64,000 bases of DNA from Prevotella nigrescens (GTDB lineage Bacteria > Bacteroidota > Bacteroidia > Bacteroidales > Bacteroidaceae), in NCBI RefSeq assembly GCF_031191185.1, contig NZ_CP133464.1, positions 310,001-374,000 of the forward strand, read 5' to 3'. A model generated the notes under the pieces. That model had not been told where the DNA came from, made no database searches, and saw nothing but the letters and a program-made list of their open reading frames with translations. This document shows positions 1 through 64,000 of this stretch, one piece after another. Positions within the stretch are counted from its first letter, which is position 1; the number at the start of each line of letters is the position of its first letter. Both the position numbers and the translations under genes were made by a program.

Positions 1-925
1 CCACCGGTTTGAAAGCTGGGTGCCGCACCATGGAGAGGTTGTACGAGTTCAATATGCCTCCGCCGCCATAGTTTTCGGTGTTCACCAATATAATAATGTG
101 TTCGTAAGGAGTACCTGCCAGCCAGTTGTGGAGGGTTTTCAGGTGCAGCGTCGTAAGGTATCTGTCGCTGTAGAAGGTATTGAAGTTGGAGTGCAAAGCC
201 GTGTTCTTCCAGATGCCCTTGCCTGGATTGGACGTGCCACTTTCTGCCGACGGCGACTTGACAGCCACCACGTTGAAGCGGTTTCGCAGCGATTTAAACG
301 GTTCGTGGGCAAACAAGGCTTCCATGGCTGTGCGGCAATCGTTTATGAAGGCGGGCATCTCGGCTTCGGTATAGCCTTCCGCCACGTAGGCAATGTGTAT
401 GCAGCGTGTGGTGTCGGCAGCCGTCTGCAATGTTGTGTAGGGTGTTACGTGCTTCTCGCCTATATGCCGTATCAGTATGTCGGTGGGCACTACGGTGTGC
501 GTAAGCGATGCCGTTGCCTGCCGGCGGTTGTCGAACAGTTCCACCGTAATGTCTACGGTATCTTTCGGGAAAGGCACCAAGAAGACGTTCTCGAACGACT
601 TCGAAGTGGTCTTGGCTTCGTCGTAGGTAAGCCATTCCTGGAAAAGTGTGGAGAAAGAGTTGCGGAAGAGAACAGCCTTCGTGCGATGGTCGCGCACCGT
701 AATTTGTCCGTTGCCTTCCACGGGTAGCTCGCTTAGCCTTTGTTTCTTGCCATACCATCGTGGAATATGGCAGAGTTCGTCTACGGCAATGGTCTGATGG
801 TTTGCGTTTCCGGCAAAATTGTAGTCTAAACGCAGCGTTGCATCTTTGAAAAAGTGCTGGAAGTCTTGCGCAAAAGCAAATGTGCCGGCGAGCAGGAAGA
901 GCAGCAGCAGATTTATTTTCCTCAT
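1..925 (-). CDS. M64 family (IgA peptidase-like) protein, N-terminal part; runs off the left edge
   Basis: Reading leftward from the ATG at 925 there is an open frame with no stop before base 1, so only about the first 308 residues are present. It starts with a signal peptide (MRKINLLLLFLLAGTFAFAQ), followed by a region resembling the N-terminal domain of M64 metallopeptidases, then the beginning of a catalytic-type domain (CIHIAYVAEGYTEAEMPAFI, then IIILVNTENYGGGG near the edge). The zinc-binding HExxH part would lie outside the window. It is probably an exported or surface peptidase. It has its own promoter (953-960) and is divergent from the oxidoreductase gene. The family call rests on recognised sequence style, not on a search. 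Confidence 0.72.
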   Translation of the reverse strand, partial: MRKINLLLLFLLAGTFAFAQDFQHFFKDATLRLDYNFAGNANHQTIAVDELCHIPRWYGKKQRLSELPVEGNGQITVRDHRTKAVLFRNSFSTLFQEWLTYDEAKTTSKSFENVFLVPFPKDTVDITVELFDNRRQATASLTHTVVPTDILIRHIGEKHVTPYTTLQTAADTTRCIHIAYVAEGYTEAEMPAFINDCRTAMEALFAHEPFKSLRNRFNVVAVKSPSAESGTSNPGKGIWKNTALHSNFNTFYSDRYLTTLHLKTLHNWLAGTPYEHIIILVNTENYGGGGILNSYNLSMVRHPAFKPV

Positions 926-952
926 GTTACAAATAGTGTTTTCGTTTGTTTG

Positions 953-960
953 CAAATTTA
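953..960 (-). promoter_or_regulatory. -7 promoter element of the M64 gene
   Basis: On the minus strand this reads TAAATTTG, matching the Bacteroidota -7 consensus TAnnTTTG, about 28 bp before the start codon at 925. Confidence 0.55.
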
Positions 961-1012
961 ATAATATTTTTCTTATTCTGCCTCCACATTATATATATTT
1001 GTTGATAATGCC

Positions 1013-1042
1013 CTTGTTATTCGGCAAAAAATTGTATTTTTG
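1013..1042 (+). promoter_or_regulatory. Promoter of the Gfo/Idh-DUF4421-DUF1460 operon
   Basis: TTG at about 1013-1015 and TATTTTTG at 1035-1042 fit the Bacteroidota -33/-7 promoter with about 19 bp between them. The ATG follows at 1060, giving a short leader. Confidence 0.55.
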
Positions 1043-1059
1043 CAGAAAAAGAAATAGCA

Positions 1060-2046
1060 ATGAAGCACATCTCTTGGGGATTTATTGGTCTGGGAGAGGC
1101 AACGGAACGCAAGTCGGGCGCTGCTTTCAATGCCGTTACCGAGTCGCATGTGGAAGCCGTATTCAGCAGGAGCGCACACGATGCCCGCACCTATGCCAAC
1201 CTGTATGGCGTGCCCCACTGGTACACCGATGCGCAATCGATGATAGAAAACCCCAATGTCAATGCCATATACATAGCCACTCCTCCCTCGGCACACGCTG
1301 CATACGCCATCATGGCAATGCGTGCGGGCAAGCCGTGCCTCATAGAAAAGCCCTTGGCATCGTCGTACGAGGACTGCGTTCGCATTAATCGTGTAGCCGA
1401 ACAAACGGGGGTTCCCTGCTTCGTAGCCTACTATCGGCGCTATCTGCCTTACTTTAGAACCGTGAGAGACATATTGAGGCACGGTGTCATCGGCAAGGTT
1501 CTCAGCATTCAGATACGCTTTGCCGTACCCGCAAACGAGCTCGACAACGATGGGAATAAGGACGACAGACCCTGGCGACTGCAGCCTCAGGAAGACGGCA
1601 GGGGCTATTTCTACAACCTTGCACCCCACCAGTTCGACCTGCTCCAGTATCTGTTCGGCATCATTGTCAAGGCACATGGCTACACGGCAAACCGTACGGG
1701 GCACTACAAAGTGGAAGATACGGTGAACGCCGTGTTTCGATTCGAGGACGGACTTTGCGGCAGTGGGTCGTGGAGTTTTGCCGCTCACGAAAGTGCAAAA
1801 GAGGACAGCATGGAGATATATGGCACGGAAGGGCGCATTGTCTTCTCGGTTTACGACTACGAACCGATTACGCTTTACACCAGCGAAGGCATGAAAAGTT
1901 TCGACATAAAGAACCCGCACTATGTGCAGGAACCACTTATCAGAGCTGTGGTACAAGACCTTCAGGGATATGGAAAATGCGAAATAAACAGTGTAGAGGC
2001 TACGCCTACCAACTGGGTAATGGACAGAATATTAGGCAAATACTAA
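1060..2046 (+). CDS. Gfo/Idh/MocA family NAD(P)-dependent oxidoreductase
   Basis: The 328-residue protein has the two-domain plan of the family. An N-terminal Rossmann fold begins GFIGLGEATE (residues 7-16), a variant of the GxGxxG nucleotide loop, and the EKP motif with the conserved Lys lies at 96-98. The C-terminal alpha/beta domain would bind the substrate. Members oxidise or reduce sugars, inositols and related polyols in the cytosol; the substrate here cannot be read from sequence. It is the first gene of a short plus-strand operon, with its stop 4 bp before the DUF4421 gene. The start at 1060 is supported by the promoter at 1035-1042 and by the nucleotide loop starting at once. Confidence 0.9.
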   Translation: MKHISWGFIGLGEATERKSGAAFNAVTESHVEAVFSRSAHDARTYANLYGVPHWYTDAQSMIENPNVNAIYIATPPSAHAAYAIMAMRAGKPCLIEKPLASSYEDCVRINRVAEQTGVPCFVAYYRRYLPYFRTVRDILRHGVIGKVLSIQIRFAVPANELDNDGNKDDRPWRLQPQEDGRGYFYNLAPHQFDLLQYLFGIIVKAHGYTANRTGHYKVEDTVNAVFRFEDGLCGSGSWSFAAHESAKEDSMEIYGTEGRIVFSVYDYEPITLYTSEGMKSFDIKNPHYVQEPLIRAVVQDLQGYGKCEINSVEATPTNWVMDRILGKY

Positions 2047-2050
2047 CATA

Positions 2051-3220
2051 ATGGTCGGCAAGAACATTACCGTCTGCTTGCTTTTGCTGATTTTTGCAAT
2101 CGCAATGAAAGCCGAAGACAGCAAGGAAACGACACACAAGGGGATAACAAGACAATGCCCGGACAGCGTGATATGGCAGCGTCCGGACACGGGCAGGCAT
2201 ACACGCAAACACAAACCGGACCGCCCCGGGAAGTCTCTGAATGTGGTTGGTGGAATTGACACTACCTATATAGAACTGCAAAAATATAACTTTACCGTGA
2301 TGGCACAGAACACAAACAACTTTGAAATGTATGCTCTGAGCAGCCGGGAAAGTCACCGTCTGACACTCGCACCCGAACCAACAGTGCGCATCGGACCCTA
2401 TGCCGGGTGGCGATGGATATTTCTTGGATATACCATCGACATTAAAAACCCTTTCTTTAACGGAGCGAAACAAAAACGGAAAGAGTTCGATTTGAGTTTG
2501 TATAGCGCAAAAATAGGTATCGATTTATACTATCGGAAGACGGGAAAAGACTTTAAGATACGCAGCTTGTCGATGGGTGGGAAAATAGATACGCACCCTA
2601 TGGAAGGCATGGAGTTCGACGGTGTGGAGACAACCGTAAAGGGCTTCAATGTCTATTACATATTCAATCATCAGCATTTCTCCTATCCTGCCGCCTTCAG
2701 CCAGAGCACAATACAACGCAAATCGGCTGGAAGTCCGCTCATTGGCATAGGTTATACGAAACACACGCTGCGCATTGACTGGCCCGAATTTTACAGATTA
2801 GCCTACAAATACCTAAAAATGAAGGGACGATACGAAGACGTTGAGCAGTCGTTAGAACGCGAGGAACTGCGCTACACCAACTTTACCGTAAGTGGCGGAT
2901 ATGCTTACAACTACGTGTTTGCACGCAACTGGCTGCTGGCAGGGTCGGCAATGCTGGGCCTGGCATACAAACACAATGGGGGAAAGATAGTGGAAGAGAA
3001 CTCGTCGAAGTTCCGAATAATAACTCACAACATCGATCTCGATGGCATAGCACGCTTCGGAGTGGTATGGAACAACATGAAATGGTATGCCGGGTCAAGC
3101 ATTATTTTACACGCATTCAACTACCATCGCAACGGACTTTCTACCACAAACCTGTTCGGAAACATGAATATCTACGTGGGAATGAACTTTGGCAGACGTG
3201 GGAAATCTAAGAAAATATAA
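2051..3220 (+). CDS. DUF4421 family outer-envelope protein
   Basis: 389 residues with an N-terminal hydrophobic signal segment (VCLLLLIFAIAMKA, about residues 8-21). The body is rich in aromatic residues alternating with polar ones and in glycine-aromatic turns (GPYAGWRWIFLGYT, GYAYNYVFARNWLLAG), and the end reads IYVGMNFGRRGK. This pattern fits a small outer-membrane beta-barrel, and the sequence resembles the DUF4421 family of Bacteroidota. Function is unknown. It follows the oxidoreductase by 4 bp and precedes the DUF1460 gene by 18 bp, so all three are probably co-transcribed. Location in the outer membrane is inferred. Confidence 0.75.
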   Translation: MVGKNITVCLLLLIFAIAMKAEDSKETTHKGITRQCPDSVIWQRPDTGRHTRKHKPDRPGKSLNVVGGIDTTYIELQKYNFTVMAQNTNNFEMYALSSRESHRLTLAPEPTVRIGPYAGWRWIFLGYTIDIKNPFFNGAKQKRKEFDLSLYSAKIGIDLYYRKTGKDFKIRSLSMGGKIDTHPMEGMEFDGVETTVKGFNVYYIFNHQHFSYPAAFSQSTIQRKSAGSPLIGIGYTKHTLRIDWPEFYRLAYKYLKMKGRYEDVEQSLEREELRYTNFTVSGGYAYNYVFARNWLLAGSAMLGLAYKHNGGKIVEENSSKFRIITHNIDLDGIARFGVVWNNMKWYAGSSIILHAFNYHRNGLSTTNLFGNMNIYVGMNFGRRGKSKKI

Positions 3221-3238
3221 ACTTAAAACCGCGACAGA

Positions 3239-4186
3239 ATGAAGACTTTAAGGTTCGTTTTCCTGCTTGCAATGCCCATCTTGCTTTGGGCAGGCAGTGC
3301 CACAACTTCGCAAGATATGGGCTTTCGGCACATGGTTGTTCCCCGACAGCAAGCCAGACCGAGAGCAGCGGGGGTTGCATCTGCCGATTCCGAACGGGTA
3401 GAGCGGCTACTTTCGTCTTTAATTCCGCTCCGTTCAAAACTCTCGAAAGAGGACTTGACGCTAAAGGTGGCACGCTTTTTTGTAGGGGTCCCCTACGTTG
3501 CACACACATTGGATCGCAACAACGAGGAAACACTCGTAGTGAATATGCGTGGCATGGACTGCACTACTTATCTTGAGAACGTTATTGCTGTGCTGCTCTG
3601 CATCGATAAGAAACAAACCAGTTTCGGCTATTTTAAGCAAATGTTGCAGTACATTCGCTACCGACAAGGACGCCTTTCTTACGAAAACAGACTGCATTAC
3701 TACCAGTGGTGGATAGTTGATAACCAGCAGAAAGGTTTCATCAGGCAGATAGAAGGACCTAATCCACCTTTCACTGCCACGCAAACGCTGAAGATAAACT
3801 ACATGAGCGAGAATTATAACAGCTACGACATGCTGCGCAACAGACCCGAACGGGTTGCCGCCTTAAAGAAAATGGAGGACCGAACGAATGGTATAAAGGT
3901 ACGATACATACCTAAAAACTTGCTAAACAACGCGGCATTGCTGCGCAAGGTGGTGCGCAACGGCGACATTATAGCCATTACGACACGCAAACGCAACCTC
4001 GACACAACGCATTTAGGCTTTGCAGTATGGCACGACGATGGACTTCACATGATTAACGCATCGAGTTTGAAACGCAACGGCAGACAAGTGATAGAACCAA
4101 AACAGACACTTTACCAGTATTTGATGCAACAGCCAAACAGCACCGGCATTCGTTTGGCACGACTTGTGTTACCCAATCTGAGATAG
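3239..4186 (+). CDS. DUF1460 family N-acetylmuramoyl-L-alanine amidase-like protein
   Basis: 315 residues with an N-terminal signal peptide (LRFVFLLAMPILLWAG). The motif GMDCTTYLENVIAVLL places a candidate nucleophilic Cys at residue 108. A downstream segment DTTHLGFAVWHDDGLHMINA supplies candidate catalytic His residues. This Cys-then-His arrangement is that of the DUF1460 group, an NlpC/P60-like fold acting on peptidoglycan as an amidase. It would act in the periplasm on cell wall fragments. It is the last gene of the operon starting at 1060. Spacing to the DUF4421 gene is short, which suggests linked envelope roles, but no direct partner can be named. Confidence 0.85.
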   Translation: MKTLRFVFLLAMPILLWAGSATTSQDMGFRHMVVPRQQARPRAAGVASADSERVERLLSSLIPLRSKLSKEDLTLKVARFFVGVPYVAHTLDRNNEETLVVNMRGMDCTTYLENVIAVLLCIDKKQTSFGYFKQMLQYIRYRQGRLSYENRLHYYQWWIVDNQQKGFIRQIEGPNPPFTATQTLKINYMSENYNSYDMLRNRPERVAALKKMEDRTNGIKVRYIPKNLLNNAALLRKVVRNGDIIAITTRKRNLDTTHLGFAVWHDDGLHMINASSLKRNGRQVIEPKQTLYQYLMQQPNSTGIRLARLVLPNLR

Positions 4187-4269
4187 ATATAATAGTCAAT
4201 CTTTGTTAATTCTTCCTAATTCGTTCCCCACGACATACCAAAACAGCACCTTAATAGAAAGAAAAAGCG

Positions 4270-4277
4270 TACCTTTG
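4270..4277 (+). promoter_or_regulatory. -7 promoter element for rplU-rpmA
   Basis: TACCTTTG followed by C is a good Bacteroidota -7 box. The rplU ATG lies at 4362, leaving a leader of about 80 nt with a short possible stem (GATAG near 4314 with CTATC near 4332). Whether the leader regulates L21 is unknown. Confidence 0.6.
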
Positions 4278-4361
4278 CACAGTTTTTATGCCGTTTAGGC
4301 TCGGGTAAGTGCGAGATAGATGCCTCGCCGCCTATCGGTCAAACCGTTTACATTAAATAAT

Positions 4362-4679
4362 ATGTACGCAATTGTAGAGATCAACGGTCAGCAGTTTAAG
4401 GTTGAAGAAGGCAAGAAACTCTTCGTCAATCATATCAAAGACGCTGAAGAAGGAAAGACCGTTGAGTTTGACAAAGTTCTGCTTTTAGACAACGACGGAA
4501 CTGTAACAGTGGGTGCACCAACCATAAATGGTGCGAAAGTAGTGGCAGAAGTGTTGAACCCTTTGGTAAAAGGAGACAAGATTATCGTCTTCAAGATGAA
4601 GCGCCGCAAGGACTATCGCAAGAAGAATGGACATCGTTCGCACTTCACACAGGTAGAGATTAAAACAATTAACGCTTAA
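4362..4679 (+). CDS. rplU: Large ribosomal subunit protein bL21
   Basis: The 105-residue product starts [19 protein letters not shown], the conserved N-terminus of bL21, and ends with the basic RNA-binding segment [20 protein letters not shown]. It binds 23S rRNA and contacts L20 in the large subunit. A longer in-frame start at 4320 exists, but its extra residues ([13 protein letters not shown]) are not part of the family and 4362 gives the usual length. rpmA follows 17 bp later, the near-universal bacterial pairing. Confidence 0.97.
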
Positions 4680-4696
4680 ATTTAGGAGGACAAAGA

Positions 4697-4987
4697 ATGG
4701 CTCATAAGAAAGGTGTCGGTAGTTCTAAGAACGGACGCGAATCACATTCAAAGCGTTTAGGTGTTAAAATCGGAGGTGGACAGAAGATTATTGCAGGCAA
4801 CATCATAGTACGCCAGCGTGGTAACAGACACTATCCGGGAGAGAACGTAGCACAGGGTAAGGACGATACACTGTATGCCCTTGCAGATGGTATTGTCTAT
4901 TTCCACAGGGGAAAGTACAACAAGAGCAAGGTCTCTGTACTCTCTGAAGAGGCTTACGCTGCTAAAACAAAAACACCGGAAGCGTAA
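4697..4987 (+). CDS. rpmA: Large ribosomal subunit protein bL27
   Basis: The 96-residue protein starts [20 protein letters not shown], the classic bL27 N-terminus that reaches toward the peptidyl transferase centre. There is no cleavable N-terminal extension of the Firmicutes type. An AGGAGGA ribosome-binding site lies at 4684-4690, unusually strong for this phylum. It is co-transcribed with rplU and followed by a hairpin at 5026-5052. Confidence 0.97.
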
Positions 4988-5025
4988 AGCGAAACAAACA
5001 AAACTATTCCAAACAAACAACATAG

Positions 5026-5052
5026 TCCCGAATTTCCAATGGAAGTTCGGGA
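5026..5052 (+). terminator. Hairpin terminator after rpmA
   Basis: TCCCGAA/TTCGGGA arms with an inner TTCC/GGAA extension form a strong stem with a three-base loop, followed by TTT. It sits between rpmA (+) and the convergent permease gene (-). Confidence 0.65.
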
Positions 5053-5113
5053 TTTATGCGTCATAAAAGTATGGTTCGCTTGTCTTAAAGATTAGAGTTG
5101 TATGCGTAAAAAC

Positions 5114-6439
5114 CTATGTATTGGCATTCTCCGTTGCACTGTTTTCTGCCAGATTATCTGCCCCGACATTTGCTTTTCTTGCCGTTCTTGTCTTCTCTAT
5201 CTTATCTTTCATTCTTTTAATATAGGCAATGGCGTGTTTCCGTGCACTGATAATTTGATAGCGATAAACCAGACAGGTTATGAAGAAATAGACGATGGCT
5301 TGTGTCCAAAGGGCAAAAATCTCGGTGCGAATGTCGTCTAACGTGCCTGCCATAGACGACAAACTGAGGAAGCCACGCACGCCAAAGGTCGACGGAATGA
5401 GCCATGCTATGCTCTCCCACATGTCAGGAATGTTAGTGCGAGGCCAGCTGACACCTGTTAAGAACAGGCAAGGAACAGAAGTAAACACCACAAGCAACAT
5501 TACGTTTTCGCGGTGTCGGACAAGGCACGAAAGTGTCATTCCGAAGAAAATTACCGCTAAAAGATAAGGCACGAGCAGACAAATAAGGTCGGTTGGGCGT
5601 GCCAACATCGTGAAATGGAAGAAGTGTGGCACGGCTAAAGTGATGTAGGCAGAAACCACACAGTATATCATGAAGTAGCAAAGCGATTTGCCCAGCACTA
5701 TTTTAAGTATGCCGTTGTGGTGTTTGCTGATAGGAACAAGGTCTTGATAGCGGTTGTTCTCGCGTGCCGTACCTGCCGAAAGACCAATGCCGAGCAGCAG
5801 CGTTTGTTGCAAAATAAGTATTAATACGCCTGGCAGAATGGCGTTTCCGTACCCCCCAGTAACGTTAAACAGTGGTTCTTCAGACACCTCCAAGGGTTGC
5901 GTTTGCACCTGTTCGTCTCGCACCGTAATGTTTCCTGGCATATCTTTCAGTCGTTCTTTCCCCATATCGAGCGCCACAGTCTGAGACGTTTGGTATATTG
6001 CTTTGTAGGCAAGCATAAGGCTCATGTCGCAATAAATGCTGACATGGGCTTGCTGTCCACGGTAAAATGCCTGCTCAAAGTCTTGCGGAAAGTATATAAT
6101 ACCATTCGCATTTTGTTGTGCCACAATGTTTTTTGCCTCGGGTAAACTGTTACAATAGCAGGCAACTTCTACATCGGGTGAGGCATTGAACATACGAATG
6201 AACTGGCGCGAAGTAGCCGTATGCGACTGATCCACCACCACTACGGGCACATTGCGTACCACTTCGTTGTTGTAAATCCACGAATAAAGCAGCGGATAGA
6301 ACAGTGGAACAAGTATAAAGAATATGAGAACACCCTCGTCTTTAATGGTATTCTTCATCTCTATCCACCAGATATAGCAGATAGAAACAATCAAATTGCT
6401 GTTGGCATTTGTACGCCTGCTGTTTGTATTCTTCTCCAT
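5114..6439 (-). CDS. ABC-2 type transporter permease (YhgE/Pip-like), second of two
   Basis: 441 residues with an N-terminal membrane segment (EGVLIFFILVPLFYPLLYSW, about 35-54), a large extracytoplasmic domain (about 60-215) with VPVVVVDQSHTATSRQFIRM, then about five more membrane helices in the C-terminal half. This is the ABC-2 membrane domain plan used by drug- or lipid-exporting permeases such as YbhS/YbhR. It is the last gene of the leftward operon tolC-like / hlyD-like / permease / permease. No ATPase gene is present in the operon. The C-terminal tail after residue 415 is short and charged. The substrate is unknown. Confidence 0.85.
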   Translation of the reverse strand: MEKNTNSRRTNANSNLIVSICYIWWIEMKNTIKDEGVLIFFILVPLFYPLLYSWIYNNEVVRNVPVVVVDQSHTATSRQFIRMFNASPDVEVACYCNSLPEAKNIVAQQNANGIIYFPQDFEQAFYRGQQAHVSIYCDMSLMLAYKAIYQTSQTVALDMGKERLKDMPGNITVRDEQVQTQPLEVSEEPLFNVTGGYGNAILPGVLILILQQTLLLGIGLSAGTARENNRYQDLVPISKHHNGILKIVLGKSLCYFMIYCVVSAYITLAVPHFFHFTMLARPTDLICLLVPYLLAVIFFGMTLSCLVRHRENVMLLVVFTSVPCLFLTGVSWPRTNIPDMWESIAWLIPSTFGVRGFLSLSSMAGTLDDIRTEIFALWTQAIVYFFITCLVYRYQIISARKHAIAYIKRMKDKIEKTRTARKANVGADNLAENSATENANT

Positions 6440-6559
6440 AAGCCCATTCTTGTTCCTCGCTTTTGCAAAAGGAAATCAGCTTTTTCGTAGAGCTTTTATT
6501 TATCTATTTTCTGTTTATTTTGGTTATGAGGAACGTGATAAGTTACGTCCCTGCATGCG

Positions 6560-7723
6560 CTAAGGTATGTAAACATACTCTAACATGGCTCGCCTTATGT
6601 TGCGTGCCGAAAGCAATGGCAGAGCCGCGAAAGCCACAAGAGCCACCACATGCGGCCATGCGTCGATGAGAGGATAGCCGTTGAAGATGGTCATTTGGTA
6701 CACCATATAATAATGTCGGAGGGGTATGAGCTGGGCTAAACCTATGATTGGCGAATCCATGGCGAACAAAGGAAAGGTTGCTCCGCACGCCGAGAACCCC
6801 ACAACTGCCCACAACGAGCAGACACTCATGGACATACGAAGCGACGGCATCAGTCCGAAAACGAACACGCCGAAGCCTTGTGCTGCCGATACGGTGAGCA
6901 AAGCCAGCAGCAACATCTTGGAAATACCGCCGGGGTGGGGGAAGTTAAGATGACCGTAGACATACCATTCGTAACCCAAGAACAGGGTGAAGAAAACCAA
7001 GAACTGTGGCAGCAGTTTGCCCGAAAGTGCCACGACAATGTTCTTTCCAGCCATCTGCATCCATTCTTTCGACCGTCCGAACTTCAGTTCAGTGCCTATA
7101 GAGTACACCGTGATAAGCAACATGAACAGCATTAACACGCCCGGCACCATGATGGTAGAAAGGTAAATGTTGTAGCTCAGCCACGGATTGCCAATGGTAT
7201 GCACGTCGAGCGCAATGGGCTGAAGGGCGGTTTTAATTTCACGTTCGGTCTTTCCGAGCATCTGGAGCTTGGCTGAACCAATGGCAGCCGAGCCGAGTGT
7301 GGTAATGGTCTTAAGGTCCTTGAAGAGCAACGCCCCTGCTACCAGCGTTACATTACTATAATAAAACGACACTTTAGGCTGCCTTCCGCTAATCAGCTTG
7401 GCAGTTGTTCCCTCCGGAATGTATAGGTATGCGTAGATTTTTCCTTGCTGAACGGCACGTCGTGCTTCGGTTACGTTCGTGTAATGGGCTACCACTTTTG
7501 CACTCTGGAAGGCATCTAACTTGCGTATTAGTGCACGTGTTACGGCAGAATTGTCGTTGTCTACCACTCCGCAAGGCATGTTTTCGGGCTGTCCGCTGCT
7601 CATCAGTGATGTGAAAAAGATAAGAATGATAATCGGGAAAACTACCATACAGAACAGGTAGATAGGTGTATGTAGCATCTGTTCTACCTCTCTTGCCGCT
7701 ATTTTAATGATGCGTCGGAACAC
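6560..7723 (-). CDS. ABC-2 type transporter permease, first of two
   Basis: 387 residues, paralogous in layout to the downstream permease. It has an N-terminal helix (PIYLFCMVVFPIIILIFFTS, about 20-39), an extracytoplasmic domain (about 45-175, with MPCGVVDNDNSAVTRALIRK), then about five membrane helices. Two different half-permeases following an HlyD-type adaptor and a TolC-type channel resemble the YbhGFSR/YhiI class of tripartite exporters. The gap to the next permease is 120 bp, larger than elsewhere in the operon. No nucleotide-binding domain is fused to it. Confidence 0.86.
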   Translation of the reverse strand: MFRRIIKIAAREVEQMLHTPIYLFCMVVFPIIILIFFTSLMSSGQPENMPCGVVDNDNSAVTRALIRKLDAFQSAKVVAHYTNVTEARRAVQQGKIYAYLYIPEGTTAKLISGRQPKVSFYYSNVTLVAGALLFKDLKTITTLGSAAIGSAKLQMLGKTEREIKTALQPIALDVHTIGNPWLSYNIYLSTIMVPGVLMLFMLLITVYSIGTELKFGRSKEWMQMAGKNIVVALSGKLLPQFLVFFTLFLGYEWYVYGHLNFPHPGGISKMLLLALLTVSAAQGFGVFVFGLMPSLRMSMSVCSLWAVVGFSACGATFPLFAMDSPIIGLAQLIPLRHYYMVYQMTIFNGYPLIDAWPHVVALVAFAALPLLSARNIRRAMLEYVYIP

Positions 7724-7833
7724 GATTAGAACCGTTTATTTGTTTTGCTTTCTGTTTTTATTCAATTCAATGGCAATCTGTTTGCAACCCAAATATAGTG
7801 TTGCAGGATTGCCTTTTCCATTACGTCAAGGTA

Positions 7834-8820
7834 TCATTTCTTCAATATAACCGACATTCCGGGGCGCAGTCCATCTATTTTCGTAATGGGTCTGGCTTTC
7901 ACCTCAAACGTTTTCAAGTCGTATTGTCCGGTTGCTTTCGTTGCTTTCCATACGGCATAAGTGCCCTGATTCTTAATGGACGTAACCTGCAAGTCTATGT
8001 TTTTGTTAAACGCAGGCACGAAGCCCCTCAGTTTTGTGCCCACTTTCATACCGTTTAACTGGTCTTCCCGTATGTTGAAGGTAGTCCACACGTCGTTCAT
8101 CATGGATATGCTCATAATCGGACTGCCCAATCCTACAAGCTCGCCCACCTTCGGATAGATGGTGGAAACCTCTCCATCGGCAGTTGCGCGCTGCACTGTT
8201 TCCTTCAAAAAAGACTTTACCACGTCTACGGCAGAGCGTGCTGCCTGAGCCTGTTTCTTTGCTGCTCGCTTGGTTTCTTCACGTCTTCCGCTCTTCGCAA
8301 GGTCGTATTGAGCACGTGCAACATCTACTGCCGACAGCGTAGTCTTGTATGCTGCCTCGGCTTCGTCGCGTTTTTGAGCCGAAATAACCCCCTCGTTGAA
8401 AAGTCGAAGCAGTCGTCCGTAAGTCTTTCCAGCTATGTCGTTGGCGGTAATAGCCTGCTGATAAACATTGTAGGCAGCTGTAATAAGTTCTTGCCGGTTG
8501 GGTTCTTCCGTCAAATCGCTAAGGGCTTCGGTTGCTCCGGCGGCTGCATTGGCAACCTTTTCTTGCGCATTCATTTCTGGAATAGCCAGTACAGCCAGCA
8601 CATCGCCCTTGTGTACGTAGTCGCCTTCCTTTACTTTGATTTCTGTAATGCGTCCCGGCAGTTTGCAAGCTACACGATATTCGCTGACTTCAACCTCGCC
8701 CTGAATAACCTCTTCGTCCTTTCCTAACGTGAAATAACCTATTACTGCCACGAGTACAACCACGGTAACAAAACCGAGAATGGCTAAAAGTATGTTGTTA
8801 TGTTGCGATTTTGCTGACAT
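7834..8820 (-). CDS. HlyD/EmrA-type periplasmic adaptor (membrane fusion protein)
   Basis: 328 residues with one N-terminal membrane anchor (ILLAILGFVTVVVLVAVIGYF, about 10-30). A lipoyl/biotin-like domain is split around a helical hairpin (VACKLPGRITEIKVKEGDYV, about 50-70), a coiled-coil stretch spans about 80-210, and a beta-barrel region lies toward the end (RPITKIDGLRPGMSVILKK). It would bridge the inner-membrane permeases to the TolC-like channel encoded immediately upstream. The order matches tripartite efflux operons. Confidence 0.9.
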   Translation of the reverse strand: MSAKSQHNNILLAILGFVTVVVLVAVIGYFTLGKDEEVIQGEVEVSEYRVACKLPGRITEIKVKEGDYVHKGDVLAVLAIPEMNAQEKVANAAAGATEALSDLTEEPNRQELITAAYNVYQQAITANDIAGKTYGRLLRLFNEGVISAQKRDEAEAAYKTTLSAVDVARAQYDLAKSGRREETKRAAKKQAQAARSAVDVVKSFLKETVQRATADGEVSTIYPKVGELVGLGSPIMSISMMNDVWTTFNIREDQLNGMKVGTKLRGFVPAFNKNIDLQVTSIKNQGTYAVWKATKATGQYDLKTFEVKARPITKIDGLRPGMSVILKK

Positions 8821-8932
8821 AATGAAAGTCTTTTATTTTGTTTGTTTTGTTTCTATTGCAATTCTATATGAATGTGTCGGAGTATGCAAGACGGTATTTT
8901 TGTATGACATTTGTTGCTGTTTGCAAATGCGT

Positions 8933-10618
8933 TTACAGTTCTCCGAGTGCCTTCCTTAATGCCACTTGCGCCGTCCTGATGTCTATTTCGGCATCTACAA
9001 TGGCTGTCTTTGCCGACATCCATGCCGTTTGTGCCTGCATCACATCGGTAACAGTCATTACTCCTTCCTTAAATCCGAGGTTGGCAACACGTAGGTTCTC
9101 TTCTGCCGAAACCATGTTTTTGTGTGCAGTAGCCAAGCGGGTGTTTGCGTTTTTAAGGCGGAAGCGAGTCTGTTCCACCTCTAATCTAATCTTGTTTCGT
9201 ACGTCGCTCAATTCCATTTGAGCCATTTGGGTTGCCGTGCGAGCTGCTCTCACCTTGTATTTGCCTTCTCCCCAGTTCCAAATAGGTACGTGCAGCACCA
9301 ACCCGATGCTCCAAATGTCTTTGAATTTCTGTTCAAATCCGTTGAAAGCATTGGGGTTCGACACGGTGTAACCAGCCGTTAAGGCGAGGTGCGGACGATA
9401 AAGTGCCTGTATAATTTTGGTGTTCTGCTTGGTAATATCAACCGTATTTTGCAGTATTCGTACCTCTGGACGAGCATTGAAAGCAGTGTCCGCACTGTTA
9501 TAATTTGCAGGAACGAAAGCCGAAAGATTGTCTGTTGCTTCGTCTTCGAGCATTAAATCGCCGTCGAGGGGCAGTCCGCAAAGCTGACAAAGTGCCATTT
9601 TCGCTAACGAAATGCCGTTTTCTATTTCCGAAATGGTAAGGTTTGCGGTATTTTCAGCTACCGAAACCTTCAGTCCGTCAGCCTTTGTTGCAACGCCGGC
9701 ATCGTACATTTTAGTTACATTATCGTGCAACTTGCTTATTAGATTGCGGTATTGTATAGCCAGTATCGACTTTTCTTTGAGCGAAACAATAAGCCAGTAA
9801 GCGTTATCGACGGCGAAAAGAACCGTTTGCTGCTTCAGCTGTATATCGTTTTGGGCAAACTCTTCGCCTATCGTAGCTATGTCGTTGAGTGCCTTTATGC
9901 CCCCTCCCATATATATGGGTTGCGTAACCATGATACCGGCAGCATACATATTCTTTGTGTTTGTGCGCAATCCGCGTCGTATCGTCTCGCCTATGTTGTT
10001 GCCAGCTTGGGAGAGTGGCGTTGTAATACCCCCTAAAACATCGGCTAACCGTTGGGCTGCCTGAGCCGAAATAATGCCTTGTTGTTGCAGCTGACCAATG
10101 GTTTGACCTATCTGGCTGCCCAATTTGCCAACTGTTGCCGAGCCTAACGACGATAGCGTTTGCTTTTGTTTGTCGTTAAGGAGCGATATTTCGCGCGACA
10201 AATGTTCGTATCCAGCCATGCCCGTAACACGTGGCAGATACTTTGTTTTGGCTGCTTTGTGCGTATTTTCGGCTATTTGAGCAGTCAATTTAGATATTGC
10301 CAGCTGTTTATTATTAGCCAAAGCCAGTTCACGACAACGCTTTAACGACAGCACATTGCGTCTTTCTGCAATCACTTCTTGACTTTCTGCCGTTCCGTTT
10401 TCCATCTTATCGGCAGCTGTTTCCTGCGTTTTCACCATTGTTTTGTATGCAAAAGCAGACGTTTTTCTAACCCTTTCTGTCATAGTCTTTTGCGTTCCCG
10501 TCAATATTTCAGGTACAAATGCAAGCGTTTCCCCTACTGTCTTTTGTGGCAGTTCCTGTGAAAATGCGGCACAAACCGTAGTAAAAAATACACCGAAAAG
10601 CAATATTTTTTTTATCAT
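8933..10618 (-). CDS. TolC family outer-membrane efflux protein
   Basis: 561 residues with a signal peptide (ILLFGVFFTTVCAAFSQ). It contains the duplicated helical OEP pattern: NVLSLKRCRELALANNKQLA near residue 90, then later repeats such as VTKMYDAGVATKADGLKVSV and NLRVANLGFKEGVMTVTDVM. These form the periplasmic alpha-tunnel of a TolC trimer. It is longer than E. coli TolC, partly through an N-terminal Lys/Glu/Thr-rich stretch (about 25-85) and an insertion around 150-220 (QIGQTIGQLQQQGIISAQAA). It is the first gene of the efflux operon, read from the promoter at 10665-10695, and is divergent from DUF4492-cydAB. Confidence 0.9.
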   Translation of the reverse strand: MIKKILLFGVFFTTVCAAFSQELPQKTVGETLAFVPEILTGTQKTMTERVRKTSAFAYKTMVKTQETAADKMENGTAESQEVIAERRNVLSLKRCRELALANNKQLAISKLTAQIAENTHKAAKTKYLPRVTGMAGYEHLSREISLLNDKQKQTLSSLGSATVGKLGSQIGQTIGQLQQQGIISAQAAQRLADVLGGITTPLSQAGNNIGETIRRGLRTNTKNMYAAGIMVTQPIYMGGGIKALNDIATIGEEFAQNDIQLKQQTVLFAVDNAYWLIVSLKEKSILAIQYRNLISKLHDNVTKMYDAGVATKADGLKVSVAENTANLTISEIENGISLAKMALCQLCGLPLDGDLMLEDEATDNLSAFVPANYNSADTAFNARPEVRILQNTVDITKQNTKIIQALYRPHLALTAGYTVSNPNAFNGFEQKFKDIWSIGLVLHVPIWNWGEGKYKVRAARTATQMAQMELSDVRNKIRLEVEQTRFRLKNANTRLATAHKNMVSAEENLRVANLGFKEGVMTVTDVMQAQTAWMSAKTAIVDAEIDIRTAQVALRKALGEL

Positions 10619-10664
10619 AAAGTTCGATTCTGAATCCTGTACAGCTTTATTCCGTATCTTAATA

Positions 10665-10695
10665 CAAAATTAAATCATTTTGAATATAGACCAAA
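10665..10695 (-). promoter_or_regulatory. Promoter of the TolC-HlyD-permease operon
   Basis: On the minus strand TTTG (10692-10695) is followed after 19 bp by TAATTTTG (10665-10672), a near-ideal Bacteroidota promoter. The start codon is at 10618. Confidence 0.7.
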
Positions 10696-10776
10696 ACAAA
10701 ATGCTTTATTATTTCTTTATTTTCGTTAAAGGGCGCAAAAATAAAGAAAAAATGCCTAAGTTTTATTTTTTTTCCC

Positions 10777-10784
10777 TACTTTTG
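10777..10784 (+). promoter_or_regulatory. -7 promoter element for DUF4492-cydAB
   Basis: TACTTTTG followed by CA fits the -7 consensus, 46 bp before the DUF4492 ATG. The upstream -33 region is T-rich without a clear TTTG. Confidence 0.5.
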
Positions 10785-10830
10785 CACTGCACAGTTGTAC
10801 TTAATACAGATTACGAAACAATTACATTAA

Positions 10831-11049
10831 ATGCGCAGAAATGGCTTTTTATATAGGGTTTTCGACTTATACTACGATGGATTTCGCAGTATGACGCTTG
10901 GCAAGACACTTTGGCTTGTCATCTTGGTAAAGCTCTTCATTATGTTCTTTGTCTTAAAATTGTTCTTTTTTCCGAACTTTATTAAGGAGCATTCAAAGCG
11001 TGGAAGCGAAGCAAAATTCGTTGAAAAGGAGATGCTGAAGCGCAATTAG
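10831..11049 (+). CDS. DUF4492 family small membrane protein, cytochrome bd-associated
   Basis: 72 residues: a conserved amphipathic start (FLYRVFDLYYDGFRSMTLGK), one transmembrane helix (LWLVILVKLFIMFFVLKLFF, about 28-47) and a charged C-terminus. DUF4492 proteins are commonly found just upstream of cydA in Bacteroidota, as here (96 bp before cydA, same strand). By position and size it may be a small accessory subunit or assembly factor of cytochrome bd, comparable in idea to CydX, but this is inference because it shares no visible sequence with CydX. Confidence 0.85.
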   Translation: MRRNGFLYRVFDLYYDGFRSMTLGKTLWLVILVKLFIMFFVLKLFFFPNFIKEHSKRGSEAKFVEKEMLKRN

Positions 11050-11145
11050 GTGTAGCCTGCCGGTGAATGTAGGTATCTGGCAAGATAGAAATCAGGAATA
11101 AACGAGAGAACTATAAATTAATTCTAACAGTCATATTATTTAACA

Positions 11146-12681
11146 ATGGGAAATTTATTATTAACCATCGACCCCGATGTTGTGAACTGGTCGCGTGCTC
11201 AGTTCGCACTTACAGCCATCTATCACTGGCTGTTTGTGCCACTGACGCTTGGGCTTGCACTCATTATGGGGATTATGGAGACGTACTATTATCGTACGGG
11301 AGAAGTGTTTTGGAAGAAGACGGCGCAGTTCTGGCAGCGTCTTTTTGGTATTAATTTCGCCATAGGCGTAGCTACCGGCATTATTTTAGAGTTCGAATTT
11401 GGAACGAACTGGAGCAATTACTCTTGGTTTGTAGGCGATATTTTCGGTGCCCCGCTTGCCATCGAGGGTATGCTGGCTTTCTTTATGGAGTCTACTTTCG
11501 TGGCTGTTATGTTCTTCGGGTGGAAGAAAGTGTCGCGCGGATTTCACCTTGCGTCCACTTGGCTGACGGGTATTGGTGCCACGATATCGGCTTGGTGGAT
11601 TCTCGTAGCCAATGCCTGGATGCAGAATCCTGTGGGTTGTGAGTTCAATCCGGACACCATGCGCAACGAAATGACATCGTTCTGGGAAGTAGCTTTAAGT
11701 CCGATGGCTGTCAATAAGTTCACTCATACCGTTACATCTGCCTGGGTTCTGGGTGCAGCTTTCTGTGTTGGAGTCAGCTGTTGGTACCTTTTGAAGAAGC
11801 GCCACACAGACTTTGCCCGCAAAAGCCTGAAGGTTGGTGCTGTCGTAGGCTTGTGCGCATCGTTGCTTACAGCCGTTGCCGGTGATGAATCGGCTTATCT
11901 TGTAGCGCAACATCAGCCTATGAAGCTGGCAGCCATGGAGGCTTTGTACGAAGGAGGCAAGGGAGAAGCACTTACAGGAGTAGCTCTTGTAAATCCATTC
12001 TCGCAGCCCGACTACATGAACGAAACCGAACCGCCTATGAAGATAGCTGTACCGAAGGTGCTTTCGTTCCTCGCCACGCGCGACTTTAACGGCTATGTGC
12101 CCGGCATTCGCAACATTATAAACGGATATAAGAAGGACGACGGCACTGTTGAACCGTCGCTCGCCGAAAAGATTACTCGGGGCAAACAAGCCATAGCAGC
12201 CCTGAAAGCTTACAGAAGCGGACAGAAAACGGAAGCCAATGTAAAGACTTTGAAGACCAACATGAAGTATTTCGGCTATGGCTACATTAAGAATGCGAGC
12301 CAGACAGTGCCTCCTGTTGGTATTAATTTCTGGTCGTTCCGTCTGATGGTAGGCTTGGGCGTATTGTTTATTTTGGTATTTGCCATCATCTTGTTCGTGC
12401 TTTATCGCAAGGACATAAGCCGTCCTCGGCTTTTGCAGATGGTGGGTGTTGCGCTCATTCCGTTGGCTTATGTTGCCAGTGAATGTGGCTGGTTGGTAGC
12501 CGAATTTGGGCGTCAGCCTTGGACAATACAAGACATGTTGCCCACGTGGGCAGCCGTAAGCGACCTCAGCAGTGGGAGTGTTGCATTGACATTCTTCTTG
12601 TTCTTATTCCTCTTCACGGCTATGCTTGGGGTTGAAATAAGCATTATGTGTAAACAAATAAAGAAAGGACCGCAACTATGA
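11146..12681 (+). CDS. cydA: Cytochrome bd quinol oxidase subunit I
   Basis: 511 residues with nine or so membrane helices. Expected ligands and proton-path residues are visible: His27 in TAIYHWLFVPLTLGL (the haem b595 ligand position), Glu107 and Glu115 in LAIEGMLAFFMESTF, and His194 in NKFTHTVTSAW (haem b558). A segment near 408 (RLMVGLGVLF) supplies the Met ligand region. The soluble loop between them is of the short-Q-loop type. The enzyme oxidises quinol and reduces O2 with high affinity, letting an anaerobe scavenge oxygen. It overlaps cydB by 4 bp. Confidence 0.97.
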   Translation: MGNLLLTIDPDVVNWSRAQFALTAIYHWLFVPLTLGLALIMGIMETYYYRTGEVFWKKTAQFWQRLFGINFAIGVATGIILEFEFGTNWSNYSWFVGDIFGAPLAIEGMLAFFMESTFVAVMFFGWKKVSRGFHLASTWLTGIGATISAWWILVANAWMQNPVGCEFNPDTMRNEMTSFWEVALSPMAVNKFTHTVTSAWVLGAAFCVGVSCWYLLKKRHTDFARKSLKVGAVVGLCASLLTAVAGDESAYLVAQHQPMKLAAMEALYEGGKGEALTGVALVNPFSQPDYMNETEPPMKIAVPKVLSFLATRDFNGYVPGIRNIINGYKKDDGTVEPSLAEKITRGKQAIAALKAYRSGQKTEANVKTLKTNMKYFGYGYIKNASQTVPPVGINFWSFRLMVGLGVLFILVFAIILFVLYRKDISRPRLLQMVGVALIPLAYVASECGWLVAEFGRQPWTIQDMLPTWAAVSDLSSGSVALTFFLFLFLFTAMLGVEISIMCKQIKKGPQL

Positions 12682-13820
12682 CATACGATTTCTTGCAACA
12701 TTACTGGTGGTTTCTCATTGCACTTCTCGGTGCATTGCTCGTCTTCCTGATGTTTGTGCAGGGAGCAAACTCCATGATTTTCCAATTGGGTAAGACCGAT
12801 GTAGAACGCCGTATGGTGATAAACTCTACAGGACGCAAGTGGGAATTTACCTTCACGACGCTTGTAACGTTTGGCGGAGCGTTCTTTGCTTCGTTCCCAT
12901 TGTTCTACAGTACCAGCTTCGGATCGGCTTATTGGGTGTGGATTATCATTCTTTTCTCGTTCATCATTCAAGCCGTCAGCTACGAGTTTCAGAACAAGGC
13001 GGGTAATCTTCTTGGTGTGAAAACTTTCCAGACCTGTCTGGTTATCAATGGCATCGTTGGTCCGCTGCTTCTTGGAGGTGCCGTTGCAACCTTCTTTACA
13101 GGGTCTAACTTCATTGTGGAAAAGGCGAATATAGTAAACGGAATGCAGCCCGTCATCTCTCATTGGGCGAATGCTTCGCGCGGACTCGACGTTCTGTTGA
13201 ACCCATGGGTGGTTATTTTTGGTATCGCCGTGGTGTTCCTCGCTCGCGTGTTGGGCATTCTCTACATTAATAATAATGTGTCCGACGATGCCATACGTTC
13301 GCGCATTCGTCTGCAACTCCCCATTAATACCCTGCTATTCCTTATTTTCTTCATTGCATTTCTTGGCAGGACGCTTCTCGGCGACGGCTATGCAGTAAAT
13401 GCAGACGGCACTGTCGTGATGGAAGCGCTGAAGTATCTGCACAATCTTTTGGATATGTGGTACTTGGCTGTTGTACTTTTGGTGGGTGTATTGCTTGTGC
13501 TTTACGGCATTATACGCACGATTTTGCAAGAGAACTACATCAAAGGCATTTGGGCAACAGGCATCGGCGTGGTGCTGGTGGTAATTGTCTTGTTCCTCCT
13601 TGCAGGCTATAACAACACGGCTTACTACCCGTCTACAGCCTCCTTGCAAAGCTCTTTGACGATAAAGAACAGCTGTTCGAGCGAGTTTACCCTCACCGCA
13701 ATGTTCTATGCCAGTCTGATTGCGCCCTTCGTTTTGGGCTACATCTACTACGCTTGGCGCAGTATAGACAGCAAAAAGATTGACCGTCAGGAGATTGAAG
13801 ACGACGACCACGCTTATTAA
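12678..13820 (+). CDS. cydB: Cytochrome bd quinol oxidase subunit II
   Basis: 380 residues of mostly membrane helices. It opens MTYDFLQHYWWFLIALLGAL and contains FVQGANSMIFQLGKTDVERR and GRKWEFTFTTLVTFGGAFFA, typical of CydB. Its ATG overlaps the cydA stop (ATGA), indicating translational coupling. It pairs with CydA to form the oxidase core. The C-terminus is acidic (EIEDDDHAY). A strong hairpin terminator follows at 13875. Confidence 0.96.
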   Translation: MTYDFLQHYWWFLIALLGALLVFLMFVQGANSMIFQLGKTDVERRMVINSTGRKWEFTFTTLVTFGGAFFASFPLFYSTSFGSAYWVWIIILFSFIIQAVSYEFQNKAGNLLGVKTFQTCLVINGIVGPLLLGGAVATFFTGSNFIVEKANIVNGMQPVISHWANASRGLDVLLNPWVVIFGIAVVFLARVLGILYINNNVSDDAIRSRIRLQLPINTLLFLIFFIAFLGRTLLGDGYAVNADGTVVMEALKYLHNLLDMWYLAVVLLVGVLLVLYGIIRTILQENYIKGIWATGIGVVLVVIVLFLLAGYNNTAYYPSTASLQSSLTIKNSCSSEFTLTAMFYASLIAPFVLGYIYYAWRSIDSKKIDRQEIEDDDHAY

Positions 13821-13874
13821 AGAACTTTTTTATTTCATTGTTTTATCCTCAATAGCGGTAAATCAATATATTGC

Positions 13875-13910
13875 AGTGCGATGTGTCAGTGATTGACACA
13901 TCGCACTTTT
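13875..13910 (+). terminator. Rho-independent terminator after cydB
   Basis: A perfect 14-bp stem (AGTGCGATGTGTCA with TGACACATCGCACT) and a 5-base loop are followed by TTT and a T-rich tail. It lies between convergent cydB and the cyclophilin gene. Confidence 0.85.
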
Positions 13911-14076
13911 GTTTGTTCTGTTGGCAATGATGTGCCAGACCAGCCTTTTCCTATTTTCTTTTTTGCTTGTCGGAAACACTGTTTCAGTTTGCAAAAATGC
14001 CTTTACCGAACATAGAACCGGCTTTTGTACGTATCGGTGTACACTTCTGCAAACGTTGGAACAGTATCGTGAGCCT

Positions 14077-14757
14077 TTACTTTATCACCTTTGCGCTGAT
14101 GATACGGATATCGTTTACAGGACGGTCGTTGCCATCTGTTGCTGCCTTCTGTATCTTTTCAACGACTCCGAGTCCATCAACCACTTCGCCAAATACGGTG
14201 TACGACCCGTCGAGATGTGGCGTACCACCCTGCGTTTTATAGGTTTCTATAAGTTCGGGCGTCAGTTTTGCCTTTCCGTCGGTGTACTTGTCCATTCTTT
14301 CTTGCGCCCATTCCAATTGCTTGTCGGTAAACTTCTGCCCCCAGACAATATAGAACTGGGTGGACGACGATGCCCTTTCGGGATTTACATTGTCGCCTTC
14401 GCGTGCGGCAGCCAGCGCGCCACGCTTGTGGTAGAGCTTCGGAAAACAAATCTCGGCAGGTATGCTGTACGCTTCAGGAGTGTCGCCAAGCTGTTGCCCC
14501 GGCTTGGCTGTTTTCGATGCCAAGTCGCCAGTCTGCACCATGAAGTCTTTTATTACACGATGGAAAAGCACCCCATTGTATGCACCGGACTGCACTTGTT
14601 TCAGGAAGTTGTCGCGGTGTCTGGGTGTCTCATTGTACAAAACAAGGCGGATAGTACCACTGTCTGTAACGAGTTCAACCTCGTGCCGAGGTTCTGTTTG
14701 CGCCTGTGCCAGAACGGCAACAAGGCAGAACAGGAAGAGAGCGATTGTCTTTTTCAT
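14077..14757 (-). CDS. Cyclophilin-type peptidyl-prolyl cis-trans isomerase, exported
   Basis: 226 residues with a signal peptide (ALFLFCLVAVLAQAQ). The cyclophilin core shows FLKQVQSGAYNGVLFHRVIK and FMVQTGDLASK, where the FHRVI Arg is the catalytic residue, then SSSTQFYIVWG and FGEVVDGLGVVEKIQ. An insertion around residues 85-110 and 140-165 makes it longer than minimal cyclophilins, as in many Bacteroidota homologues. It would assist folding in the periplasm. It lies 10 bp downstream of the CobW-type gene on the same strand and is likely co-transcribed with it. Confidence 0.92.
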   Translation of the reverse strand: MKKTIALFLFCLVAVLAQAQTEPRHEVELVTDSGTIRLVLYNETPRHRDNFLKQVQSGAYNGVLFHRVIKDFMVQTGDLASKTAKPGQQLGDTPEAYSIPAEICFPKLYHKRGALAAAREGDNVNPERASSSTQFYIVWGQKFTDKQLEWAQERMDKYTDGKAKLTPELIETYKTQGGTPHLDGSYTVFGEVVDGLGVVEKIQKAATDGNDRPVNDIRIISAKVIK

Positions 14758-14767
14758 GTTCGTTTCC

Positions 14768-16003
14768 TTATTTTAAGCACTTGTCCAATTCGGCTTTTAT
14801 TGCCTCTTTTTCCATATTCTGTCCAATGAAAACGAGCTTTTGCATGCGGTCTCCGTAAGGTTCTTCCCAGTCTTTCTTTAGTTTCGGGTTGCGTTCAAGG
14901 AACTCGCGAAGCTCAAAGGGAGGCATTGTGGCATACCATTGTCCGGCATTGCGCAGCGTAACTTGCTTTCCGGCTTGTTCGAAAACATAGCATACGTCTT
15001 TCTCGTTGTCGAAGTAGCACAATCCCTTACAGCGTATAATGCTCTTCGGCCACTTGCGTGCGACGAAGTCATCGAAGAAGTTCAGGTCGAACGGACGGCG
15101 TGCATAGTACACGAAAGTGTCGATGTTGTACTCCAATGCCTCGCCGCTCTCTTCGTTTTCAAGGTGGTCATGGTCGTGATGATGGTGGTGATGGTGATGC
15201 TGATGGCTGTGTTCGTGCTTGTCTCCATCGGCATGGTGGTGCTCATCGTGCCCTTCCTCTTCGTCGTTGTCCTCGTTTTCTATGGCAGCAATCCACGAAG
15301 CGGAGGTCGCAACCTTGTCGAAATCGAAGTCGTTTGCCCCAAGAATGCGCTCAAAATCCACGTCTCCGTAGTTACATTCTATTATTTCGGCTTTCGGTTG
15401 CAGTGCCCTTACAATCTTGCGCACCTTCTTCAGCTCTTCGGCAGACACGTCATCGACTTTGTTCAGCAGCACAATGTTGCAGAATTCTATCTGTTGTATC
15501 AGCAAGTTCTCTATGTCGTCTTCCTCCAAATTCTTCTTCATGAGGTCGTTTCCAGCCGAAAACTCGTCGCACATACGGCGTGTATCCACCACGGTAACAA
15601 TGTTTCTGAGCACTGCTATGCCGTCTTTTGCAAGGTCGGGATATACTTGTGGATAGGCGCAGATGGTCTGTGCGATGGGCGCAGGTTCGCAAATGCCGCT
15701 TGCCTCAATCACGATGTAGTCGAAACGGTGCTGCTTTACGATGTCGCTAAGCTGCTTTACCAAGTCCATTTTAAGCGTGCAGCAGATGCAACCGTTCTGC
15801 AATGCCACCAGCGAATCGTCCTGTTGGTCTACCACGCCACCTTTTTCTATCAGGTCGGCATCTATGTTTACTTCGCCAATATCGTTTACAATGACTGCGA
15901 ACTTGATGCCTTTGTTGTTGCCAAGAATTTTGTTTACGAGTGTAGTCTTACCGCTTCCGAGATATCCTGTAAGCAATAAGACGGGTGTTTCGTTCTTTTC
16001 CAT
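14768..16003 (-). CDS. CobW/P47K family metal-chaperone GTPase with His-rich loop
   Basis: The 411-residue protein has a Walker A GYLGSGKT at residues 13-20, the metal-binding CxCC motif NGCICCTLK (Cys72, 74, 75), and the guanine motif LLNKVD (about 179-184). After a His/Asp/Glu-rich stretch at 252-280 comes the C-terminal CobW domain. Such GTPases deliver zinc or other metals to client enzymes. I take the ATG at 16003 rather than an in-frame upstream one at 16249, because a TAACTTTG promoter lies at 16045-16052 and the extra residues would be encoded partly by intergenic repeat sequence. The metal is not determinable; zinc is the usual guess. Confidence 0.9.
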   Translation of the reverse strand: MEKNETPVLLLTGYLGSGKTTLVNKILGNNKGIKFAVIVNDIGEVNIDADLIEKGGVVDQQDDSLVALQNGCICCTLKMDLVKQLSDIVKQHRFDYIVIEASGICEPAPIAQTICAYPQVYPDLAKDGIAVLRNIVTVVDTRRMCDEFSAGNDLMKKNLEEDDIENLLIQQIEFCNIVLLNKVDDVSAEELKKVRKIVRALQPKAEIIECNYGDVDFERILGANDFDFDKVATSASWIAAIENEDNDEEEGHDEHHHADGDKHEHSHQHHHHHHHHDHDHLENEESGEALEYNIDTFVYYARRPFDLNFFDDFVARKWPKSIIRCKGLCYFDNEKDVCYVFEQAGKQVTLRNAGQWYATMPPFELREFLERNPKLKKDWEEPYGDRMQKLVFIGQNMEKEAIKAELDKCLK

Positions 16004-16044
16004 ATAGTATATAATGTATAATTTATTTTGCTGTTTCCGCCATA

Positions 16045-16052
16045 CAAAGTTA
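16045..16052 (-). promoter_or_regulatory. -7 promoter element of the CobW-type/cyclophilin operon
   Basis: The minus strand reads TAACTTTG, 42 bp before the chosen start codon at 16003. It decides against the longer start at 16249. Confidence 0.6.
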
Positions 16053-16183
16053 CAATAATTATGCCACAATGGTGTCGTATCCATCTTTTTTTTCGATGCC
16101 TCAATATGTGCAACTTGCGCAAGAAGCTGTTGCAGCTTGTAAAGAAAAGCGCAAAAGAAATACGGGCATAGCGATTTCGCCTT

Positions 16184-16271
16184 GCAAAAGGGGCTGTTTT
16201 GAGTGGCAAAACAGCCTCTTTTCGTTCGTAAAACGGTGGGTTTTGACACGCAAGAACATGGCTGTTATAAT
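16184..16271. repeat. 22-bp A/T-tract repeat array, four units
   Basis: Four consecutive 22-bp units start at 16184, 16206, 16228 and 16250. Each has the pattern G(C/T)AAAA, seven bases, TTTT, five bases. Units 3 and 4 form the beginning of the left 93-bp direct repeat. Confidence 0.85.
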
Positions 16272-16324
16272 ATGTTGATGGTTAATACTTTAGATAAAAC
16301 AAAATGTTGCGAAAAACATTTACA
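16232..16324. repeat. Left copy of a 93-bp direct repeat flanking the Abi gene
   Basis: Bases 16232-16324 match 17593-17685 in the same orientation without gaps, with five mismatches by eye. Both copies begin AACGGTGG and end GCGAAAAACATTTACA. The interval between them contains only the Abi gene and its promoter. Confidence 0.93.
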
Positions 16325-16506
16325 TTGTTTCTGCTCATTTTCTATATCTATAATAAGGTGTGCAGAGATAACCACATTATAAACAAACCACCTTATTATT
16401 CATCGAAAGGCGAACTACAAGTTTATCCTTTCGATTGATTGAAAGTAGAAAACAGAATGTATAGAAGCAATTATTCAGTATTTCGATTAATTTTAATGGT
16501 ATTTAT

Positions 16507-16537
16507 TTTGTAGAAACAATATTTATATGTACTTTTG
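16507..16537 (+). promoter_or_regulatory. Promoter of the Abi family gene
   Basis: TTTG (16507-16510), 19 bp, then TACTTTTG (16530-16537) is a consensus promoter inside the segment bounded by the direct repeats. The leader to the ATG at 16638 is about 95 nt. Confidence 0.65.
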
Positions 16538-16637
16538 TAAAAAGAAAGATAGTTGCGAGATTATCGCACTTCAATCATAACAGTACTCGCTTGGCATACC
16601 GTAAGATCTGCTGGCGGGTCATTTTTTTACCTATTTT

Positions 16638-17564
16638 ATGAGCCATAAAAAACCACGTTCTGTTGAAGAACAAATAGGAATTTTGAAACAAAGAGGTATG
16701 ACATTCAGAAACGAAGGGTCTGCCCATATCCTATTAAAAAATGTCAGTTATTACCGCTTAAAAAGCTATTGGTGGGATATGCAGCAAGATAAGACAGAGC
16801 ATATTTTCTATAAAGGTTCTTGCTTTGAAGACGTAATGGCACGCTACTTGTTCGATAAAGAGTTGCGACTTGTTCTGTTTGATGCGATAGAAACCATAGA
16901 AATTGCTTTGCGCACAAAGATGATTTATTACCTTTCTCTTTCATTTGGTGGTCTATTTTATACAGATAGAAGTATTTTTGTAGATGAAGACAGGCACAAA
17001 AAGCACTTAGGAGAATTGATGAAAGAATTTATGCGTAGCTGTGAAATATTTGCGAAAGACTACAAGAAGAAGTATGGAATATGGGAAAAAGGTGAGATTG
17101 TAGGTCTGGTACAGCAGCCGGAAGCATGGATTATATTCGAAACGGCAACATTCGGAACACTTTCAAAGATGTATAAAAATCTTCAACACCAACTGCCAGA
17201 AAAGGCAAAAATAGCCAAAGACTTTAATCTTAACAAGCATAATGAACTTGCAAGCTGGCTCGAAGCAATATCGTACTTGAGGAATATTGTAGCTCATCAT
17301 TCCAGAATATGGAGCAGGAATATGGTAAAACGACCGATGGAAATTAAAAAACCTATAGGTAAATGGTTGAAAGGACAACTTACGGAAGATGCAAAAAAGA
17401 GGCCATACCTTATTATTACAGCTATGCTTTATCTGTGCAATGCCATTGGAATGGGAGAAAAATATAAGGAAAAGATTGTTACTTTAATCAAAAACAATCC
17501 CCAAATATCAATATATAAAATTGGTTTTCCTATGGATTGGTTCGATGAAGACATTTGGAAGTAG
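16638..17564 (+). CDS. Abi_2/AbiD-AbiF family abortive infection protein with HEPN-type motif
   Basis: 308 residues. The N-terminus (SVEEQIGILKQRGMTF, then NVSYYRLKSYWWDM) is typical of the Abi_2 family (AbiD/AbiF of lactococci), which is linked to phage exclusion. The segment YLRNIVAHHSRIW gives RX4H at residues 215-220, the catalytic signature of HEPN ribonucleases. By family it probably aborts growth of infected cells by RNA cleavage, but this is not shown here. The gene is AT-rich compared with its neighbours, carries its own promoter and is flanked by 93-bp direct repeats, so it looks like a single-gene acquired cargo. No partner antitoxin gene is visible next to it. Confidence 0.88.
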   Translation: MSHKKPRSVEEQIGILKQRGMTFRNEGSAHILLKNVSYYRLKSYWWDMQQDKTEHIFYKGSCFEDVMARYLFDKELRLVLFDAIETIEIALRTKMIYYLSLSFGGLFYTDRSIFVDEDRHKKHLGELMKEFMRSCEIFAKDYKKKYGIWEKGEIVGLVQQPEAWIIFETATFGTLSKMYKNLQHQLPEKAKIAKDFNLNKHNELASWLEAISYLRNIVAHHSRIWSRNMVKRPMEIKKPIGKWLKGQLTEDAKKRPYLIITAMLYLCNAIGMGEKYKEKIVTLIKNNPQISIYKIGFPMDWFDEDIWK

Positions 17565-17588
17565 AAAAGGGATATATGCTGTTGTATG

Positions 17589-17632
17589 TTAGAACGGTGG
17601 GGTTTGACACGCAAAAACATGGCTGTTATAAT
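17589..17632. repeat. Two 22-bp A/T-tract units within the right direct repeat
   Basis: Units at 17589 and 17611 correspond to units 3 and 4 of the array at 16184. They mark the shared start of the two 93-bp repeats. Confidence 0.7.
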
Positions 17633-17685
17633 GTGTTGATGGCTAATACTTTAGACAAAACAAAATGTTGCGAAAAACATTTACA
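17593..17685. repeat. Right copy of the 93-bp direct repeat flanking the Abi gene
   Basis: It matches 16232-16324 over 93 bp with five substitutions and begins 28 bp after the Abi stop codon. A short open frame through this copy has a counterpart in the other copy only through the repeat and is not taken as a gene. Confidence 0.93.
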
Positions 17686-17720
17686 ACTTTATAACATGCT
17701 CTTTGTCTGCAATAGGCGGA

Positions 17721-17780
17721 TAAAAAATGCAGTAGAAACAAGGAGAAAGGCATTTATAGCTTTCGTTATCTCTACTGCAT
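17721..17780 (-). terminator. Terminator of the hmu operon
   Basis: On the minus strand ATGCAGTAGA (17771-17780) pairs with TCTACTGCAT (17727-17736). An inner GAAAG/CTTTC stem lies inside, and a run of T residues follows at once (17721-17727). It lies about 100 bp past the hmuV stop codon. Confidence 0.8.
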
Positions 17781-17886
17781 AGTAAGATGTTAACAAGGTT
17801 TTGCAGAGAGTATAAGGCTTCGGGCAGACCAACATTGTGGCTGTTTGCCATACGTGTTGCCCTATTACCCTATTCCAATTGCACGG

Positions 17887-18222
17887 CTATTCGTCCGGGA
17901 TATAAATAATTTCGCCATTCTCAAGCTGGTAGGCTGTGCCCACTCGCTTGCCCTTATTGCTCGATTTGGCGTCCTGATTTTTCGACGGAGTGTAGCGTTC
18001 TATCTGCTTTCCCTTCTTCGAAATAATCTCCATGTTCTGCTTTCCGGGATTCTTTACCACGGTAAAGTCTTCCGTACTGAACATTTCTGTCATCTTATAG
18101 TGGGTAACAAGCGCCACCATAAGTGCCACAGCAAACACCATTGCCGCATCGAAGAGGTTGCTGACAACGCTCATTGGGTCGTCGTCCTCGTCGTGCCCAA
18201 GTCTTATTTGTCGTCTTCTCAT
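17887..18222 (-). CDS. hmuV: HmuV-like DUF2149 membrane protein
   Basis: 111 residues with a basic start (MRRRQIRLGHDEDDDPMSVV), one membrane helix (NLFDAAMVFAVALMVALVTH, about 23-42) and a C-terminal soluble part ending ENGEIIYIPDE. DUF2149 proteins pair with MotA/TolQ/ExbB-type channels next to CobN-like genes; the layout resembles an ExbD/TolR partner. I place the start at 18222 rather than 18294 because ATG(18222-18220) overlaps the hmuU stop as ATGA. It is the last gene of hmuYRSTUV, followed by a terminator at 17721-17780. Confidence 0.85.
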   Translation of the reverse strand: MRRRQIRLGHDEDDDPMSVVSNLFDAAMVFAVALMVALVTHYKMTEMFSTEDFTVVKNPGKQNMEIISKKGKQIERYTPSKNQDAKSSNKGKRVGTAYQLENGEIIYIPDE

Positions 18223-18821
18223 AATTGTTTGTCGCGGTTTTCGTCCAACATATCGGCGATATAGTTCAGCATTCCCATGTCTCTGCGATACCAACGCTGC
18301 TTAACCGCCTTCACCACAAAGCCTATTCCACCGGCAAACAAGCCGATTACGGTGGTGGCAAACGCCACTTGCATGTTGTAAGCCATAGAAGCAATGTCGC
18401 CCGAAGACAAGCCAACGAGTGCCGGACCCATAGGAATGAGCGTGCCCATAAGCCCCAACATTGGTCCCATTTTGGTAAACATCTTCGGTGTTTCAAGCTC
18501 GCGTTCCACCAAACATTCGTATTCGTCGAGCAAGAAGGTAACTTTTGCAGGACTGTTACGGTTTTCCAACATCTTGGAAATGCAGGTTACAACGGGCAAT
18601 TTGCCTTTTGGCAGGTGGTCGGAAAGTGTATAAAGGTTGTCGGCAGTGAGCTGTTTCACCTCTTTTTGCAGCAATATTCCACTCTTGCGCATGGTGAGAT
18701 ACTGGCTGAAGAAGCCGCCCAAGAGCAGCAACGAACGTAAAAAGAAGAAGATAAGAATAAGGATTACGGGGACAAGAAGACCTGACGAAATCCAGTAAAG
18801 AATGTCTGTTATGTAATTCAT
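18219..18821 (-). CDS. hmuU: HmuU-like MotA/TolQ/ExbB proton channel family protein
   Basis: 200 residues with three membrane helices: one near the N-terminus (ILYWISSGLLVPVILILIFFFLRS) and two around 120-180 (MGPMLGLMGTLIPMGPALVG and VAFATTVIGLFAGGIGFVVK). The GLMGTLIPMG and TTVIGL segments are the conserved channel-lining part of ExbB/TolQ/MotA proteins. With HmuV it would form a proton-driven energiser, presumably working on HmuS or on transport across the envelope; that coupling is inferred from operon conservation. It overlaps hmuV by 4 bp. Confidence 0.87.
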   Translation of the reverse strand: MNYITDILYWISSGLLVPVILILIFFFLRSLLLLGGFFSQYLTMRKSGILLQKEVKQLTADNLYTLSDHLPKGKLPVVTCISKMLENRNSPAKVTFLLDEYECLVERELETPKMFTKMGPMLGLMGTLIPMGPALVGLSSGDIASMAYNMQVAFATTVIGLFAGGIGFVVKAVKQRWYRRDMGMLNYIADMLDENRDKQL

Positions 18822-18892
18822 AAGTTGTTATTGGTTTATATCTACGTTTATTTTAATTCATGCGGAAGTAGTTTTCGTACAGCAGGGGTACG

Positions 18893-19591
18893 TCATTCCA
18901 ATTGCTTCATCTGCCGTTTGGTGTGCCAACGTTGCCACAACATGCCCACGGCACCGAACACAACAACCAGCAGCAACGTACCTGCGAGTGCGCCAACATT
19001 GGTGCTGTCGGTTCCCACTACGGCTGTTTTGCCGTTCACTGTAGCCACAATGCCCAACAAGGCAATGAGCAAATTGCAGAGAAAAAGCAGCTCCAAGCGT
19101 AGGAAAGTCTCGGGAAGCAGACGTTTTATGGCGTATGTGAGCAGCAGGATAGCCACACAGAACACACCTCCAAGCGTCCAGGCGATGAGCGAAAAGTCTT
19201 CGCCGGGAAACACAAAGATGGTTTCCACGAGCAGTGCAAACAGTGTCGGCACTATCATGATGCCGGGAAAGAAACGCAAGAAAGCATACAGCCAGCGACT
19301 TTTACGTCCTACGTGTTCGCCCATCTCGGTGTTGGCAGCCAGCAAGCAGAACGCCATCGACAGCAGAACGTCTATGTTCAGCACCACGGAAATGTCGCGG
19401 ACCAAGTCGGTATTAGCCAGCCATGCAGCTATTTCTGTGGACGATTGCAAGATGGCAACGTGCCAGGCGAAACCCGTAAAAACCATTGCAGCCACCGCAG
19501 TAATACTAAGTTGCAAAGTATTTACGAAAGTCTGTTTCAGCAAAAAGCTGAAACAGACAAGCATAAATAGTATGTATACTATGGTTTCCAT
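18893..19591 (-). CDS. hmuT: HmuT-like integral membrane protein of the haem operon
   Basis: 232 residues, almost all hydrophobic, with about six membrane helices (for example YILFMLVCFSFLLK at 6-19 and VGALAGTLLLVVVFGAVGML near 202-221) and a basic C-terminal tail (WQRWHTKRQMKQLE). I recognise it from its position between the CobN-like gene and the ExbB-like gene rather than from a catalytic motif. It starts 7 bp after the hmuS stop. Its role in haem handling is unknown; a membrane partner of HmuS is the natural guess. Confidence 0.7.
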   Translation of the reverse strand: METIVYILFMLVCFSFLLKQTFVNTLQLSITAVAAMVFTGFAWHVAILQSSTEIAAWLANTDLVRDISVVLNIDVLLSMAFCLLAANTEMGEHVGRKSRWLYAFLRFFPGIMIVPTLFALLVETIFVFPGEDFSLIAWTLGGVFCVAILLLTYAIKRLLPETFLRLELLFLCNLLIALLGIVATVNGKTAVVGTDSTNVGALAGTLLLVVVFGAVGMLWQRWHTKRQMKQLE

Positions 19592-19598
19592 TATTCAT

Positions 19599-22500
19599 TT
19601 ATTCTGCATTCGTATTACGACGGCGGCGCACAATGAATACTACTAAAGCTACAAAGAGCAACACTGCACCACCAATAACGATGCTCCTGCTGAGCAGCGG
19701 TGAATGTTTTTCTACCTTTTGCGACATGTCTTCGCGTTTCATGACTGTACCCTTGTCGGCATTGGCAGCCGAATTGCGTACCTGTTCTATCTGTTGCTGA
19801 TAGACTTTGCCCTCGTTTGGTGTAACCTTAGAGGCTATGAACTTGCGCAATTTGGCATTGTCGGTAACGAAGGCAGAGCCTGACGGCTTGTATTTCTTAA
19901 CCAACTCTACATGCAACTTGGCAATGTCGGCAACCTGTTGAGGCGTTGCTTTCCACATTCCCTTGCGCACTGTTTCGAGCATAACGGCAGTAATCTGTTG
20001 CAAGGCAGCCGGATTTTTCTGTTCAAAGAATGTTTTTGTGCCCAGTTTGTACTTGTCTTGCACGTACACACGGTATATATCGTCCCACAATTCCTTGTCT
20101 ATCGCCTTCGGTTTCATGACGTTCCAGCCGTAAGTATTCTCTACAATCTCTGCAAAACCGCCTGCTGCGCTTGCTCCACCTTTCATTTTCTCCTTTATAT
20201 ATACTGGGTTCAGAATGGTGGTACGGCTCTCTACGCCTATGGCTTCCTTCACTTCTTGCATGCGAACGTTGTGCCTATTGCGATAATCGCTGAGGTAAGC
20301 ATCAGGGTCTTTGCCCGTTACCTGACGCACAGCGAGGTTCAATCCGCCCATAAACTCGTAGACATGGTCTAAGCTCAAAGCCCCCCACGTGTTGCTCTGG
20401 CGGGGTTGCACCACGACATCGGTGCGGGTCAGAGCCGCCTCGAAGGCATATTTGTTGTACTGTTCCCAGTCTTTCTCGCTGCCATAGAAGGTTCCCATGT
20501 TGTTAATATAGGTGTTTGCGATGTCCTCTCGCTTCTCCCAGCGGTCGCCACTCATAACCATTGCCTGTATGCCGGTGCCATAATTGCCGTTCATACCGCC
20601 GAAGATGCGTTGCGAAGCCATCTTGCGTGCCTCCTTGGGCGATACTCCTTTCTCGGTGAGATGGCGTTCTGCGGTCTTCACACCAATGGAAACTTCGTTC
20701 TCAAAAACGTCGTCTTTGGCGTTGGCAGCCATCTCCACAGCCTTGTTTATGAGGAAAAGGCGCGATGCAGCAAGGTCTCTGAGCTGTCCGGAGGTCTGTA
20801 CTACAACGTCGATACGCTTCCGTCCCAACTCCTTAGAGGGGATTAGGCGCAGGTCGCTGACCCTTCCGAACGAGTCGCGTATGGGTTCTACACCCAGCAT
20901 GTATAGCACTTGGGCGATGGTAGCACCCTCGGTTTCTATAAATTCGCCACTCCACAGCGTGTAACTTACCTTGTGTGGCAGTGCCCCATTGTGGCGTTGC
21001 TTGTACAAATCGATGGTGTTCTGTGCCAACTGCTTGCCCTTTTCCCATGCAGCTTCGCTTGGTGTAGACTCTGCATTTATGCCAAACAGGTTGCGTCCGG
21101 TAGGCAATGTGTTCGGATTAACTATAGGGTCGCCGCCGGGAGAGGGGGCTGTGTAGCCTCCATTCATGGCGTTGATAATGCTTTCGAGCTCGTTTTGCGG
21201 ACTAATAAGAAGGTATTGCTTGTACTTTGCAATGTTTTTGAGGGTTCGTTCAAGCTCTCTTACAGCAAAAGCAAAGTCTTTTTCTTCTTTAGAATACGAC
21301 TTCTTCTTGTCTTTCATCATGGCTGCCATGCCTGCCATTCCCTTCTTAGGCATTCCTTGCATAGCCTTTCCGCCCATTGTTTTGCCCATCTGTGGCATTG
21401 GTTTGCCCTTTGTTGTGGGGTGTCCGCCCATGTTTTCAGGTTTCTTTCCCATACCTGTTGGCATCTTTCCAGGGTGTCCCATTGGTGGCATACCCCCTTG
21501 TTTGGCGTGCATTGGCTTGCCTTTCGGCATTCCTTTGCCCATTCCTGGAGGCATCTTGCCCATACCTTTTGGCATTCCCATGCCCATTGGCATACCTTTG
21601 CCGCCCTTGCCTTTCTTGCCCATAGAGCCCATTCCCATCATCATTTTCATCATGTCCGATGGGGCAGTAAGGTCTTCGTATATCTTGTGGGCACGCTGAA
21701 GGTCAGCTGGAGACAGGTGTCCTACCTTGCAGACAAAGGCGTCTGACACTTCTGCCGAACTGTTTATGAGCGACTGAACCAATGCTTTGGCAGGGTAAAG
21801 GTAGCGGCTGTTGAACTCTGAACGGTGTTTCAGTAAGGCTTCGGTGGCTTTCTTGCGTACCTTGTCGAGCGTAAACAGCGAGTAAGCCACAGGGTCTGTG
21901 CACATTTCAAGTACGCTACTGTTGATGCGTGCAGGCTCGTAAGGCACGCCTAAAGTATAAAGCTGTCCCGTAATCTTCTCGTTTGAGAGTTCCTCGGCAA
22001 AGTTATCGATGCGCGTTATCTCCTCTTCCGTGTACGGACGGGTAAGTATGCTGTCCAAACCAAGGTCGCGATGGAAGCCCAAACGCACCACCATGGCTTT
22101 TATGGCAAGCGATGTTTGCTGCAGCAAGGCCTTGTTTTTGCCAATGTTCTGGTTGTAAAGTTTCAGTTTAGAGGTCAGTTCGGCGTAAGCTCCACGCATT
22201 CCGCTCTCCATGAAAGGTGGTGTAAGATACGACTGTAGTCCGGCATACGAACGGCGTTTGGCTATCAGGCCTTCGCCAACATTGCCGATAGTGTAAAGAT
22301 AGAAGTGCGGTAATGCACCCACCAAGCGGTCGGGCCAGTCGAGATTACTTAGGGCAGACTGTTTCTTTGGGGTAAATTCGAGGCTGCCGTGTGTGCCAAA
22401 ATGTATCAGCACATCGGCTTTGAAACCATACTGTGTCCATAAATACGAGGCAATATATGTATGCGGTGGTGCTGCATTCGTGCCGTGAACGATTTGGAAA

Positions 22501-24008
22501 GCGTTGGTTCCTGCACCTGCAGCGTTCTGTGGAAGCAACACAATATTGCCGAACTGAACACGTGCAACAGCCAGTTTTCCGTCGGGAGTAGACATATATT
22601 CGCCTGGGAACTCGCCGTTTGCCTTCACCACTTCCTGATATTTCTCTGGTCGAAGCGTCTTTTTCACCCAACTTTCGTACTCGTTTTTGGTTACAAGAGC
22701 AGGCTTTCCGTTCTTCATAAAGTCGTCGAACGCACCCTTGGCATATAGGTTGAACACTGCACCTTGCCTTTGTATGGCTTGCATTAAACCCTCCGGCGAA
22801 TCCGGCAAGCCCGCTACGTTGTAGCCTTCGTGCTTTAAACGCACCAGCAAATTGTAGAGCGAAGGCCCCACTTCCATACCTCCTGCGGTTAAAGCGTTCT
22901 GTCCCGGTCCTTTATAATAGTAGATAGCAACTCGCTTCTGGCTATTTGGCTTGTGCTTTAAGGCTATGTAGTTGTTTACAGTTTGCACGAAAGTGCCGAG
23001 CCGTTCGGGCATTGCAGCAACATATTCAAGGTCGTCTTTGCCTACATAATGGGCGAAAAGGGCATACGGACGTATGGCTCCGTCAATCTCAGGGGTAACT
23101 ACGCTCTGTGAAAGGAAGCCTCCGCTCATGCCCATCTTGTCGTTTTCCCACTTCTTTTCCAGCTGATTGACATTCAGCGGAGCGAATAATGGAACATCAA
23201 CACGCTTCAAATAGTCTACGAAAGCATCGCCTAAGCGTCCGTGAGCCATGTTAATGATAGCCGAAACCTTAATGCTGTCGGCGTGATTTTCCTCTACAAA
23301 CTTCTGAATAGAGTTTACCGGATACACCATATTGCCAGTTTTCTCCAACTCGGCAATCAGTTCTTTGGGCTCGCCCATACTCCCTGTGATGACGATGGCG
23401 GGGGCATTGGGTTTCCAAAGTCCTTTTTCTTTAAGGAATTTATTGTACTCCGACAGCGAATTAAACTGCTTGTTCTCGTCGTCGGGGCGGTTTGGGTCAG
23501 CGTGATAGAGCAGTCCGTAAACACGTTCCACTACCTTTTCAGGTTCAGAAGCATAGATAATCTTCTTGTCTATATACTTTCTTACGTAGCTTAGCAGGTT
23601 ATGATAGTTCTTGCGACCGCCGTTGTCGATATACGCTTTCATGCGGTTGGCTTTGGCAGTGTCTACCGAACAGAAGTCGTTATCGGGGTTTGTAATCATC
23701 GTACTCACCACCGGTGTTCCGTCTTTCATGGCCTTTTCCAGTTCAGCACGCTGGTCTTCGGTGAGCCTTAAGCCCATAGCCTGCACGAAAACCATATCGT
23801 AGTCCTTGGCTTTCGCCATGTCTTCGGCATCAAGACTCTCTATTTTGACGAGCGGATTGTCGTTGGCACGACCTATTTCGCCCAGTGTGATGGTCTGATA
23901 GTTTATGAATGCTATCCGAGTAGTGGACATCCACTTGCTCCAAACGCCGAAACCTATGAGCAACAGTAGTGCTATGACGGCGCAGATTATTATTTTTCGT
24001 TTTTTCAT
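19599..24008 (-). CDS. hmuS: HmuS, CobN-like chelatase-family protein of the haem operon, with Met-rich insertion
   Basis: The 1469-residue protein is anchored at both ends: an N-terminal helix (KIIICAVIALLLLIGFGVW, about 4-22) and a C-terminal helix (SIVIGGAVLLFVALVVFIVR) before RRRRNTNAE. The large middle part carries the CobN/BchH motif HFGTHGSLEFTPKKQ. Work on Bacteroidota HmuS homologues supports removal of iron from haem rather than metal insertion, consistent with no other cobalamin genes here. A low-complexity segment (about 118 residues encoded near 21310-21655) has about 30 Met plus many Gly, Lys and Pro. The start at 24008 is chosen because MKKRK leads straight into the helix; an upstream in-frame ATG at 24110 would read through an inverted repeat. 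Confidence 0.9.
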   Translation of the reverse strand: MKKRKIIICAVIALLLLIGFGVWSKWMSTTRIAFINYQTITLGEIGRANDNPLVKIESLDAEDMAKAKDYDMVFVQAMGLRLTEDQRAELEKAMKDGTPVVSTMITNPDNDFCSVDTAKANRMKAYIDNGGRKNYHNLLSYVRKYIDKKIIYASEPEKVVERVYGLLYHADPNRPDDENKQFNSLSEYNKFLKEKGLWKPNAPAIVITGSMGEPKELIAELEKTGNMVYPVNSIQKFVEENHADSIKVSAIINMAHGRLGDAFVDYLKRVDVPLFAPLNVNQLEKKWENDKMGMSGGFLSQSVVTPEIDGAIRPYALFAHYVGKDDLEYVAAMPERLGTFVQTVNNYIALKHKPNSQKRVAIYYYKGPGQNALTAGGMEVGPSLYNLLVRLKHEGYNVAGLPDSPEGLMQAIQRQGAVFNLYAKGAFDDFMKNGKPALVTKNEYESWVKKTLRPEKYQEVVKANGEFPGEYMSTPDGKLAVARVQFGNIVLLPQNAAGAGTNAFQIVHGTNAAPPHTYIASYLWTQYGFKADVLIHFGTHGSLEFTPKKQSALSNLDWPDRLVGALPHFYLYTIGNVGEGLIAKRRSYAGLQSYLTPPFMESGMRGAYAELTSKLKLYNQNIGKNKALLQQTSLAIKAMVVRLGFHRDLGLDSILTRPYTEEEITRIDNFAEELSNEKITGQLYTLGVPYEPARINSSVLEMCTDPVAYSLFTLDKVRKKATEALLKHRSEFNSRYLYPAKALVQSLINSSAEVSDAFVCKVGHLSPADLQRAHKIYEDLTAPSDMMKMMMGMGSMGKKGKGGKGMPMGMGMPKGMGKMPPGMGKGMPKGKPMHAKQGGMPPMGHPGKMPTGMGKKPENMGGHPTTKGKPMPQMGKTMGGKAMQGMPKKGMAGMAAMMKDKKKSYSKEEKDFAFAVRELERTLKNIAKYKQYLLISPQNELESIINAMNGGYTAPSPGGDPIVNPNTLPTGRNLFGINAESTPSEAAWEKGKQLAQNTIDLYKQRHNGALPHKVSYTLWSGEFIETEGATIAQVLYMLGVEPIRDSFGRVSDLRLIPSKELGRKRIDVVVQTSGQLRDLAASRLFLINKAVEMAANAKDDVFENEVSIGVKTAERHLTEKGVSPKEARKMASQRIFGGMNGNYGTGIQAMVMSGDRWEKREDIANTYINNMGTFYGSEKDWEQYNKYAFEAALTRTDVVVQPRQSNTWGALSLDHVYEFMGGLNLAVRQVTGKDPDAYLSDYRNRHNVRMQEVKEAIGVESRTTILNPVYIKEKMKGGASAAGGFAEIVENTYGWNVMKPKAIDKELWDDIYRVYVQDKYKLGTKTFFEQKNPAALQQITAVMLETVRKGMWKATPQQVADIAKLHVELVKKYKPSGSAFVTDNAKLRKFIASKVTPNEGKVYQQQIEQVRNSAANADKGTVMKREDMSQKVEKHSPLLSRSIVIGGAVLLFVALVVFIVRRRRNTNAE

Positions 24009-24075
24009 TCTGTTCGTATTTTTGTTCTTAATGAATGGTTGGGCAGGATAATATTGTTTATTTGCCAAGTGCAAA

Positions 24076-24149
24076 AAGACTCTGACACTATGGGGTAAAA
24101 ACATTATCACTATGGTGATAAAAGGTTATCACCATAGTGTCAAAGTCTT
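24076..24149. repeat. Inverted repeat between hmuR and hmuS
   Basis: A left arm starting AAGACTCTGACACTATGG (24076) pairs with a right arm ending CCATAGTGTCAAAGTCTT (24149), with about three mismatches. The loop holds a further near-palindrome TTATCACTATGGTGATAA. It could be an mRNA-stabilising or attenuating hairpin, or an operator; sequence alone does not decide. Confidence 0.8.
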
Positions 24150-24211
24150 GTTGCCATATAATTGATACATTATAGTTGGGTTGCACAGTTTCTGCAATGA
24201 TGCAAAGGAGA

Positions 24212-26434
24212 TTATTTGCCGAACAAGTCGGACAAGTTTATGCCAACCGTAAGTACGTAGCTGATACCATTGAGTGGTAGCTGCACGTCGGAATCGGAAG
24301 CTTTATCATGATGATTGAACAGGTTGTCTATCATAAAACCGAGGTTTATGCCATGTGGAAGTTCCGAACGCAGGTTGAGAGAACATATTGTGCGCGGGTC
24401 GTAAACGTAGCGAACGTATGCCTTTTCGGTTGAATCGTAAGAGTAACGCGTTATTCGCGACATCCACTGACTGTTGAATGCGATGGATTCGGTGGTCTTT
24501 CCGAACTTCCGTTTATACGTTACGTTGAACTTTGCAGAGTGCGGACGTATCCACGAACGGTTGTATCCGTTGTGCACATTATAGTCGTTTATGTATGTGT
24601 AAGCCCCCATGAAGCGCAATCCGCACTGCATTCTGTAATTGACAGTGGCTTCGATGCCCGTTGTCTTGACGTTTTCCGAATTGACATAGCGCATGTTGTA
24701 GTTTACGCCGGGATCTATGTATTCGTATGTTATCTTGTTTCTGAAACGGTTGTGGTATGCCGACAGTGAAAGGTTAAGACCATTCCGGTCGTATTCAACC
24801 GATGCCGAGAGCTGGCTTCCGTACTCGGGTTTCAGGTCTTTGTTGCCATATATCATAATCATGCCAGCCATATTGAACTCCTGATAAAGCTCTTTGAGTG
24901 TGGGCATGCGGTATCCCTGCGAATAGCCGGCACGGAATGTAAGGTAAGAAAGAGGTCTGTAGAGTGCCGAAACCTTTGGTGTGAGGTGGAAAGCATAGTG
25001 ATTGCCCTTGTCGCCACGCAGTCCTAACACCACGTTGAGGCTGTTGCTGATTTTCCAATCCTCCTGAACGCAGAGCGAGAACTGCGATCTGCTCACCATA
25101 CTTGTATCTTTCATCATGTAATGGCGCAGACTTTCGTGCACGCCTTCTATGCCGGCGTTGAACGTATGGCGTCCGAACGTACCTGTATAGTACAGGCGTG
25201 CGCTGTGGTTAATGTTGTTGTACACTTTCTCTACAAGCTTGACAAGGTTGTAATCGTCCTTTTTGGCATAGTTGTCGAAGGTGTACGAGAAGGCTATACC
25301 GTTGTTCTCGTTCATCTGCCAGTTGCCTTTTGCACCTAAAACAAGATCTTCGTAGCGTTGATGGTAGCGGCGTCCTTGGTAGGTTGGACGTATGTTTGCA
25401 TAGAAAGAGCCGAAGACTTCGCCCGTGAACTGGTCGGTGAAACGATAGCGGAAATGCTGTCCCAAATCCCAAATCTTATATCCGTACACGGGCAAATCGC
25501 GTGGTTCGCTTCTCTCTTCAATCGCTTTTCCGTCCGGGGCAATGCGTTCTACGGTCTTTCCTTCCTTGTCTTTCACCCAATAAGTGCTGCGATGGCGATA
25601 CCCGAACGACGTCTGCGAACTCAGGCGGCTATGGTTTACGCCCACTTGCACGCCATAACTCTGTCCGTTCACGCCTGCATAGCGTGAGTTTAGCTGCACA
25701 TTGAGGGGGCGAGAGTTCTTTTTTGTGATGATATTGATGACTCCGCCGATGGCACGACTGTCGTAAAGGGTAGACGCTGCGCCCCTTACCACCTCTATTC
25801 GTTCGATGTTATCGACGTTGATTCGGCTGAAATCGATGTTGTGGTCGGAGCCTTCACCACTTATCCGTTCGCCATCGAGCAGGAAAAGAACCGACTTGCT
25901 GTCCATGCCCTGGTAGTTAATGCTGGTGGTCTGGCTCATGCTGTTGTAGTAAAACTGTATGCCCGGGAGCGTATATTCAAGGAGCGTGTTCAGGTCTACG
26001 GGGTTTACGGTCTTTATTTCTTCCTGCGAAATGACACGCGTAATCACGGGAACGTCTTTCAAAGGTTTCTCGCTTCGCGATCCGGTTACCACAACTTCCT
26101 CCAATTTGGAGTTGGTTGGAATCATCTTTATCTTGAGTGCAGGGTGCCCTACAGCCGGTATTTGCAGTGTACGGGGTGCGTACCCCATGCACATAACGCG
26201 GACTGTATAGAGCTTGTCGGCACCGAAGACAATCGTAAATTCGCCTTTACTGTTTGTGCCCACCACTATGTTTGTGCCTTCAACCTTTAGTACTGCGCCT
26301 GCCAAAGGCTCGTCGGTATCAACATCTACCACCGTTCCCGATATTGGATAACCTTTTTCGGATATTACGTTATCGGCATGAATGATGGCAAAGGTTGCTG
26401 TTAGGAGTATGAGAATAAGGAATAGTTTCTTCAT
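24212..26434 (-). CDS. hmuR: HmuR-like TonB-dependent haem receptor
   Basis: 740 residues. A signal peptide (LFLILILLTATFAIIHA) is followed by a carboxypeptidase-D-like domain (GTVVDVDTDEPLAGAVLKVE, about 33-105), a TonB plug (LKDVPVITRVISQEEI, about 124-139, with VEVVRGAASTLYDSRAIGGV) and a 22-strand barrel. The haem-receptor signature is present in modified form: YRMPTLKELY where many members have F/YRAP, and GNKDLKPE in place of the NPNL box. It moves haem, probably handed over by HmuY, across the outer membrane using TonB energy. It lies between hmuY and hmuS in one operon. Confidence 0.92.
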   Translation of the reverse strand: MKKLFLILILLTATFAIIHADNVISEKGYPISGTVVDVDTDEPLAGAVLKVEGTNIVVGTNSKGEFTIVFGADKLYTVRVMCMGYAPRTLQIPAVGHPALKIKMIPTNSKLEEVVVTGSRSEKPLKDVPVITRVISQEEIKTVNPVDLNTLLEYTLPGIQFYYNSMSQTTSINYQGMDSKSVLFLLDGERISGEGSDHNIDFSRINVDNIERIEVVRGAASTLYDSRAIGGVINIITKKNSRPLNVQLNSRYAGVNGQSYGVQVGVNHSRLSSQTSFGYRHRSTYWVKDKEGKTVERIAPDGKAIEERSEPRDLPVYGYKIWDLGQHFRYRFTDQFTGEVFGSFYANIRPTYQGRRYHQRYEDLVLGAKGNWQMNENNGIAFSYTFDNYAKKDDYNLVKLVEKVYNNINHSARLYYTGTFGRHTFNAGIEGVHESLRHYMMKDTSMVSRSQFSLCVQEDWKISNSLNVVLGLRGDKGNHYAFHLTPKVSALYRPLSYLTFRAGYSQGYRMPTLKELYQEFNMAGMIMIYGNKDLKPEYGSQLSASVEYDRNGLNLSLSAYHNRFRNKITYEYIDPGVNYNMRYVNSENVKTTGIEATVNYRMQCGLRFMGAYTYINDYNVHNGYNRSWIRPHSAKFNVTYKRKFGKTTESIAFNSQWMSRITRYSYDSTEKAYVRYVYDPRTICSLNLRSELPHGINLGFMIDNLFNHHDKASDSDVQLPLNGISYVLTVGINLSDLFGK

Positions 26435-26514
26435 TTCAATGAAGCTTTGATAAATTTGTATCTATGTTGTTTTAGAGTAAAGCGAGTCTTATCGCCTCCT
26501 TAAGGAAAACGACA

Positions 26515-26619
26515 AATGCTACAAGCCCATATATGATAATGTGTATTTTACACTAAGCCACATTGTAAGCGATAAACATCAGCGAGGTGTTGCCCACTAT
26601 GTTTATCGCTTGTAGCATT
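26515..26619. promoter_or_regulatory. Competing hairpins between hmuY and hmuR
   Basis: AATGCTACAAGC (26515-26526) can pair with GCTTGTAGCATT (26608-26619). AAGCGATAAACAT (26567-26579) can pair perfectly with ATGTTTATCGCTT (26599-26611). The two stems share bases 26608-26611, so they compete or branch. Placed after hmuY, this could reduce read-through and give more HmuY than receptor. Confidence 0.75.
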
Positions 26620-26645
26620 GTTTTGTGCAGACAGGGTTGGCTGTG

Positions 26646-27320
26646 CTATGCTTTCTTTATGAACTTATAGTCGAAGCTTACAGCCTTTTTCTTGCCTGTC
26701 TTGTCAAGGTAATCTTTAAACAAGATAAGGGCTTCGTTGCCATTTTTAAACTTTACGGCAAACACTTTGTCGCTAATTAGCTTTGGCTGACCCATGCCGG
26801 TGCTCTTCGCCCACTTTGCCATCTCCTTGTTTAACTTGGTCTTTGCCACTACCATAATGCCGCCTGCCTTCATGGCACCCAGCTCTACGAATATCTCGCC
26901 CGGTACGTCTTCAATGTAGTTTCCTTGTGGAAGTGCCTTTATACTGCTGATGTCGGTTTGTTCCGTCATCATTACTGCACCGCCGTTGGTACGGACATCG
27001 GTTATGTGGAAAGCCAAATCCCACTTCTTCGGCAGGTCTTTCTCGCTGCCTTTTGCAGGTTCTGTTTTCACCACTTCGTAGTCTTTCATTGTGCTGTATT
27101 TGCGATGTTCGCGTGCACCCAACTCTTCTTGCTGTTCGTATTTGCCAGTTTCGAGGTCTACATAAATCCACGAATCGTAGCCGGGCATAAGCGTCTCGAA
27201 GTGTTTTACCTGTGCCGTTTCAGGCGTAGGCTTAACTTTAGGCTCATCGTTCTTGTCACTACTGCACGATGTAAACAGGGTGGCAGCAAAGCAGAGTGCT
27301 GCAAAAAACTTTGTCTTCAT
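26646..27320 (-). CDS. hmuY: HmuY family haemophore lipoprotein (PinO/PinA-like)
   Basis: 224 residues with a lipoprotein signal (AALCFAATLFTSCSS; lipid-bearing Cys19), then a polar linker and the HmuY beta-rich domain (WIYVDLETGKY at 51-61, KWDLAFHITDVRTNGGAV at 99-116). HmuY of Porphyromonas gingivalis binds haem through two His; here the corresponding loops carry Met (Met117, Met118 and Met176 in TGMGQP), as reported for homologues from Tannerella and P. intermedia. It would capture haem at the cell surface and pass it to HmuR. First gene of the operon, with promoter at 27389-27396. Function assignment is by family; the ligand residues are my inference. Confidence 0.88.
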   Translation of the reverse strand: MKTKFFAALCFAATLFTSCSSDKNDEPKVKPTPETAQVKHFETLMPGYDSWIYVDLETGKYEQQEELGAREHRKYSTMKDYEVVKTEPAKGSEKDLPKKWDLAFHITDVRTNGGAVMMTEQTDISSIKALPQGNYIEDVPGEIFVELGAMKAGGIMVVAKTKLNKEMAKWAKSTGMGQPKLISDKVFAVKFKNGNEALILFKDYLDKTGKKKAVSFDYKFIKKA

Positions 27321-27388
27321 TTTTTTATTGTTGATGTTTTATGTTTATATTAAATTTATGTCTGAATTGTTTTGCTTGTTTAACGCTA

Positions 27389-27396
27389 CAAAGTTA
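27389..27396 (-). promoter_or_regulatory. -7 promoter element of the hmu operon
   Basis: The minus strand reads TAACTTTG, 69 bp upstream of the hmuY ATG. An iron-responsive operator may lie nearby, but no convincing Fur-type palindrome was recognised. Confidence 0.6.
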
Positions 27397-27708
27397 TAAA
27401 GAAAGAAAACCTTGCACAATACTTATTTTTCGTGATTTTATTTTAAAAAAATCTGCGTGTCTTACCTACTTTAAAGTACTGTTTTCTTGAAAAACGACCG
27501 ATATTACAAAATCGATACTTAATAATTATGATAAAACACAATGTTGCTGATACTTAGTTTTTTCTATCTCCAGCGTGCCACAATATTGTTTGGACATTTA
27601 GAACCGAATGTCGGCATGGCACAAAATACGTGGTTATTTCCATTAAAAAATATGTAAAAATACTTTGAAAGAGTGGCAGCCTTCTTGCAGTCTCATTATC
27701 AGCACTTT

Positions 27709-27818
27709 ACAAAATGGCATCTTTCGCATTGCAAAAACGCCTGTCTTACACGGTGGAACAGTGCCTTTTGCATTGCAAAACAATGGCTTTTGAAGCCCAA
27801 AGCGGCTTTTGTCGTCTT
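27709..27818. repeat. 22-bp A/T-tract repeat array, five units
   Basis: Units start at 27709, 27731, 27753, 27775 and 27797. The clearest unit begins GCAAAACAATGGCTTTTG. Spacing is exactly 22 bp throughout. Confidence 0.87.
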
Positions 27819-27860
27819 GCATCAGAATTATTTTTACAAGATGATTTTGGGAAGACTTTA

Positions 27861-27896
27861 AATTAAAAGGCAGCCATTCTAACGAACAGCTGCCTT
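27861..27896 (-). terminator. Terminator of the phosphohexomutase gene
   Basis: AAGGCAGC (27867-27874) and GCTGCCTT (27889-27896) form an 8-bp stem. On the minus strand it is followed by TTAATT after the stem's own T residues. It lies about 60 bp past the stop codon. Confidence 0.75.
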
Positions 27897-27958
27897 GAAA
27901 CATTCTTCTTTTGTCTATCAGAGACTTGTGAGCCGAGCCTCTTTGGATTGTCAGGAAC

Positions 27959-29701
27959 CTATAGCCCGAGGCTCTTCTTTATAGCTTCTATCTTTTCGTA
28001 GGCACGTGCACGGCAAGCCTTAAAGTCGGCTGCGGTCTGCATCTTGTCCTTTACTTCGATGTAGAACTTAATCTTTGGTTCCGTTCCAGACGGGCGGACA
28101 CTTACCTTTGTGCCGTCCGTGCAGAACCATTGCAGCACGTTGCTTGTCTCGGGCATCGTTATCTTGGTTTTCTTTCCGTCTGCATCGGTAGCTTCAAGGC
28201 TCTCGTAATCTTTCCACAAACAAACGGTGCTGCCACCCAATTCTTTCGGTGGGGTATTGCGGAAGTTACGCATCATCTGCTGAATTTCCTCTGCTCCGCT
28301 CTTGCCGGGACGCTCAACATTCACCGTATGTTCCTCGCTGAAACCGTATTCCAGGTATATATCCATGAGCAAATCGTAGAGAGTCTTGCCCTTATCCTTG
28401 GCATACGCACAGATTTCTGCCAGCAACGAACATGCACTGACGGCATCCTTGTCGCGTACAAAGTCTTCTGCCATGAAGCCATAGCTTTCTTCTCCGCCGC
28501 CAATGTAGTTCTTCTTGCCTTCGGAAATGGCTATTTCGTGTGCTATCCACTTAAATCCTGTATAGCAGTCGCGCATCTCTATGTGTTGCTTCCTGGCTAT
28601 TTCGGCAATCACTTCGGTGGTTACGATGGTCTTTACAATGTAGTCTTTGGGTGTCATCTTGCCCAAAGCCTGCCTGTTTGTAATGATATACCAAAGGAAG
28701 ATGAGGCATGTTTGGTTGCCATTGATGAGAATCCACTCGCCGTTGCTGTCCTTGCAAGCCATGCCGACGCGGTCTGCGTCCGGGTCGGAAGCCATCAGAA
28801 TGTCGGCATCGAGCTTCTTTGCATCGCGCAAACCGAGTGTCAGGGCTTCTGCAATCTCCGGGTTGGGTCGGTCCACGGTTGGGAAATTGCCGTCTTTCAC
28901 CATCTGTTCCTTCACGCAATGTACGTTTGTGAAGCCCCATTCCTGCAGCGAACGTGGTATGATGACGCGGCCGGCACCGTGCAGCGGAGTGTAGACAATG
29001 CAGAGGTCGTGCTGGCGTTTGATTACTTCTGGGTCTATACAAACCGTCTTGACCTTGTCCAAGTAAGCCTTGTCCACGTCTTCTCCGATGATTTGAATGA
29101 GGTTCTTGTCGCCCTTAAACTTCACATCTTCTATCTTGACTTGGTTCACTTGGTCTATAATTCCCTTGTCGTGCGGAGCCAGTACCTGTGCTCCGTCGTC
29201 CCAATAGGCTTTGTACCCGTTGTATTCGCGGGGGTTGTGGCTTGCCGTAATGTTTACTCCGCCTTGCGCTTTGAAGTGTCTTATGGCGAAAGAGCACTCC
29301 GGTGTGGGGCGCAAATCGTCGAAAAGATAAACCTTTATGCCGTTTGCCGAGAAGATATTAGCCACAGTTTCGGCAAACAAGCGCGAGTTGTTGCGACAGT
29401 CGTGGCACACTACTACCGAGATTTGCTCCTTGTCTTTAAAGTTCATTTTAAGGTAATTGGCAAACCCTTGTGTAGCCATTCCAACGGTGTAGATGTTCAT
29501 TCGGTTGGTGCCTGCGCCCATGATGCCGCGCAAGCCACCCGTTCCGAACTCGAGGTCTTTATAGAACGACTCTATAAGCGTGTCTTTGTTGTCGCTGTCC
29601 AGCATGTTTTGGACAGCCTTTCGTGTTGCTTCGTCGAAAGCAGGAGCAAGCCATTGTCTTGCTTTTTGTTCACACTGGTCAATAAGTTCTTTGTTCTGCA
29701 T
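27959..29701 (-). CDS. Phospho-sugar mutase (phosphoglucomutase/phosphomannomutase family)
   Basis: 580 residues of the alpha-D-phosphohexomutase superfamily. The active-site loop TASHNPREYNGYK places the phosphoserine at Ser154, DPDADRVG is the magnesium-binding loop (about 313-320), a GEES-type sugar-binding loop appears as GGGEESYGF, and the phosphate-binding loop near the C-terminus is RPSGTEPKIKFY. The length is that of the larger bacterial PgmB-like or phosphopentomutase-like clade. It interconverts hexose 1- and 6-phosphates in the cytosol; exact sugar preference is not readable. Monocistronic, with promoter at 29828-29835 and terminator at 27861-27896. Confidence 0.93.
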   Translation of the reverse strand: MQNKELIDQCEQKARQWLAPAFDEATRKAVQNMLDSDNKDTLIESFYKDLEFGTGGLRGIMGAGTNRMNIYTVGMATQGFANYLKMNFKDKEQISVVVCHDCRNNSRLFAETVANIFSANGIKVYLFDDLRPTPECSFAIRHFKAQGGVNITASHNPREYNGYKAYWDDGAQVLAPHDKGIIDQVNQVKIEDVKFKGDKNLIQIIGEDVDKAYLDKVKTVCIDPEVIKRQHDLCIVYTPLHGAGRVIIPRSLQEWGFTNVHCVKEQMVKDGNFPTVDRPNPEIAEALTLGLRDAKKLDADILMASDPDADRVGMACKDSNGEWILINGNQTCLIFLWYIITNRQALGKMTPKDYIVKTIVTTEVIAEIARKQHIEMRDCYTGFKWIAHEIAISEGKKNYIGGGEESYGFMAEDFVRDKDAVSACSLLAEICAYAKDKGKTLYDLLMDIYLEYGFSEEHTVNVERPGKSGAEEIQQMMRNFRNTPPKELGGSTVCLWKDYESLEATDADGKKTKITMPETSNVLQWFCTDGTKVSVRPSGTEPKIKFYIEVKDKMQTAADFKACRARAYEKIEAIKKSLGL

Positions 29702-29827
29702 AGTTACCTGATAGTTTTATTGAGGGCTGTCTTGGCGTCCCTCATGCAATGTTATAATATAGTTGATACTGCCTGCGCCCTGTTGCCATAAGTTATGCAA
29801 GGCTCTGCCAGGCAGCATATAGTACTG

Positions 29828-29835
29828 CAAATATA
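29828..29835 (-). promoter_or_regulatory. -7 promoter element of the phosphohexomutase gene
   Basis: TATATTTG on the minus strand, about 127 bp before the start codon at 29701, divergent from the DUF4491-rlmH promoter. Confidence 0.5.
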
Positions 29836-29879
29836 CAGAAAATAATAGAATATGTAGCCTAAATGTAGGATTATTTTTG

Positions 29880-29887
29880 TATTTTTG
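29880..29887 (+). promoter_or_regulatory. -7 promoter element of DUF4491-rlmH
   Basis: TATTTTTG lies 37 bp upstream of the DUF4491 ATG. Confidence 0.5.
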
Positions 29888-29924
29888 TGCCCGATTTATA
29901 AAATTAAAGCTAAAGTAAGAATTA

Positions 29925-30230
29925 ATGGAGATATATTTTCAGGGTGTCATTCTTGCCGTCTGTACCTTTTTTATCATAGGACTGCTGCACCCCGCAGTGG
30001 TTAAATGGGAATATTATTTTGGTACGAAAGGTTGGTGGATGTGGCTTGTTGGCGGCATTGTCTGCTGCGTTTCGGCTTTGTTTGTGGCAGAAATATTCTG
30101 GTCGGCACTGCTTGGCGTAACGGGAGCATCGCTGCTCTGGGGCATCGGAGAGCTGTTCGAGCAGGTTAAACGAGTGGAAAAAGGGTGGTTCCCGATGAAC
30201 CCCAAGCGCAAGGAAGCGTACAGGAAGTAA
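29925..30230 (+). CDS. DUF4491 family small membrane protein
   Basis: 101 residues with three predicted membrane helices: GVILAVCTFFIIGLLHPAVV (about 5-24), GWWMWLVGGIVCCVSALFVA (about 35-54) and WSALLGVTGASLLWGIGELF (about 58-77). A positively charged tail (NPKRKEAYRK) follows. It resembles DUF4491, a small conserved family in Bacteroidota with no known function. It ends 3 bp before rlmH, so the two genes are coupled; a link between this membrane protein and ribosome modification is not obvious. Confidence 0.8.
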   Translation: MEIYFQGVILAVCTFFIIGLLHPAVVKWEYYFGTKGWWMWLVGGIVCCVSALFVAEIFWSALLGVTGASLLWGIGELFEQVKRVEKGWFPMNPKRKEAYRK

Positions 30231-30233
30231 CGC

Positions 30234-30704
30234 ATGAAGGCTACTTTAATCTTGGTGGGAAAAACTACCGAGGAGGTGTTTGTACGTGCAATTGCCGACT
30301 ATGCGGGGCGCATTGCACACTATCTGCCGTTCAACATTGTAACGATACCCGAACTGAAGAACACTAAAAAACTGTCGGAAGCCCAGCAAAAGGCACGCGA
30401 AGGTGAACTGATACTACGGGAAATACAGCCATCGGACACGGTTGTGCTGCTCGACGAGCACGGAAAGGAATTCCGTTCGGTAGACTATGCTGCATGGTTG
30501 CAGAAGAAACAGAACACGGCAAGGCGTCTTGTGTTCGTCATTGGTGGGGCTTACGGCTTTTCAGAGGCGGTGTACAGCCGTGCCGACGAAAAGATTTCGC
30601 TTTCCAAAATGACCTTCTCGCACCAGATGGTACGCCTCATTTTCGTGGAACAACTCTATCGGGCGTGCAGCATTATACGGGGAGAACCCTACCACCACGA
30701 ATAG
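30234..30704 (+). CDS. rlmH: 23S rRNA (pseudouridine1915-N3)-methyltransferase RlmH
   Basis: 156 residues, the normal length for RlmH. It opens MKATLILVGKTTEEVFVRAI, carries LLDEHGKEFRSVDYAAWLQ, and has the SAM-binding SPOUT knot with FVIGGAYGFSEAVYSRADEK and LSKMTFSHQMVRLIFVEQLY. RlmH methylates Psi1915 in helix 69 of 23S rRNA on the assembled 70S ribosome. It is translated with the preceding DUF4491 gene (3-bp gap). Confidence 0.96.
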   Translation: MKATLILVGKTTEEVFVRAIADYAGRIAHYLPFNIVTIPELKNTKKLSEAQQKAREGELILREIQPSDTVVLLDEHGKEFRSVDYAAWLQKKQNTARRLVFVIGGAYGFSEAVYSRADEKISLSKMTFSHQMVRLIFVEQLYRACSIIRGEPYHHE

Positions 30705-30911
30705 AAAAGCAATGCTACAAGCAGGTTCTTTTGTTGCAACCAGCAGGACAGGAACCTGGCATGTGGCATTTTTTATATTGTAAGAAAAGGCGAGCCGAAT
30801 TGTAGCGACGCCTAATGGAAAACACGTCAAGGTGGGCATTGCATCTTTATTCAGACCATCTTTTTTCTTGCAAGAATTATTCATGAAATCCCGTCCGTAG
30901 GTTTTTACAAC

Positions 30912-30999
30912 ACCAAACAGACTTTTTTACGTTCCCAAAGAGCCTGTTTTGCCGTGTAAAAGCGGCTGTTTTGCAACGCCAAATGATTGCTTTTGTAAG
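30912..30999. repeat. 22-bp A/T-tract repeat array, four units
   Basis: Units start at 30912, 30934, 30956 and 30978. Unit 3 begins GTAAAAGCGGCTGTTTTGC. Confidence 0.86.
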
Positions 31000-31111
31000 C
31001 TGTTGGCAATTAAGTAGTTGTGTAATATGTATAATTATGTGGGAAATAACGCCACAAACGTCTTCTTGTATTGGTATTTTGCATTGATATAAAAAAACTT
31101 TACGCAAAATG

Positions 31112-31142
31112 TTTGTACTATAAAAAATTATTAGTAACTTTG
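31112..31142 (+). promoter_or_regulatory. Promoter of the KAP-like NTPase gene
   Basis: TTTG (31112-31115), 19 bp, TAACTTTG (31135-31142): a full consensus promoter. The leader to the ATG at 31254 is about 105 nt and contains a short perfect hairpin (TGCGATG, CCTG, CATCGCA). Confidence 0.72.
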
Positions 31143-31253
31143 TATCATCGGCTTCAGAACCGTATGTTTGCGATGCCTGCATCGCAACATCGTGCGGTGG
31201 GAGAGCAGCAACGATTAATCACTAAGTTCCATATAAATTAACCAACAAGCCCT

Positions 31254-32663
31254 ATGAATATCACAAAAAAGCTCACAGCGTTCTACCAACATTTAAATGC
31301 GGCAGACGTAAGTAGGACAATTTTCTCAGTAAAATTGGGCGAGGGAAAAAATGAATTTATAGATAAGTTTAAGGAAAGGTATAACGACCGATATACATTC
31401 TATACGCTTTCACCCATCAATTACGAGGTGGCAGCCAACGAACAGATAGTAGAATACGTCAAACGCGACCTGCTTTTCCAGCTGGTTCTGGACGGTACGC
31501 TGAACACGGACATCGTGGTTCCCGACCATATCTTGCTGCAATGGTATTTCAACGAGAAGACCATCGATGTTGTGAAAGACGTCATGAGATTTGCACCATC
31601 GGTGTTGCGAGATGGCAGTCAGCTTGGAGTGCTCTTGAAAGGAGCCATTGCCCTGACGGAAGGATTTGCCAGTCAGTGCAAGAAATTTAAAGGATTGAAG
31701 GAGAACATAGAGGAAGCCAAGTTTGAAAAGCTGACAGAGTCGGCGGCAGAAATGTCGGACACGACCGATGATGTCGGCGAACTCGACCCCATGAGCTGGC
31801 TGATAACGCGAAGCATAATGGGGCTAAAGAAGAAGCCCGTGCTGATAATAGAAGACCTCGACCGCATTGAACCCATGCAATTGTTCGGCATTTTCAACAT
31901 ATTCTCGGTACGGACAGAAAAGAAAATAGCATCTAAAGGAACAAAAAACGCCAATGGAAGCAAGGAAAACGAACCAGACAGAACATTGAACAAGTTCGGT
32001 TTTGCCAAGATAATATTCATGATGGACACGATTGCAATAGGCACAATCTTTCGCAATTATTACGGTGAAGCCAACTACGAAGGGTACATAAAGGAGTTCG
32101 TTTCGAAGAATATCTTTTTTCATTCTGTATCCGAACACGCAAAGAATTCGATACAATCGTATGTCAAGGAAGAGTGCAAGGTAGACTTCAACACCGTAAC
32201 CAAGGGATTGACGGCGGTTGGAATAAGGTTGGGAAAGAACGATATAAAGGACATGGTAAACGTGCTTGACAACTTTGAAGATGCGTATATAAAAAAGGAA
32301 GTGAGCGTTACGGACAGCTTCCACTTCCTGTCTGACACGCCGCTTGTGAAGCTCCTGGCACTGCTGAGAAGGCTCGGAGTAAAGAAATATCAACTGTCTG
32401 ACTTCTTTTCGGCTATTGAAGTGGAAGACGACTTTATGGAACTGCTGGGCTGTTTCGCCGTAACCAAGGACGCTATTCTACGGCATGGAAAGGTTTGCCA
32501 CAACGGTGTGCTATATCAAATGGTGGTGGACGAGGACGAAGGGAAGTACAAATCGTTCGACCGTGTGATGACTATTCCGAGCATGGTATCGGCAGACGAC
32601 TATCGCTTCTTGGAGGTTGATGTAGACAAAGTGATAGGAAAGGCGTTGGAATATGTGAAGTAA
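31254..32663 (+). CDS. KAP-like P-loop NTPase domain protein, orphan
   Basis: 469 residues. A Walker B-like strand KPVLIIEDLDRI (about 194-205) with the DLDR signature is characteristic of KAP-type STAND NTPases, and a later strand KIIFMMDTIAIGTIF could be a sensor region. The expected Walker A is unusual: KLGEGKNEFI (27-36) has GxGK but Asn where Ser/Thr is normal. No long membrane insertion is obvious. KAP NTPases occur in membrane-scaffold and anti-phage contexts. The gene stands alone, with its own promoter and a terminator, between an rRNA methylase and a DUF5686 gene. Identity is moderate; function is unknown. Confidence 0.62.
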   Translation: MNITKKLTAFYQHLNAADVSRTIFSVKLGEGKNEFIDKFKERYNDRYTFYTLSPINYEVAANEQIVEYVKRDLLFQLVLDGTLNTDIVVPDHILLQWYFNEKTIDVVKDVMRFAPSVLRDGSQLGVLLKGAIALTEGFASQCKKFKGLKENIEEAKFEKLTESAAEMSDTTDDVGELDPMSWLITRSIMGLKKKPVLIIEDLDRIEPMQLFGIFNIFSVRTEKKIASKGTKNANGSKENEPDRTLNKFGFAKIIFMMDTIAIGTIFRNYYGEANYEGYIKEFVSKNIFFHSVSEHAKNSIQSYVKEECKVDFNTVTKGLTAVGIRLGKNDIKDMVNVLDNFEDAYIKKEVSVTDSFHFLSDTPLVKLLALLRRLGVKKYQLSDFFSAIEVEDDFMELLGCFAVTKDAILRHGKVCHNGVLYQMVVDEDEGKYKSFDRVMTIPSMVSADDYRFLEVDVDKVIGKALEYVK

Positions 32664-32846
32664 CAAAGCTCCAAAACGTATGTATGATGAATGGAAAACG
32701 GCATCTGCATTTTTCCATGGGCTTTAGACTGGCAGCGGATTTTGTGCTTTGTGGTATTTAAAAAGGTGCATGCAATCGGGTAGGAGACTGCCCGTAATGT
32801 TGCGGAGGTCTATATATAATAAGGTGTAAAAGCCAAGTTGGGCAAC

Positions 32847-32892
32847 AAAAAAATGTAGAAATAGGCATTAATCCCTGTCTCTACATTTTTTT
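32847..32892. terminator. Bidirectional terminator between KAP-like and DUF5686 genes
   Basis: AAAAAAATGTAGA on the left and TCTACATTTTTTT on the right form a stem with A/T runs on both sides and a loop of about 20 bases. It serves the two convergent genes. Confidence 0.8.
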
Positions 32893-32939
32893 ATTTCGTT
32901 CGTTTTCTGTCCTTATGACATCGTTCTTGCAATGCAATT

Positions 32940-35522
32940 TTAGAAAACAAGGTTGAAGCCGAAGCGTATTCCGTGTTTCGAGATGCCGGGCAGGGTGGTG
33001 TAGGTAAGGCGTCGGACATAGTCTATCTCGAACATCTTGAATATGTTGTGCACGCCTATTACAAGTTCCAGGTAGGGATTTTTGCCCATGACGTTGGTAC
33101 CTTCGGGGAACTTGTACAGCTTTGTGTCGGCAGCATTCTGTGGCAACAGCGGGTTGTTCTTGTCGGTAAGATGTCCCCACATACCTTTGAACGCAACGTA
33201 TTCGCGCCATTTCAGCCGTCTTACAAGCGGAAGACGGTTGAATATCTTGCCCTCCAAGTCCCACGCAAAGTTAAACTGTGCGTAGCGGTCGTTAAGGAAT
33301 TCCATGTTCTCCATAAGGTTGAACGAACCCTGATGCTCGAAGAACGAGGTGTTGACGGGGGGCATTATAAGCAGATGATAGGGCACTTTGTTCCACTGCG
33401 CACCTGCCTTTAGGCGGGTATCGAGCTTTCCCCAGCTTCCAAACCATATACGCTTATAGACCGAAAGCTCCGTCAGGTTGTAGTTGAACTGTCCACCCAG
33501 CACGTTCTTTAAGCCGAAAGTGTGGGTCAATGTAAACTGCGGCGCATCTAAATTTACCTCAATCCGCCGCTGTTTCGAGTTGATATAGCTCTGTCCGGGA
33601 CGGTAATCGAAGCCTATTGTAAACGATGTCATGCGCACTTTGTCTACAAACGACCCGTCCATACGCTCGTAAACGAGTTTTCCCATTGGTCGGTTGCTTT
33701 CGGTATTCAGCTTTAACTGCGTGGAAAGACCATAGTTTGTTTCCCATTGGAAGCCCAGCTTCTGCCTGTTGTACAGGTATAACTTCTCTACCTTGACAGG
33801 GCGGAAAGCCATGAAAATGTTGTCTTTGTTGTGCACAAGATACTTGTCTGATGGCGATTCCAAGTCTCTTTCCGATTCAAAATAGAGCGTCCTGACAGGA
33901 AATTCAGTCGGTTGATACTCGGGTTTATTGAACGAATACGTTATCTTACTGCCGTAATAATGGGCTTTCGACTTCGTTCCGTAAGCATAATATCCCTCTG
34001 CAAACCAATGCGGACTAAGGTTTGCGGTGGTTCGTGCAGCCGCCCTCAGGCGTATTCCGTCTATGTAGTTCTTCGACAAGAAGGTGTTTACGGGACCTAT
34101 GTCTATCTTGCTTGGAGTCTTTTCAGAGCCCGTTTCCACAAAGTTTTCGGCGAAAGCCTTCACTGCAAACATCATTGTTTTGAAGCCTTTGGTACGTCCC
34201 ATGCGCTTGATAAAGTCGCCCATGTTGCGTTCCCCCTTGGTTAATGCAGTGCTGCGGTGCTGTGCCCAGAACTCGTCGTCGCGCAATTTCGCATTCGGAT
34301 CGTATGTCTTCTTGGCTTTTCCCTTGAAAAGTCGTGGGTCGATAGGGGCAAACGAATAGTCCTGAAGACTTGTTGTGCGCACCACGAGCACCTGTCTGAG
34401 CATGCTGACCAGTTCCAATTCTGCCATCATGTCGTCTTTCGTAAGTACCCAATCGCCGCTTTCGGGCAACTTGGAGTACTCTTGCTTGAACTTCATGGCA
34501 GCCACAAAGTTGACGCCGGTGCCTGCGGGGAGCTGCATGTCGCACCGTCTTACATGCAGGGAACTGTCGTTTAGTACGTACAATTCGCCTCTGAAGCCAA
34601 AGTCTTGCGGGTTTGCAGGCATGAATTGGAGCCTTATACAATCGTCGTTGCCTACCTTTACCGTGTCGTCGATGTAGAAATGATAGAACGAAATGGCTGC
34701 TGAACCGATGGGAGAGGGGAAGCGTGCCTGCAACAAATCTACCTGGTCGTCGTACAAGTCAATATCTTTGAACAAGTCTTTCACTATGGTATTGATGGCA
34801 TCACCCGTCTGAATGAGTTGCGAAATGCCCTTTGTGCTTTGCCCTTTTATGATGTCTTTCTCGTCCTTAGGGTTCTTTCTGTAGATGTGTTGCGTAACTG
34901 TTTCGTCTACAGAGACAGGCAATATCATCTTGTTATTGTAGGGACAGGTCTCCACTTGCTCCCTTAACCAAGGTGCATTCTTGAACATTCCCGTCTCCAG
35001 TTGGGCTTGCGTAATGTTGTTTAGCGCCATCGTTACCTTCTGATACTTGTCGTATTGATAGTAATCGTGGTTGTTTAAGTTCGTCTTATGCTTTGCAGCG
35101 ATGACCCGTCGCATGAGTTCTACGGCTGGATTGTCCTTTCTTGAATAGCGATGGCGTCGTTTTGCCTTTATGACAACGCCTTCCAGCTGTTTCGAAGTAG
35201 GTATCAACGTAATGAGAACAGTGTCAGGTGTCTTCTCCGTAATCTTTATTTTACGTAGCTTGTAGCCCACTGATGTAATTTCAAGTAATTCTCCGTTACG
35301 CCTTGCAATGGTGAAAATGCCATGCTGGTTGGCAGCTGCTGTAATCTTTAAATTTTTGTAAGTGGCATTCGCATAAGCTATTGTGTCTTGTGTCTGGGCG
35401 TCTATTACCGTGCAGTGCAGGTCTTGCGCCGCTGTCGTTGTTATCCTTATGAACAGTCCGAGTAGCAAGAAGACCATTCTTGCTGCTCGGTTTTGGTGTG
35501 TTGTTTTAGTCAATTTCTTCAT
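32940..35522 (-). CDS. DUF5686 protein with carboxypeptidase-regulatory-like domain
   Basis: 860 residues from the ATG at 35522. A signal segment (ARMVFLLLGLFIRITTTAAQ) is followed by a CarboxypepD_reg-like fold (HCTVIDAQTQDTIAYANATY to about residue 100), then the DUF5686 region ending in the strand-rich FGFNLVF, an outer-membrane barrel-type C-terminus. Such proteins are abundant in Bacteroidota; function is not established. The start overlaps the end of the MIPS gene by 17 bp. Longer in-frame starts at 35531 and 35555 are possible but add residues unlike a signal peptide. It is the last gene of the inositol-lipid cluster, so co-expression is likely. Confidence 0.85.
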   Translation of the reverse strand: MKKLTKTTHQNRAARMVFLLLGLFIRITTTAAQDLHCTVIDAQTQDTIAYANATYKNLKITAAANQHGIFTIARRNGELLEITSVGYKLRKIKITEKTPDTVLITLIPTSKQLEGVVIKAKRRHRYSRKDNPAVELMRRVIAAKHKTNLNNHDYYQYDKYQKVTMALNNITQAQLETGMFKNAPWLREQVETCPYNNKMILPVSVDETVTQHIYRKNPKDEKDIIKGQSTKGISQLIQTGDAINTIVKDLFKDIDLYDDQVDLLQARFPSPIGSAAISFYHFYIDDTVKVGNDDCIRLQFMPANPQDFGFRGELYVLNDSSLHVRRCDMQLPAGTGVNFVAAMKFKQEYSKLPESGDWVLTKDDMMAELELVSMLRQVLVVRTTSLQDYSFAPIDPRLFKGKAKKTYDPNAKLRDDEFWAQHRSTALTKGERNMGDFIKRMGRTKGFKTMMFAVKAFAENFVETGSEKTPSKIDIGPVNTFLSKNYIDGIRLRAAARTTANLSPHWFAEGYYAYGTKSKAHYYGSKITYSFNKPEYQPTEFPVRTLYFESERDLESPSDKYLVHNKDNIFMAFRPVKVEKLYLYNRQKLGFQWETNYGLSTQLKLNTESNRPMGKLVYERMDGSFVDKVRMTSFTIGFDYRPGQSYINSKQRRIEVNLDAPQFTLTHTFGLKNVLGGQFNYNLTELSVYKRIWFGSWGKLDTRLKAGAQWNKVPYHLLIMPPVNTSFFEHQGSFNLMENMEFLNDRYAQFNFAWDLEGKIFNRLPLVRRLKWREYVAFKGMWGHLTDKNNPLLPQNAADTKLYKFPEGTNVMGKNPYLELVIGVHNIFKMFEIDYVRRLTYTTLPGISKHGIRFGFNLVF

Positions 35523-36813
35523 CAGCTTCATAGCCGCCCATCTCGCGGATTGCATTTTTGAGCATTGTATATTGCTCGAATAGGTTGTTGACAGCCTCCT
35601 CTCCGCGTGTGAAATCGTGCATTGGGCTCTTGAGATAGAAGCTCAAGAAGCGTTGGATACCGTAGCGTCCGTCTCGTGCAGCAAGGTCGCTTAGCAAGGC
35701 AAGGTCGAGCAATAGCGGTGCAGCGAGGATAGAATCGCGACAGAGGAAGTTTATTTTTATTTGCATTGGATAGCCCATCCACCCGAAGATGTCTATGTTA
35801 TCCCAGCCTTCTTTGTCGTCGTTGCGGGGTGGATAGTAGTTAATTCGCACCTTGTGATAGATGTTTCCGTACAGGTCGGGTTGCTCTTCGGCTTTGCAAA
35901 TGGTCTCTAATGTAGAGAGTTTGCTTACTTCTTTCGTGCGGAAGTTGGCTGGTTCGTCGAGCACAAGGCCGTCGCGGTTCCCCAGGATATTGGTTGAGAA
36001 CCAGCCGCTCAAGCCCAACGAGCGTGTCTTAATGATTGGTGCGAAACCCGATTTAACGAGTGTCTGACCTGTCTTGAAGTCCTTTCCGGCAATTGGCATG
36101 CGTGTCTTTTCTGCCAGTTCCCACATGGCAGGAATGTCTACCGTGGTGTTTGGTGCGCCCATGATGAACGGACAGCCCTCCGTCAGTGCCGCGTATGCAT
36201 AGCACATAGACGGTGCGATGTGTTCGCGGTCGTCGGTTTTCATTGCCGTTTCGAGCTTTTCGAGCGTACCATGGAAGTCTTCTTGGTAGGGCACATATAT
36301 CTCTGTAGATGCCGCCCACAGCACTACTACACGCTTAAGACCCTTCTCTTGTCGGAAGTTTTGAATGTCTTTGCGCAGTTCTTCCACCATTTCCCAGCGT
36401 GTAAGACCTTGTTTCACGTTGTCGCCGTCTATGCGTTTCGCATAGTTTTTGTCGAAAGCAGCCTTCAATGGCTTTATTTTTTCAAGCTCATCGCGTACCG
36501 GTTCTATGTCCTTAGCCTTTAAAACTTCGGCATAGACAGCCGCCTGATAGGCGTTTTGAGGGTAAGCGTCCCACGTTCCGAACACTATATCGTTCATGTC
36601 GGCAAGTGGTACAATGTCTTTGTAGTGTAGATATTTCTTGTCTTTACCCTTTCCAACACGAATCTTGTCGTATTGTGTCATTGCGCCAATAGGTTTTGCC
36701 AAGCCTTTGCGCGCCATTAAAACGCCAGTCATGAAAGTAGTTGCAACGGCTCCACACCCTACAACCATGATACCCAATTTACCTTCTGCGGGTGCAACTT
36801 TTCCTTGTTTCAT
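35506..36813 (-). CDS. ino1: myo-Inositol-1(3)-phosphate synthase (MIPS)
   Basis: 435 residues. The NAD-binding start GIMVVGCGAVATTFMTGVLM (14-33) and the later core segments CPFIMGAPNTTVDIPAMWEL, IAGKDFKTGQTLVKSGFAPI and LGLSGWFSTNILGNRDGLVL are those of the archaeal/bacterial-type inositol phosphate synthase. It converts glucose 6-phosphate to myo-inositol phosphate using NAD. It sits in a run with a CDP-alcohol phosphatidyltransferase and an NTP transferase, matching the inositol-lipid gene sets characterised in Bacteroides. Confidence 0.94.
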   Translation of the reverse strand: MKQGKVAPAEGKLGIMVVGCGAVATTFMTGVLMARKGLAKPIGAMTQYDKIRVGKGKDKKYLHYKDIVPLADMNDIVFGTWDAYPQNAYQAAVYAEVLKAKDIEPVRDELEKIKPLKAAFDKNYAKRIDGDNVKQGLTRWEMVEELRKDIQNFRQEKGLKRVVVLWAASTEIYVPYQEDFHGTLEKLETAMKTDDREHIAPSMCYAYAALTEGCPFIMGAPNTTVDIPAMWELAEKTRMPIAGKDFKTGQTLVKSGFAPIIKTRSLGLSGWFSTNILGNRDGLVLDEPANFRTKEVSKLSTLETICKAEEQPDLYGNIYHKVRINYYPPRNDDKEGWDNIDIFGWMGYPMQIKINFLCRDSILAAPLLLDLALLSDLAARDGRYGIQRFLSFYLKSPMHDFTRGEEAVNNLFEQYTMLKNAIREMGGYEADEEID

Positions 36814-36888
36814 TTATTTATTAGTTTTAAAATATTAAACGATTATATAGGCTTCTTATTGTAATTTGATATATACCTTTATGTCTTT

Positions 36889-37590
36889 TTACGCATTTAG
36901 TTCTTTCAGACTTGTTATTACACGGTCAGCCACGCCTTGTCCGGGTTCGTCGGCAGACCAACTTTCGCCTTTTAGCCATACGGTTTTGCAGCCAATGGAG
37001 TGTGCCGGCACAATGTCTTTGGCATAGCTGTCGCCCACCACAACTATGTTTTCGGGTGGCAAATGCAGTGCTTCCACACCCAATTGATAGATGCGTGGGT
37101 CGGGTTTGCGCACCTTTACCACTGCGCTTTCTATGATTTTACAGAAGATACCGTCTAAGCCAAACTCTTGTAGCACTACTTCGATGTTGCCATAGAAGTT
37201 GCTTACCAACACAAGCGGATAGCTTTCGTTGAGTTTCAGCAGCTCTTTCTTGCTTTCTTCCACCGTCTTTGCAACGTCAGCGTATAGCTTTTCCACCAGC
37301 TTGGTTCGTTTATTGGCAAACGAAAAGCCCGTTGCTGCAATCAGTCCTTGTTGTTGCAGATACTGAAACTGCAGTTTTATCTTCTCGTCTAACGTACGGC
37401 GGAATGTGAAATCGGGCTGAATGATGGGGTTTCTGCCCAACATTCGCTCTGCATATATGTAGGCTTCGCGATATTGCTGCTCGTTCACAGGGTACTGAAA
37501 ATGCTGGTATGCGTGCCAGATTTTTATGCCCCAGTGGCACCCTGCCGTGTCTATGGTGCCGCCATAGTCGAATATATATCCTTCTGTCAT
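36889..37590 (-). CDS. HAD superfamily hydrolase of the inositol-lipid cluster
   Basis: 233 residues with a Rossmann-like HAD core and an alpha-helical cap (about 20-105). Motif I reads YIFDYGGTIDT: the nucleophile Asp8 is present, but the +2 acid/base Asp is replaced by Gly10. Motif II is LVLVSNFYG, motif III KVRKPDPRIY and motif IV VVGDSYAKDIV. By context it may dephosphorylate an inositol phosphate or a phosphatidylinositol phosphate, the step after the neighbouring phosphatidyltransferase. The start codon lies 6 bp after the phosphatidyltransferase stop. Activity needs testing because of the motif I change. Confidence 0.82.
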   Translation of the reverse strand: MTEGYIFDYGGTIDTAGCHWGIKIWHAYQHFQYPVNEQQYREAYIYAERMLGRNPIIQPDFTFRRTLDEKIKLQFQYLQQQGLIAATGFSFANKRTKLVEKLYADVAKTVEESKKELLKLNESYPLVLVSNFYGNIEVVLQEFGLDGIFCKIIESAVVKVRKPDPRIYQLGVEALHLPPENIVVVGDSYAKDIVPAHSIGCKTVWLKGESWSADEPGQGVADRVITSLKELNA

Positions 37591-37596
37591 AATGTT

Positions 37597-38571
37597 TTAG
37601 GTTGTTAATTGTTTGTGCATTTGCTTGCAAAGCTCTTCGTGTTGCTTGTGCATATACATATAAACAACTGTGTAGAGCAGTATTTCGACAAAGAGATACA
37701 CCCACGGACAATCTGCCAGAACCGTTATATAAATAATGATTGCGCGCGAATTGAACGTCAAGAAGTTGGTTAATGGCATGAGCGGGCGACTGCCATCGAG
37801 AAACTTTTCTTTCCATTCGGTTGGTATGTTCTCTACGTTTGGTCCATAGCGTTCGGTCAATGCGTGCCGTAATTTCTGAAATTCCGGTGTGCGCCGTTCC
37901 TGATTTTTGCAATAGTTCTGGTAGTTGCTGTGGAACGCTTTGTCCCAGAACACACCCTTTTTCCCCTTTAAACTCTCTACGATGGCATGTTCTGCGACAT
38001 AGCTATCGAGTTCTGAGCCAGCCTTGCCCTTAAGGAAATAGAGATGAATTTGACGGTAGTAATCGGCAAGCGAACTTTGTTGTGCGTGGCAAACGAAGCC
38101 GGCAATGGCTGCAAGAGCAAGACCGAAAGGTCCCCAAACCTCGGTTGTGCCTGGCATTGTCTGGTGCCAGAGTCGCAGCGAGATTGCCAAGTAGATGGCA
38201 AAAAACCATGTGTCGCCGGCAAAGCCGTCCAAGCATCGCCCCTTCATGGAGCGCTGGTTGGTGAGCCGGGCGAGCTGTCCGTCGGTAGAGTCGCAAAGGT
38301 TTGCCAACACCAAAAGTACTACACCTATTATATTATAGCACAGATTTTGAAAATAGAACATAGCCCCTGCTGCCACGCCCAAGACGATAGACAGAAGGGT
38401 TATGGTGTTTGGAGAAACGCCCAAGCGGTGCCACAGCAAGGCGAAAGCCAGCCCGACGGGTCGCGTGAAGTACACATCGATCCACTCTTCCGTGTCGTCC
38501 GATTTCATGGAAGCCTTTAGCAGCTCGCCAAATGTTTTGTTTTCCATATTCATGTCCATGTTTCTTGCCAC
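37597..38571 (-). CDS. CDP-alcohol phosphatidyltransferase family protein, candidate phosphatidylinositol-phosphate synthase
   Basis: 324 residues with several membrane helices. The CDP-alcohol signature is present as D94-STDG98-QL-AR102-8 residues-G111-RCL-D115-GFAG-D120; in the usual pattern the last Asp is three residues, not four, after D115. The protein has a longer N-terminus and an inserted soluble stretch (about 170-240) compared with minimal family members. In this cluster it most likely joins inositol phosphate to CDP-diacylglycerol, giving phosphatidylinositol phosphate in the inner membrane. The exact start is uncertain (Met1, 5, 7 or 9). Confidence 0.85.
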   Translation of the reverse strand: MARNMDMNMENKTFGELLKASMKSDDTEEWIDVYFTRPVGLAFALLWHRLGVSPNTITLLSIVLGVAAGAMFYFQNLCYNIIGVVLLVLANLCDSTDGQLARLTNQRSMKGRCLDGFAGDTWFFAIYLAISLRLWHQTMPGTTEVWGPFGLALAAIAGFVCHAQQSSLADYYRQIHLYFLKGKAGSELDSYVAEHAIVESLKGKKGVFWDKAFHSNYQNYCKNQERRTPEFQKLRHALTERYGPNVENIPTEWKEKFLDGSRPLMPLTNFLTFNSRAIIIYITVLADCPWVYLFVEILLYTVVYMYMHKQHEELCKQMHKQLTT

Positions 38572-38599
38572 ACCGAAATGCAGTCAAGATGTTTCAATC

Positions 38600-39388
38600 T
38601 TATATTTTCCGTTGTGCCACAACGTATGCTTTTATAGCCTTTGCAGCCTCGTCCCTACAGCGTGAAAAGCTCGGCCAGTCGTTAAAGTCGATGATGTAGA
38701 ACGCTCCTTCGGCTGTTACGATGGCATCGCCACCATACACAGGCGTATCGGCGAGGGCAGAAATGCGGTTGGCAGTTGCTTCTAAAGCCTCCCCGTTGAA
38801 CGGATAATGGTGTGCCGTACCATTGTGTTGCTCGTCGCCAAACTTCGTTATGCCGTCGTCGGTAGGGTAGAAACAGCGAAAGAAACCTGTGCCATCGACA
38901 CCATAGAACTTCACCAAATCGCCCTCAATGTGTGCCTGGACCACCATGTTTGCTATGCCGCGACTGTGAAAAGCCACCTTTGCTTGTTCCAGTTCAGCCT
39001 TGCCGGCACAGTACTGAATGTCGTTTTGCGCTTGTGCTGCCTCGTCGCCACGTTTCAGCCAGTAGCCGTTGCTGCCCTCTTCGGGCGGAATGGGAATGCC
39101 TGCATTGCGCATTAACCTCGTGATTTGGCTGCGTTGGCAGTTGCGTACGCCTGATGCAGAATTTACGATGCACTTTCCCGTTGCATATTCTTCGAGCAAT
39201 TGCAATGTGTGGGGCAGTCTTCCCATATTCAATATAACGTCTGCTTTTGCCAAATGGTCTGGTTTCAAGCTACTTTCGGCAATTATTTCGCCACCCAGCA
39301 ACTGTGCTACTGCCGCAAGAATAGCATAATCTTTCTCCACCGAATTGGGTGAAAAGCGTGCATCGCGCTGTATGGCTATGGTTCGCAT
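38600..39388 (-). CDS. ATP-grasp domain-like protein in the inositol-lipid cluster
   Basis: 262 residues. The N-terminal third resembles a pre-ATP-grasp domain (ADVILNMGRLPHTLQLLE). The middle has VVQAHIEGDLVKFYGV (about 148-163), a typical ATP-grasp strand pair, and the end has YGGDAIVTAEGAFYIIDFND, where Asp and Asn would hold metal-ATP. ATP-grasp enzymes join a carboxylate to an amine or similar acceptor through an acyl-phosphate. The gene overlaps the NTP transferase by 13 bp, so the two are closely coupled. Substrate unknown; attachment of an amino acid or acid group to an inositol-lipid precursor is a speculation from context. Confidence 0.68.
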   Translation of the reverse strand: MRTIAIQRDARFSPNSVEKDYAILAAVAQLLGGEIIAESSLKPDHLAKADVILNMGRLPHTLQLLEEYATGKCIVNSASGVRNCQRSQITRLMRNAGIPIPPEEGSNGYWLKRGDEAAQAQNDIQYCAGKAELEQAKVAFHSRGIANMVVQAHIEGDLVKFYGVDGTGFFRCFYPTDDGITKFGDEQHNGTAHHYPFNGEALEATANRISALADTPVYGGDAIVTAEGAFYIIDFNDWPSFSRCRDEAAKAIKAYVVAQRKI

Positions 39389-40113
39389 GCGGTGTCGTTT
39401 AGGAACAGTTCTGCCTTTTCTATGTCGGAAGCGTGGTCTATGTCGAGCACCTTCGTAAAGGTATGAGCCACCGTTTTACAGCCATCGGCAATCAGTGCCC
39501 GCTGAAAATTGCGCATTCGGCTTTCGTTCCGCTGCATGCAACGGCTGAGCGTGTGGAGCGTTTTGGGTGTCAGTCCGTAGATACCACCCGAAATATAGGT
39601 GCAGTTCATGTCGTTGTTGTCGTAAAACCCAGTGATGTCAAGCTGTTCGTCGGTACCCACATACAGCGGCTTTTCGTCGTCTATGTAAGCCGTTACGCCC
39701 ATATACGCCTTCACGCCACGCTTCATTGCCAGTGTAAAAGCATCGATATAAGCCCTAAACTCGTCTTCTTTGAAAATGGTATCGACGGTTGTCAGCACGA
39801 AAGGTTCGTCGGTCAGCCATTTGCTTAATGCTGCAAAACTGTGCATGGAACTGGGCGTAGACTTCACCATAAAGTGCAGGGGGACAGTCCTTCCCGCCAA
39901 TCCGTGTTGCTGAATGTAGGCAAGATGTGCTGCCACATCGGTGATTTCTTCGTTGCAGATAACCACAATTTCGGTGGCATTGTTGTTGCAGAACACTCGG
40001 ACAAGGCGGTCTATGAGTCGTTCTCCATTGATTTCCACCAATGGCTTCGGCACCGTTATGCCCTCTTGGGCAAGTCGTGAGCCGTTTCCTGCGGCGATAA
40101 TGGCATACTTCAT
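39376..40113 (-). CDS. Sugar/inositol-phosphate nucleotidyltransferase
   Basis: 245 residues of the NTP_transferase fold. The start MKYAIIAAGNGSRLAQEGIT, followed by PKPLVEINGE, gives the nucleotide-binding loop and the Lys of the PKPL motif; VLTTVDTIF has the metal-binding Asp. The N-terminus is that of mannose-1-phosphate guanylyltransferase or inositol-1-phosphate cytidylyltransferase relatives. First gene of the cluster leading to MIPS, so an inositol phosphate or a related polyol phosphate is the favoured substrate, but base and sugar specificity are not readable. Promoter at 40162-40169. Confidence 0.85.
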   Translation of the reverse strand: MKYAIIAAGNGSRLAQEGITVPKPLVEINGERLIDRLVRVFCNNNATEIVVICNEEITDVAAHLAYIQQHGLAGRTVPLHFMVKSTPSSMHSFAALSKWLTDEPFVLTTVDTIFKEDEFRAYIDAFTLAMKRGVKAYMGVTAYIDDEKPLYVGTDEQLDITGFYDNNDMNCTYISGGIYGLTPKTLHTLSRCMQRNESRMRNFQRALIADGCKTVAHTFTKVLDIDHASDIEKAELFLNDTACEP

Positions 40114-40161
40114 TACTTGTTTTTCTGCACGATATATATCGTTCTCGTTTTATTCAAAACA

Positions 40162-40169
40162 CAAAGATA
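40162..40169 (-). promoter_or_regulatory. -7 promoter element of the inositol-lipid cluster
   Basis: TATCTTTG on the minus strand, 49 bp upstream of the NTP transferase start. It would drive the six genes from 40113 down to 32940. Confidence 0.6.
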
Positions 40170-40412
40170 CATCTTTTTAATGGAAAACGAAAACCGAAAA
40201 AGAGTTTTTTCTTGTTGAAAGAATAAGATTTGCGATGTTGTTGTCAGGCTAAACAAAAGGAGCGATACGGTCTTGCGCATTGCCTGATGATGTAAATGTA
40301 TTCTGCAAGATGCGAGGAGAGAATGTAATTTGAAGAGGAATGAATAGCGGAAAATGCACAAAAGAAGGTACGCAAGATGGCTGCTGCGTAACAGCTTAAT
40401 GACCAGTGCATT

Positions 40413-40500
40413 ACAAAAGAGCTTGCCTTGCGCTTCAAAACAGGCTCTTTTACAGTGTGAAACAGACCCTTTTAGGTTGCAAAACAGTGCCTCTTGTGCG
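40413..40500. repeat. 22-bp A/T-tract repeat array, four units
   Basis: Units start at 40413, 40435, 40457 and 40479. Unit 2 begins TCAAAACAGGCTCTTTTAC. Confidence 0.86.
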
Positions 40501-40520
40501 ACGTTGTCCGATCATAAGGC

Positions 40521-40555
40521 ATAAAAAAGGCATTCCAATTTGTTCGGAATGCCTT
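40521..40555 (-). terminator. Terminator after the 126-codon gene
   Basis: AAGGCATTCC (40527-40536) pairs with GGAATGCCTT (40546-40555). On the minus strand a run of six T follows the stem. Confidence 0.82.
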
Positions 40556-40587
40556 CCATGGAATGGAAAAATATTCATAAATCTCCG

Positions 40588-40968
40588 TTAACGGGATATA
40601 AAGTTGAAATCGGAATCGAACTGTTTAGGGTGCCGCCCAATAAGAACGGTGTTTAACAAACAGTTGGCTACAATCTCCTCTTTGCTTAAATCGACCTTCG
40701 GGTCAATGCGTACGTCTTTCCCCAACAATACTTCCCACGGTCCGTTAAAGTTGCTGTCGTCTGCCCCAAAGAACATTTCGTTAGTGGAAGGGTCCTCCAT
40801 TATCTGGTAATGAATGTACTTTTTCGATGGAATGGGCGTTATGTCCAACAGCAATTCATAGGCGTGCCGGAAGGCATTGCGCTGGTGGCGCGCCTTCGGA
40901 TACATCAGACCGATGTATGGAAATAGCTCTTCGAACTCGTAAGCCTGGAAGTATTCTTTTAGTTTCAT
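40588..40968 (-). CDS. Conserved hypothetical protein, possibly DUF6557
   Basis: 126 residues, soluble, no signal peptide, no cysteine. It begins MKLKEYFQAYEFEELFPYIG and has an aromatic-acidic core (FFGADDSNFNGPWEVLLGKD, about 66-85) and an acidic-hydrophobic helix (DLSKEEIVANCLLNTVLIGR). I do not recognise a catalytic motif; a DUF6557-like identity is a weak recollection. It lies 22 bp after ribH on the same strand and is followed by a good terminator, so it is the last gene of the TPR-ribH operon. Confidence 0.75.
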   Translation of the reverse strand: MKLKEYFQAYEFEELFPYIGLMYPKARHQRNAFRHAYELLLDITPIPSKKYIHYQIMEDPSTNEMFFGADDSNFNGPWEVLLGKDVRIDPKVDLSKEEIVANCLLNTVLIGRHPKQFDSDFNFISR

Positions 40969-40990
40969 CGTCTTGTTGGCAGTCTGTATC

Positions 40991-41467
40991 TTAGAACTTA
41001 GCCATCTTTATGGCTACAATTGCACACTCGTCGCCTTTGTTTCCGAGCCTCCCACCACTTCTGTCCTTTGCTTGTTGCAGGTCGTTTGTGGTGAGAAGAC
41101 CATATATTATGGGTATCTCGCAACTTGCATTGAGCCTTGAAATGCCATACGTTACACCCTGACAGATATAGTCGAAGTGTGGAGTTTCGCCCCTTATGAC
41201 ACTTCCAAGTATGATGATTGCATCGTAACCGCCGTTCAGCGTCATCTGGTGGGCACCATAAACCAGTTCAAAACTGCCTGGAACGGTCTTCACATGAATG
41301 TTTTCGGGAATGGCTCCGTGCTTCTCCAACGTCCTGACAGCACCGTCGAGAAGCGCCCCGGTAATCTCTGAGTTCCACTCAGACACTATTATTCCGAAGC
41401 ACATATTGCTTGCATCGGGTACAGAATCGAGGTTGTAGTCGGACAAATTGTGTAATGCTGTAGACAT
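40991..41467 (-). CDS. ribH: 6,7-Dimethyl-8-ribityllumazine synthase
   Basis: 158 residues from the ATG at 41467, the usual length. Signatures: [20 protein letters not shown] near the start, [34 protein letters not shown] (with the active-site His) and [20 protein letters not shown]. The enzyme condenses 5-amino-6-ribitylaminouracil with 3,4-dihydroxybutanone 4-phosphate, the penultimate riboflavin step. A 15-residue longer frame starting at 41512 would overlap the upstream TPR gene and adds non-family residues, so the shorter start is preferred. Confidence 0.96.
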
Positions 41468-41480
41468 CTTCGGTGGCAAA

Positions 41481-42155
41481 TTAGTTGCTTGCGCGTTCAA
41501 TGTACTTGTCAATATCCTGGTACATTGGAGACGTTACATACTTTGTCTTAATCTCTTGGTACAGCTTCAGGGCATCGGCTTTCTTGCCTTCGCTCTCCAG
41601 AATAATGCCTGCTTTCCTCAAAGCAAGTGGTGCTATGCTGATGTTCAGCCCTTCGAAGCCCTTTGCATTCGCCATGTCGGCAGCCTTCTTGAAGCTTTCC
41701 ACAGCCTTGTCGTTCTGGTTGTTGTTGGCGTAAATGTCTCCGAGAGCCATTTGAGAGGCTGGACTTATGATTTGATCGTCGGCTGTTGAGAACTTCTGGA
41801 CGTTCTCCAAAGCCTTTGCCCAGTTGGGTTTTTCCTGGTGTGCATAGCAAAGTCCGACGTAAAGATTGGCAAGATTGCCTGCATTGGTGCTGCTATAATC
41901 GCTTTGAACCTTCTGGAATGCCTTGAGAGCCTGGTCGTATTGCTGTGTCTGGAAGAGCTTCTGAGCTTGTGCCAGCTCTGTGCTTGCTTCTTCCTCTTGT
42001 GGTTCTACAATGAAATTCCTATACAAAAAGACTCCGGCAACTACTACAATGACTGCCGCTATGGCAATGATTACGGTCTTTCCGTGCTTCACAAAGAAGG
42101 CTTCTGACTTGTTGAGGGTGTCTTCGTAGGTACCCTCTGCTTTTTTGTTTACCAT
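41481..42155 (-). CDS. TPR-repeat membrane protein (YfgM-like)
   Basis: 224 residues. A cytoplasmic N-terminus ([20 protein letters not shown]) precedes one membrane helix ([20 protein letters not shown], about 27-46). A soluble region follows with tetratricopeptide-like helices ([20 protein letters not shown], then [39 protein letters not shown]). The plan matches YfgM/TPR_21 proteins, which interact with the Sec translocon and periplasmic chaperones. First gene of the operon with ribH and the 126-codon gene; promoter at 42231-42238. Partner not known. Confidence 0.85.
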
Positions 42156-42230
42156 GTTTGTTTATCTTGTTTTATTATTTTCGCTTTGCCTTTGCAATAC
42201 TGTTGATTGCCGAAAGTTTATATAACGTGG

Positions 42231-42238
42231 CAAAATTA
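42231..42238 (-). promoter_or_regulatory. -7 promoter element of the TPR-ribH operon
   Basis: TAATTTTG on the minus strand, 76 bp before the ATG at 42155. Confidence 0.5.
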
Positions 42239-42490
42239 CGTATTTTCTTGCATATATTGAAATATATTTCGCTTTTTTTTAAGGCACGTTCCATAAATTC
42301 CACGTAAAGGAATGTATTTGTAATAAAGGTATTCACTCTTTGTGTCTTTTTGCTTTTATGTGGCATCTTTCGCTTTCTTTCTCCGTCGTATAGCCCGCTA
42401 TACTTCTTCAAAAGGAATGCGAAATCGGTTCACCTAAAAGGCAAAAAGCCTACAAAGGTAATTTTTAGAACCTGCCTTAACGTTGATATG

Positions 42491-42522
42491 AAAAAGGACG
42501 TTCATGTGTTTTAGAACGCCCC
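42491..42522 (-). terminator. Terminator of the interpain-like protease gene
   Basis: On the minus strand GGGGCGTTC and GAACGTCC pair (one G-U) around an 11-base loop and are followed by TTTTT. Confidence 0.78.
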
Positions 42523-42550
42523 TTTATTCCGTTTAATATGCAGTATTGGT

Positions 42551-45541
42551 TTATTTTACTGCTATTTTCTTTGTGATGACTCCATCAGTTGTTACTATTC
42601 GGACTACGTAGATGCCGTTTTGTGTTGGCAAACTAATGCCATTCGTAATTTTAGATGTGCTAAACGCCTTTGTACCAGCTATGTTATAGACTTCTAACAG
42701 ACGTACTTTCTGTATGTCGGAGAAGCTGATTATGTTGCCGTTGATGGTAAAACCGACTTCTGTCCTGGCGGTCTGGAGCTCTTCAATTCCTGTCTTCGTG
42801 CCTATGTAAACGGTCTGTGTGTTGTTGCCTGCAAGCGGAACTTCCTGCCCATACGCCTTGCCTTTGGGTCGATACTCGGCGTAAAGCAGATACTTTCCGG
42901 GCTTTAATTTGGCGTCGGGAGTTACTGCGAAGGTGTATTCGGCACTCTTTCCTTCTTCCAAAGTAACCGATTTCATGAACGCCAACATGCCTCCGGTGCG
43001 TGTAACGGGGCGCAGACGAACATAAAGCGTTGCGCCCTTGACCGATTTCCGAGCCGTTATTTTAAGTTTAAAGTCGTTTGTGCGCTTGCCATTCTCCAAT
43101 TTTGTGGTTGGAATGGTGAACTCTGTGCACGCCAATTCGATGGCTTCGTTGTCGAGAACCTCTAATGTGTACTCTTTATTCTGACCGCCCATAGGTGTCT
43201 CAACACCGTTTACCACGTAGTAAGGAACAAGCAAATACTTGCCGGAAGCCAAGTCCAGACGCGATGAATAAACTGCCTTTACCTGTTCCATCTTCTTGTA
43301 CGAAGCCTCTTTCGTCTGCACAATGTCGTATGTTTTGCTCCTGTCGGTTACGTCGATGGCTTTCATCAGCAGCGATGAAGTGCCCGCAGTACCATAGTTT
43401 AGAGTATTTTGGAGAATGGCAATAATATCGCCTTGCTTTACGGCAGCGTTGTTTTCCTTGCTGCTATTGCTTATCCAGAGCATGTCTCCGTCCTGATAGA
43501 ACACCGGAGAAGTTACCTCTTCGCGCACCTCGAGTATGTTTTCTTCGCTGAAACCGGGCTTGAATGGGTGGTTCTCCCACTTTGCAATGTTCTCTCGATA
43601 GCGTTGTTTTTCTTCTTCGGTGGCATCGTCCTTGGGTTTGGTTACGTTTACATTCTTTTCGAATGCCGCTACTTTGTATTTGCCGGAAGGCATGTCGTCG
43701 GGCAGTTCGCAGAGCAATTGAATTGTCTTTTCGCTATTATCGTAGACCTGATGGAAGGTTCTTTTGTCGTCTTCGTGTACGTAATAAACCTTCGATTCAT
43801 CGTTTACAGAAATGAACTTTAACCATATATGGTTGAGAATAAAGTCGTTGCTGTTATTCTTCAGCACTAATGTGAACTTGCCGGAACCTTTTGCGTGCAA
43901 TTCGTTTTCTGCGGTAATAGGTTTCACAAGCGTAACGTTGGGCACAGGTTCGTGTTGTCTTACGCTTACGATAACACCATTTTCTACGGTTGCCTCGGCA
44001 TAATTGGGCAGATTGTTGGGGCAGGGGACAAGCTGCCAATCGTCGCTGTTGTCGGCTTTTACGGCAAATTGTATGCGGTAATCGCTACCATTTGGCACAT
44101 TCTTTTCAATCTCTTTCTTTATCCAATTGCTAATGTAATAGCCTGTAGTATAAAGGTTTCCGTCTACCTTTACGGCGTTGAACACCTTGTTTTCCTGCTT
44201 TAAGATGGCTTTCACCGCTTTGTCTTTGTCTATCAAGACGAGTGCTACCTTGCCCGTAAACTTGTCGCAATCGTGGCTGTCGATGCGCTGCATGCCCAGA
44301 ATTTGCCCACCGCTCTCGACTACGGAGAGGCGACTTGAACCAAAGATAGCCCATTGTTTCTTTCCCGGAGCTGCACTGTCAATTGGTTTTATGCCCGTAA
44401 TTATTTCCTGCTGAAGGTTGTATCCACCTCCATTGGCACCTATTCCGAGTGCGTAAGGTTCGAGTGCATTCACCCGGAAGTAGCCATTGCTTTTGCCGTA
44501 CCAGCCCCAGTTAAAGTGGAAATAGTCTTCGCTGTCGTATCCGTCGCACACAAAAGCGTGTCCACCCTTGCCGTCTTCGTTCGATGCAGAGTAGAAAACA
44601 GGACGCCCGGCATCGAGTTCGGTCTTTATCATGGCTATCCATTGCGGTGTAGAATAGTACTCTCGCTTTTTGTAGGCAATGCCCGTGTCGTAGCCAAAGT
44701 GGTTTACCAGTGCGCCGGCAACGGCTTGCGAGTAGGCACCAGCCTCTCCGCTGGGCATGAAAGACATGTGAACGCTGAATGCTGCCAGGCTGCTCAGGGT
44801 GGCAACCATATTATTCTCGGTTTCATCGGCGTTGTCCAGCTCTAACCGTTCGGGCATTTTTGTCCAGTCGAAATGGGCAGACGTGAAGTCTGCAACGTGT
44901 TTTTTGCCAAGGTTGTCGGTGTAAGTCATGTTGCCTGTTCCCTGCATAGGCCACTTGTGGAAGCGCATAATCTGTGCCATTGCCGTGGCTACACAGCCCA
45001 CGTAGTAGTGTTCTTTCGGATTGTTTTCGGTTGCCTTGCGTTCCGGCATCTTGTTGAAGAAAGGTGCATCTTGTCCCCATTGAATGTTGTTCAGCAGCGG
45101 TTTCACCTTTACTTCGCCGTGTGGTGCTACGCGTTCGTCTTCCTTTACGAAGTCGGTAGAACCTGTATGTTGTACTTTTTCAACGGCACGTGCGAACATC
45201 TGCATCATGGTAACCACGTTGGAGGGTGCTCCTTCCATGTCGAAAGTACCGTTGTCGCTGTAGCCAATGATGCTTCCGATGGCGTCGTCGCCCGACACAA
45301 TGACGAACCCTTCGTTGTTTTCTGCGTTGTAAACATAGAAAGGAGCATAGGAGGCTGTGGCAGACATGTTGGACGTCAGTCTTTTAGGAAGTGCCATCAG
45401 GTGTGTCTTGACGTTCCGTTGGAGTTTTTTCGCCAAGAAATTTTGTGCAATGCGTTGTGCCTCTGACCTTGAAATCGGGTCGGCAAAGGCTGGTATTGCG
45501 AGTATCGCAAATAGCAGCAAAAGATTTAAACTACGTTTCAT
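42551..45541 (-). CDS. Interpain/streptopain-like C10 cysteine protease with type IX secretion tail
   Basis: 996 residues. A signal peptide (LLLLFAILAIPAFA) is followed by a Spi-type propeptide (SRSEAQRIAQNFLAKKL onward), then the C10 catalytic domain with Cys183 in YYVGCVATAMAQ, His328 in GKGGHAFVCDGYD and FHFNWGWYG, the conserved Trp loop. A long accessory region follows, and the last 80 residues (VYNIAGTKAFSTSKI, NGIYVVRIVTTDG, ending KKIAVK) have the T9SS sorting-domain pattern. The family includes interpain A of P. intermedia and streptococcal SpeB, secreted proteases that degrade host proteins. The gene has a leader of about 275 nt from the promoter at 45823-45830. Confidence 0.93.
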   Translation of the reverse strand: MKRSLNLLLLFAILAIPAFADPISRSEAQRIAQNFLAKKLQRNVKTHLMALPKRLTSNMSATASYAPFYVYNAENNEGFVIVSGDDAIGSIIGYSDNGTFDMEGAPSNVVTMMQMFARAVEKVQHTGSTDFVKEDERVAPHGEVKVKPLLNNIQWGQDAPFFNKMPERKATENNPKEHYYVGCVATAMAQIMRFHKWPMQGTGNMTYTDNLGKKHVADFTSAHFDWTKMPERLELDNADETENNMVATLSSLAAFSVHMSFMPSGEAGAYSQAVAGALVNHFGYDTGIAYKKREYYSTPQWIAMIKTELDAGRPVFYSASNEDGKGGHAFVCDGYDSEDYFHFNWGWYGKSNGYFRVNALEPYALGIGANGGGYNLQQEIITGIKPIDSAAPGKKQWAIFGSSRLSVVESGGQILGMQRIDSHDCDKFTGKVALVLIDKDKAVKAILKQENKVFNAVKVDGNLYTTGYYISNWIKKEIEKNVPNGSDYRIQFAVKADNSDDWQLVPCPNNLPNYAEATVENGVIVSVRQHEPVPNVTLVKPITAENELHAKGSGKFTLVLKNNSNDFILNHIWLKFISVNDESKVYYVHEDDKRTFHQVYDNSEKTIQLLCELPDDMPSGKYKVAAFEKNVNVTKPKDDATEEEKQRYRENIAKWENHPFKPGFSEENILEVREEVTSPVFYQDGDMLWISNSSKENNAAVKQGDIIAILQNTLNYGTAGTSSLLMKAIDVTDRSKTYDIVQTKEASYKKMEQVKAVYSSRLDLASGKYLLVPYYVVNGVETPMGGQNKEYTLEVLDNEAIELACTEFTIPTTKLENGKRTNDFKLKITARKSVKGATLYVRLRPVTRTGGMLAFMKSVTLEEGKSAEYTFAVTPDAKLKPGKYLLYAEYRPKGKAYGQEVPLAGNNTQTVYIGTKTGIEELQTARTEVGFTINGNIISFSDIQKVRLLEVYNIAGTKAFSTSKITNGISLPTQNGIYVVRIVTTDGVITKKIAVK

Positions 45542-45822
45542 GCTTTTAAATTTAGTTGTAATTATTTGGTTCTATGATGATTATTTTAGATTGGCGAGCA
45601 CTTTAAGTTAGTCTGTATTATACTGTGTTTAGGTCTGCTTCTGCTCTTTTCCCGTTCCTTGAGGTATGCATTCTCGTGCTGTGGCAGTGGTTAAGCGAAC
45701 TTGGCATTGCACGTTTGGCTTGCTGTAACCACGTCTGTTGTGGAATGTCTCCTTCTGTTTGCTTTGTACGGACAAGTCCAACGGCTATGTTCTTTACCTT
45801 TCAAAGGAACTTGATTTGTGGG

Positions 45823-45830
45823 CAAATGTA
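45823..45830 (-). promoter_or_regulatory. -7 promoter element of the C10 protease gene
   Basis: TACATTTG on the minus strand. No closer promoter was seen, so the transcript would carry a leader of about 275 nt before the ATG at 45541. Confidence 0.5.
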
Positions 45831-45886
45831 GTTTTTTATCCGTGAATAAACGTAAAAAAAATTAGAGAAATTATACAAATAAGTAT

Positions 45887-45912
45887 TTTTTAACACTCGA
45901 GAATGTTAAAAA
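45887..45912. repeat. Small inverted repeat upstream of the protease promoter
   Basis: TTTTTAACA, eight bases (CTCGAGAA), TGTTAAAAA: a perfect 9-bp palindromic arm pair about 57-82 bp upstream of the -7 box, a possible operator site. Confidence 0.55.
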
Positions 45913-46007
45913 TGAATATATAAAAATACCTTTTTGTATATATGCAAGTATATGTATGAAAATGCCTTTGTGTAACTTTCAATAGGTCAGCAGGTTAGAA
46001 AGGCGTC

Positions 46008-46095
46008 CCAAAAGGGGCTGTCTTGCAGTGCAAAAGAGCCTGTTTTGTTGCCCAAAAGGGTGGATTTTGGAACGTGGAAACGGTTATCTTGAAAT
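46008..46095. repeat. 22-bp A/T-tract repeat array, four units
   Basis: Units start at 46008, 46030, 46052 and 46074. Unit 2 begins GCAAAAGAGCCTGTTTTG. Confidence 0.86.
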
Positions 46096-46165
46096 GTAAT
46101 TGCATATATATGAAAAAGGACCAACATAGTGCAAGTGTTACGTTGCAGTATGTCAGCCCTGTTGG

Positions 46166-46189
46166 GAATGCCGCCTCTATCCGGCATTC
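46166..46189 (-). terminator. Hairpin downstream of trxB
   Basis: GAATGCCG/CGGCATTC with an 8-base loop, 14 bp past the trxB stop. No T-run follows on the minus strand, so termination is only possible. Confidence 0.45.
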
Positions 46190-46202
46190 TTGTTACTTCG
46201 GT

Positions 46203-47144
46203 TTACTTTTCGCCCTTGTCTTGCAAGAAGCGTTCAGCCTCGATGGCAGCCTTTGCACCACTTCCGGCAGCCACCACTCCCTGGCGATAGATTGGGTCGG
46301 CAACGTCGCCGGCAGCGAAAACACCTTCTACGCTTGTGGCAGTAGACGGTCCGTGGGTTACGATGAAGCCTTGCGGGTCGAGTTCTAACTGCCCTTTAAA
46401 CAGATCGGTGTTAGGCTTATGACCGATTGCGAGGAAGAAACCGTCTATTTGAATATCATACTTTTCTTCGTTGGCTTCGCCTTTAAAGCGTACCAAGTGT
46501 GCCCCTTCCACACCGTTTTCGCCGAAGAGTCCGAGCGTATTCGTGTTGTAAAGGATTTCTATATTCTCTTTTTCTTCAACTCGTTTACGCATTATTTCGG
46601 CTGCACGGAGGTAGGGCTTGCGCACTATCATGTACACTTTCTTTGCCAAACCTGACAGGTACATAGCCTCTTCGCAGGCAGTGTCGCCACCACCAACAAC
46701 GGCTACTGTGCGCTTGCGGTAGAAGAAACCGTCGCAGGTAGCGCAGGCACTGACACCTTGACCGCGGTATTTCTCCTCGTCGGACAGACCAAGATACTTG
46801 GCGCTTGCACCCGTTGCAATAATGAGCGTGTTTGCTTCGATGATGTTGCCACGCTCGTCTTCGATGATGAAAGGACGTTTCTTAAGGTCTGCCCTCACGA
46901 TGGAACCATCGCGGACATCGGCTCCAACGTTGGTAGCCTGGGCTTTCATTTCCAGCATTAACTGGTTGGCATCGATGCCGTCTTTGAATCCGGGGAAGTT
47001 CTCGATAATGGTTGTAGTTGTCAATTGTCCGCCCGGTTGCAAACCAGAGTATAGCACTGGCTGCAAATTAGAGCGACTTGCGTAGATAGCAGCCGTGTAT
47101 CCAGCGGGTCCACTACCTATGATTAATGTCTTTACTTTCTCCAT
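46203..47144 (-). CDS. trxB: Thioredoxin-disulfide reductase
   Basis: 313 residues with an FAD-binding start (LIIGSGPAGYTAAIYASRSN, 8-27), the redox pair CATC at Cys134/Cys137 in VSACATCDGFFYRKR, the NADPH loop VVGGGDTACEEAMYL, and the C-terminal FAD loop FAAGDVADPIYRQGV. This is a low-molecular-weight TrxB. It reduces thioredoxin with NADPH in the cytosol and supports oxidative-stress tolerance in an anaerobe. Monocistronic, as far as spacing shows. Confidence 0.96.
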   Translation of the reverse strand: MEKVKTLIIGSGPAGYTAAIYASRSNLQPVLYSGLQPGGQLTTTTIIENFPGFKDGIDANQLMLEMKAQATNVGADVRDGSIVRADLKKRPFIIEDERGNIIEANTLIIATGASAKYLGLSDEEKYRGQGVSACATCDGFFYRKRTVAVVGGGDTACEEAMYLSGLAKKVYMIVRKPYLRAAEIMRKRVEEKENIEILYNTNTLGLFGENGVEGAHLVRFKGEANEEKYDIQIDGFFLAIGHKPNTDLFKGQLELDPQGFIVTHGPSTATSVEGVFAAGDVADPIYRQGVVAAGSGAKAAIEAERFLQDKGEK

Positions 47145-47241
47145 AGTGTTTGTTTATAGAATATTGTTTAATTTTTAGTTATACATATTCAGCAGTGCCT
47201 TACGGCAATGTGCAGTATGCGAAGTAGGGTAGAGTGCCTGA

Positions 47242-47862
47242 CTATTTCGGGGGAAACAGTCCGAACAGGCGTGCGTCTATCATGTCCTCGATGCGTTTGA
47301 AGTCTTGCGGATTTTCTGCAAAGTCGATGCTGTCGCCATCAACTATCATCAGTTCACCGTCGTAGGTCTTAATCCAGTTCTCGTATCTTTCGTTCAATCC
47401 GCGTAGGTAATCTATGCGCATGGTCTGCTCGTAGTCGCGCCCCCTGCGTTGAATGTGCTCGATAAGATGCGGCACGCTACTCCTTATATATATAAGGAGG
47501 TCGGGCAGTTTCACCAGGCTCAGCATCAAATCGAACAGCTGTGTGTAGTTGTCGAAGTCTCTATTGCTCATCAGTCCCATGTCGTAAAGGTTGGGAGCGA
47601 ATATGCGTGCGTCCTCGAAAATGGTGCGGTCCTGAATGATAGTGTCGTTGGAGCGCGATATTTCAACTACGTCGCGGAAGCGTTTATTAAGAAAATATAT
47701 CTGAAGATTGAACGACCAGCGCTTCATGTCGTTGTAATAGTCTGCCAAATAGGGGTTGTTGTCGACCGGTTCGAACTGTGCCTTCCAGCCATATCGTTTG
47801 GCAAGCATTGTAGTAAGTGTTGTTTTGCCTGCTCCGATGTTTCCTGCTATTGCTATGTGCAT
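47242..47862 (-). CDS. Deoxynucleoside kinase (second of a tandem pair)
   Basis: 206 residues. The P-loop GNIGAGKTT (7-15) is followed by FEPVDNNPYLADYYNDMKRW, the DRTIFEDARIFA segment (the conserved D-R of the substrate site), and a lid-like segment VPHLIEHIQRRGRDYEQTMR. It belongs to the dNK/TK2-dGK family that phosphorylates deoxynucleosides in salvage. It is about half identical by eye to the upstream copy. The gap between the two is 38 bp. Confidence 0.92.
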   Translation of the reverse strand: MHIAIAGNIGAGKTTLTTMLAKRYGWKAQFEPVDNNPYLADYYNDMKRWSFNLQIYFLNKRFRDVVEISRSNDTIIQDRTIFEDARIFAPNLYDMGLMSNRDFDNYTQLFDLMLSLVKLPDLLIYIRSSVPHLIEHIQRRGRDYEQTMRIDYLRGLNERYENWIKTYDGELMIVDGDSIDFAENPQDFKRIEDMIDARLFGLFPPK

Positions 47863-47900
47863 ATTCTTTGTTGTGATATAAGAGTGAGTTTTATCGATGA

Positions 47901-48515
47901 TTAGAAAAATCCGAAGAGTTCCCGGTCTATCTTGTCGGTAATGAAACCAAAGTCTTTTGGATTGTTCTGGTAGTCGAGTTCGTCTACGTTTATGGTAAGT
48001 ACGCGCCCTTTATACTGATTTTTTATAAAGTCTTCGTAGCGTTTATTGATGTTCTCAAGATAGTCCAACGGCATGCGTTGTTCGTAGTTGCGACCTCGTT
48101 TCTCTATGTTTGCAACCAAATGACTGACCGATGCTTGTAGGTAAATCATTAAATCGGGGTATCGAACGGCGTCGGTCATGTCTTCGAAGAGTTCCATATA
48201 GGTTTCGTAATCGCGCTCGTCAAGGTTGCCCATCGTGTAGTTGTTTGCCGTAAACACGTAAACGCCTTCGTAGATGGTGCGGTCCTGAATGACGTCAGTG
48301 TCTGAACGACTGATTTCCAACAAGTCTTTAAATCGTTCTTTCAGGAAGAATACCTCCATGGCGAACGACCATCGCTTTATGTTTTTATAGTAATCGTCGA
48401 GATACGGATTGTATTCTACCGACTCGTAGCGTGGTTTCCACCCATAGCGTTTGGCTAACATGGTGGTTAAAGTAGTTTTTCCGCTACCAATGTTTCCTGC
48501 TATTGCAATGTGCAT
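47901..48515 (-). CDS. Deoxynucleoside kinase (first of a tandem pair)
   Basis: 204 residues with P-loop GNIGSGKTT (7-15), ESVEYNPYLDDYYKNIKRW, the DRTIYEGVYVFT segment and a lid VSHLVANIEKRGRNYEQRMP. The residues around the substrate pocket differ from the neighbour (for example ESVEYN against EPVDNN, and EGVYVF against EDARIF), suggesting different deoxynucleoside preferences, as for dAK/dGK pairs. It starts 14 bp after the phosphatase gene and is probably co-transcribed with it. Confidence 0.92.
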   Translation of the reverse strand: MHIAIAGNIGSGKTTLTTMLAKRYGWKPRYESVEYNPYLDDYYKNIKRWSFAMEVFFLKERFKDLLEISRSDTDVIQDRTIYEGVYVFTANNYTMGNLDERDYETYMELFEDMTDAVRYPDLMIYLQASVSHLVANIEKRGRNYEQRMPLDYLENINKRYEDFIKNQYKGRVLTINVDELDYQNNPKDFGFITDKIDRELFGFF

Positions 48516-48529
48516 AGGTCGTTTCCGCT

Positions 48530-50002
48530 TTATGGCAATACTGCTTTACCTATACAACCGCTTGGCATTTGTATCTTCAACATAGCACAAACAGTTGCAG
48601 CAATATCGTTTATTGTAACTTCTTGAGCCGATTCTCCATGGTTTACATGCCAGCCATACATTACCCAAGGAATGTGTGTGTCGTATGGATAAGGCTGTCC
48701 GTGCTGTGTGCCGATGTAGTCGGGAGAGTTCTTTGCGCCGAAGAATTGAGCACGAGTAACCACACCTATTTCGCCCGAACGGTTGCGCATGTAGCCATTG
48801 AGCATGCGTGTCTTGATGAAATCGGGCATGGTTTCGGTTGCAACATGCTCTTCGTCGAATACAAAAATATATTGGGGATCTTGCTTTAGGAACTTTATGG
48901 CCTCTTCGATAACGTCGTCTTTGTCTTTCCCTGCCTGTTCTATCATCTTGTCGTTGAAGGCAAATTGATAGTTGTCTTCGCCCATGACGGGTTTTATTCC
49001 GAACTTTTTCTGCAGGTGATTATTAAGGTCTTCCACTGCTTTCTTATACTCGAAAGCTCCTGCCGGAATGCGTTGCTTCTTTAAAAAGTTATAGTTGTGT
49101 GCTGCACCATGGTCGGCTGTAAGGAAAAGAAGATAGTTTCCACGTCCTACTTTGGCATCTAACACATTCAGGAATTGGGACAGATCTTTGTCCAACTGCA
49201 TGTAGACATCGTGGTTTTCCTTGCCTCGCGTGCCATATTTGTGTCCGATGGCATCGGTAGAAGAGATGCTGACGGTAAGCATGTCGGTTTCTTTCCCTTG
49301 TCCTAAGCGTTCGTTCTCGAGTGCCGCAGCTGCCATTTTGAAGGTCATTGTTACGCCTTCGTTCGATGTCTTAATATTATAATTGGGAGCAGTATGGTTG
49401 GCTTTGTTGAACTTTTCTACCCATTCCGGCAGTTTATCCATATAGTAAGAAGAGGTAACGAAGTGCCCTGCAGAGGTGTCCCACCAGTATGCCGCGTTGG
49501 CAGAATGACCTGCCGGCAGAATGGCAGCACGGTCCTTGAGTGCTACACCTATGACTTTTGAACGGAAATTGGTGGCTAATCTCAGTTCGTCGCCTATCGT
49601 AGTGGTGAGCAAACGGTGTGGGCTCATCTGTCCTTCCTTGCTGTCCGACCCTACACTACGTACGGTTGTGTCGGTACAACAGTACACATACTGGTCGTCT
49701 TGCCAGAAATTGTTGCCGCAAATACCATGCAATGCCGGTACGGAACCGGTGAAAACAGACGAGTGTCCGATGGCTGTTACAGTAGGAGCATAGTTTATTT
49801 GCGTGTTTTCGAACGAGAAACCTTCGTTAAGAAGACGGCGAAGACCTCCTTGTCCGTATTCGTTTTGATAAAAATAGAGGTAATCCCAGCGCATCTGGTC
49901 GACTACAAGACCAACTATAAGCTTGGGTCTTGCTACTTGAGCCTGTGCATTTAACACCATAAGGAGCGTTAAAATAAACAGCGATATCTTTTTCATTTTC
50001 AA
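48530..50002 (-). CDS. Alkaline phosphatase superfamily protein (PafA-like)
   Basis: 490 residues with a signal peptide (ISLFILTLLMVLNAQAQ). The alkaline phosphatase fold is seen in LIVGLVVDQMRWDYLYF (metal Asp), the nucleophile region NYAPTVTAIGHSSVFTGSVP where a Thr is the likely nucleophile, SISSTDAIGHKYG and LLFLTADHGAAHNY (metal Asp-His), and later GTQHGQPYPYDTHIPWVMYG with further His. This combination fits the PafA-like phosphatases of Bacteroidota. It would release phosphate from host or medium phosphomonoesters in the periplasm. Promoter at 50074-50081. Confidence 0.9.
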   Translation of the reverse strand: MKMKKISLFILTLLMVLNAQAQVARPKLIVGLVVDQMRWDYLYFYQNEYGQGGLRRLLNEGFSFENTQINYAPTVTAIGHSSVFTGSVPALHGICGNNFWQDDQYVYCCTDTTVRSVGSDSKEGQMSPHRLLTTTIGDELRLATNFRSKVIGVALKDRAAILPAGHSANAAYWWDTSAGHFVTSSYYMDKLPEWVEKFNKANHTAPNYNIKTSNEGVTMTFKMAAAALENERLGQGKETDMLTVSISSTDAIGHKYGTRGKENHDVYMQLDKDLSQFLNVLDAKVGRGNYLLFLTADHGAAHNYNFLKKQRIPAGAFEYKKAVEDLNNHLQKKFGIKPVMGEDNYQFAFNDKMIEQAGKDKDDVIEEAIKFLKQDPQYIFVFDEEHVATETMPDFIKTRMLNGYMRNRSGEIGVVTRAQFFGAKNSPDYIGTQHGQPYPYDTHIPWVMYGWHVNHGESAQEVTINDIAATVCAMLKIQMPSGCIGKAVLP

Positions 50003-50073
50003 CTATTTGGATAAATTTAAGTAGACCTTGGCACTGCCATTCCAAAGGCAGATATAAGCCGTTTTGTCTTTGC

Positions 50074-50081
50074 AAAGATAC
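50074..50081 (-). promoter_or_regulatory. -7 promoter element of the phosphatase-dNK operon
   Basis: TATCTTTG on the minus strand, 72 bp before the ATG at 50002. Confidence 0.55.
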
Positions 50082-50161
50082 AATTTTATTATGAAACAGG
50101 GAAGATAAACCTACAGGTATTTTGTATTGATATCTATTTATCGGTTTTTATGCGGCTTAGT

Positions 50162-50193
50162 TTTGGTTATATCAAAATTAAATTTTATATTTG
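50162..50193 (+). promoter_or_regulatory. Promoter of the PNPOx-family gene
   Basis: TTTG (50162-50165), 20 bp, TATATTTG (50186-50193). It lies inside the longer open frame and therefore sets the start codon at 50216. Confidence 0.7.
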
Positions 50194-50215
50194 CAGAAAA
50201 TTGAAAGTTGTGGAA

Positions 50216-50728
50216 ATGAAGTACGTAAACGATACGGTGCGTAGAAGAGACCGGCTGATGGACGAGGCAAGAGCATTGGAATTGCTGAGAAATGGAGAGT
50301 ATGGTGTGCTCTCGATGGTGTCTGAAGGCGGTGGCTATGGCATACCTGTGAATTTCGTCTGGGACGGTAAGAACAGCGCTTATATACACTGTGCGCCGGA
50401 AGGGCGCAAGTTAGAGGCGATAAAAGCGAACAACAAGGTGTCTCTTTGCATCATTGGCAATGTGAATTTGCTGCCAGGAAAGTTTACGACAGAATATGAA
50501 AGTGCCATCTTTTTTGGTACTGCACACACACAACTTAGCGACGAAGAGAAAATGGACGCATTGCATTTGCTTATCGATAAGCTCTCTTCCGACTTTAAAG
50601 AAATAGGCGATGTGTATGCACACAAGAGCTTTCATCGTGTAGAAATAATACGTATCGACTTTACGGAGTTTAGCGGAAAGCGAAAGAAAGTGCCTCTGGC
50701 AGCACAGCAAGTACGCACGGGCGACTAA
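50216..50728 (+). CDS. Pyridoxamine 5'-phosphate oxidase-family (Nim-like) flavoprotein
   Basis: 170 residues. An N-terminal MKYVNDTVRRRDRLMDEARA leads to the split-barrel FMN-binding fold (EYGVLSMVSEGGGYGIPVNF, AYIHCAPEGRKLEAIKANNK, VSLCIIGNVNLLPGKFTTEY). This is the small group that includes NimA-type 5-nitroimidazole-resistance proteins; membership does not by itself show resistance. A longer frame begins at 50150, but the promoter at 50162-50193 shows that translation starts at 50216. Monocistronic, head to head with the phosphatase gene. Confidence 0.87.
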   Translation: MKYVNDTVRRRDRLMDEARALELLRNGEYGVLSMVSEGGGYGIPVNFVWDGKNSAYIHCAPEGRKLEAIKANNKVSLCIIGNVNLLPGKFTTEYESAIFFGTAHTQLSDEEKMDALHLLIDKLSSDFKEIGDVYAHKSFHRVEIIRIDFTEFSGKRKKVPLAAQQVRTGD

Positions 50729-50850
50729 TCAAGGAAACGTTGATGGGTCAAACTATTGAAACATAAGGAACTGTACCTGCCGGCGAGCTATTGCATTGTA
50801 TATTCTGAGAAGCTATAAAACTATAATTTGAAAACAAAAATAACGACTTT

Positions 50851-52998
50851 ATGAAGAACAACTTAAAGAAAACTTTCCTCGTTGCAGGACTTGCTTGCGC
50901 CACACTCGTGGCAACGGCAGCTTCAGGGCAAAAGATTAAGAAAGGAAAATCTATGTACACGAACCCATTAATGCAGAAAAGTGCATTGCCATTTGGCGCA
51001 CCCGACTTCAGTAAAATAAAGAGCGGACACTATCTTCCTGCCATTCAGGCTGGTATAGAAGAGCAACGTGCAGAGATAAAACAGATTGTAGAGAACAGGC
51101 AAAAGCCTACATTCCAGAATACAATCCTGGCATTCGAGAAGAGCGGACAGCTGCTTGACAGGGTAAAAAATATCTTCTTCTGCATTACAGAAGCCAACAA
51201 GACACCCGAAATCGAGGCTGCTGAAAAGGCTGCAATACCACTGCTCACCGATTTTGAGAACGAAATCAACTTCAATCAGAAATTCTTTGAGCGTGTAAAA
51301 TATGTGTACGACCACGAAAGAAACAGCCTGAAGGGCGAAGACAAGGTGTTGCTCGAAGAGATATACAAGAACTTTGTACGTTCAGGTGCATTGCTGCCAA
51401 AAGACAAAATGGCTCGTATGAAAGAAATAAACACTAAGTTGGCACAGTTGCAGCAAGACTTTGGAAATATGCTTCCTAAAGCTTCTGTAGCATCAACTGT
51501 ATGGGTAAACGATGTGAAAGAACTTGCTGGACTTAGCGAAGGAGCTATTGCACAATGTAAAAAAGACGCCGAAAGTCGTGGAGGAAAAGCTCCTTATTGC
51601 ATTGTTATTACCAATACCACGCAACAGCCTATCCTTGCCAATCTCGAAAATAGACGACTTCGCGAGCGTGTTTACAATGCTTCCATTCATCGTACCGATG
51701 GAACCGGCGAATATAACACGTTCCCTGTAATCGTGGAAATTACTAAATTGCGTGCTGAAAAGGCTCAACTTATGGGATACAAGAACTATGCTTCGTATGC
51801 GTTGGCGAATGTAATGGCGAAGAATACCGACAATGTGTACGCCTTTCTAAACCAACTTATAAAGGAATATCAGCCAAAAGCGGTTGCAGAAACGAAAGAT
51901 ATAGAGGCATACGCACGCAAAACACAAGGTCCAAACTTTAATTTGCAACCTTACGACCGTTTCTATTATTCTGCAAAAATGAAGAAAGAGCACTTCAATT
52001 TTGCCGATGATGAAGTGAAACCGTACTTTAATATAGACTCTGTTCTTATTAATGGAATCTTCTATGCAGCCAATAAAGTATATGGTTTAACCTTTAAAGA
52101 ACGCAAAGACATACCTACTTATCACCCCGACATGAAGGTATTCGACGTGATAGACAACAATGGTAAGCAGTTAGCTCTATTCTATTGCGACTATTTCCGC
52201 CGTCCAACGAAGCGTGGTGGGGCGTGGATGAGTGCTTTCGCAAAGCAAAGTCGAATGCGCCAACAGATACCTCTTATATATAATGTGTGCAATTATGCGA
52301 AAGCACCAGAGGGCCAGCCTACGCTTTTAACATGGGACGAGGTGTCTACAATGTTCCATGAATTTGGGCATGCACTGCACGGAATGTTGTCGAATTGCTA
52401 TTATAACACGCTAAGCGGTACGTCTGTGGCACGCGACTTCGTGGAAATGCCATCACAGTTTAACGAAAGTTTTGCAAGCATACCCGAAGTTTTCAACCAC
52501 TATGCAAGGCATTATAAGACCAATCAGCCTATGCCTGCCGACTTGTGCGAACGTATGCTGAAGTCTATAAACTATCAGGCTGCATACGCATTGGGCGAAA
52601 ATCTCGGCGCAACTTGTGTGGATATGGCTTGGCACATGCTCGATACAAAGAGTATTCCTGCTGCCAACGAGGCTAAGAATTTTGAGGTTAAGGCACTGAA
52701 AGAGGTAGGTTTGCTCGACAGTCAGATACCTCCACGCTATTCGACATCATACTTCAACCATGTTTGGGGAGGCGGTTACGCAGCAGGATACTATAGCTAT
52801 TTATGGTCGGAAGTATTGGCGGTAAACATTTCAGACTACTTCGCAAAGCACGGCGCATTGACCCGAAAGGTGGGCGATGACTTTAGAAATAAGGTGTTGA
52901 GCCGTGGCAATACAAAGGACTTAATGGAGATTTTCTCCGATTTCACAGGTCTTAAAGCTCCAGATGCGTCTGGTTTGCTAAAGGCAAGAGGGTTGTGA
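50851..52998 (+). CDS. M3 family metallopeptidase (peptidyl-dipeptidase Dcp-like)
   Basis: 715 residues with an N-terminal signal-like segment (TFLVAGLACATLVATAASGQ). The zinc site is HEFGH at about 503-507 in STMFHEFGHALHGML, with the third ligand Glu in the ESFASIPEVF region. The M3 C-terminal motif is seen around FNHVWGGGYAAGYYSYLWSE. The family cleaves dipeptides from the C-terminus of oligopeptides. An exported version would process peptides made by surface proteases such as the C10 enzyme. A terminator follows at 53032-53059. Confidence 0.94.
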   Translation: MKNNLKKTFLVAGLACATLVATAASGQKIKKGKSMYTNPLMQKSALPFGAPDFSKIKSGHYLPAIQAGIEEQRAEIKQIVENRQKPTFQNTILAFEKSGQLLDRVKNIFFCITEANKTPEIEAAEKAAIPLLTDFENEINFNQKFFERVKYVYDHERNSLKGEDKVLLEEIYKNFVRSGALLPKDKMARMKEINTKLAQLQQDFGNMLPKASVASTVWVNDVKELAGLSEGAIAQCKKDAESRGGKAPYCIVITNTTQQPILANLENRRLRERVYNASIHRTDGTGEYNTFPVIVEITKLRAEKAQLMGYKNYASYALANVMAKNTDNVYAFLNQLIKEYQPKAVAETKDIEAYARKTQGPNFNLQPYDRFYYSAKMKKEHFNFADDEVKPYFNIDSVLINGIFYAANKVYGLTFKERKDIPTYHPDMKVFDVIDNNGKQLALFYCDYFRRPTKRGGAWMSAFAKQSRMRQQIPLIYNVCNYAKAPEGQPTLLTWDEVSTMFHEFGHALHGMLSNCYYNTLSGTSVARDFVEMPSQFNESFASIPEVFNHYARHYKTNQPMPADLCERMLKSINYQAAYALGENLGATCVDMAWHMLDTKSIPAANEAKNFEVKALKEVGLLDSQIPPRYSTSYFNHVWGGGYAAGYYSYLWSEVLAVNISDYFAKHGALTRKVGDDFRNKVLSRGNTKDLMEIFSDFTGLKAPDASGLLKARGL

Positions 52999-53031
52999 TA
53001 ATCCTCAGATAATAAATCTTTTTCATCTCTT

Positions 53032-53059
53032 CCGCCATTGCTGTAAAGTGCGATGGCGG
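53032..53059 (+). terminator. Terminator of the M3 peptidase gene
   Basis: CCGCCAT (53032-53038) pairs with ATGGCGG (53053-53059), followed by TTTCTCGTTTC. Confidence 0.68.
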
Positions 53060-53438
53060 TTTCTCGTTTCTGTAAAAATCTACTTGTTACAATGCTATAA
53101 ACATTCTTTTATACATTATTTGTAATTCTCCAATTGCTTATCAATCCTTAATTGGCGTTTGATAGTTAGTAACAATCAATATAATCGGAAGCATACGAAC
53201 AAATAAATGTAACAGGGTTGGATAATCATCGCTTAAAAAAGATTCCGTAAAAATGTTATTGCTCATTATGAATGCATGCATTGTTTAACGTCAAATAAGT
53301 GGAATTATACCTATGGAACAGAAAAAGGGTGCAATAAAACAATGGATAATGATACCTATAAATAAGCATATGGATTACTGTATAGGTCGTGTTTTGCAAA
53401 CTGTAGATTGCATTTTAAGGTACTTTGAAATAGGTTTT

Positions 53439-53456
53439 ATACCTAAAAGTAGGTAT
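53439..53456. promoter_or_regulatory. ATACCTA/TAGGTAT palindrome upstream of pflB
   Basis: ATACCTA-AAAG-TAGGTAT is a perfect 7-bp inverted repeat about 100 bp upstream of the pflB -7 box. Direct copies of ATACCTA lie at 53307 and 53352. Possible operator for a regulator of PFL; the protein is unknown. Confidence 0.5.
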
Positions 53457-53529
53457 TGAGATAGCGAAAAATAGTCGTTTTTGCACATCTTACAAAACAT
53501 GTGCAGTGCAAAATACCGACAAGTAAGTA

Positions 53530-53560
53530 TTGTAATAAATATGGAAAGAAATTACCTTTG
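53530..53560 (+). promoter_or_regulatory. Promoter of pflB
   Basis: TTG at 53530-53532, then 20 bp, TACCTTTG at 53553-53560. The leader to the ATG at 53646 is about 80 nt. Confidence 0.65.
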
Positions 53561-53645
53561 CACCAGAAATAAACAGAGAATTGATAATGGGCTTAATGTA
53601 ATACTATGCGTTTAGCCTTATAATTTACTAAATTACAATACTATT

Positions 53646-55892
53646 ATGAGAGAAGAATGGAGAGGCTTTTCAGGCACAAAGTGGCTTGACGAAGTAAACA
53701 TGCGCGAGTTTATCCAGGCAAACTACACTGGCTACGACGGCAACGAGGACTTCCTTGCAGGCCCTACGGAAGCAACAGACAAACTCTGGGGCAGACTGAA
53801 AGAACTTCAGAAAGAAGAGCGTGCCAATGGAGGCGTACTCGATATGGAGACCGAAGTGGTGTCAAGTGCCACTGCTTACGGACCAGGATACATCGACGAA
53901 AGTCTTAAAAACCTCGAAAAGGTAGTAGGTTTGCAGACCGACAAGCCGCTGAAACGTGCCTTCATGCCTTACGGTGGCATCAAGATGGCAGAGCAGGCAT
54001 GCACCACTTATGGCTATCAACCATCTGAAAAGCTTCACGAAATTTTCACGAAATATTGCAAGACCCACAACGACGGTGTGTTCGATGCATATACCGATGA
54101 AATGAAAATAGTACGCCACAACCATATTCTAACTGGTCTTCCAGATACATACGGGCGTGGTCGTATCGTGGGCGACTATCGCCGTGTTGCTCTTTACGGC
54201 GTAGATTTCCTTATAAACGAGAAGAAAAAAGACCTGAAGAACTGTGGCGATGGCGTAATGACGGAGGAAATCATTCGTCTGCGCGAGGAAATTGCAATGC
54301 AAATCAAGGCTTTGAACGAACTCAAGGCAATGGCACAAATTTACGGATTCGATATTTCTAATCCGGCAAAGAACGCCCGGGAAGCTGTACAATGGCTCTA
54401 CTTCGGCTATCTTTCAGCCATTAAGACACAGAATGGAGCAGCCATGTCGGTGGGCAGAATATCTACATTCCTCGACATTTACATCAATCGTGACATACAG
54501 GAAGGTACATTGACCGAGGCAGAAGCACAGGAACTCATCGACCATATCGTCATGAAGTTCCGCATGGTCAAGTTCGCTCGCATTCCATCGTACAACCAAT
54601 TGTTCTCGGGAGACCCCGTCTGGGCAACCCTCGAAGTAGCTGGTTTGGGTATGGACGGACGTTCTATGGTTACAAAAACCGACTTCCGCTTCCTCCATAC
54701 ACTCGAAAATATGGGACCATCGCCCGAACCTAACCTCACAGTGTTGTACTCTCCAGCGCTGCCGGAAGGCTTTAAGAAGTACGCAGCAAAGATTTCTGTG
54801 AAGACAAGCTCTATCCAATACGAGAACGATGAGGTAATGAGACCCATCTGGGGAGACGATTATTCAATCTGCTGCTGTGTGTCTGCCACACAGACAGGTA
54901 AGGAAATGCAGTTCTTCGGAGCACGTGCCAACCTTGCAAAGTGCCTTACTTACGCCATCAGTGGCGGTGTAGACTACAAGACACGTGAGCAATGTGGTCC
55001 GGCATATCGCCCAATCGAAGGCGACATAGTAACCTATGAAGAGTTTATGCCTAAGTTTATGGATATGATGGAATGGCTTGCCGACATTTACGTAAATACC
55101 CTTAATCTTATTCATTACATGCACGACAAGTACTTCTATGAGGCGGCAGAGCTTGCCCTTATAGACACCGACGTGCGCCGAACATTTGCTACCGGCATCG
55201 CAGGATTTAGCCATGTGGTAGACTCTATCAGTGCTATTAAGTATGCAAAGGTTAAGATTGTACGCGATGAAACGGGCTTCCCAATCGACTTCGAGACCGA
55301 AGGCGAGTTCCCACGCTATGGCAACGACGACGAAAGAGCCGACGAAATAGCTGTCTGGTTGCTCAAGACGTTCATGACAATGATAAGGAAACACCATACC
55401 TATCGCAACTCTGAACCCACCACAAGTATACTTACCATCACATCGAATGTGGTATATGGCAAGTACACACCAGCCATGCCGGACGGTCGTCCTGCCGGTG
55501 CTCCATTGTCGCCGGGTGCAAATCCATCGTACGGAGCAGAGCAAAATGGCTTGTTGGCATCGCTCAACTCTGTTGCGAAACTGCCTTACGAGTATGCGCT
55601 CGATGGTATTTCAAACACGCAAACCATTGCTCCAAGCACATTGGGAAAGACCGAAGAGGAACGCACAGACACGCTTGTAGGTGTGATGGACGGTTATTTC
55701 AGCCGTGGCGCACACCACTTAAACGTGAATGTTTTCGGTGTAGAGAAACTTATCGATGCTATGGAGCACCCTGAAAAGGAGGAGTATGCAAACTTCACAA
55801 TCCGTGTCAGTGGCTACGCTGTCAAGTTTATCGACCTCACAAGGGAGCAGCAAGAAGACGTAATAGCACGTCGCGCACATGGCAAGATGTAA
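53646..55892 (+). CDS. pflB: Formate C-acetyltransferase (pyruvate formate-lyase)
   Basis: 748 residues. The active-site cysteines are in [15 protein letters not shown] (Cys409-411, of which two correspond to the catalytic Cys-Cys). The glycyl-radical loop is [10 protein letters not shown] with Gly723. The N-terminus ([20 protein letters not shown]) is standard. It converts pyruvate and CoA to acetyl-CoA and formate during anaerobic growth. Its activase gene pflA follows after 168 bp on the same strand. Confidence 0.97.
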
Positions 55893-56060
55893 GCAACGAG
55901 CTTTGTAAACAAGACGTATTTTATCAATATATAGTTAGTAATTTGAATAGAAATAATTGGGCTGACGCGTTTGGTCCAATTATTTTTTTACATCAAACCG
56001 TCACAATCGACATATAAATTGGTCGATATTGTACACCAGACAAATAACTACAAGGACATC

Positions 56061-56852
56061 ATGGCAGAACAAATACCTACAATAGAGTATGATACTGAGA
56101 ACATGGAACGTGCCGACGGCAAACCACTGGCAAAGGTACACTCCATCGAATCGTTCGGTTCGGTAGATGGACCGGGTATCCGTTTCATCGTTTTTCTAAA
56201 GGGTTGCACCATGCGTTGCCGTTATTGTCATAACCCGGACACATGGGACAGCCATTCCGACAAGCTGATGACAGCAGACGAACTGCTGGCGAAAGCCGTT
56301 CGCTTTAGAAGCTATTGGGGCACGAAGGGCGGCATAACGGTGAGTGGGGGAGAGGCTTTGCTGCAGATAGACTTCCTCATTGAGTTCTTCCGCAAGGCAA
56401 AGGCGCAGGGCATAAATACCTGTCTCGACACGTCGGCACAGCCTTTCCGGCGCACAGGAGTTTTCTTTGAGAAGTTCAAAGAACTGATGAAATATACCGA
56501 TTTGTTGCTTTTCGACATCAAGCACATTGATTCTGATGAGCATAAAAAGCTGACTGGCTGGCCCAACGACAACATTTTGGACTGTGCACGATACTTGTCT
56601 GAAATTGGCAAACCCATCTGGATACGGCACGTTCTTGTGCCTACGATTACCGATAACGACGAGTATCTGCACCGTTTGCGTGCATTTATAGCCTCGCTGG
56701 ACAACGTTGAAAAGATTGAAGTGCTGCCCTATCACACGCTGGGAATATATAAATGGGAGAACCTGCACATTCCTTACACGTTGAAAGGAATACCCGAGCC
56801 TACGCCCGAACAGGTACAACATGCACAACAAATATTGGAAGGCAAGGCGTAA
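56061..56852 (+). CDS. pflA: Pyruvate formate-lyase-activating enzyme (radical SAM)
   Basis: 263 residues from the ATG at 56061. The radical-SAM cluster motif CxxxCxxC is Cys49-Cys53-Cys56 in FLKGCTMRCRYCHNPDTW. The SAM-binding GGE-type motif appears as VSGGEALLQ, and LDTSAQPFRR and LLFDIKHID follow. It installs the glycyl radical on PflB. A longer frame begins at 55971 but its extra 30 residues (VQLFFYIKPSQSTYK...) are not family-like. The 43-bp palindrome lies 30 bp past the stop. Confidence 0.95.
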   Translation: MAEQIPTIEYDTENMERADGKPLAKVHSIESFGSVDGPGIRFIVFLKGCTMRCRYCHNPDTWDSHSDKLMTADELLAKAVRFRSYWGTKGGITVSGGEALLQIDFLIEFFRKAKAQGINTCLDTSAQPFRRTGVFFEKFKELMKYTDLLLFDIKHIDSDEHKKLTGWPNDNILDCARYLSEIGKPIWIRHVLVPTITDNDEYLHRLRAFIASLDNVEKIEVLPYHTLGIYKWENLHIPYTLKGIPEPTPEQVQHAQQILEGKA

Positions 56853-56881
56853 AGGGGTGCTTTGGGGTGGTGGTTTTGATA

Positions 56882-56924
56882 GGTGTCCTAGGAATACTAG
56901 GGCCCCTAGTATTCCTAGGACACC
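56882..56924. repeat. 43-bp perfect palindrome, CTAG-rich, between pflA and the MaoC gene
   Basis: A 21-bp left arm (56882-56902, beginning GGTGTCCTAGG) is separated by a single C (56903) from its exact reverse complement (56904-56924, ending CCTAGGACACC). It contains four CTAG tetramers, including two CCTAGG sites. No T-run follows on either strand. Confidence 0.95.
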
Positions 56925-56970
56925 CTATGATATTTATAGCCCCCTACCTTTTTTAGCTTTTCATTTACGC

Positions 56971-57435
56971 TTATTCAAAGTAATACAAGAAGGTGGCAAT
57001 GCCTTCCAGGGCAGGTTTGCGCTCACCTTCAATCTCTATTTGGAACTTGATGCCCGCCCTGCAGATGCCCCGCAAGTTCTCTATGCTGTCGAGCGAAGAC
57101 ACCAGACGAATGTGCGAACCTGCGAGTACAGGACGCCCGAAGCGCATTTTGTCCATGCCATAGTTCACCATCATCTTCAGATTATGCACCTCAATGATTT
57201 CGCTCCACATGTGTGGCAGCAGCGAAAGCGTAAGATATCCGTGTGCGATAGTACTCTTGTAGGCACTTTCTTTTGCTGCCCGTGCGGTGTCTACATGTAT
57301 CCATTGATGGTCTAAAGTGGCGTCGGCAAAAAGATTGATGCGTTCCTGACTAACCTCCAACCACTGACTTTCACCGAGTTTCTTGCCCAAATAGCTTGCC
57401 AACTCTTCGTAGTTGTTCACTATTAGTTTATCCAT
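56971..57435 (-). CDS. MaoC-like hotdog-fold dehydratase
   Basis: 154 residues. The hydratase motif is visible as FADATLDHQWIHVDTARAAK (about 32-51: Asp and His of the R-specific enoyl-CoA hydratase site), followed by TIAHGYLTLSLLPHMWSEII and VLAGSHIRL. MaoC proteins hydrate (R)-enoyl-thioesters; the native substrate is unknown, and short single-domain copies are common in Bacteroidota. Convergent with pflA across the palindrome. Promoter at 57466-57473. Confidence 0.9.
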   Translation of the reverse strand: MDKLIVNNYEELASYLGKKLGESQWLEVSQERINLFADATLDHQWIHVDTARAAKESAYKSTIAHGYLTLSLLPHMWSEIIEVHNLKMMVNYGMDKMRFGRPVLAGSHIRLVSSLDSIENLRGICRAGIKFQIEIEGERKPALEGIATFLYYFE

Positions 57436-57465
57436 TGTTTTCCTTTCATCTTTGTTTTGTGCCTA

Positions 57466-57473
57466 CAAAGATA
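57466..57473 (-). promoter_or_regulatory. -7 promoter element of the MaoC gene
   Basis: TATCTTTG on the minus strand, 31 bp before the ATG at 57435. Confidence 0.6.
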
Positions 57474-57628
57474 CTAAGTTTCTTCTTAATTCCACCACTT
57501 TTGTCTTGCTCTTTCTTCTTAAAATTGCACAAAATATGTGTTAAGTGTGCAGTCTAAAGCGATGAATTGCAAGTCCACCCATTCGTTTCCTCTTCCTCGT
57601 AACGTATCAGAACCAACCCACAAGCAGC

Positions 57629-57653
57629 TGTAGAGGCGTGATTTTTCATGTTC
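57629..57653. repeat. Dispersed 25-bp repeat, copy 1
   Basis: Begins TGTAGAGGCGTGATTT; matches 62065-62089 with two differences. Here the CGTGAT/ATCACG stem is imperfect. Confidence 0.75.
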
Positions 57654-57725
57654 CTAATCCCCTAAAAACAGTAGCGTTTGATGGTTATTGAGGGCTTTCC
57701 ACAAGATTAAACTCCATATAATGCA

Positions 57726-57756
57726 AAAGCGCAAGACCATCACAGTCTCACGCTTT
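57726..57756 (-). terminator. Hairpin at the end of the 34-codon ORF
   Basis: On the minus strand AAAGCG-TG-AGAC pairs with GTCT-TG-CGCTTT around a 7-base loop, ending in TTTTGC. It overlaps the ORF stop codon and would end a transcript of about 275 nt starting near 58000. Confidence 0.5.
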
Positions 57757-57844
57757 CGTTAGTCCAAATAGGCTGTCTGCCTATTCTAACCTCTGCTTGA
57801 TTTGTAGGTTCGCGCCTCTCGGCGTTCCCCTCAAAATCTCGCAT
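57740..57844 (-). CDS. 34-codon small ORF with structured leader, or a non-coding RNA
   Basis: From the ATG at 57844 the frame encodes 34 residues beginning MRDFEGNAERREPTNQAEVR and ending NESVRL, hydrophilic and Arg/Glu-rich. An AAAGGA ribosome-binding site lies 10 bp upstream. The promoter TACCTTTG is at 58004-58011 on the minus strand, giving a leader of about 155 nt with an AAACTAAT/ATTAGTTT hairpin (57885-57903). Within the ORF, CGCC-GAGA-GGCG (57813-57824) is a GNRA-tetraloop hairpin, which suggests the RNA itself may be functional. From memory, very similar short predicted proteins occur in other Prevotella; I could not verify this. Protein or structured RNA remain open. Confidence 0.5.
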   Translation of the reverse strand: MRDFEGNAERREPTNQAEVRIGRQPIWTNESVRL

Positions 57845-58003
57845 CGTTTGTTATCCTTTACTCAATCTTAATTTATATTACCTTAAACTAATCCTATTAG
57901 TTTGAACAATCTCCTTTGTTCTTCTTAAATAAAACAACTAAAAACCTAAATCTATTACTATTAACCTAAACAATCTAATAACCTTTTTGTCTTAATGACA
58001 GTG

Positions 58004-58011
58004 CAAAGGTA
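58004..58011 (-). promoter_or_regulatory. -7 promoter element of the mini-transcript
   Basis: TACCTTTGC on the minus strand, a strong -7 match with no annotated gene at a normal distance downstream. Confidence 0.6.
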
Positions 58012-58178
58012 CACAGCTTTGCCGATACTGAAAAATATTTCGACATGTTTTTTTCGATGTGAACGGCTTTCTTGACATGCGTCAATTCTTTAATGTGTCC
58101 GTAAACGTGTGGTCTTATTATTCTAACAGATATTGTCTTTTGTACAAGGAATGGGAGGACGAGGGGTGAAGACGAAAC

Positions 58179-58219
58179 AACAGATTGCAGACACTGTGTG
58201 TACGGCCGTGCAATCTGTT
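58179..58219 (-). terminator. Hairpin downstream of the pncC-like gene
   Basis: AACAGATTGCA (58179-58189) and TGCAATCTGTT (58209-58219) form a perfect 11-bp stem with a 19-base loop, 120 bp beyond the gene. Only a weak T-rich tail follows, so it may be a processing signal instead. Confidence 0.5.
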
Positions 58220-58341
58220 ATTGTCTGGAAGACATGCAACCGCTTTGTGCGGGAAAATGTCGAAGGACAGAGGTTGTAAAAGCTATGTTTTCTCAAGCTC
58301 TCATGTCTGGTTCTGCATGTGCTTCGCTCTTGTTGTCTGCC

Positions 58342-58842
58342 CTATTTATCGCTAAGTTTCTCTTTTAGGAAGTCGAGCATTAAGCGTATTGCCTTATTGG
58401 TTGCAATGGCAAGATTAATGTCCCGGCCGAAGTTTTCGGTGAGTTTGAATGTCCGTATGTCGTCTTTCGAGCCGTAACCAATCCATATTGTGCCTACGGG
58501 AATGTCGGTTGTGCCACCGCCCGGACCCGCTATGCCGGTAACAGAAATGGCAAAATCCACCTGCAGAGCCTCGATGGCACCGCGCGCCATCTGTTTTGCC
58601 ACCTCTTCGCTAACGGCTGTATGTTCTTGCAAAGTATCGGCAGAAACACCCAATAAGCGTATTTTCACCTCGTCGGTGTACGACACTATGCCTCCCTTGA
58701 AGTAGTTTGAGGCTCCCGGAATGGCTATGATGGTCTCGCTGATGCGCCCACCTGTGCAGCTCTCGGCAGTTCCGAGCGAATAGCCCGATGCATAAATTAG
58801 GTCGCCAATCTGGCGCGATAATATCTTACTTTCAAATTCCAT
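58342..58842 (-). CDS. CinA C-terminal/PncC family nicotinamide-nucleotide amidohydrolase
   Basis: 166 residues, just the amidohydrolase domain without the N-terminal CinA part. Motifs: [21 protein letters not shown] near the start, [20 protein letters not shown], and [20 protein letters not shown]. The PncC family hydrolyses nicotinamide mononucleotide to nicotinate mononucleotide for NAD recycling. It starts 12 bp after tsaD on the same strand. Confidence 0.93.
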
Positions 58843-58854
58843 AGTCGTTAATTC

Positions 58855-59889
58855 CTATTCAAATGTAACTTTACTGAAAGCCGGAAGGTCGATTGAAGCA
58901 AACTTGCCGTCTCTGTATTTAAACGTTCCGACGCTGGCAATCATGGCAGCATTGTCGGTAGTATAACTAAATTTCGGTATATAAATGGTCCACCCGAAGC
59001 GGGCAGCGTGGTCGTGAAAGGCGTTGCGCAGACCGTTGTTGGCTGACACGCCCCCTGCTACGGCAACGTGTCTGATGCCCGTGTCCTTAACAGCCTTGCG
59101 CAGTTTCTTCATCAAAATGTCTACGATGGTAAACTCAAGGCTCGCTGCGAGGTCGTTCTTGTGGTGTTCTATGAAGTCGGGATCGTCCTGAATCCACTCG
59201 CGGAGGTTGTAAAGGAACGACGTTTTCAGTCCTGAGAACGAGTAATCGTAGCCCGCTACGTTGGGTTCGGCAAACTTATAGGCTTTAGGATTGCCGTTTC
59301 TGGCAAGCTTGTCAATGATTGGTCCGCCCGGATAGCCTAATCCCATCACCTTTGAACATTTGTCTATGGCTTCGCCGGCAGCGTCGTCTATTGTCTGTCC
59401 CAACACTTCCATGTCGTTATAGGCATTCACCTTTACTATCTGGGAGTTGCCACCGGAAACCAAAAGGCAGATGAAGGGGAAGGGAGGCTGGCTGTTGTCG
59501 TCGTCGTTTTCCTTAATAAAGTGGGCTAAGACGTGTCCTTGCAGGTGGTTGACGTCTATGAGCGGAATGCCCAAAGCCCGTGCAAAACCTTTGGCAAAGC
59601 TTACTCCCACGAGCAGACTGCCCATTAAACCCGGTCCGCGTGTAAAGGCAACGGCAGACAATTGTTCCTTTGTTATGCCGGCACGCTTAATGGCTTGGTC
59701 TACAACAGGCACTATATTTTGTTGGTGTGCCCGTGAGGCCAGTTCCGGAACGACACCTCCGTAAGCCTTGTGGACATCTTGTGAGGCGGTAACATTGCTG
59801 AGAATTACACCATTTCGCAGTACTGCTGCACTGGTATCGTCGCAACTGCTCTCAATACCAAGTATGTAAATATCCTCGTCTTTCTTCAT
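58855..59889 (-). CDS. tsaD: tRNA N6-adenosine threonylcarbamoyltransferase
   Basis: 344 residues of the Kae1/TsaD family. GIESSCDDTSAAVL opens the ASKHA fold, the metal ligands His115 and His119 are in VNHLQGHVLAHF, and ASRAHQQNIVPVV and LLVSGGNSQIV follow. It transfers the threonylcarbamoyl group to A37 of ANN-decoding tRNAs with TsaB and TsaE. It lies between map and the pncC-like gene on the same strand. Confidence 0.97.
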   Translation of the reverse strand: MKKDEDIYILGIESSCDDTSAAVLRNGVILSNVTASQDVHKAYGGVVPELASRAHQQNIVPVVDQAIKRAGITKEQLSAVAFTRGPGLMGSLLVGVSFAKGFARALGIPLIDVNHLQGHVLAHFIKENDDDNSQPPFPFICLLVSGGNSQIVKVNAYNDMEVLGQTIDDAAGEAIDKCSKVMGLGYPGGPIIDKLARNGNPKAYKFAEPNVAGYDYSFSGLKTSFLYNLREWIQDDPDFIEHHKNDLAASLEFTIVDILMKKLRKAVKDTGIRHVAVAGGVSANNGLRNAFHDHAARFGWTIYIPKFSYTTDNAAMIASVGTFKYRDGKFASIDLPAFSKVTFE

Positions 59890-59962
59890 TATTGTTCTCT
59901 TCCTGTGCTGTTGGCACTCTGCTTATGTAGCCTTTCTACATTGCAGTTTAGTGGTCTTACGC

Positions 59963-60823
59963 TTAGTGTGTGAGTATTTCTACTCCGCTATCAGTCATTA
60001 AGAAGGTGTGTTCCCACTGTGCAGAGGGTAGCTCGTCGCCTGTTATCACCTCCCAGCCGTATGGGTCGTCGGCATCGATAAAGACTTTCCACGTACCTTG
60101 ATTAATCATTGGCTCGATGGTGAACACCATTCCAGGCACCAGCAACATGCCCGTTCCCCTGTGTCCGTAGTGCAAAACTTCAGGCTCTTCGTGGAACTCC
60201 AAGCCCACGCCATGCCCACAAAGGTCGCGCACGACGCCGTATCCGTACTTCTCGGCATGCTTCTGTATGGCGTGCCCAATGTCTCCGACGAACGAGTAAG
60301 GCTTGGCTGCAGCCGCGCCAATCTCGAGGCATTCCTTGGTAACACGCACCAATTGTTCTTTCTCGGGGGTAGTTTTTCCAATGATGAACATGCGGCTTGC
60401 ATCGGCAAAATAGCCGTCCACAATGCACGTCATGTCCACATTTACAATGTCGCCCTCCTGCAGAACGTCTTCCTTCTTGGGTATTCCGTGGCATACCACC
60501 TCGTTTATGCTGGTGCAGACACTTTTTGGATAGCCCTCGTAGTTAAGGCATGCAGGTGTGGCATTGTGCTCTTTGCAGAACGCCATACATATATCGTCTA
60601 TCTCTTGTGTATTCATTCCGGCGTGAATAGCATCTGCCACAGCGTCTAAGCAGCCTGTGTTTACAACGCCTGCACGGCGTATTCCTTCTATCTGTTCCGG
60701 GGTTTTAATAAGGTTTCGAGTTGGTACGAGCTTTCCTTTCTTCTCGAATTCCATTATCCTTCTATCCATTTCGGTGGGTTCTTGTCCTGGTAGACAGTGC
60801 CACCTTCTCTTCTTCAATATCAT
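59963..60823 (-). CDS. map: Type I methionine aminopeptidase
   Basis: 286 residues from the ATG at 60823. Metal ligands are in VNVDMTCIVDGYFADASRMF, GHGVGLEFHEEPEVLHYG and VFTIEPMIN. It removes the initiator Met from new proteins. The N-terminal extension (ILKKRRWHCLPGQEPTEMD) before TRNLIKTPEQIEGIRRAG is longer than in E. coli and contains a lone Cys. A longer frame from 60877 is excluded by the promoter at 60847-60878. Confidence 0.96.
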   Translation of the reverse strand: MILKKRRWHCLPGQEPTEMDRRIMEFEKKGKLVPTRNLIKTPEQIEGIRRAGVVNTGCLDAVADAIHAGMNTQEIDDICMAFCKEHNATPACLNYEGYPKSVCTSINEVVCHGIPKKEDVLQEGDIVNVDMTCIVDGYFADASRMFIIGKTTPEKEQLVRVTKECLEIGAAAAKPYSFVGDIGHAIQKHAEKYGYGVVRDLCGHGVGLEFHEEPEVLHYGHRGTGMLLVPGMVFTIEPMINQGTWKVFIDADDPYGWEVITGDELPSAQWEHTFLMTDSGVEILTH

Positions 60824-60846
60824 TGTTACCTTTTTAAACTTCTTTG

Positions 60847-60878
60847 CAAAAGTACTAATAATAAATAGAAATGACAAA
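60847..60878 (-). promoter_or_regulatory. Promoter of map-tsaD-pncC-like operon
   Basis: On the minus strand TTTG (60875-60878), 20 bp, TACTTTTG (60847-60854): a full consensus, 24 bp upstream of the map ATG at 60823. Confidence 0.75.
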
Positions 60879-61058
60879 GGAATTAACTCATTTTTATCCC
60901 TTTCGCATTATAAGGGTGCTTGAGCTGTTTTGTTGAAATAACAGAATGCTGTCTGCTTGCCATTCGTATAATTTTTTGAAAAAACATGCGTTGTCTTGCA
61001 AAAGAATACTTGATTTAAATCAATTAAATGCAAATAAATGAATATTTTTGGTTCATTA

Positions 61059-61090
61059 TTTGTGCTTTTAAGTATTTATTGTTATCTTTG
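61059..61090 (+). promoter_or_regulatory. Promoter with no downstream gene
   Basis: TTTG (61059-61062), 20 bp, TATCTTTG (61083-61090). Transcription would begin near 61097 and reach the terminator at 61647-61672. Confidence 0.65.
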
Positions 61091-61260
61091 CTAACACTTA
61101 AAGGTAGAAAAAACGTTACTTTCGTTGAGTCATTTTGGTAGAGATTGCGTATTTAGGCACTATATTTTGAATTTTCTCAGGAGCAGTGATGCTCTACAAT
61201 TGTTTATATTTAAGTTTATAAAAGTTTTCTTCAGTTAAAGTTATAGATTAGGTAGAAGAC

Positions 61261-61277
61261 GATTGTTTCAGGATAAC
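61261..61277 (+). repeat. 17-bp inverted repeat, left arm
   Basis: GATTGTTTCAGGATAAC; exact reverse complement at 61592-61608. Confidence 0.95.
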
Positions 61278-61591
61278 TTTTCTGTTTCATGCCACTTATT
61301 TTTTCACAATATGAAAGATGTGAAGTTCCGTTTCGTCTGTCTTTGTTTCCCAATTGGTTTTCTTTTCAAACACCATTCATATCCTTGTTAAAATTCATTC
61401 AGTCCCTTTTCAGATGCCATTCAAATGCTATTTGAATGCAAACCTGCCATTCCCTATATTCGGCGGAAACCTGATAGAGAGTCGGAAACTGCGATAATTG
61501 TTATCGCACACTATTCTAAAATTAGTTAAATCAGGAGTATTTTGTATAAAAATATTTTGATATTAGATAAAAATAGCGTACATTTACGCTC

Positions 61592-61608
61592 GTTATCCTG
61601 AAACAATC
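61592..61608 (-). repeat. 17-bp inverted repeat, right arm
   Basis: GTTATCCTGAAACAATC; exact reverse complement of 61261-61277. Confidence 0.95.
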
Positions 61609-61646
61609 TTATGTGCCTTACTAACTAATACCTAACTTAGAACAGA

Positions 61647-61672
61647 AACGACGGACTGAGAAGCCCGTCGTT
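61647..61672 (+). terminator. Terminator after the gene-free transcript
   Basis: AACGACGG (61647-61654) pairs with CCGTCGTT (61665-61672), loop of 10, followed by TTCTTTTG. Confidence 0.78.
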
Positions 61673-61745
61673 TTCTTTTGTCTGAAAATCTTTTGACAAT
61701 TTACAGACAAGCACAACAGTATTGTAAAGATAATTCAGAAGAAAG

Positions 61746-61833
61746 GCAACGATTGCGTTTTTGCGTTGCAAAAACGGCTCTTTTCCATCGTAAAACCCAT
61801 GCTTTTACCGTGCGAAAGAGCCATTTTTGAAGT
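61746..61833. repeat. 22-bp A/T-tract repeat array, four units
   Basis: Units start at 61746, 61768, 61790 and 61812. Unit 2 begins GCAAAAACGGCTCTTTTCC. Confidence 0.84.
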
Positions 61834-62064
61834 GTCAGATAATAGATTTTATAATGCTCTGATAATTAAGTTGTTATACAATATGTATGCTTTTAAAATA
61901 TATTTACAGTCCTATTGGCTTGTTTTTACCAATATACCAAGGTGCGGAGAGAGGATAACGAGAGGACTTCAAAAGGATTTTTCCCATAGGAAAGGTGAAT
62001 GTTGAAATTGTGTTCGTCGGTTTTTAACACTCGCATAAGAATACCAACGGTGTGGATTGCATAG

Positions 62065-62089
62065 TGTAGAGGCGTGATTTATCACGTTC
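62065..62089. repeat. Dispersed 25-bp repeat, copy 2
   Basis: Begins TGTAGAGGCGTGATTT and continues ATCACG, forming a perfect CGTGAT-TT-ATCACG-type stem. Two differences from the copy at 57629. Confidence 0.75.
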
Positions 62090-62387
62090 TTCATTTCCAT
62101 GCAGCAGTCTCTTGGGTGCAGGGAAGCAATTTGTTGCGTCCCTACGGCAGGGAAGAGGCATTTATGCAGGGGCGGTTCAACAATGGTTCATCGGTGGAAC
62201 GGTTTTCTTCTGGTTGCACTTCCACACAGAAAAATACTCCCATTCTGTTTGGATAAACAGCGTGGGAGTATGGTAAATAGTTATGTTCTTTCGTTCCTTT
62301 TTTATTCTTCGAAAAGTGCGTTTTCTCGCCATGGCATTGTCCAAGCGAGCTTGCCACTGTTCATTTGGCTTATCAAAGACGTCCTTT

Positions 62388-62942
62388 CTACTGCCTGTAT
62401 TTCTCTACACCGAGCTTATACATATCGTTTCCTTCGTGGTCGATGGCTACGATTACAGGCAGTTCCTCTACACGGAGGCGGCGTATAGCCTCTGTGCCGA
62501 GCTCGTCGAAAGCGATGACTTCGGCTTCTTTTACTGCCTTTGCCATAAGGGCGGCAGCACCACCGATGGCAGCGAAGTAAACGCCAGTGTGCTCTTTGAG
62601 TGCGTCGATAACCTCTTCGGAACGAGAGCCTTTGCCTATCATGACGCGTAAGCCTTGCTGAATGAGGCGTGGCGAGTAGGCGTCCATGCGTCCACCCGTA
62701 GTCGGACCGACAGAACCGATGGGTTGTCCCGGCTTGGCAGGGCAGGGGCCAGCATAGTAAACCGCCTGACCCTCAAAGTTGAATGGCATAGGTTCGCCTG
62801 CGTCCAGCATTTCGCAAAGACGCTTGTGTGCAGCATCGCGCGCCGTATATATAGTGCCCGAAATGTAAACCATATCGCCTGCGTGGAGCGAACGTATGGT
62901 TTCGTCGGTGAAGGGAGCTGATATAATTCGTTTTTCTTCCAT
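62388..62942 (-). CDS. Class I fumarate hydratase, beta subunit (Fe-S hydro-lyase C-terminal domain)
   Basis: 184 residues from the ATG at 62942. It opens EEKRIISAPFTDETIRSLHA and contains ISGTIYTARDAAHKRLCEML, VYYAGPCPAKPGQPIGSVGP, TTGGRMDAYSP and MIGKGSRSEEVIDALKEH. This is the beta subunit of two-gene fumarase or L-tartrate dehydratase enzymes. It lies 25 bp after the alpha subunit. Fumarase and tartrate dehydratase cannot be told apart here, but fumarase fits the fumarate-reducing metabolism of Prevotella. Confidence 0.93.
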   Translation of the reverse strand: MEEKRIISAPFTDETIRSLHAGDMVYISGTIYTARDAAHKRLCEMLDAGEPMPFNFEGQAVYYAGPCPAKPGQPIGSVGPTTGGRMDAYSPRLIQQGLRVMIGKGSRSEEVIDALKEHTGVYFAAIGGAAALMAKAVKEAEVIAFDELGTEAIRRLRVEELPVIVAIDHEGNDMYKLGVEKYRQ

Positions 62943-62967
62943 AATTCGTTTTCTTATATTTGCGTGT

Positions 62968-63810
62968 TTAGAGTGAACCTTCGGCGTGTCGTGTGGCGTG
63001 GCAGCCAATGTTTACCGAGACGGGCAAGCCTGCAATGTGGGTGGCATTGGTGAGAATGCTTACTTGCAGGGCTGTTGTCGTGCCGCCGAAACCGCAGGGA
63101 CCGATGCCGAGCTTGTTGATTTCTTCCAGCAATTCTTTCTCCAACTGGGCTACGTGAGGCTTTTTGCTCACACTGCCAACAGGGCGTAGAAGGGCTTTCT
63201 TGCTGAGGAAGGCTGCCCGCTCCATAGTTCCACCGATACCAATGCCCACGATGATGGGTGGGCAGGGGTTGCCGCCAGCGTGGAAAATGGTGTCGATGAC
63301 AAACTCCTTGATTCCTTTCACGCCTGCACTGGGCGTAAGCATCTTCAGTCCGCTCTTGTTTTCGCTGCCGAAACCCTTTGGTGCTACGGTGATGTGGAAC
63401 TCATCTCCCGATACGATTTCGTAGTGAATGATGGCTGGTGTGTTGTCGGTGGTGTTCACACGGTCTATCGGGTCTTTCACAACCGACTTGCGCAGATAGC
63501 CGTTTGCATAGCCTTGGCGCACGCCTTGGTTGATGGCTTCCTCGATGAAACCGCCCGTAACGTGGCACTCTTGTCCCATTCTGACGAACACAACCGTCAT
63601 TCCTGTGTCCTGACACATAGGCACACGCTCGGTTCTGGCAATGTCGGCATTCTTTACTATCGTACCGATGATTTCGCTTGCCAAGGGCGATTTCTCTTGT
63701 TTCTGGCATATTGCGAGCTTGTTGTATATATCGTCGGCAAGCACGTAACATGCTTCTATACAGAGTTTTTCTACCAACTCCGTAATTCTTGATGCTTCAA
63801 TTTCTCTCAT
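62968..63810 (-). CDS. Class I fumarate hydratase, alpha subunit (4Fe-4S)
   Basis: 280 residues. Three Cys stand where the cluster ligands are expected: Cys66 in VPMCQDTG, Cys183 in GGNPCPPIIVG, Cys239 in GIGPCGFGG. Other motifs: FHITVAPKGFGSENKSGLKM, GIGIGGTMERAAFL and VNIGCHATRHAEGSL. It catalyses fumarate to malate with its beta partner. The ATG directly follows the upstream gene stop (TAA-ATG), so translation is likely coupled. Confidence 0.93.
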   Translation of the reverse strand: MREIEASRITELVEKLCIEACYVLADDIYNKLAICQKQEKSPLASEIIGTIVKNADIARTERVPMCQDTGMTVVFVRMGQECHVTGGFIEEAINQGVRQGYANGYLRKSVVKDPIDRVNTTDNTPAIIHYEIVSGDEFHITVAPKGFGSENKSGLKMLTPSAGVKGIKEFVIDTIFHAGGNPCPPIIVGIGIGGTMERAAFLSKKALLRPVGSVSKKPHVAQLEKELLEEINKLGIGPCGFGGTTTALQVSILTNATHIAGLPVSVNIGCHATRHAEGSL

Positions 63811-64000
63811 TTATACTTCTCTTGTAAGGAAATACTGTGTATTTCGGTTCTCAATGTTTTCGCAATTCTTGTCAACAATGCCTATCAGGCAGTGCGTTTT
63901 AGTGTCCGGGTCGTACATAAGTTCCTTTACAAAGGCAAAGTTCTGTATGTCTTGGGTGTTGGTAACCTGCAGGCGAGGACCTCCGCACTCTACAATGCAT
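63811..64000 (-). CDS. C-terminal part of an unidentified protein; runs off the right edge
   Basis: About 63 codons with no start in the window, ending TAA immediately before the fumarase alpha ATG. The visible protein includes VECGGPRLQVTNTQDIQNFA and LIGIVDKNCENIENRNTQYF, and ends LTREV. I do not recognise the family. The abutting stop and start mean it belongs to the same operon as the fumarase genes. Confidence 0.7.
   Translation of the reverse strand, partial: CIVECGGPRLQVTNTQDIQNFAFVKELMYDPDTKTHCLIGIVDKNCENIENRNTQYFLTREV

Follow-up and report, generated by a model that had tools for sequence, protein, structure and literature searches.

The intergenic repeat patches in this stretch of Prevotella nigrescens DNA proved to be the cores of a dispersed repeat of about 190 bp, each built on a lattice of palindromic 22-bp units (AAAA-N7-TTTT-N7) whose tracts and exact 7/7 spacing recur in different species of the genus, while the 7-bp words vary from one species group to another. 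A/T tracts follow one another every 11 bp. The arrays mostly hold four units (five in one species), lie between genes, are spaced more evenly than chance in most of the genomes compared, and many adjoin a palindrome with an IHF-type consensus at fixed offsets. The explanation tentatively preferred here, at a little less than an even chance, is that nucleoid proteins dock and assemble at the arrays and so give the chromosome its organisation into domains, the binding being putative; it is favoured by the fixed offsets of the palindrome and by the even spacing, and its main rival is a mobile element that shows target immunity.

In the window (the whole stretch analysed, 64,000 nucleotides), the six patches and the half patch at 17589 reported by the first-pass annotation were all located where it had put them, a unit being counted when at least 6 of its 8 tract letters were present. 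Over four units, eighteen positions scored 24 or more of the 32 tract letters, the patches themselves peaking at 28-30; in 30 surrogate windows drawn from a third-order Markov model no place reached 24/32. The features are as follows, with arrays defined by tract-letter count, elements by nhmmer and candidate sites by motif match.

16135..16328, plus strand: full-length element, PINSR-like (119 bits, model 7-199)
16186..16266, no strand: four-unit 22-bp array
16268..16280, minus strand: candidate IHF-type site, one mismatch to WATCAANNNNTTR
17590..17708, plus strand: right half of an element, two units and the right end (104/119 alignment columns identical to 16229-16343)
17593-17689, plus strand: nhmmer part of the same right half-element (48.5 bits, model 103-199)
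27649..27843, minus strand: full-length element (124 bits, model 5-199)
27697..27709, plus strand: candidate IHF-type site, one mismatch, reading into the array
27711..27791, no strand: four-unit array, then a weaker fifth unit
30865..31039, plus strand: element (104 bits, model 6-182)
30914..30994, no strand: four-unit array
31008..31020, plus strand: candidate IHF-type site, one mismatch
40374..40497, minus strand: element, left end unmatched (86 bits, model 55-178)
40415..40495, no strand: four-unit array; no IHF-type site at one mismatch or fewer within 60 bp
45962..46105, minus strand: element (69 bits, model 20-174)
46010..46068, no strand: three-unit array, followed by a weaker unit that reaches about 46090; IHF-type site absent at one mismatch or fewer within 60 bp
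61717..61912, plus strand: full-length element (127 bits, model 4-199)
61748..61850, no strand: five-unit array by threshold
61852..61876, no strand: 25-bp imperfect palindrome of two back-to-back candidate IHF-type motifs, 61852-61864 (minus) and 61864-61876 (plus), one mismatch each

The description of most patches as exactly four units held for those at 16186, 27711, 30914 and 40415, but the patch at 46010 has three plus a weaker one; the patch said to have five, at 61748, has five at threshold. The two units at 17589 are present but do not form a separate patch, belonging to the right half-element near 17590, a near-duplicate of 16229-16343; the pair brackets an Abi gene. Units within a patch had been described as diverged, and TRF (score at least 30) reported none of the patches in the window, which agrees with units that differ from one another. 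The intergenic position was borne out in the sampled part of the window's genome (G000), where a hexamer gene caller placed 0/50 arrays inside genes; it was used in place of another caller, which overlaid false small ORFs on 17/50. A cobW-type gene on the minus strand has its longest ORF at 14768-16249, overlapping the array at 16186; the main Pfam match of this ORF begins at residue 89, and weak matches begin at 75 or later.

As had been suggested, the patches belong to a dispersed element family. With an element model of 199 positions, 464 kb of the window's genome yielded 53 elements, 20 of them full-length; another genome (G084) had 49 in 400 kb, 38 of them full-length. We take this element to be PINSR, the 188-bp repeat of Prevotella intermedia published without explanation (Naito et al. 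2015, PMC4755523), matching it by the published description rather than by the printed consensus: both are about 188 bp, intergenic, and present in many copies in two-chromosome genomes. A PINSR copy was reported downstream of tnaA in ATCC 25611 (PMC4755523); such a copy is present in G084 (E 6.7e-43), about 235 bp past the end of the tnaA match, and none was found there in the window's genome or G017 within the flanks examined. In the accessible text of that paper PINSR is called specific to the P. intermedia/nigrescens group, the 22-bp units, IHF-type site and even spacing are not described, and the terms '22-bp' and 'evenly' do not occur (PMC4755523). A literature search, mainly without subscription papers, returned a single paper on PINSR and nothing on 22-bp arrays of this kind. 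Among 60 genomes the best element matches reached about 1e-44 in G000 and G017, and the other 58 gave 6e-19 or weaker; some match at 1e-3 was found in 40/60, so weaker relatives extend more widely.

The lattice of 22-bp palindromic units within the repeat goes beyond the published description. In 464 kb of the window's genome, 48 three-unit arrays had the AAAA-N7-TTTT-N7 pattern, whereas 48 other spacings averaged 0.4; across five genomes the exact 7/7 spacing gave 48, 45, 40, 38 and 14 arrays, and the other spacings means of 0.08-0.83. The largest off-spacing counts (up to 19, at 6/8 in G168) are probably the same arrays read off by one. The finding thus survived the check that the first-pass annotation had set for it, on genome-wide excess and on regular unit spacing; a reversed-pattern control told little, as it partly matches the same lattice. 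In six species the tract letters carried 1.5-1.7 bits per position and the 7-bp words less, a figure that is partly circular because the arrays had been chosen by their tracts. In five of these species, G010 being the exception, the weakest tract letters were the A and the T at the unit's outer edges, which centres the dyad on the 7-bp X word. With the threshold used, the lattice occurred in 57/200 genomes of the genus and 3/141 of other genera. This genus-wide spread under other words is new relative to the PINSR paper, where the repeat is described as group-specific (PMC4755523, in the text accessible). The lattice was missing at that threshold from 143/200 genomes of the genus, and so is not essential to it, a point against docking.

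Beside many arrays lies the palindrome YAA-N4-TTGATWATCAA-N4-TTR, a candidate IHF-type site by its consensus and absent from the PINSR paper as far as its text was accessible. The exact IHF consensus was found no more than 50 bp from the array end in 50/199 arrays against 12/1791 control windows, and at one mismatch in 116/199 against 164/1791, leaving out any array that lay no more than 600 bp from the end of its stretch. Scored at 7 or more of 11 letters, the palindrome occupied its modal offsets in 20/50 arrays of G000, 33/45 of G084, 5/9 of G017, 6/8 of G058, 4/4 of G053, 26/40 of G039 and 13/16 of G010. The site was scarce in G168 (1/28 exact and 5/28 at one mismatch, about the control rate). 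The arrays of G168 are evenly spaced though without the site, which weighs against the docking explanation. Genes of the HU/IHF family were present in 200/200 genomes, and were rejected as a predictor of arrays, since a family found in every genome tells nothing about them. The first-pass annotation had also expected the tracts to bend the DNA. On average this is predicted, with mean bends of 63-82 degrees over 88 bp by wedge parameters, where dinucleotide shuffles gave 38-44 and flanking DNA at a distance of 2 kb gave 29-39, but single arrays often fall below the 95th percentile of their shuffles, only 0-62% exceeding it by species (0/16 in G010).

Array spacing had a CV of 0.27-0.69 and was more even than random intergenic placement in five of six genomes, which is again new relative to the PINSR paper. 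Against a null of length-weighted random placement in called intergenic gaps, observed and null CV were 0.59 and 0.89 in G000, 0.44 and 0.84 in G168, 0.27 and 0.77 in G039, 0.45 and 0.94 in G010, and 0.69 and 0.82 in G084. Even spacing was not supported in G017 (12 elements, P 0.10) or in G010 at the strictest threshold (P 0.26), and was weak or failing in G058 (4-8 arrays, P 0.02-0.36). A minimum distance alone suffices for G168 (P 0.11) and G010 (P 0.58); G039, with 30 spacings of mean 10.5 kb and minimum 5.1 kb, was more regular than that predicts (P 0.008).

If nucleoid proteins do dock at the arrays, a dimeric protein would bind each AAA-N7-TTT palindrome, and would do so on one face of the DNA, unit centres lying two 11-bp turns apart. 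A protein of the HU/IHF family would bind the adjoining palindrome and bend the DNA, and the complex would anchor a domain some 6-26 kb long, either a loop or a supercoiling domain. Arrays may have spread by copying within each genome, which would account for their shared words, with function setting their spacing. An extension to the whole genus, which we regard as rather unlikely, is a chromosome ruler, with one phased 22-bp array for each typical interval along the chromosome (some 6-26 kb, depending on the species; in G039 about 10 kb, CV 0.3). Each array would be a nucleoprotein anchor, recognised by a DNA-binding protein that co-evolves rapidly, together with an IHF/HU-type bend, and this would let the spacing rule and the lattice stay constant as words diverge. 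Docking would supply a candidate function for PINSR, unexplained since 2015, and if the arrays set domain boundaries, the way the chromosome is organised in a major genus of the human mouth and gut could be approached through a defined sequence.

A lesser but serious possibility is a non-autonomous mobile element family, in which the units, along with the IHF-type site, would make up the end complex on which a transposase or recombinase supplied in trans works; taken jointly with this, and given the same standing, the even spacing would come from target immunity or from recombination removing closely spaced copies. The full-length copies of G084 are closely similar and young-looking with unrelated flanks, and arrays within a species share words, as copying would give. 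An IHF site also lies inside the 155-bp Correia element of Neisseria (PMC2229807, in the text accessible). Comparison with related species gave 14 rows from 12 elements, 3 of them shared and 11 absent; array loci are thus gained and lost between species, which fits a mobile element, although one 'empty' locus retains the left terminus, and a stricter flank test left shared loci only (2/2 and 1/1; in another run 1 and 1). Flanks found between G000 and G084 were about 82% identical, with little synteny. The termini TGTAAAGATAATTC and GAAAAATATTTACA, compared by hand on the G084 consensus, are imperfect inverted repeats (TGTAAA...TTTACA, 11/14 letters), whereas PINSR is stated, in the accessible text, to have none (Naito et al., PMC4755523). 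An identical 5 bp flanked the exact ends in 3/38 copies (2% expected from all pairings), but no general target duplication was seen: at any junction offset, at most 4/38 copies had matching flanks of 4 bp and none of 6 bp or more. Further against mobility, similarity fades beyond the element ends rather than stopping, and the tract lattice is retained although the words change from species to species. The only mobiliser family searched, the REP-associated Y1 transposase (Y1_Tnp, PF01797), had no match in G000, G017, G039, G058, G012, G027, G003 or G048, so RAYT mobilisation was rejected for the window's genome; it does occur in other genomes that carry arrays, among them G010, G053, G004 and G006.

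It is quite improbable that the arrays act as bidirectional terminators or RNA hairpins, with complementary-word units folding into stems ending in UUUU. In the window's genome, 54% of 50 arrays had an inverted word pair at 6/7 or better, against 24% with permuted words (0/1000 reaching it) and 41% with random word flips (22/1000). Unit 1 was the complement (at least 6/7) of unit 2 or 3 in 35/38 copies in G084, and median distances put arrays closer to gene 3' than 5' ends in four of five genomes. Folding relative to lattice-preserving nulls was nevertheless inconsistent (z permuted/flipped: G000 -2.5/-0.9, G084 -0.5/-3.6, G039 +0.8/+2.8, G168 +4.1/+1.2, G010 -3.2/+1.7), and RNA structure as a shared function was rejected on this varying sign among five species. 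Neighbouring words in G039 favour direct repeats, arrays also occupy divergent gaps (9/49 in G000 and 13/27 in G168, edge and in-gene cases excluded), and Rfam matched no array, a gathering-score search giving 0 in the window and only two tRNAs in five loci. Passive, unselected repeats, with words from template switching and slippage in palindromic units, would explain the different orders of X words among similar G084 copies and the direct word repeats of G039 beside the inverted ones of G000, but are highly improbable given that species differing in their words still have the exact 7/7 spacing and the tract letters, that the arrays are evenly spaced, and that the palindrome sits at a fixed offset.

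Interspersed repeats are common in bacteria; we know of no others that are evenly spaced, nor of any report of even spacing in BIMEs. Iteron replication origins such as R6K gamma have 22-bp units beside an IHF site, whereas the copies here are many, chromosomal and intergenic. The BIMEs of Escherichia coli, specifically BIME-1/RIB, are likewise intergenic, high-copy and palindromic, with IHF interaction and a suggested chromosome-organising role (PMC2817692, in the text accessible). The BIME-1-like trait here is the IHF consensus beside palindromic units (50/199 against 12/1791), seen as sequence consensus; BIMEs are two opposed REPs rather than tandem 22-bp units (PMC2817692), and unlike them the arrays occur in a genome, that of the window, without a Y1 transposase. 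Correia elements are also short, mostly intergenic and provided with an internal IHF site, and a tandem unit array is not described for them in the accessible text (PMC2229807). A phage origin was set aside, the exact three-unit pattern occurring in only 4 IMG/VR stretches. Among the 80 loci listed from genome contigs, one (L201) carried an array.

The first-pass annotation had described six patches of 22-bp units in the window, mostly four units long, besides a two-unit one, and the six were borne out: runs of AAAA-N7-TTTT-N7 (arrays) were present at all six places, usually with four units, and surrogate sequences of the window never reached their array score. The 7/7 unit spacing is exact, yielding 48, 45, 40, 38 and 14 three-unit arrays in five genomes (400-464 kb sampled each) against means of 0.08-0.83 per genome for 48 other spacings; the highest count off 7/7, 19 at 6/8 in one relative (G168), probably represents the same arrays read off by one. 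At the threshold used, four units were found in 28/50 arrays of the window's own genome (G000) and in 38/46, 32/40 and 9/16 of those in the relatives G084, G039 and G010, and five units in 22/30 of those in G168. Across six species, tract positions carried 1.5-1.7 bits, which is partly built in because arrays were picked by their tracts, with 0.4-1.2 bits for the 7 bp inside AAA-N7-TTT (X words) and 0.2-0.8 for the 7 bp between units (Y words). The weakest tract letters were the outermost A and T in five of the six, so the dyad falls on the X word and palindromic AAA-N7-TTT sites recur at 22-bp intervals. Bending predicted with a wedge model averaged 63-82 degrees vs 38-44 for shuffles, whose 95th percentile was exceeded by 0-62% of single arrays. 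Negatively supercoiled DNA is commonly associated with a period of 11 bp (PMC4132750). A separate 22-bp tandem repeat of other consensus (2.5 copies, TRF) lies at window 24086-24139, at the 5' end of a 1503-aa minus-strand ORF.

The arrays are not free-standing; they are part of a longer intergenic element. Profile searches found 53 copies in 464 kb of G000, 20 with both ends, and in 400 kb of G084, 38 of 49 copies were full-length and closely similar, running TTTTGTAAAGATAATTC, about 30 bp, four units, GTTGATAA..GTTA, then GAAAAATATTTACAC, with likeness fading across roughly 10-35 bp beyond the ends. The element agrees with the PINSR repeat of Prevotella intermedia in its length, in the number of its copies, in lying between genes and in being present downstream of tnaA (about 235 bp from the match in G084); what that repeat does is left open by Naito et al. 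2015 (PMC4755523). The tnaA flanks examined in G000 contained no copy. Overall, the repeat is a known one whose interior had not been described, whose family is far wider and whose spacing follows a rule. Close G084 copies differ in the order of the X words in units 1-3, and their Y words look position-specific. A second, CTAGAA/TTCTAG-rich small repeat sits directly left of several elements in G084 and the relative G017 (e.g., G084 C2 around 364150), and also at two loci without an element. In G168 (L092-L111), many arrays are embedded in a larger dispersed repeat, roughly 400-860 bp long, whose flanks are conserved and in which no large gene was called.

The three-unit pattern (at most three mismatches) occurred in 57/200 genomes of the genus, own genome counted, and in 36/86 with at least 90% completeness and at most 5% contamination. 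A family-wide draw of 151 genomes gave 6/10 of the genus and 3/141 of others, the latter with one or two matches each. The 7-bp words vary by species group.

Seven-bp words by genome
G000 (own genome): CAGGCTC, CCTACGC, CAATAGG
G039: GCATAGC
G168: GCATAGC, CCTATGC, CATCATC
G010: GATGACC
G058: CGTGCCG

Exact three-unit arrays were also seen in four contigs catalogued as viral in IMG/VR (L252-L255), which may be phage or host DNA.

As a null for spacing, elements were placed at random into called intergenic gaps, weighted by gap length and with one element allowed per gap, in 2000 draws.

Element spacing, observed CV vs null
G000: 42 elements, 8.0 kb, 0.59 vs 0.89
G168: 25 elements, 13.6 kb, 0.44 vs 0.84
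G039: 13 elements, 9.7 kb, 0.27 vs 0.77
G010: 16 elements, 26 kb, 0.45 vs 0.94
G084: 78 elements, 6.0 kb, 0.69 vs 0.82, P 0.03
G017: 12 elements, P 0.10

In the first four, no draw reached the observed CV, to the four decimals shown. Under a uniform null, even spacing stands at thresholds 20-22, save G010 at 22 (P 0.26); five pooled G039 contigs (35 arrays, mean spacing 10.5 kb) gave CV 0.32, and G058, with too few arrays, P 0.09, 0.36 and 0.02. Relatives' contigs were picked for holding matches, a choice that does not in itself make spacing even. Minimum distance alone accounts for spacing in G168 and G010, not in G039, G000 or G084.

Seven genomes carried, at modal distances from the end of the array, an imperfect palindrome, YAA-N4-TTGATWATCAA-N4-TTR (rows counted at ≥7/11 core letters), its right half weaker in the window's group. 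Both halves match the IHF consensus WATCAANNNNTTR (PMC10380432), which occurred exactly within 50 bp of 50/199 arrays vs 12/1791 control windows, and at one mismatch 116/199 vs 164/1791. By arithmetic on the offsets, some two or three helical turns (21-22 or 33 bp) separate the centre of the palindrome from that of the last unit. In the window, an exact site was found at 0/6 arrays and a one-mismatch site was absent from 2/6. G168 lacks the site, with 1/28 arrays exact and 5/28 at one mismatch, about the control rate.

We tentatively read the arrays as chromosome-organising docking sites, at slightly under an even chance. Close to this stands a mobile element with target immunity, possible though somewhat doubtful; both could be true together. 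Copying of the element is evident. Orthologous intergenic loci with and without it exist: of 14 comparison rows, drawn from 12 elements, 3 had it at both loci and 11 lacked it at one. The left terminus is kept at one empty locus, and two other orthology comparisons gave shared loci only. Five identical bp at the exact ends were found in 3/38 full-length G084 copies (2% expected), with no general target duplication among the 38. Y1_Tnp was missing from G000, G017, G039, G058, G012 and G027; other genomes with arrays, e.g., G010 and G053, do carry it.

With a hexamer gene caller, 0/50, 0/46, 1/40, 1/30 and 0/16 arrays in five genomes lay inside genes, 77-89% of the DNA being called coding. Arrays occupy convergent, tandem and divergent gaps, G168 favouring divergent ones (13/27), which speaks against a terminator role. 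Words within an array were often reverse complements in G000 (27/50 arrays; 0/1000 permutations), and unit 1 complemented unit 2 or 3 in 35/38 G084 copies; RNA structure was nevertheless rejected as the shared function, given G039, where direct repeats were preferred over inverted words, and folding energies differing in sign between species.

In the window (16229-17708), two near-identical copies of the element's right half (104/119 columns) flank an Abi gene at 16638-17564 (PF07751 Abi_2; PADLOC AbiD); the arrangement looks as though this defence gene entered at the repeat or was duplicated along with it.
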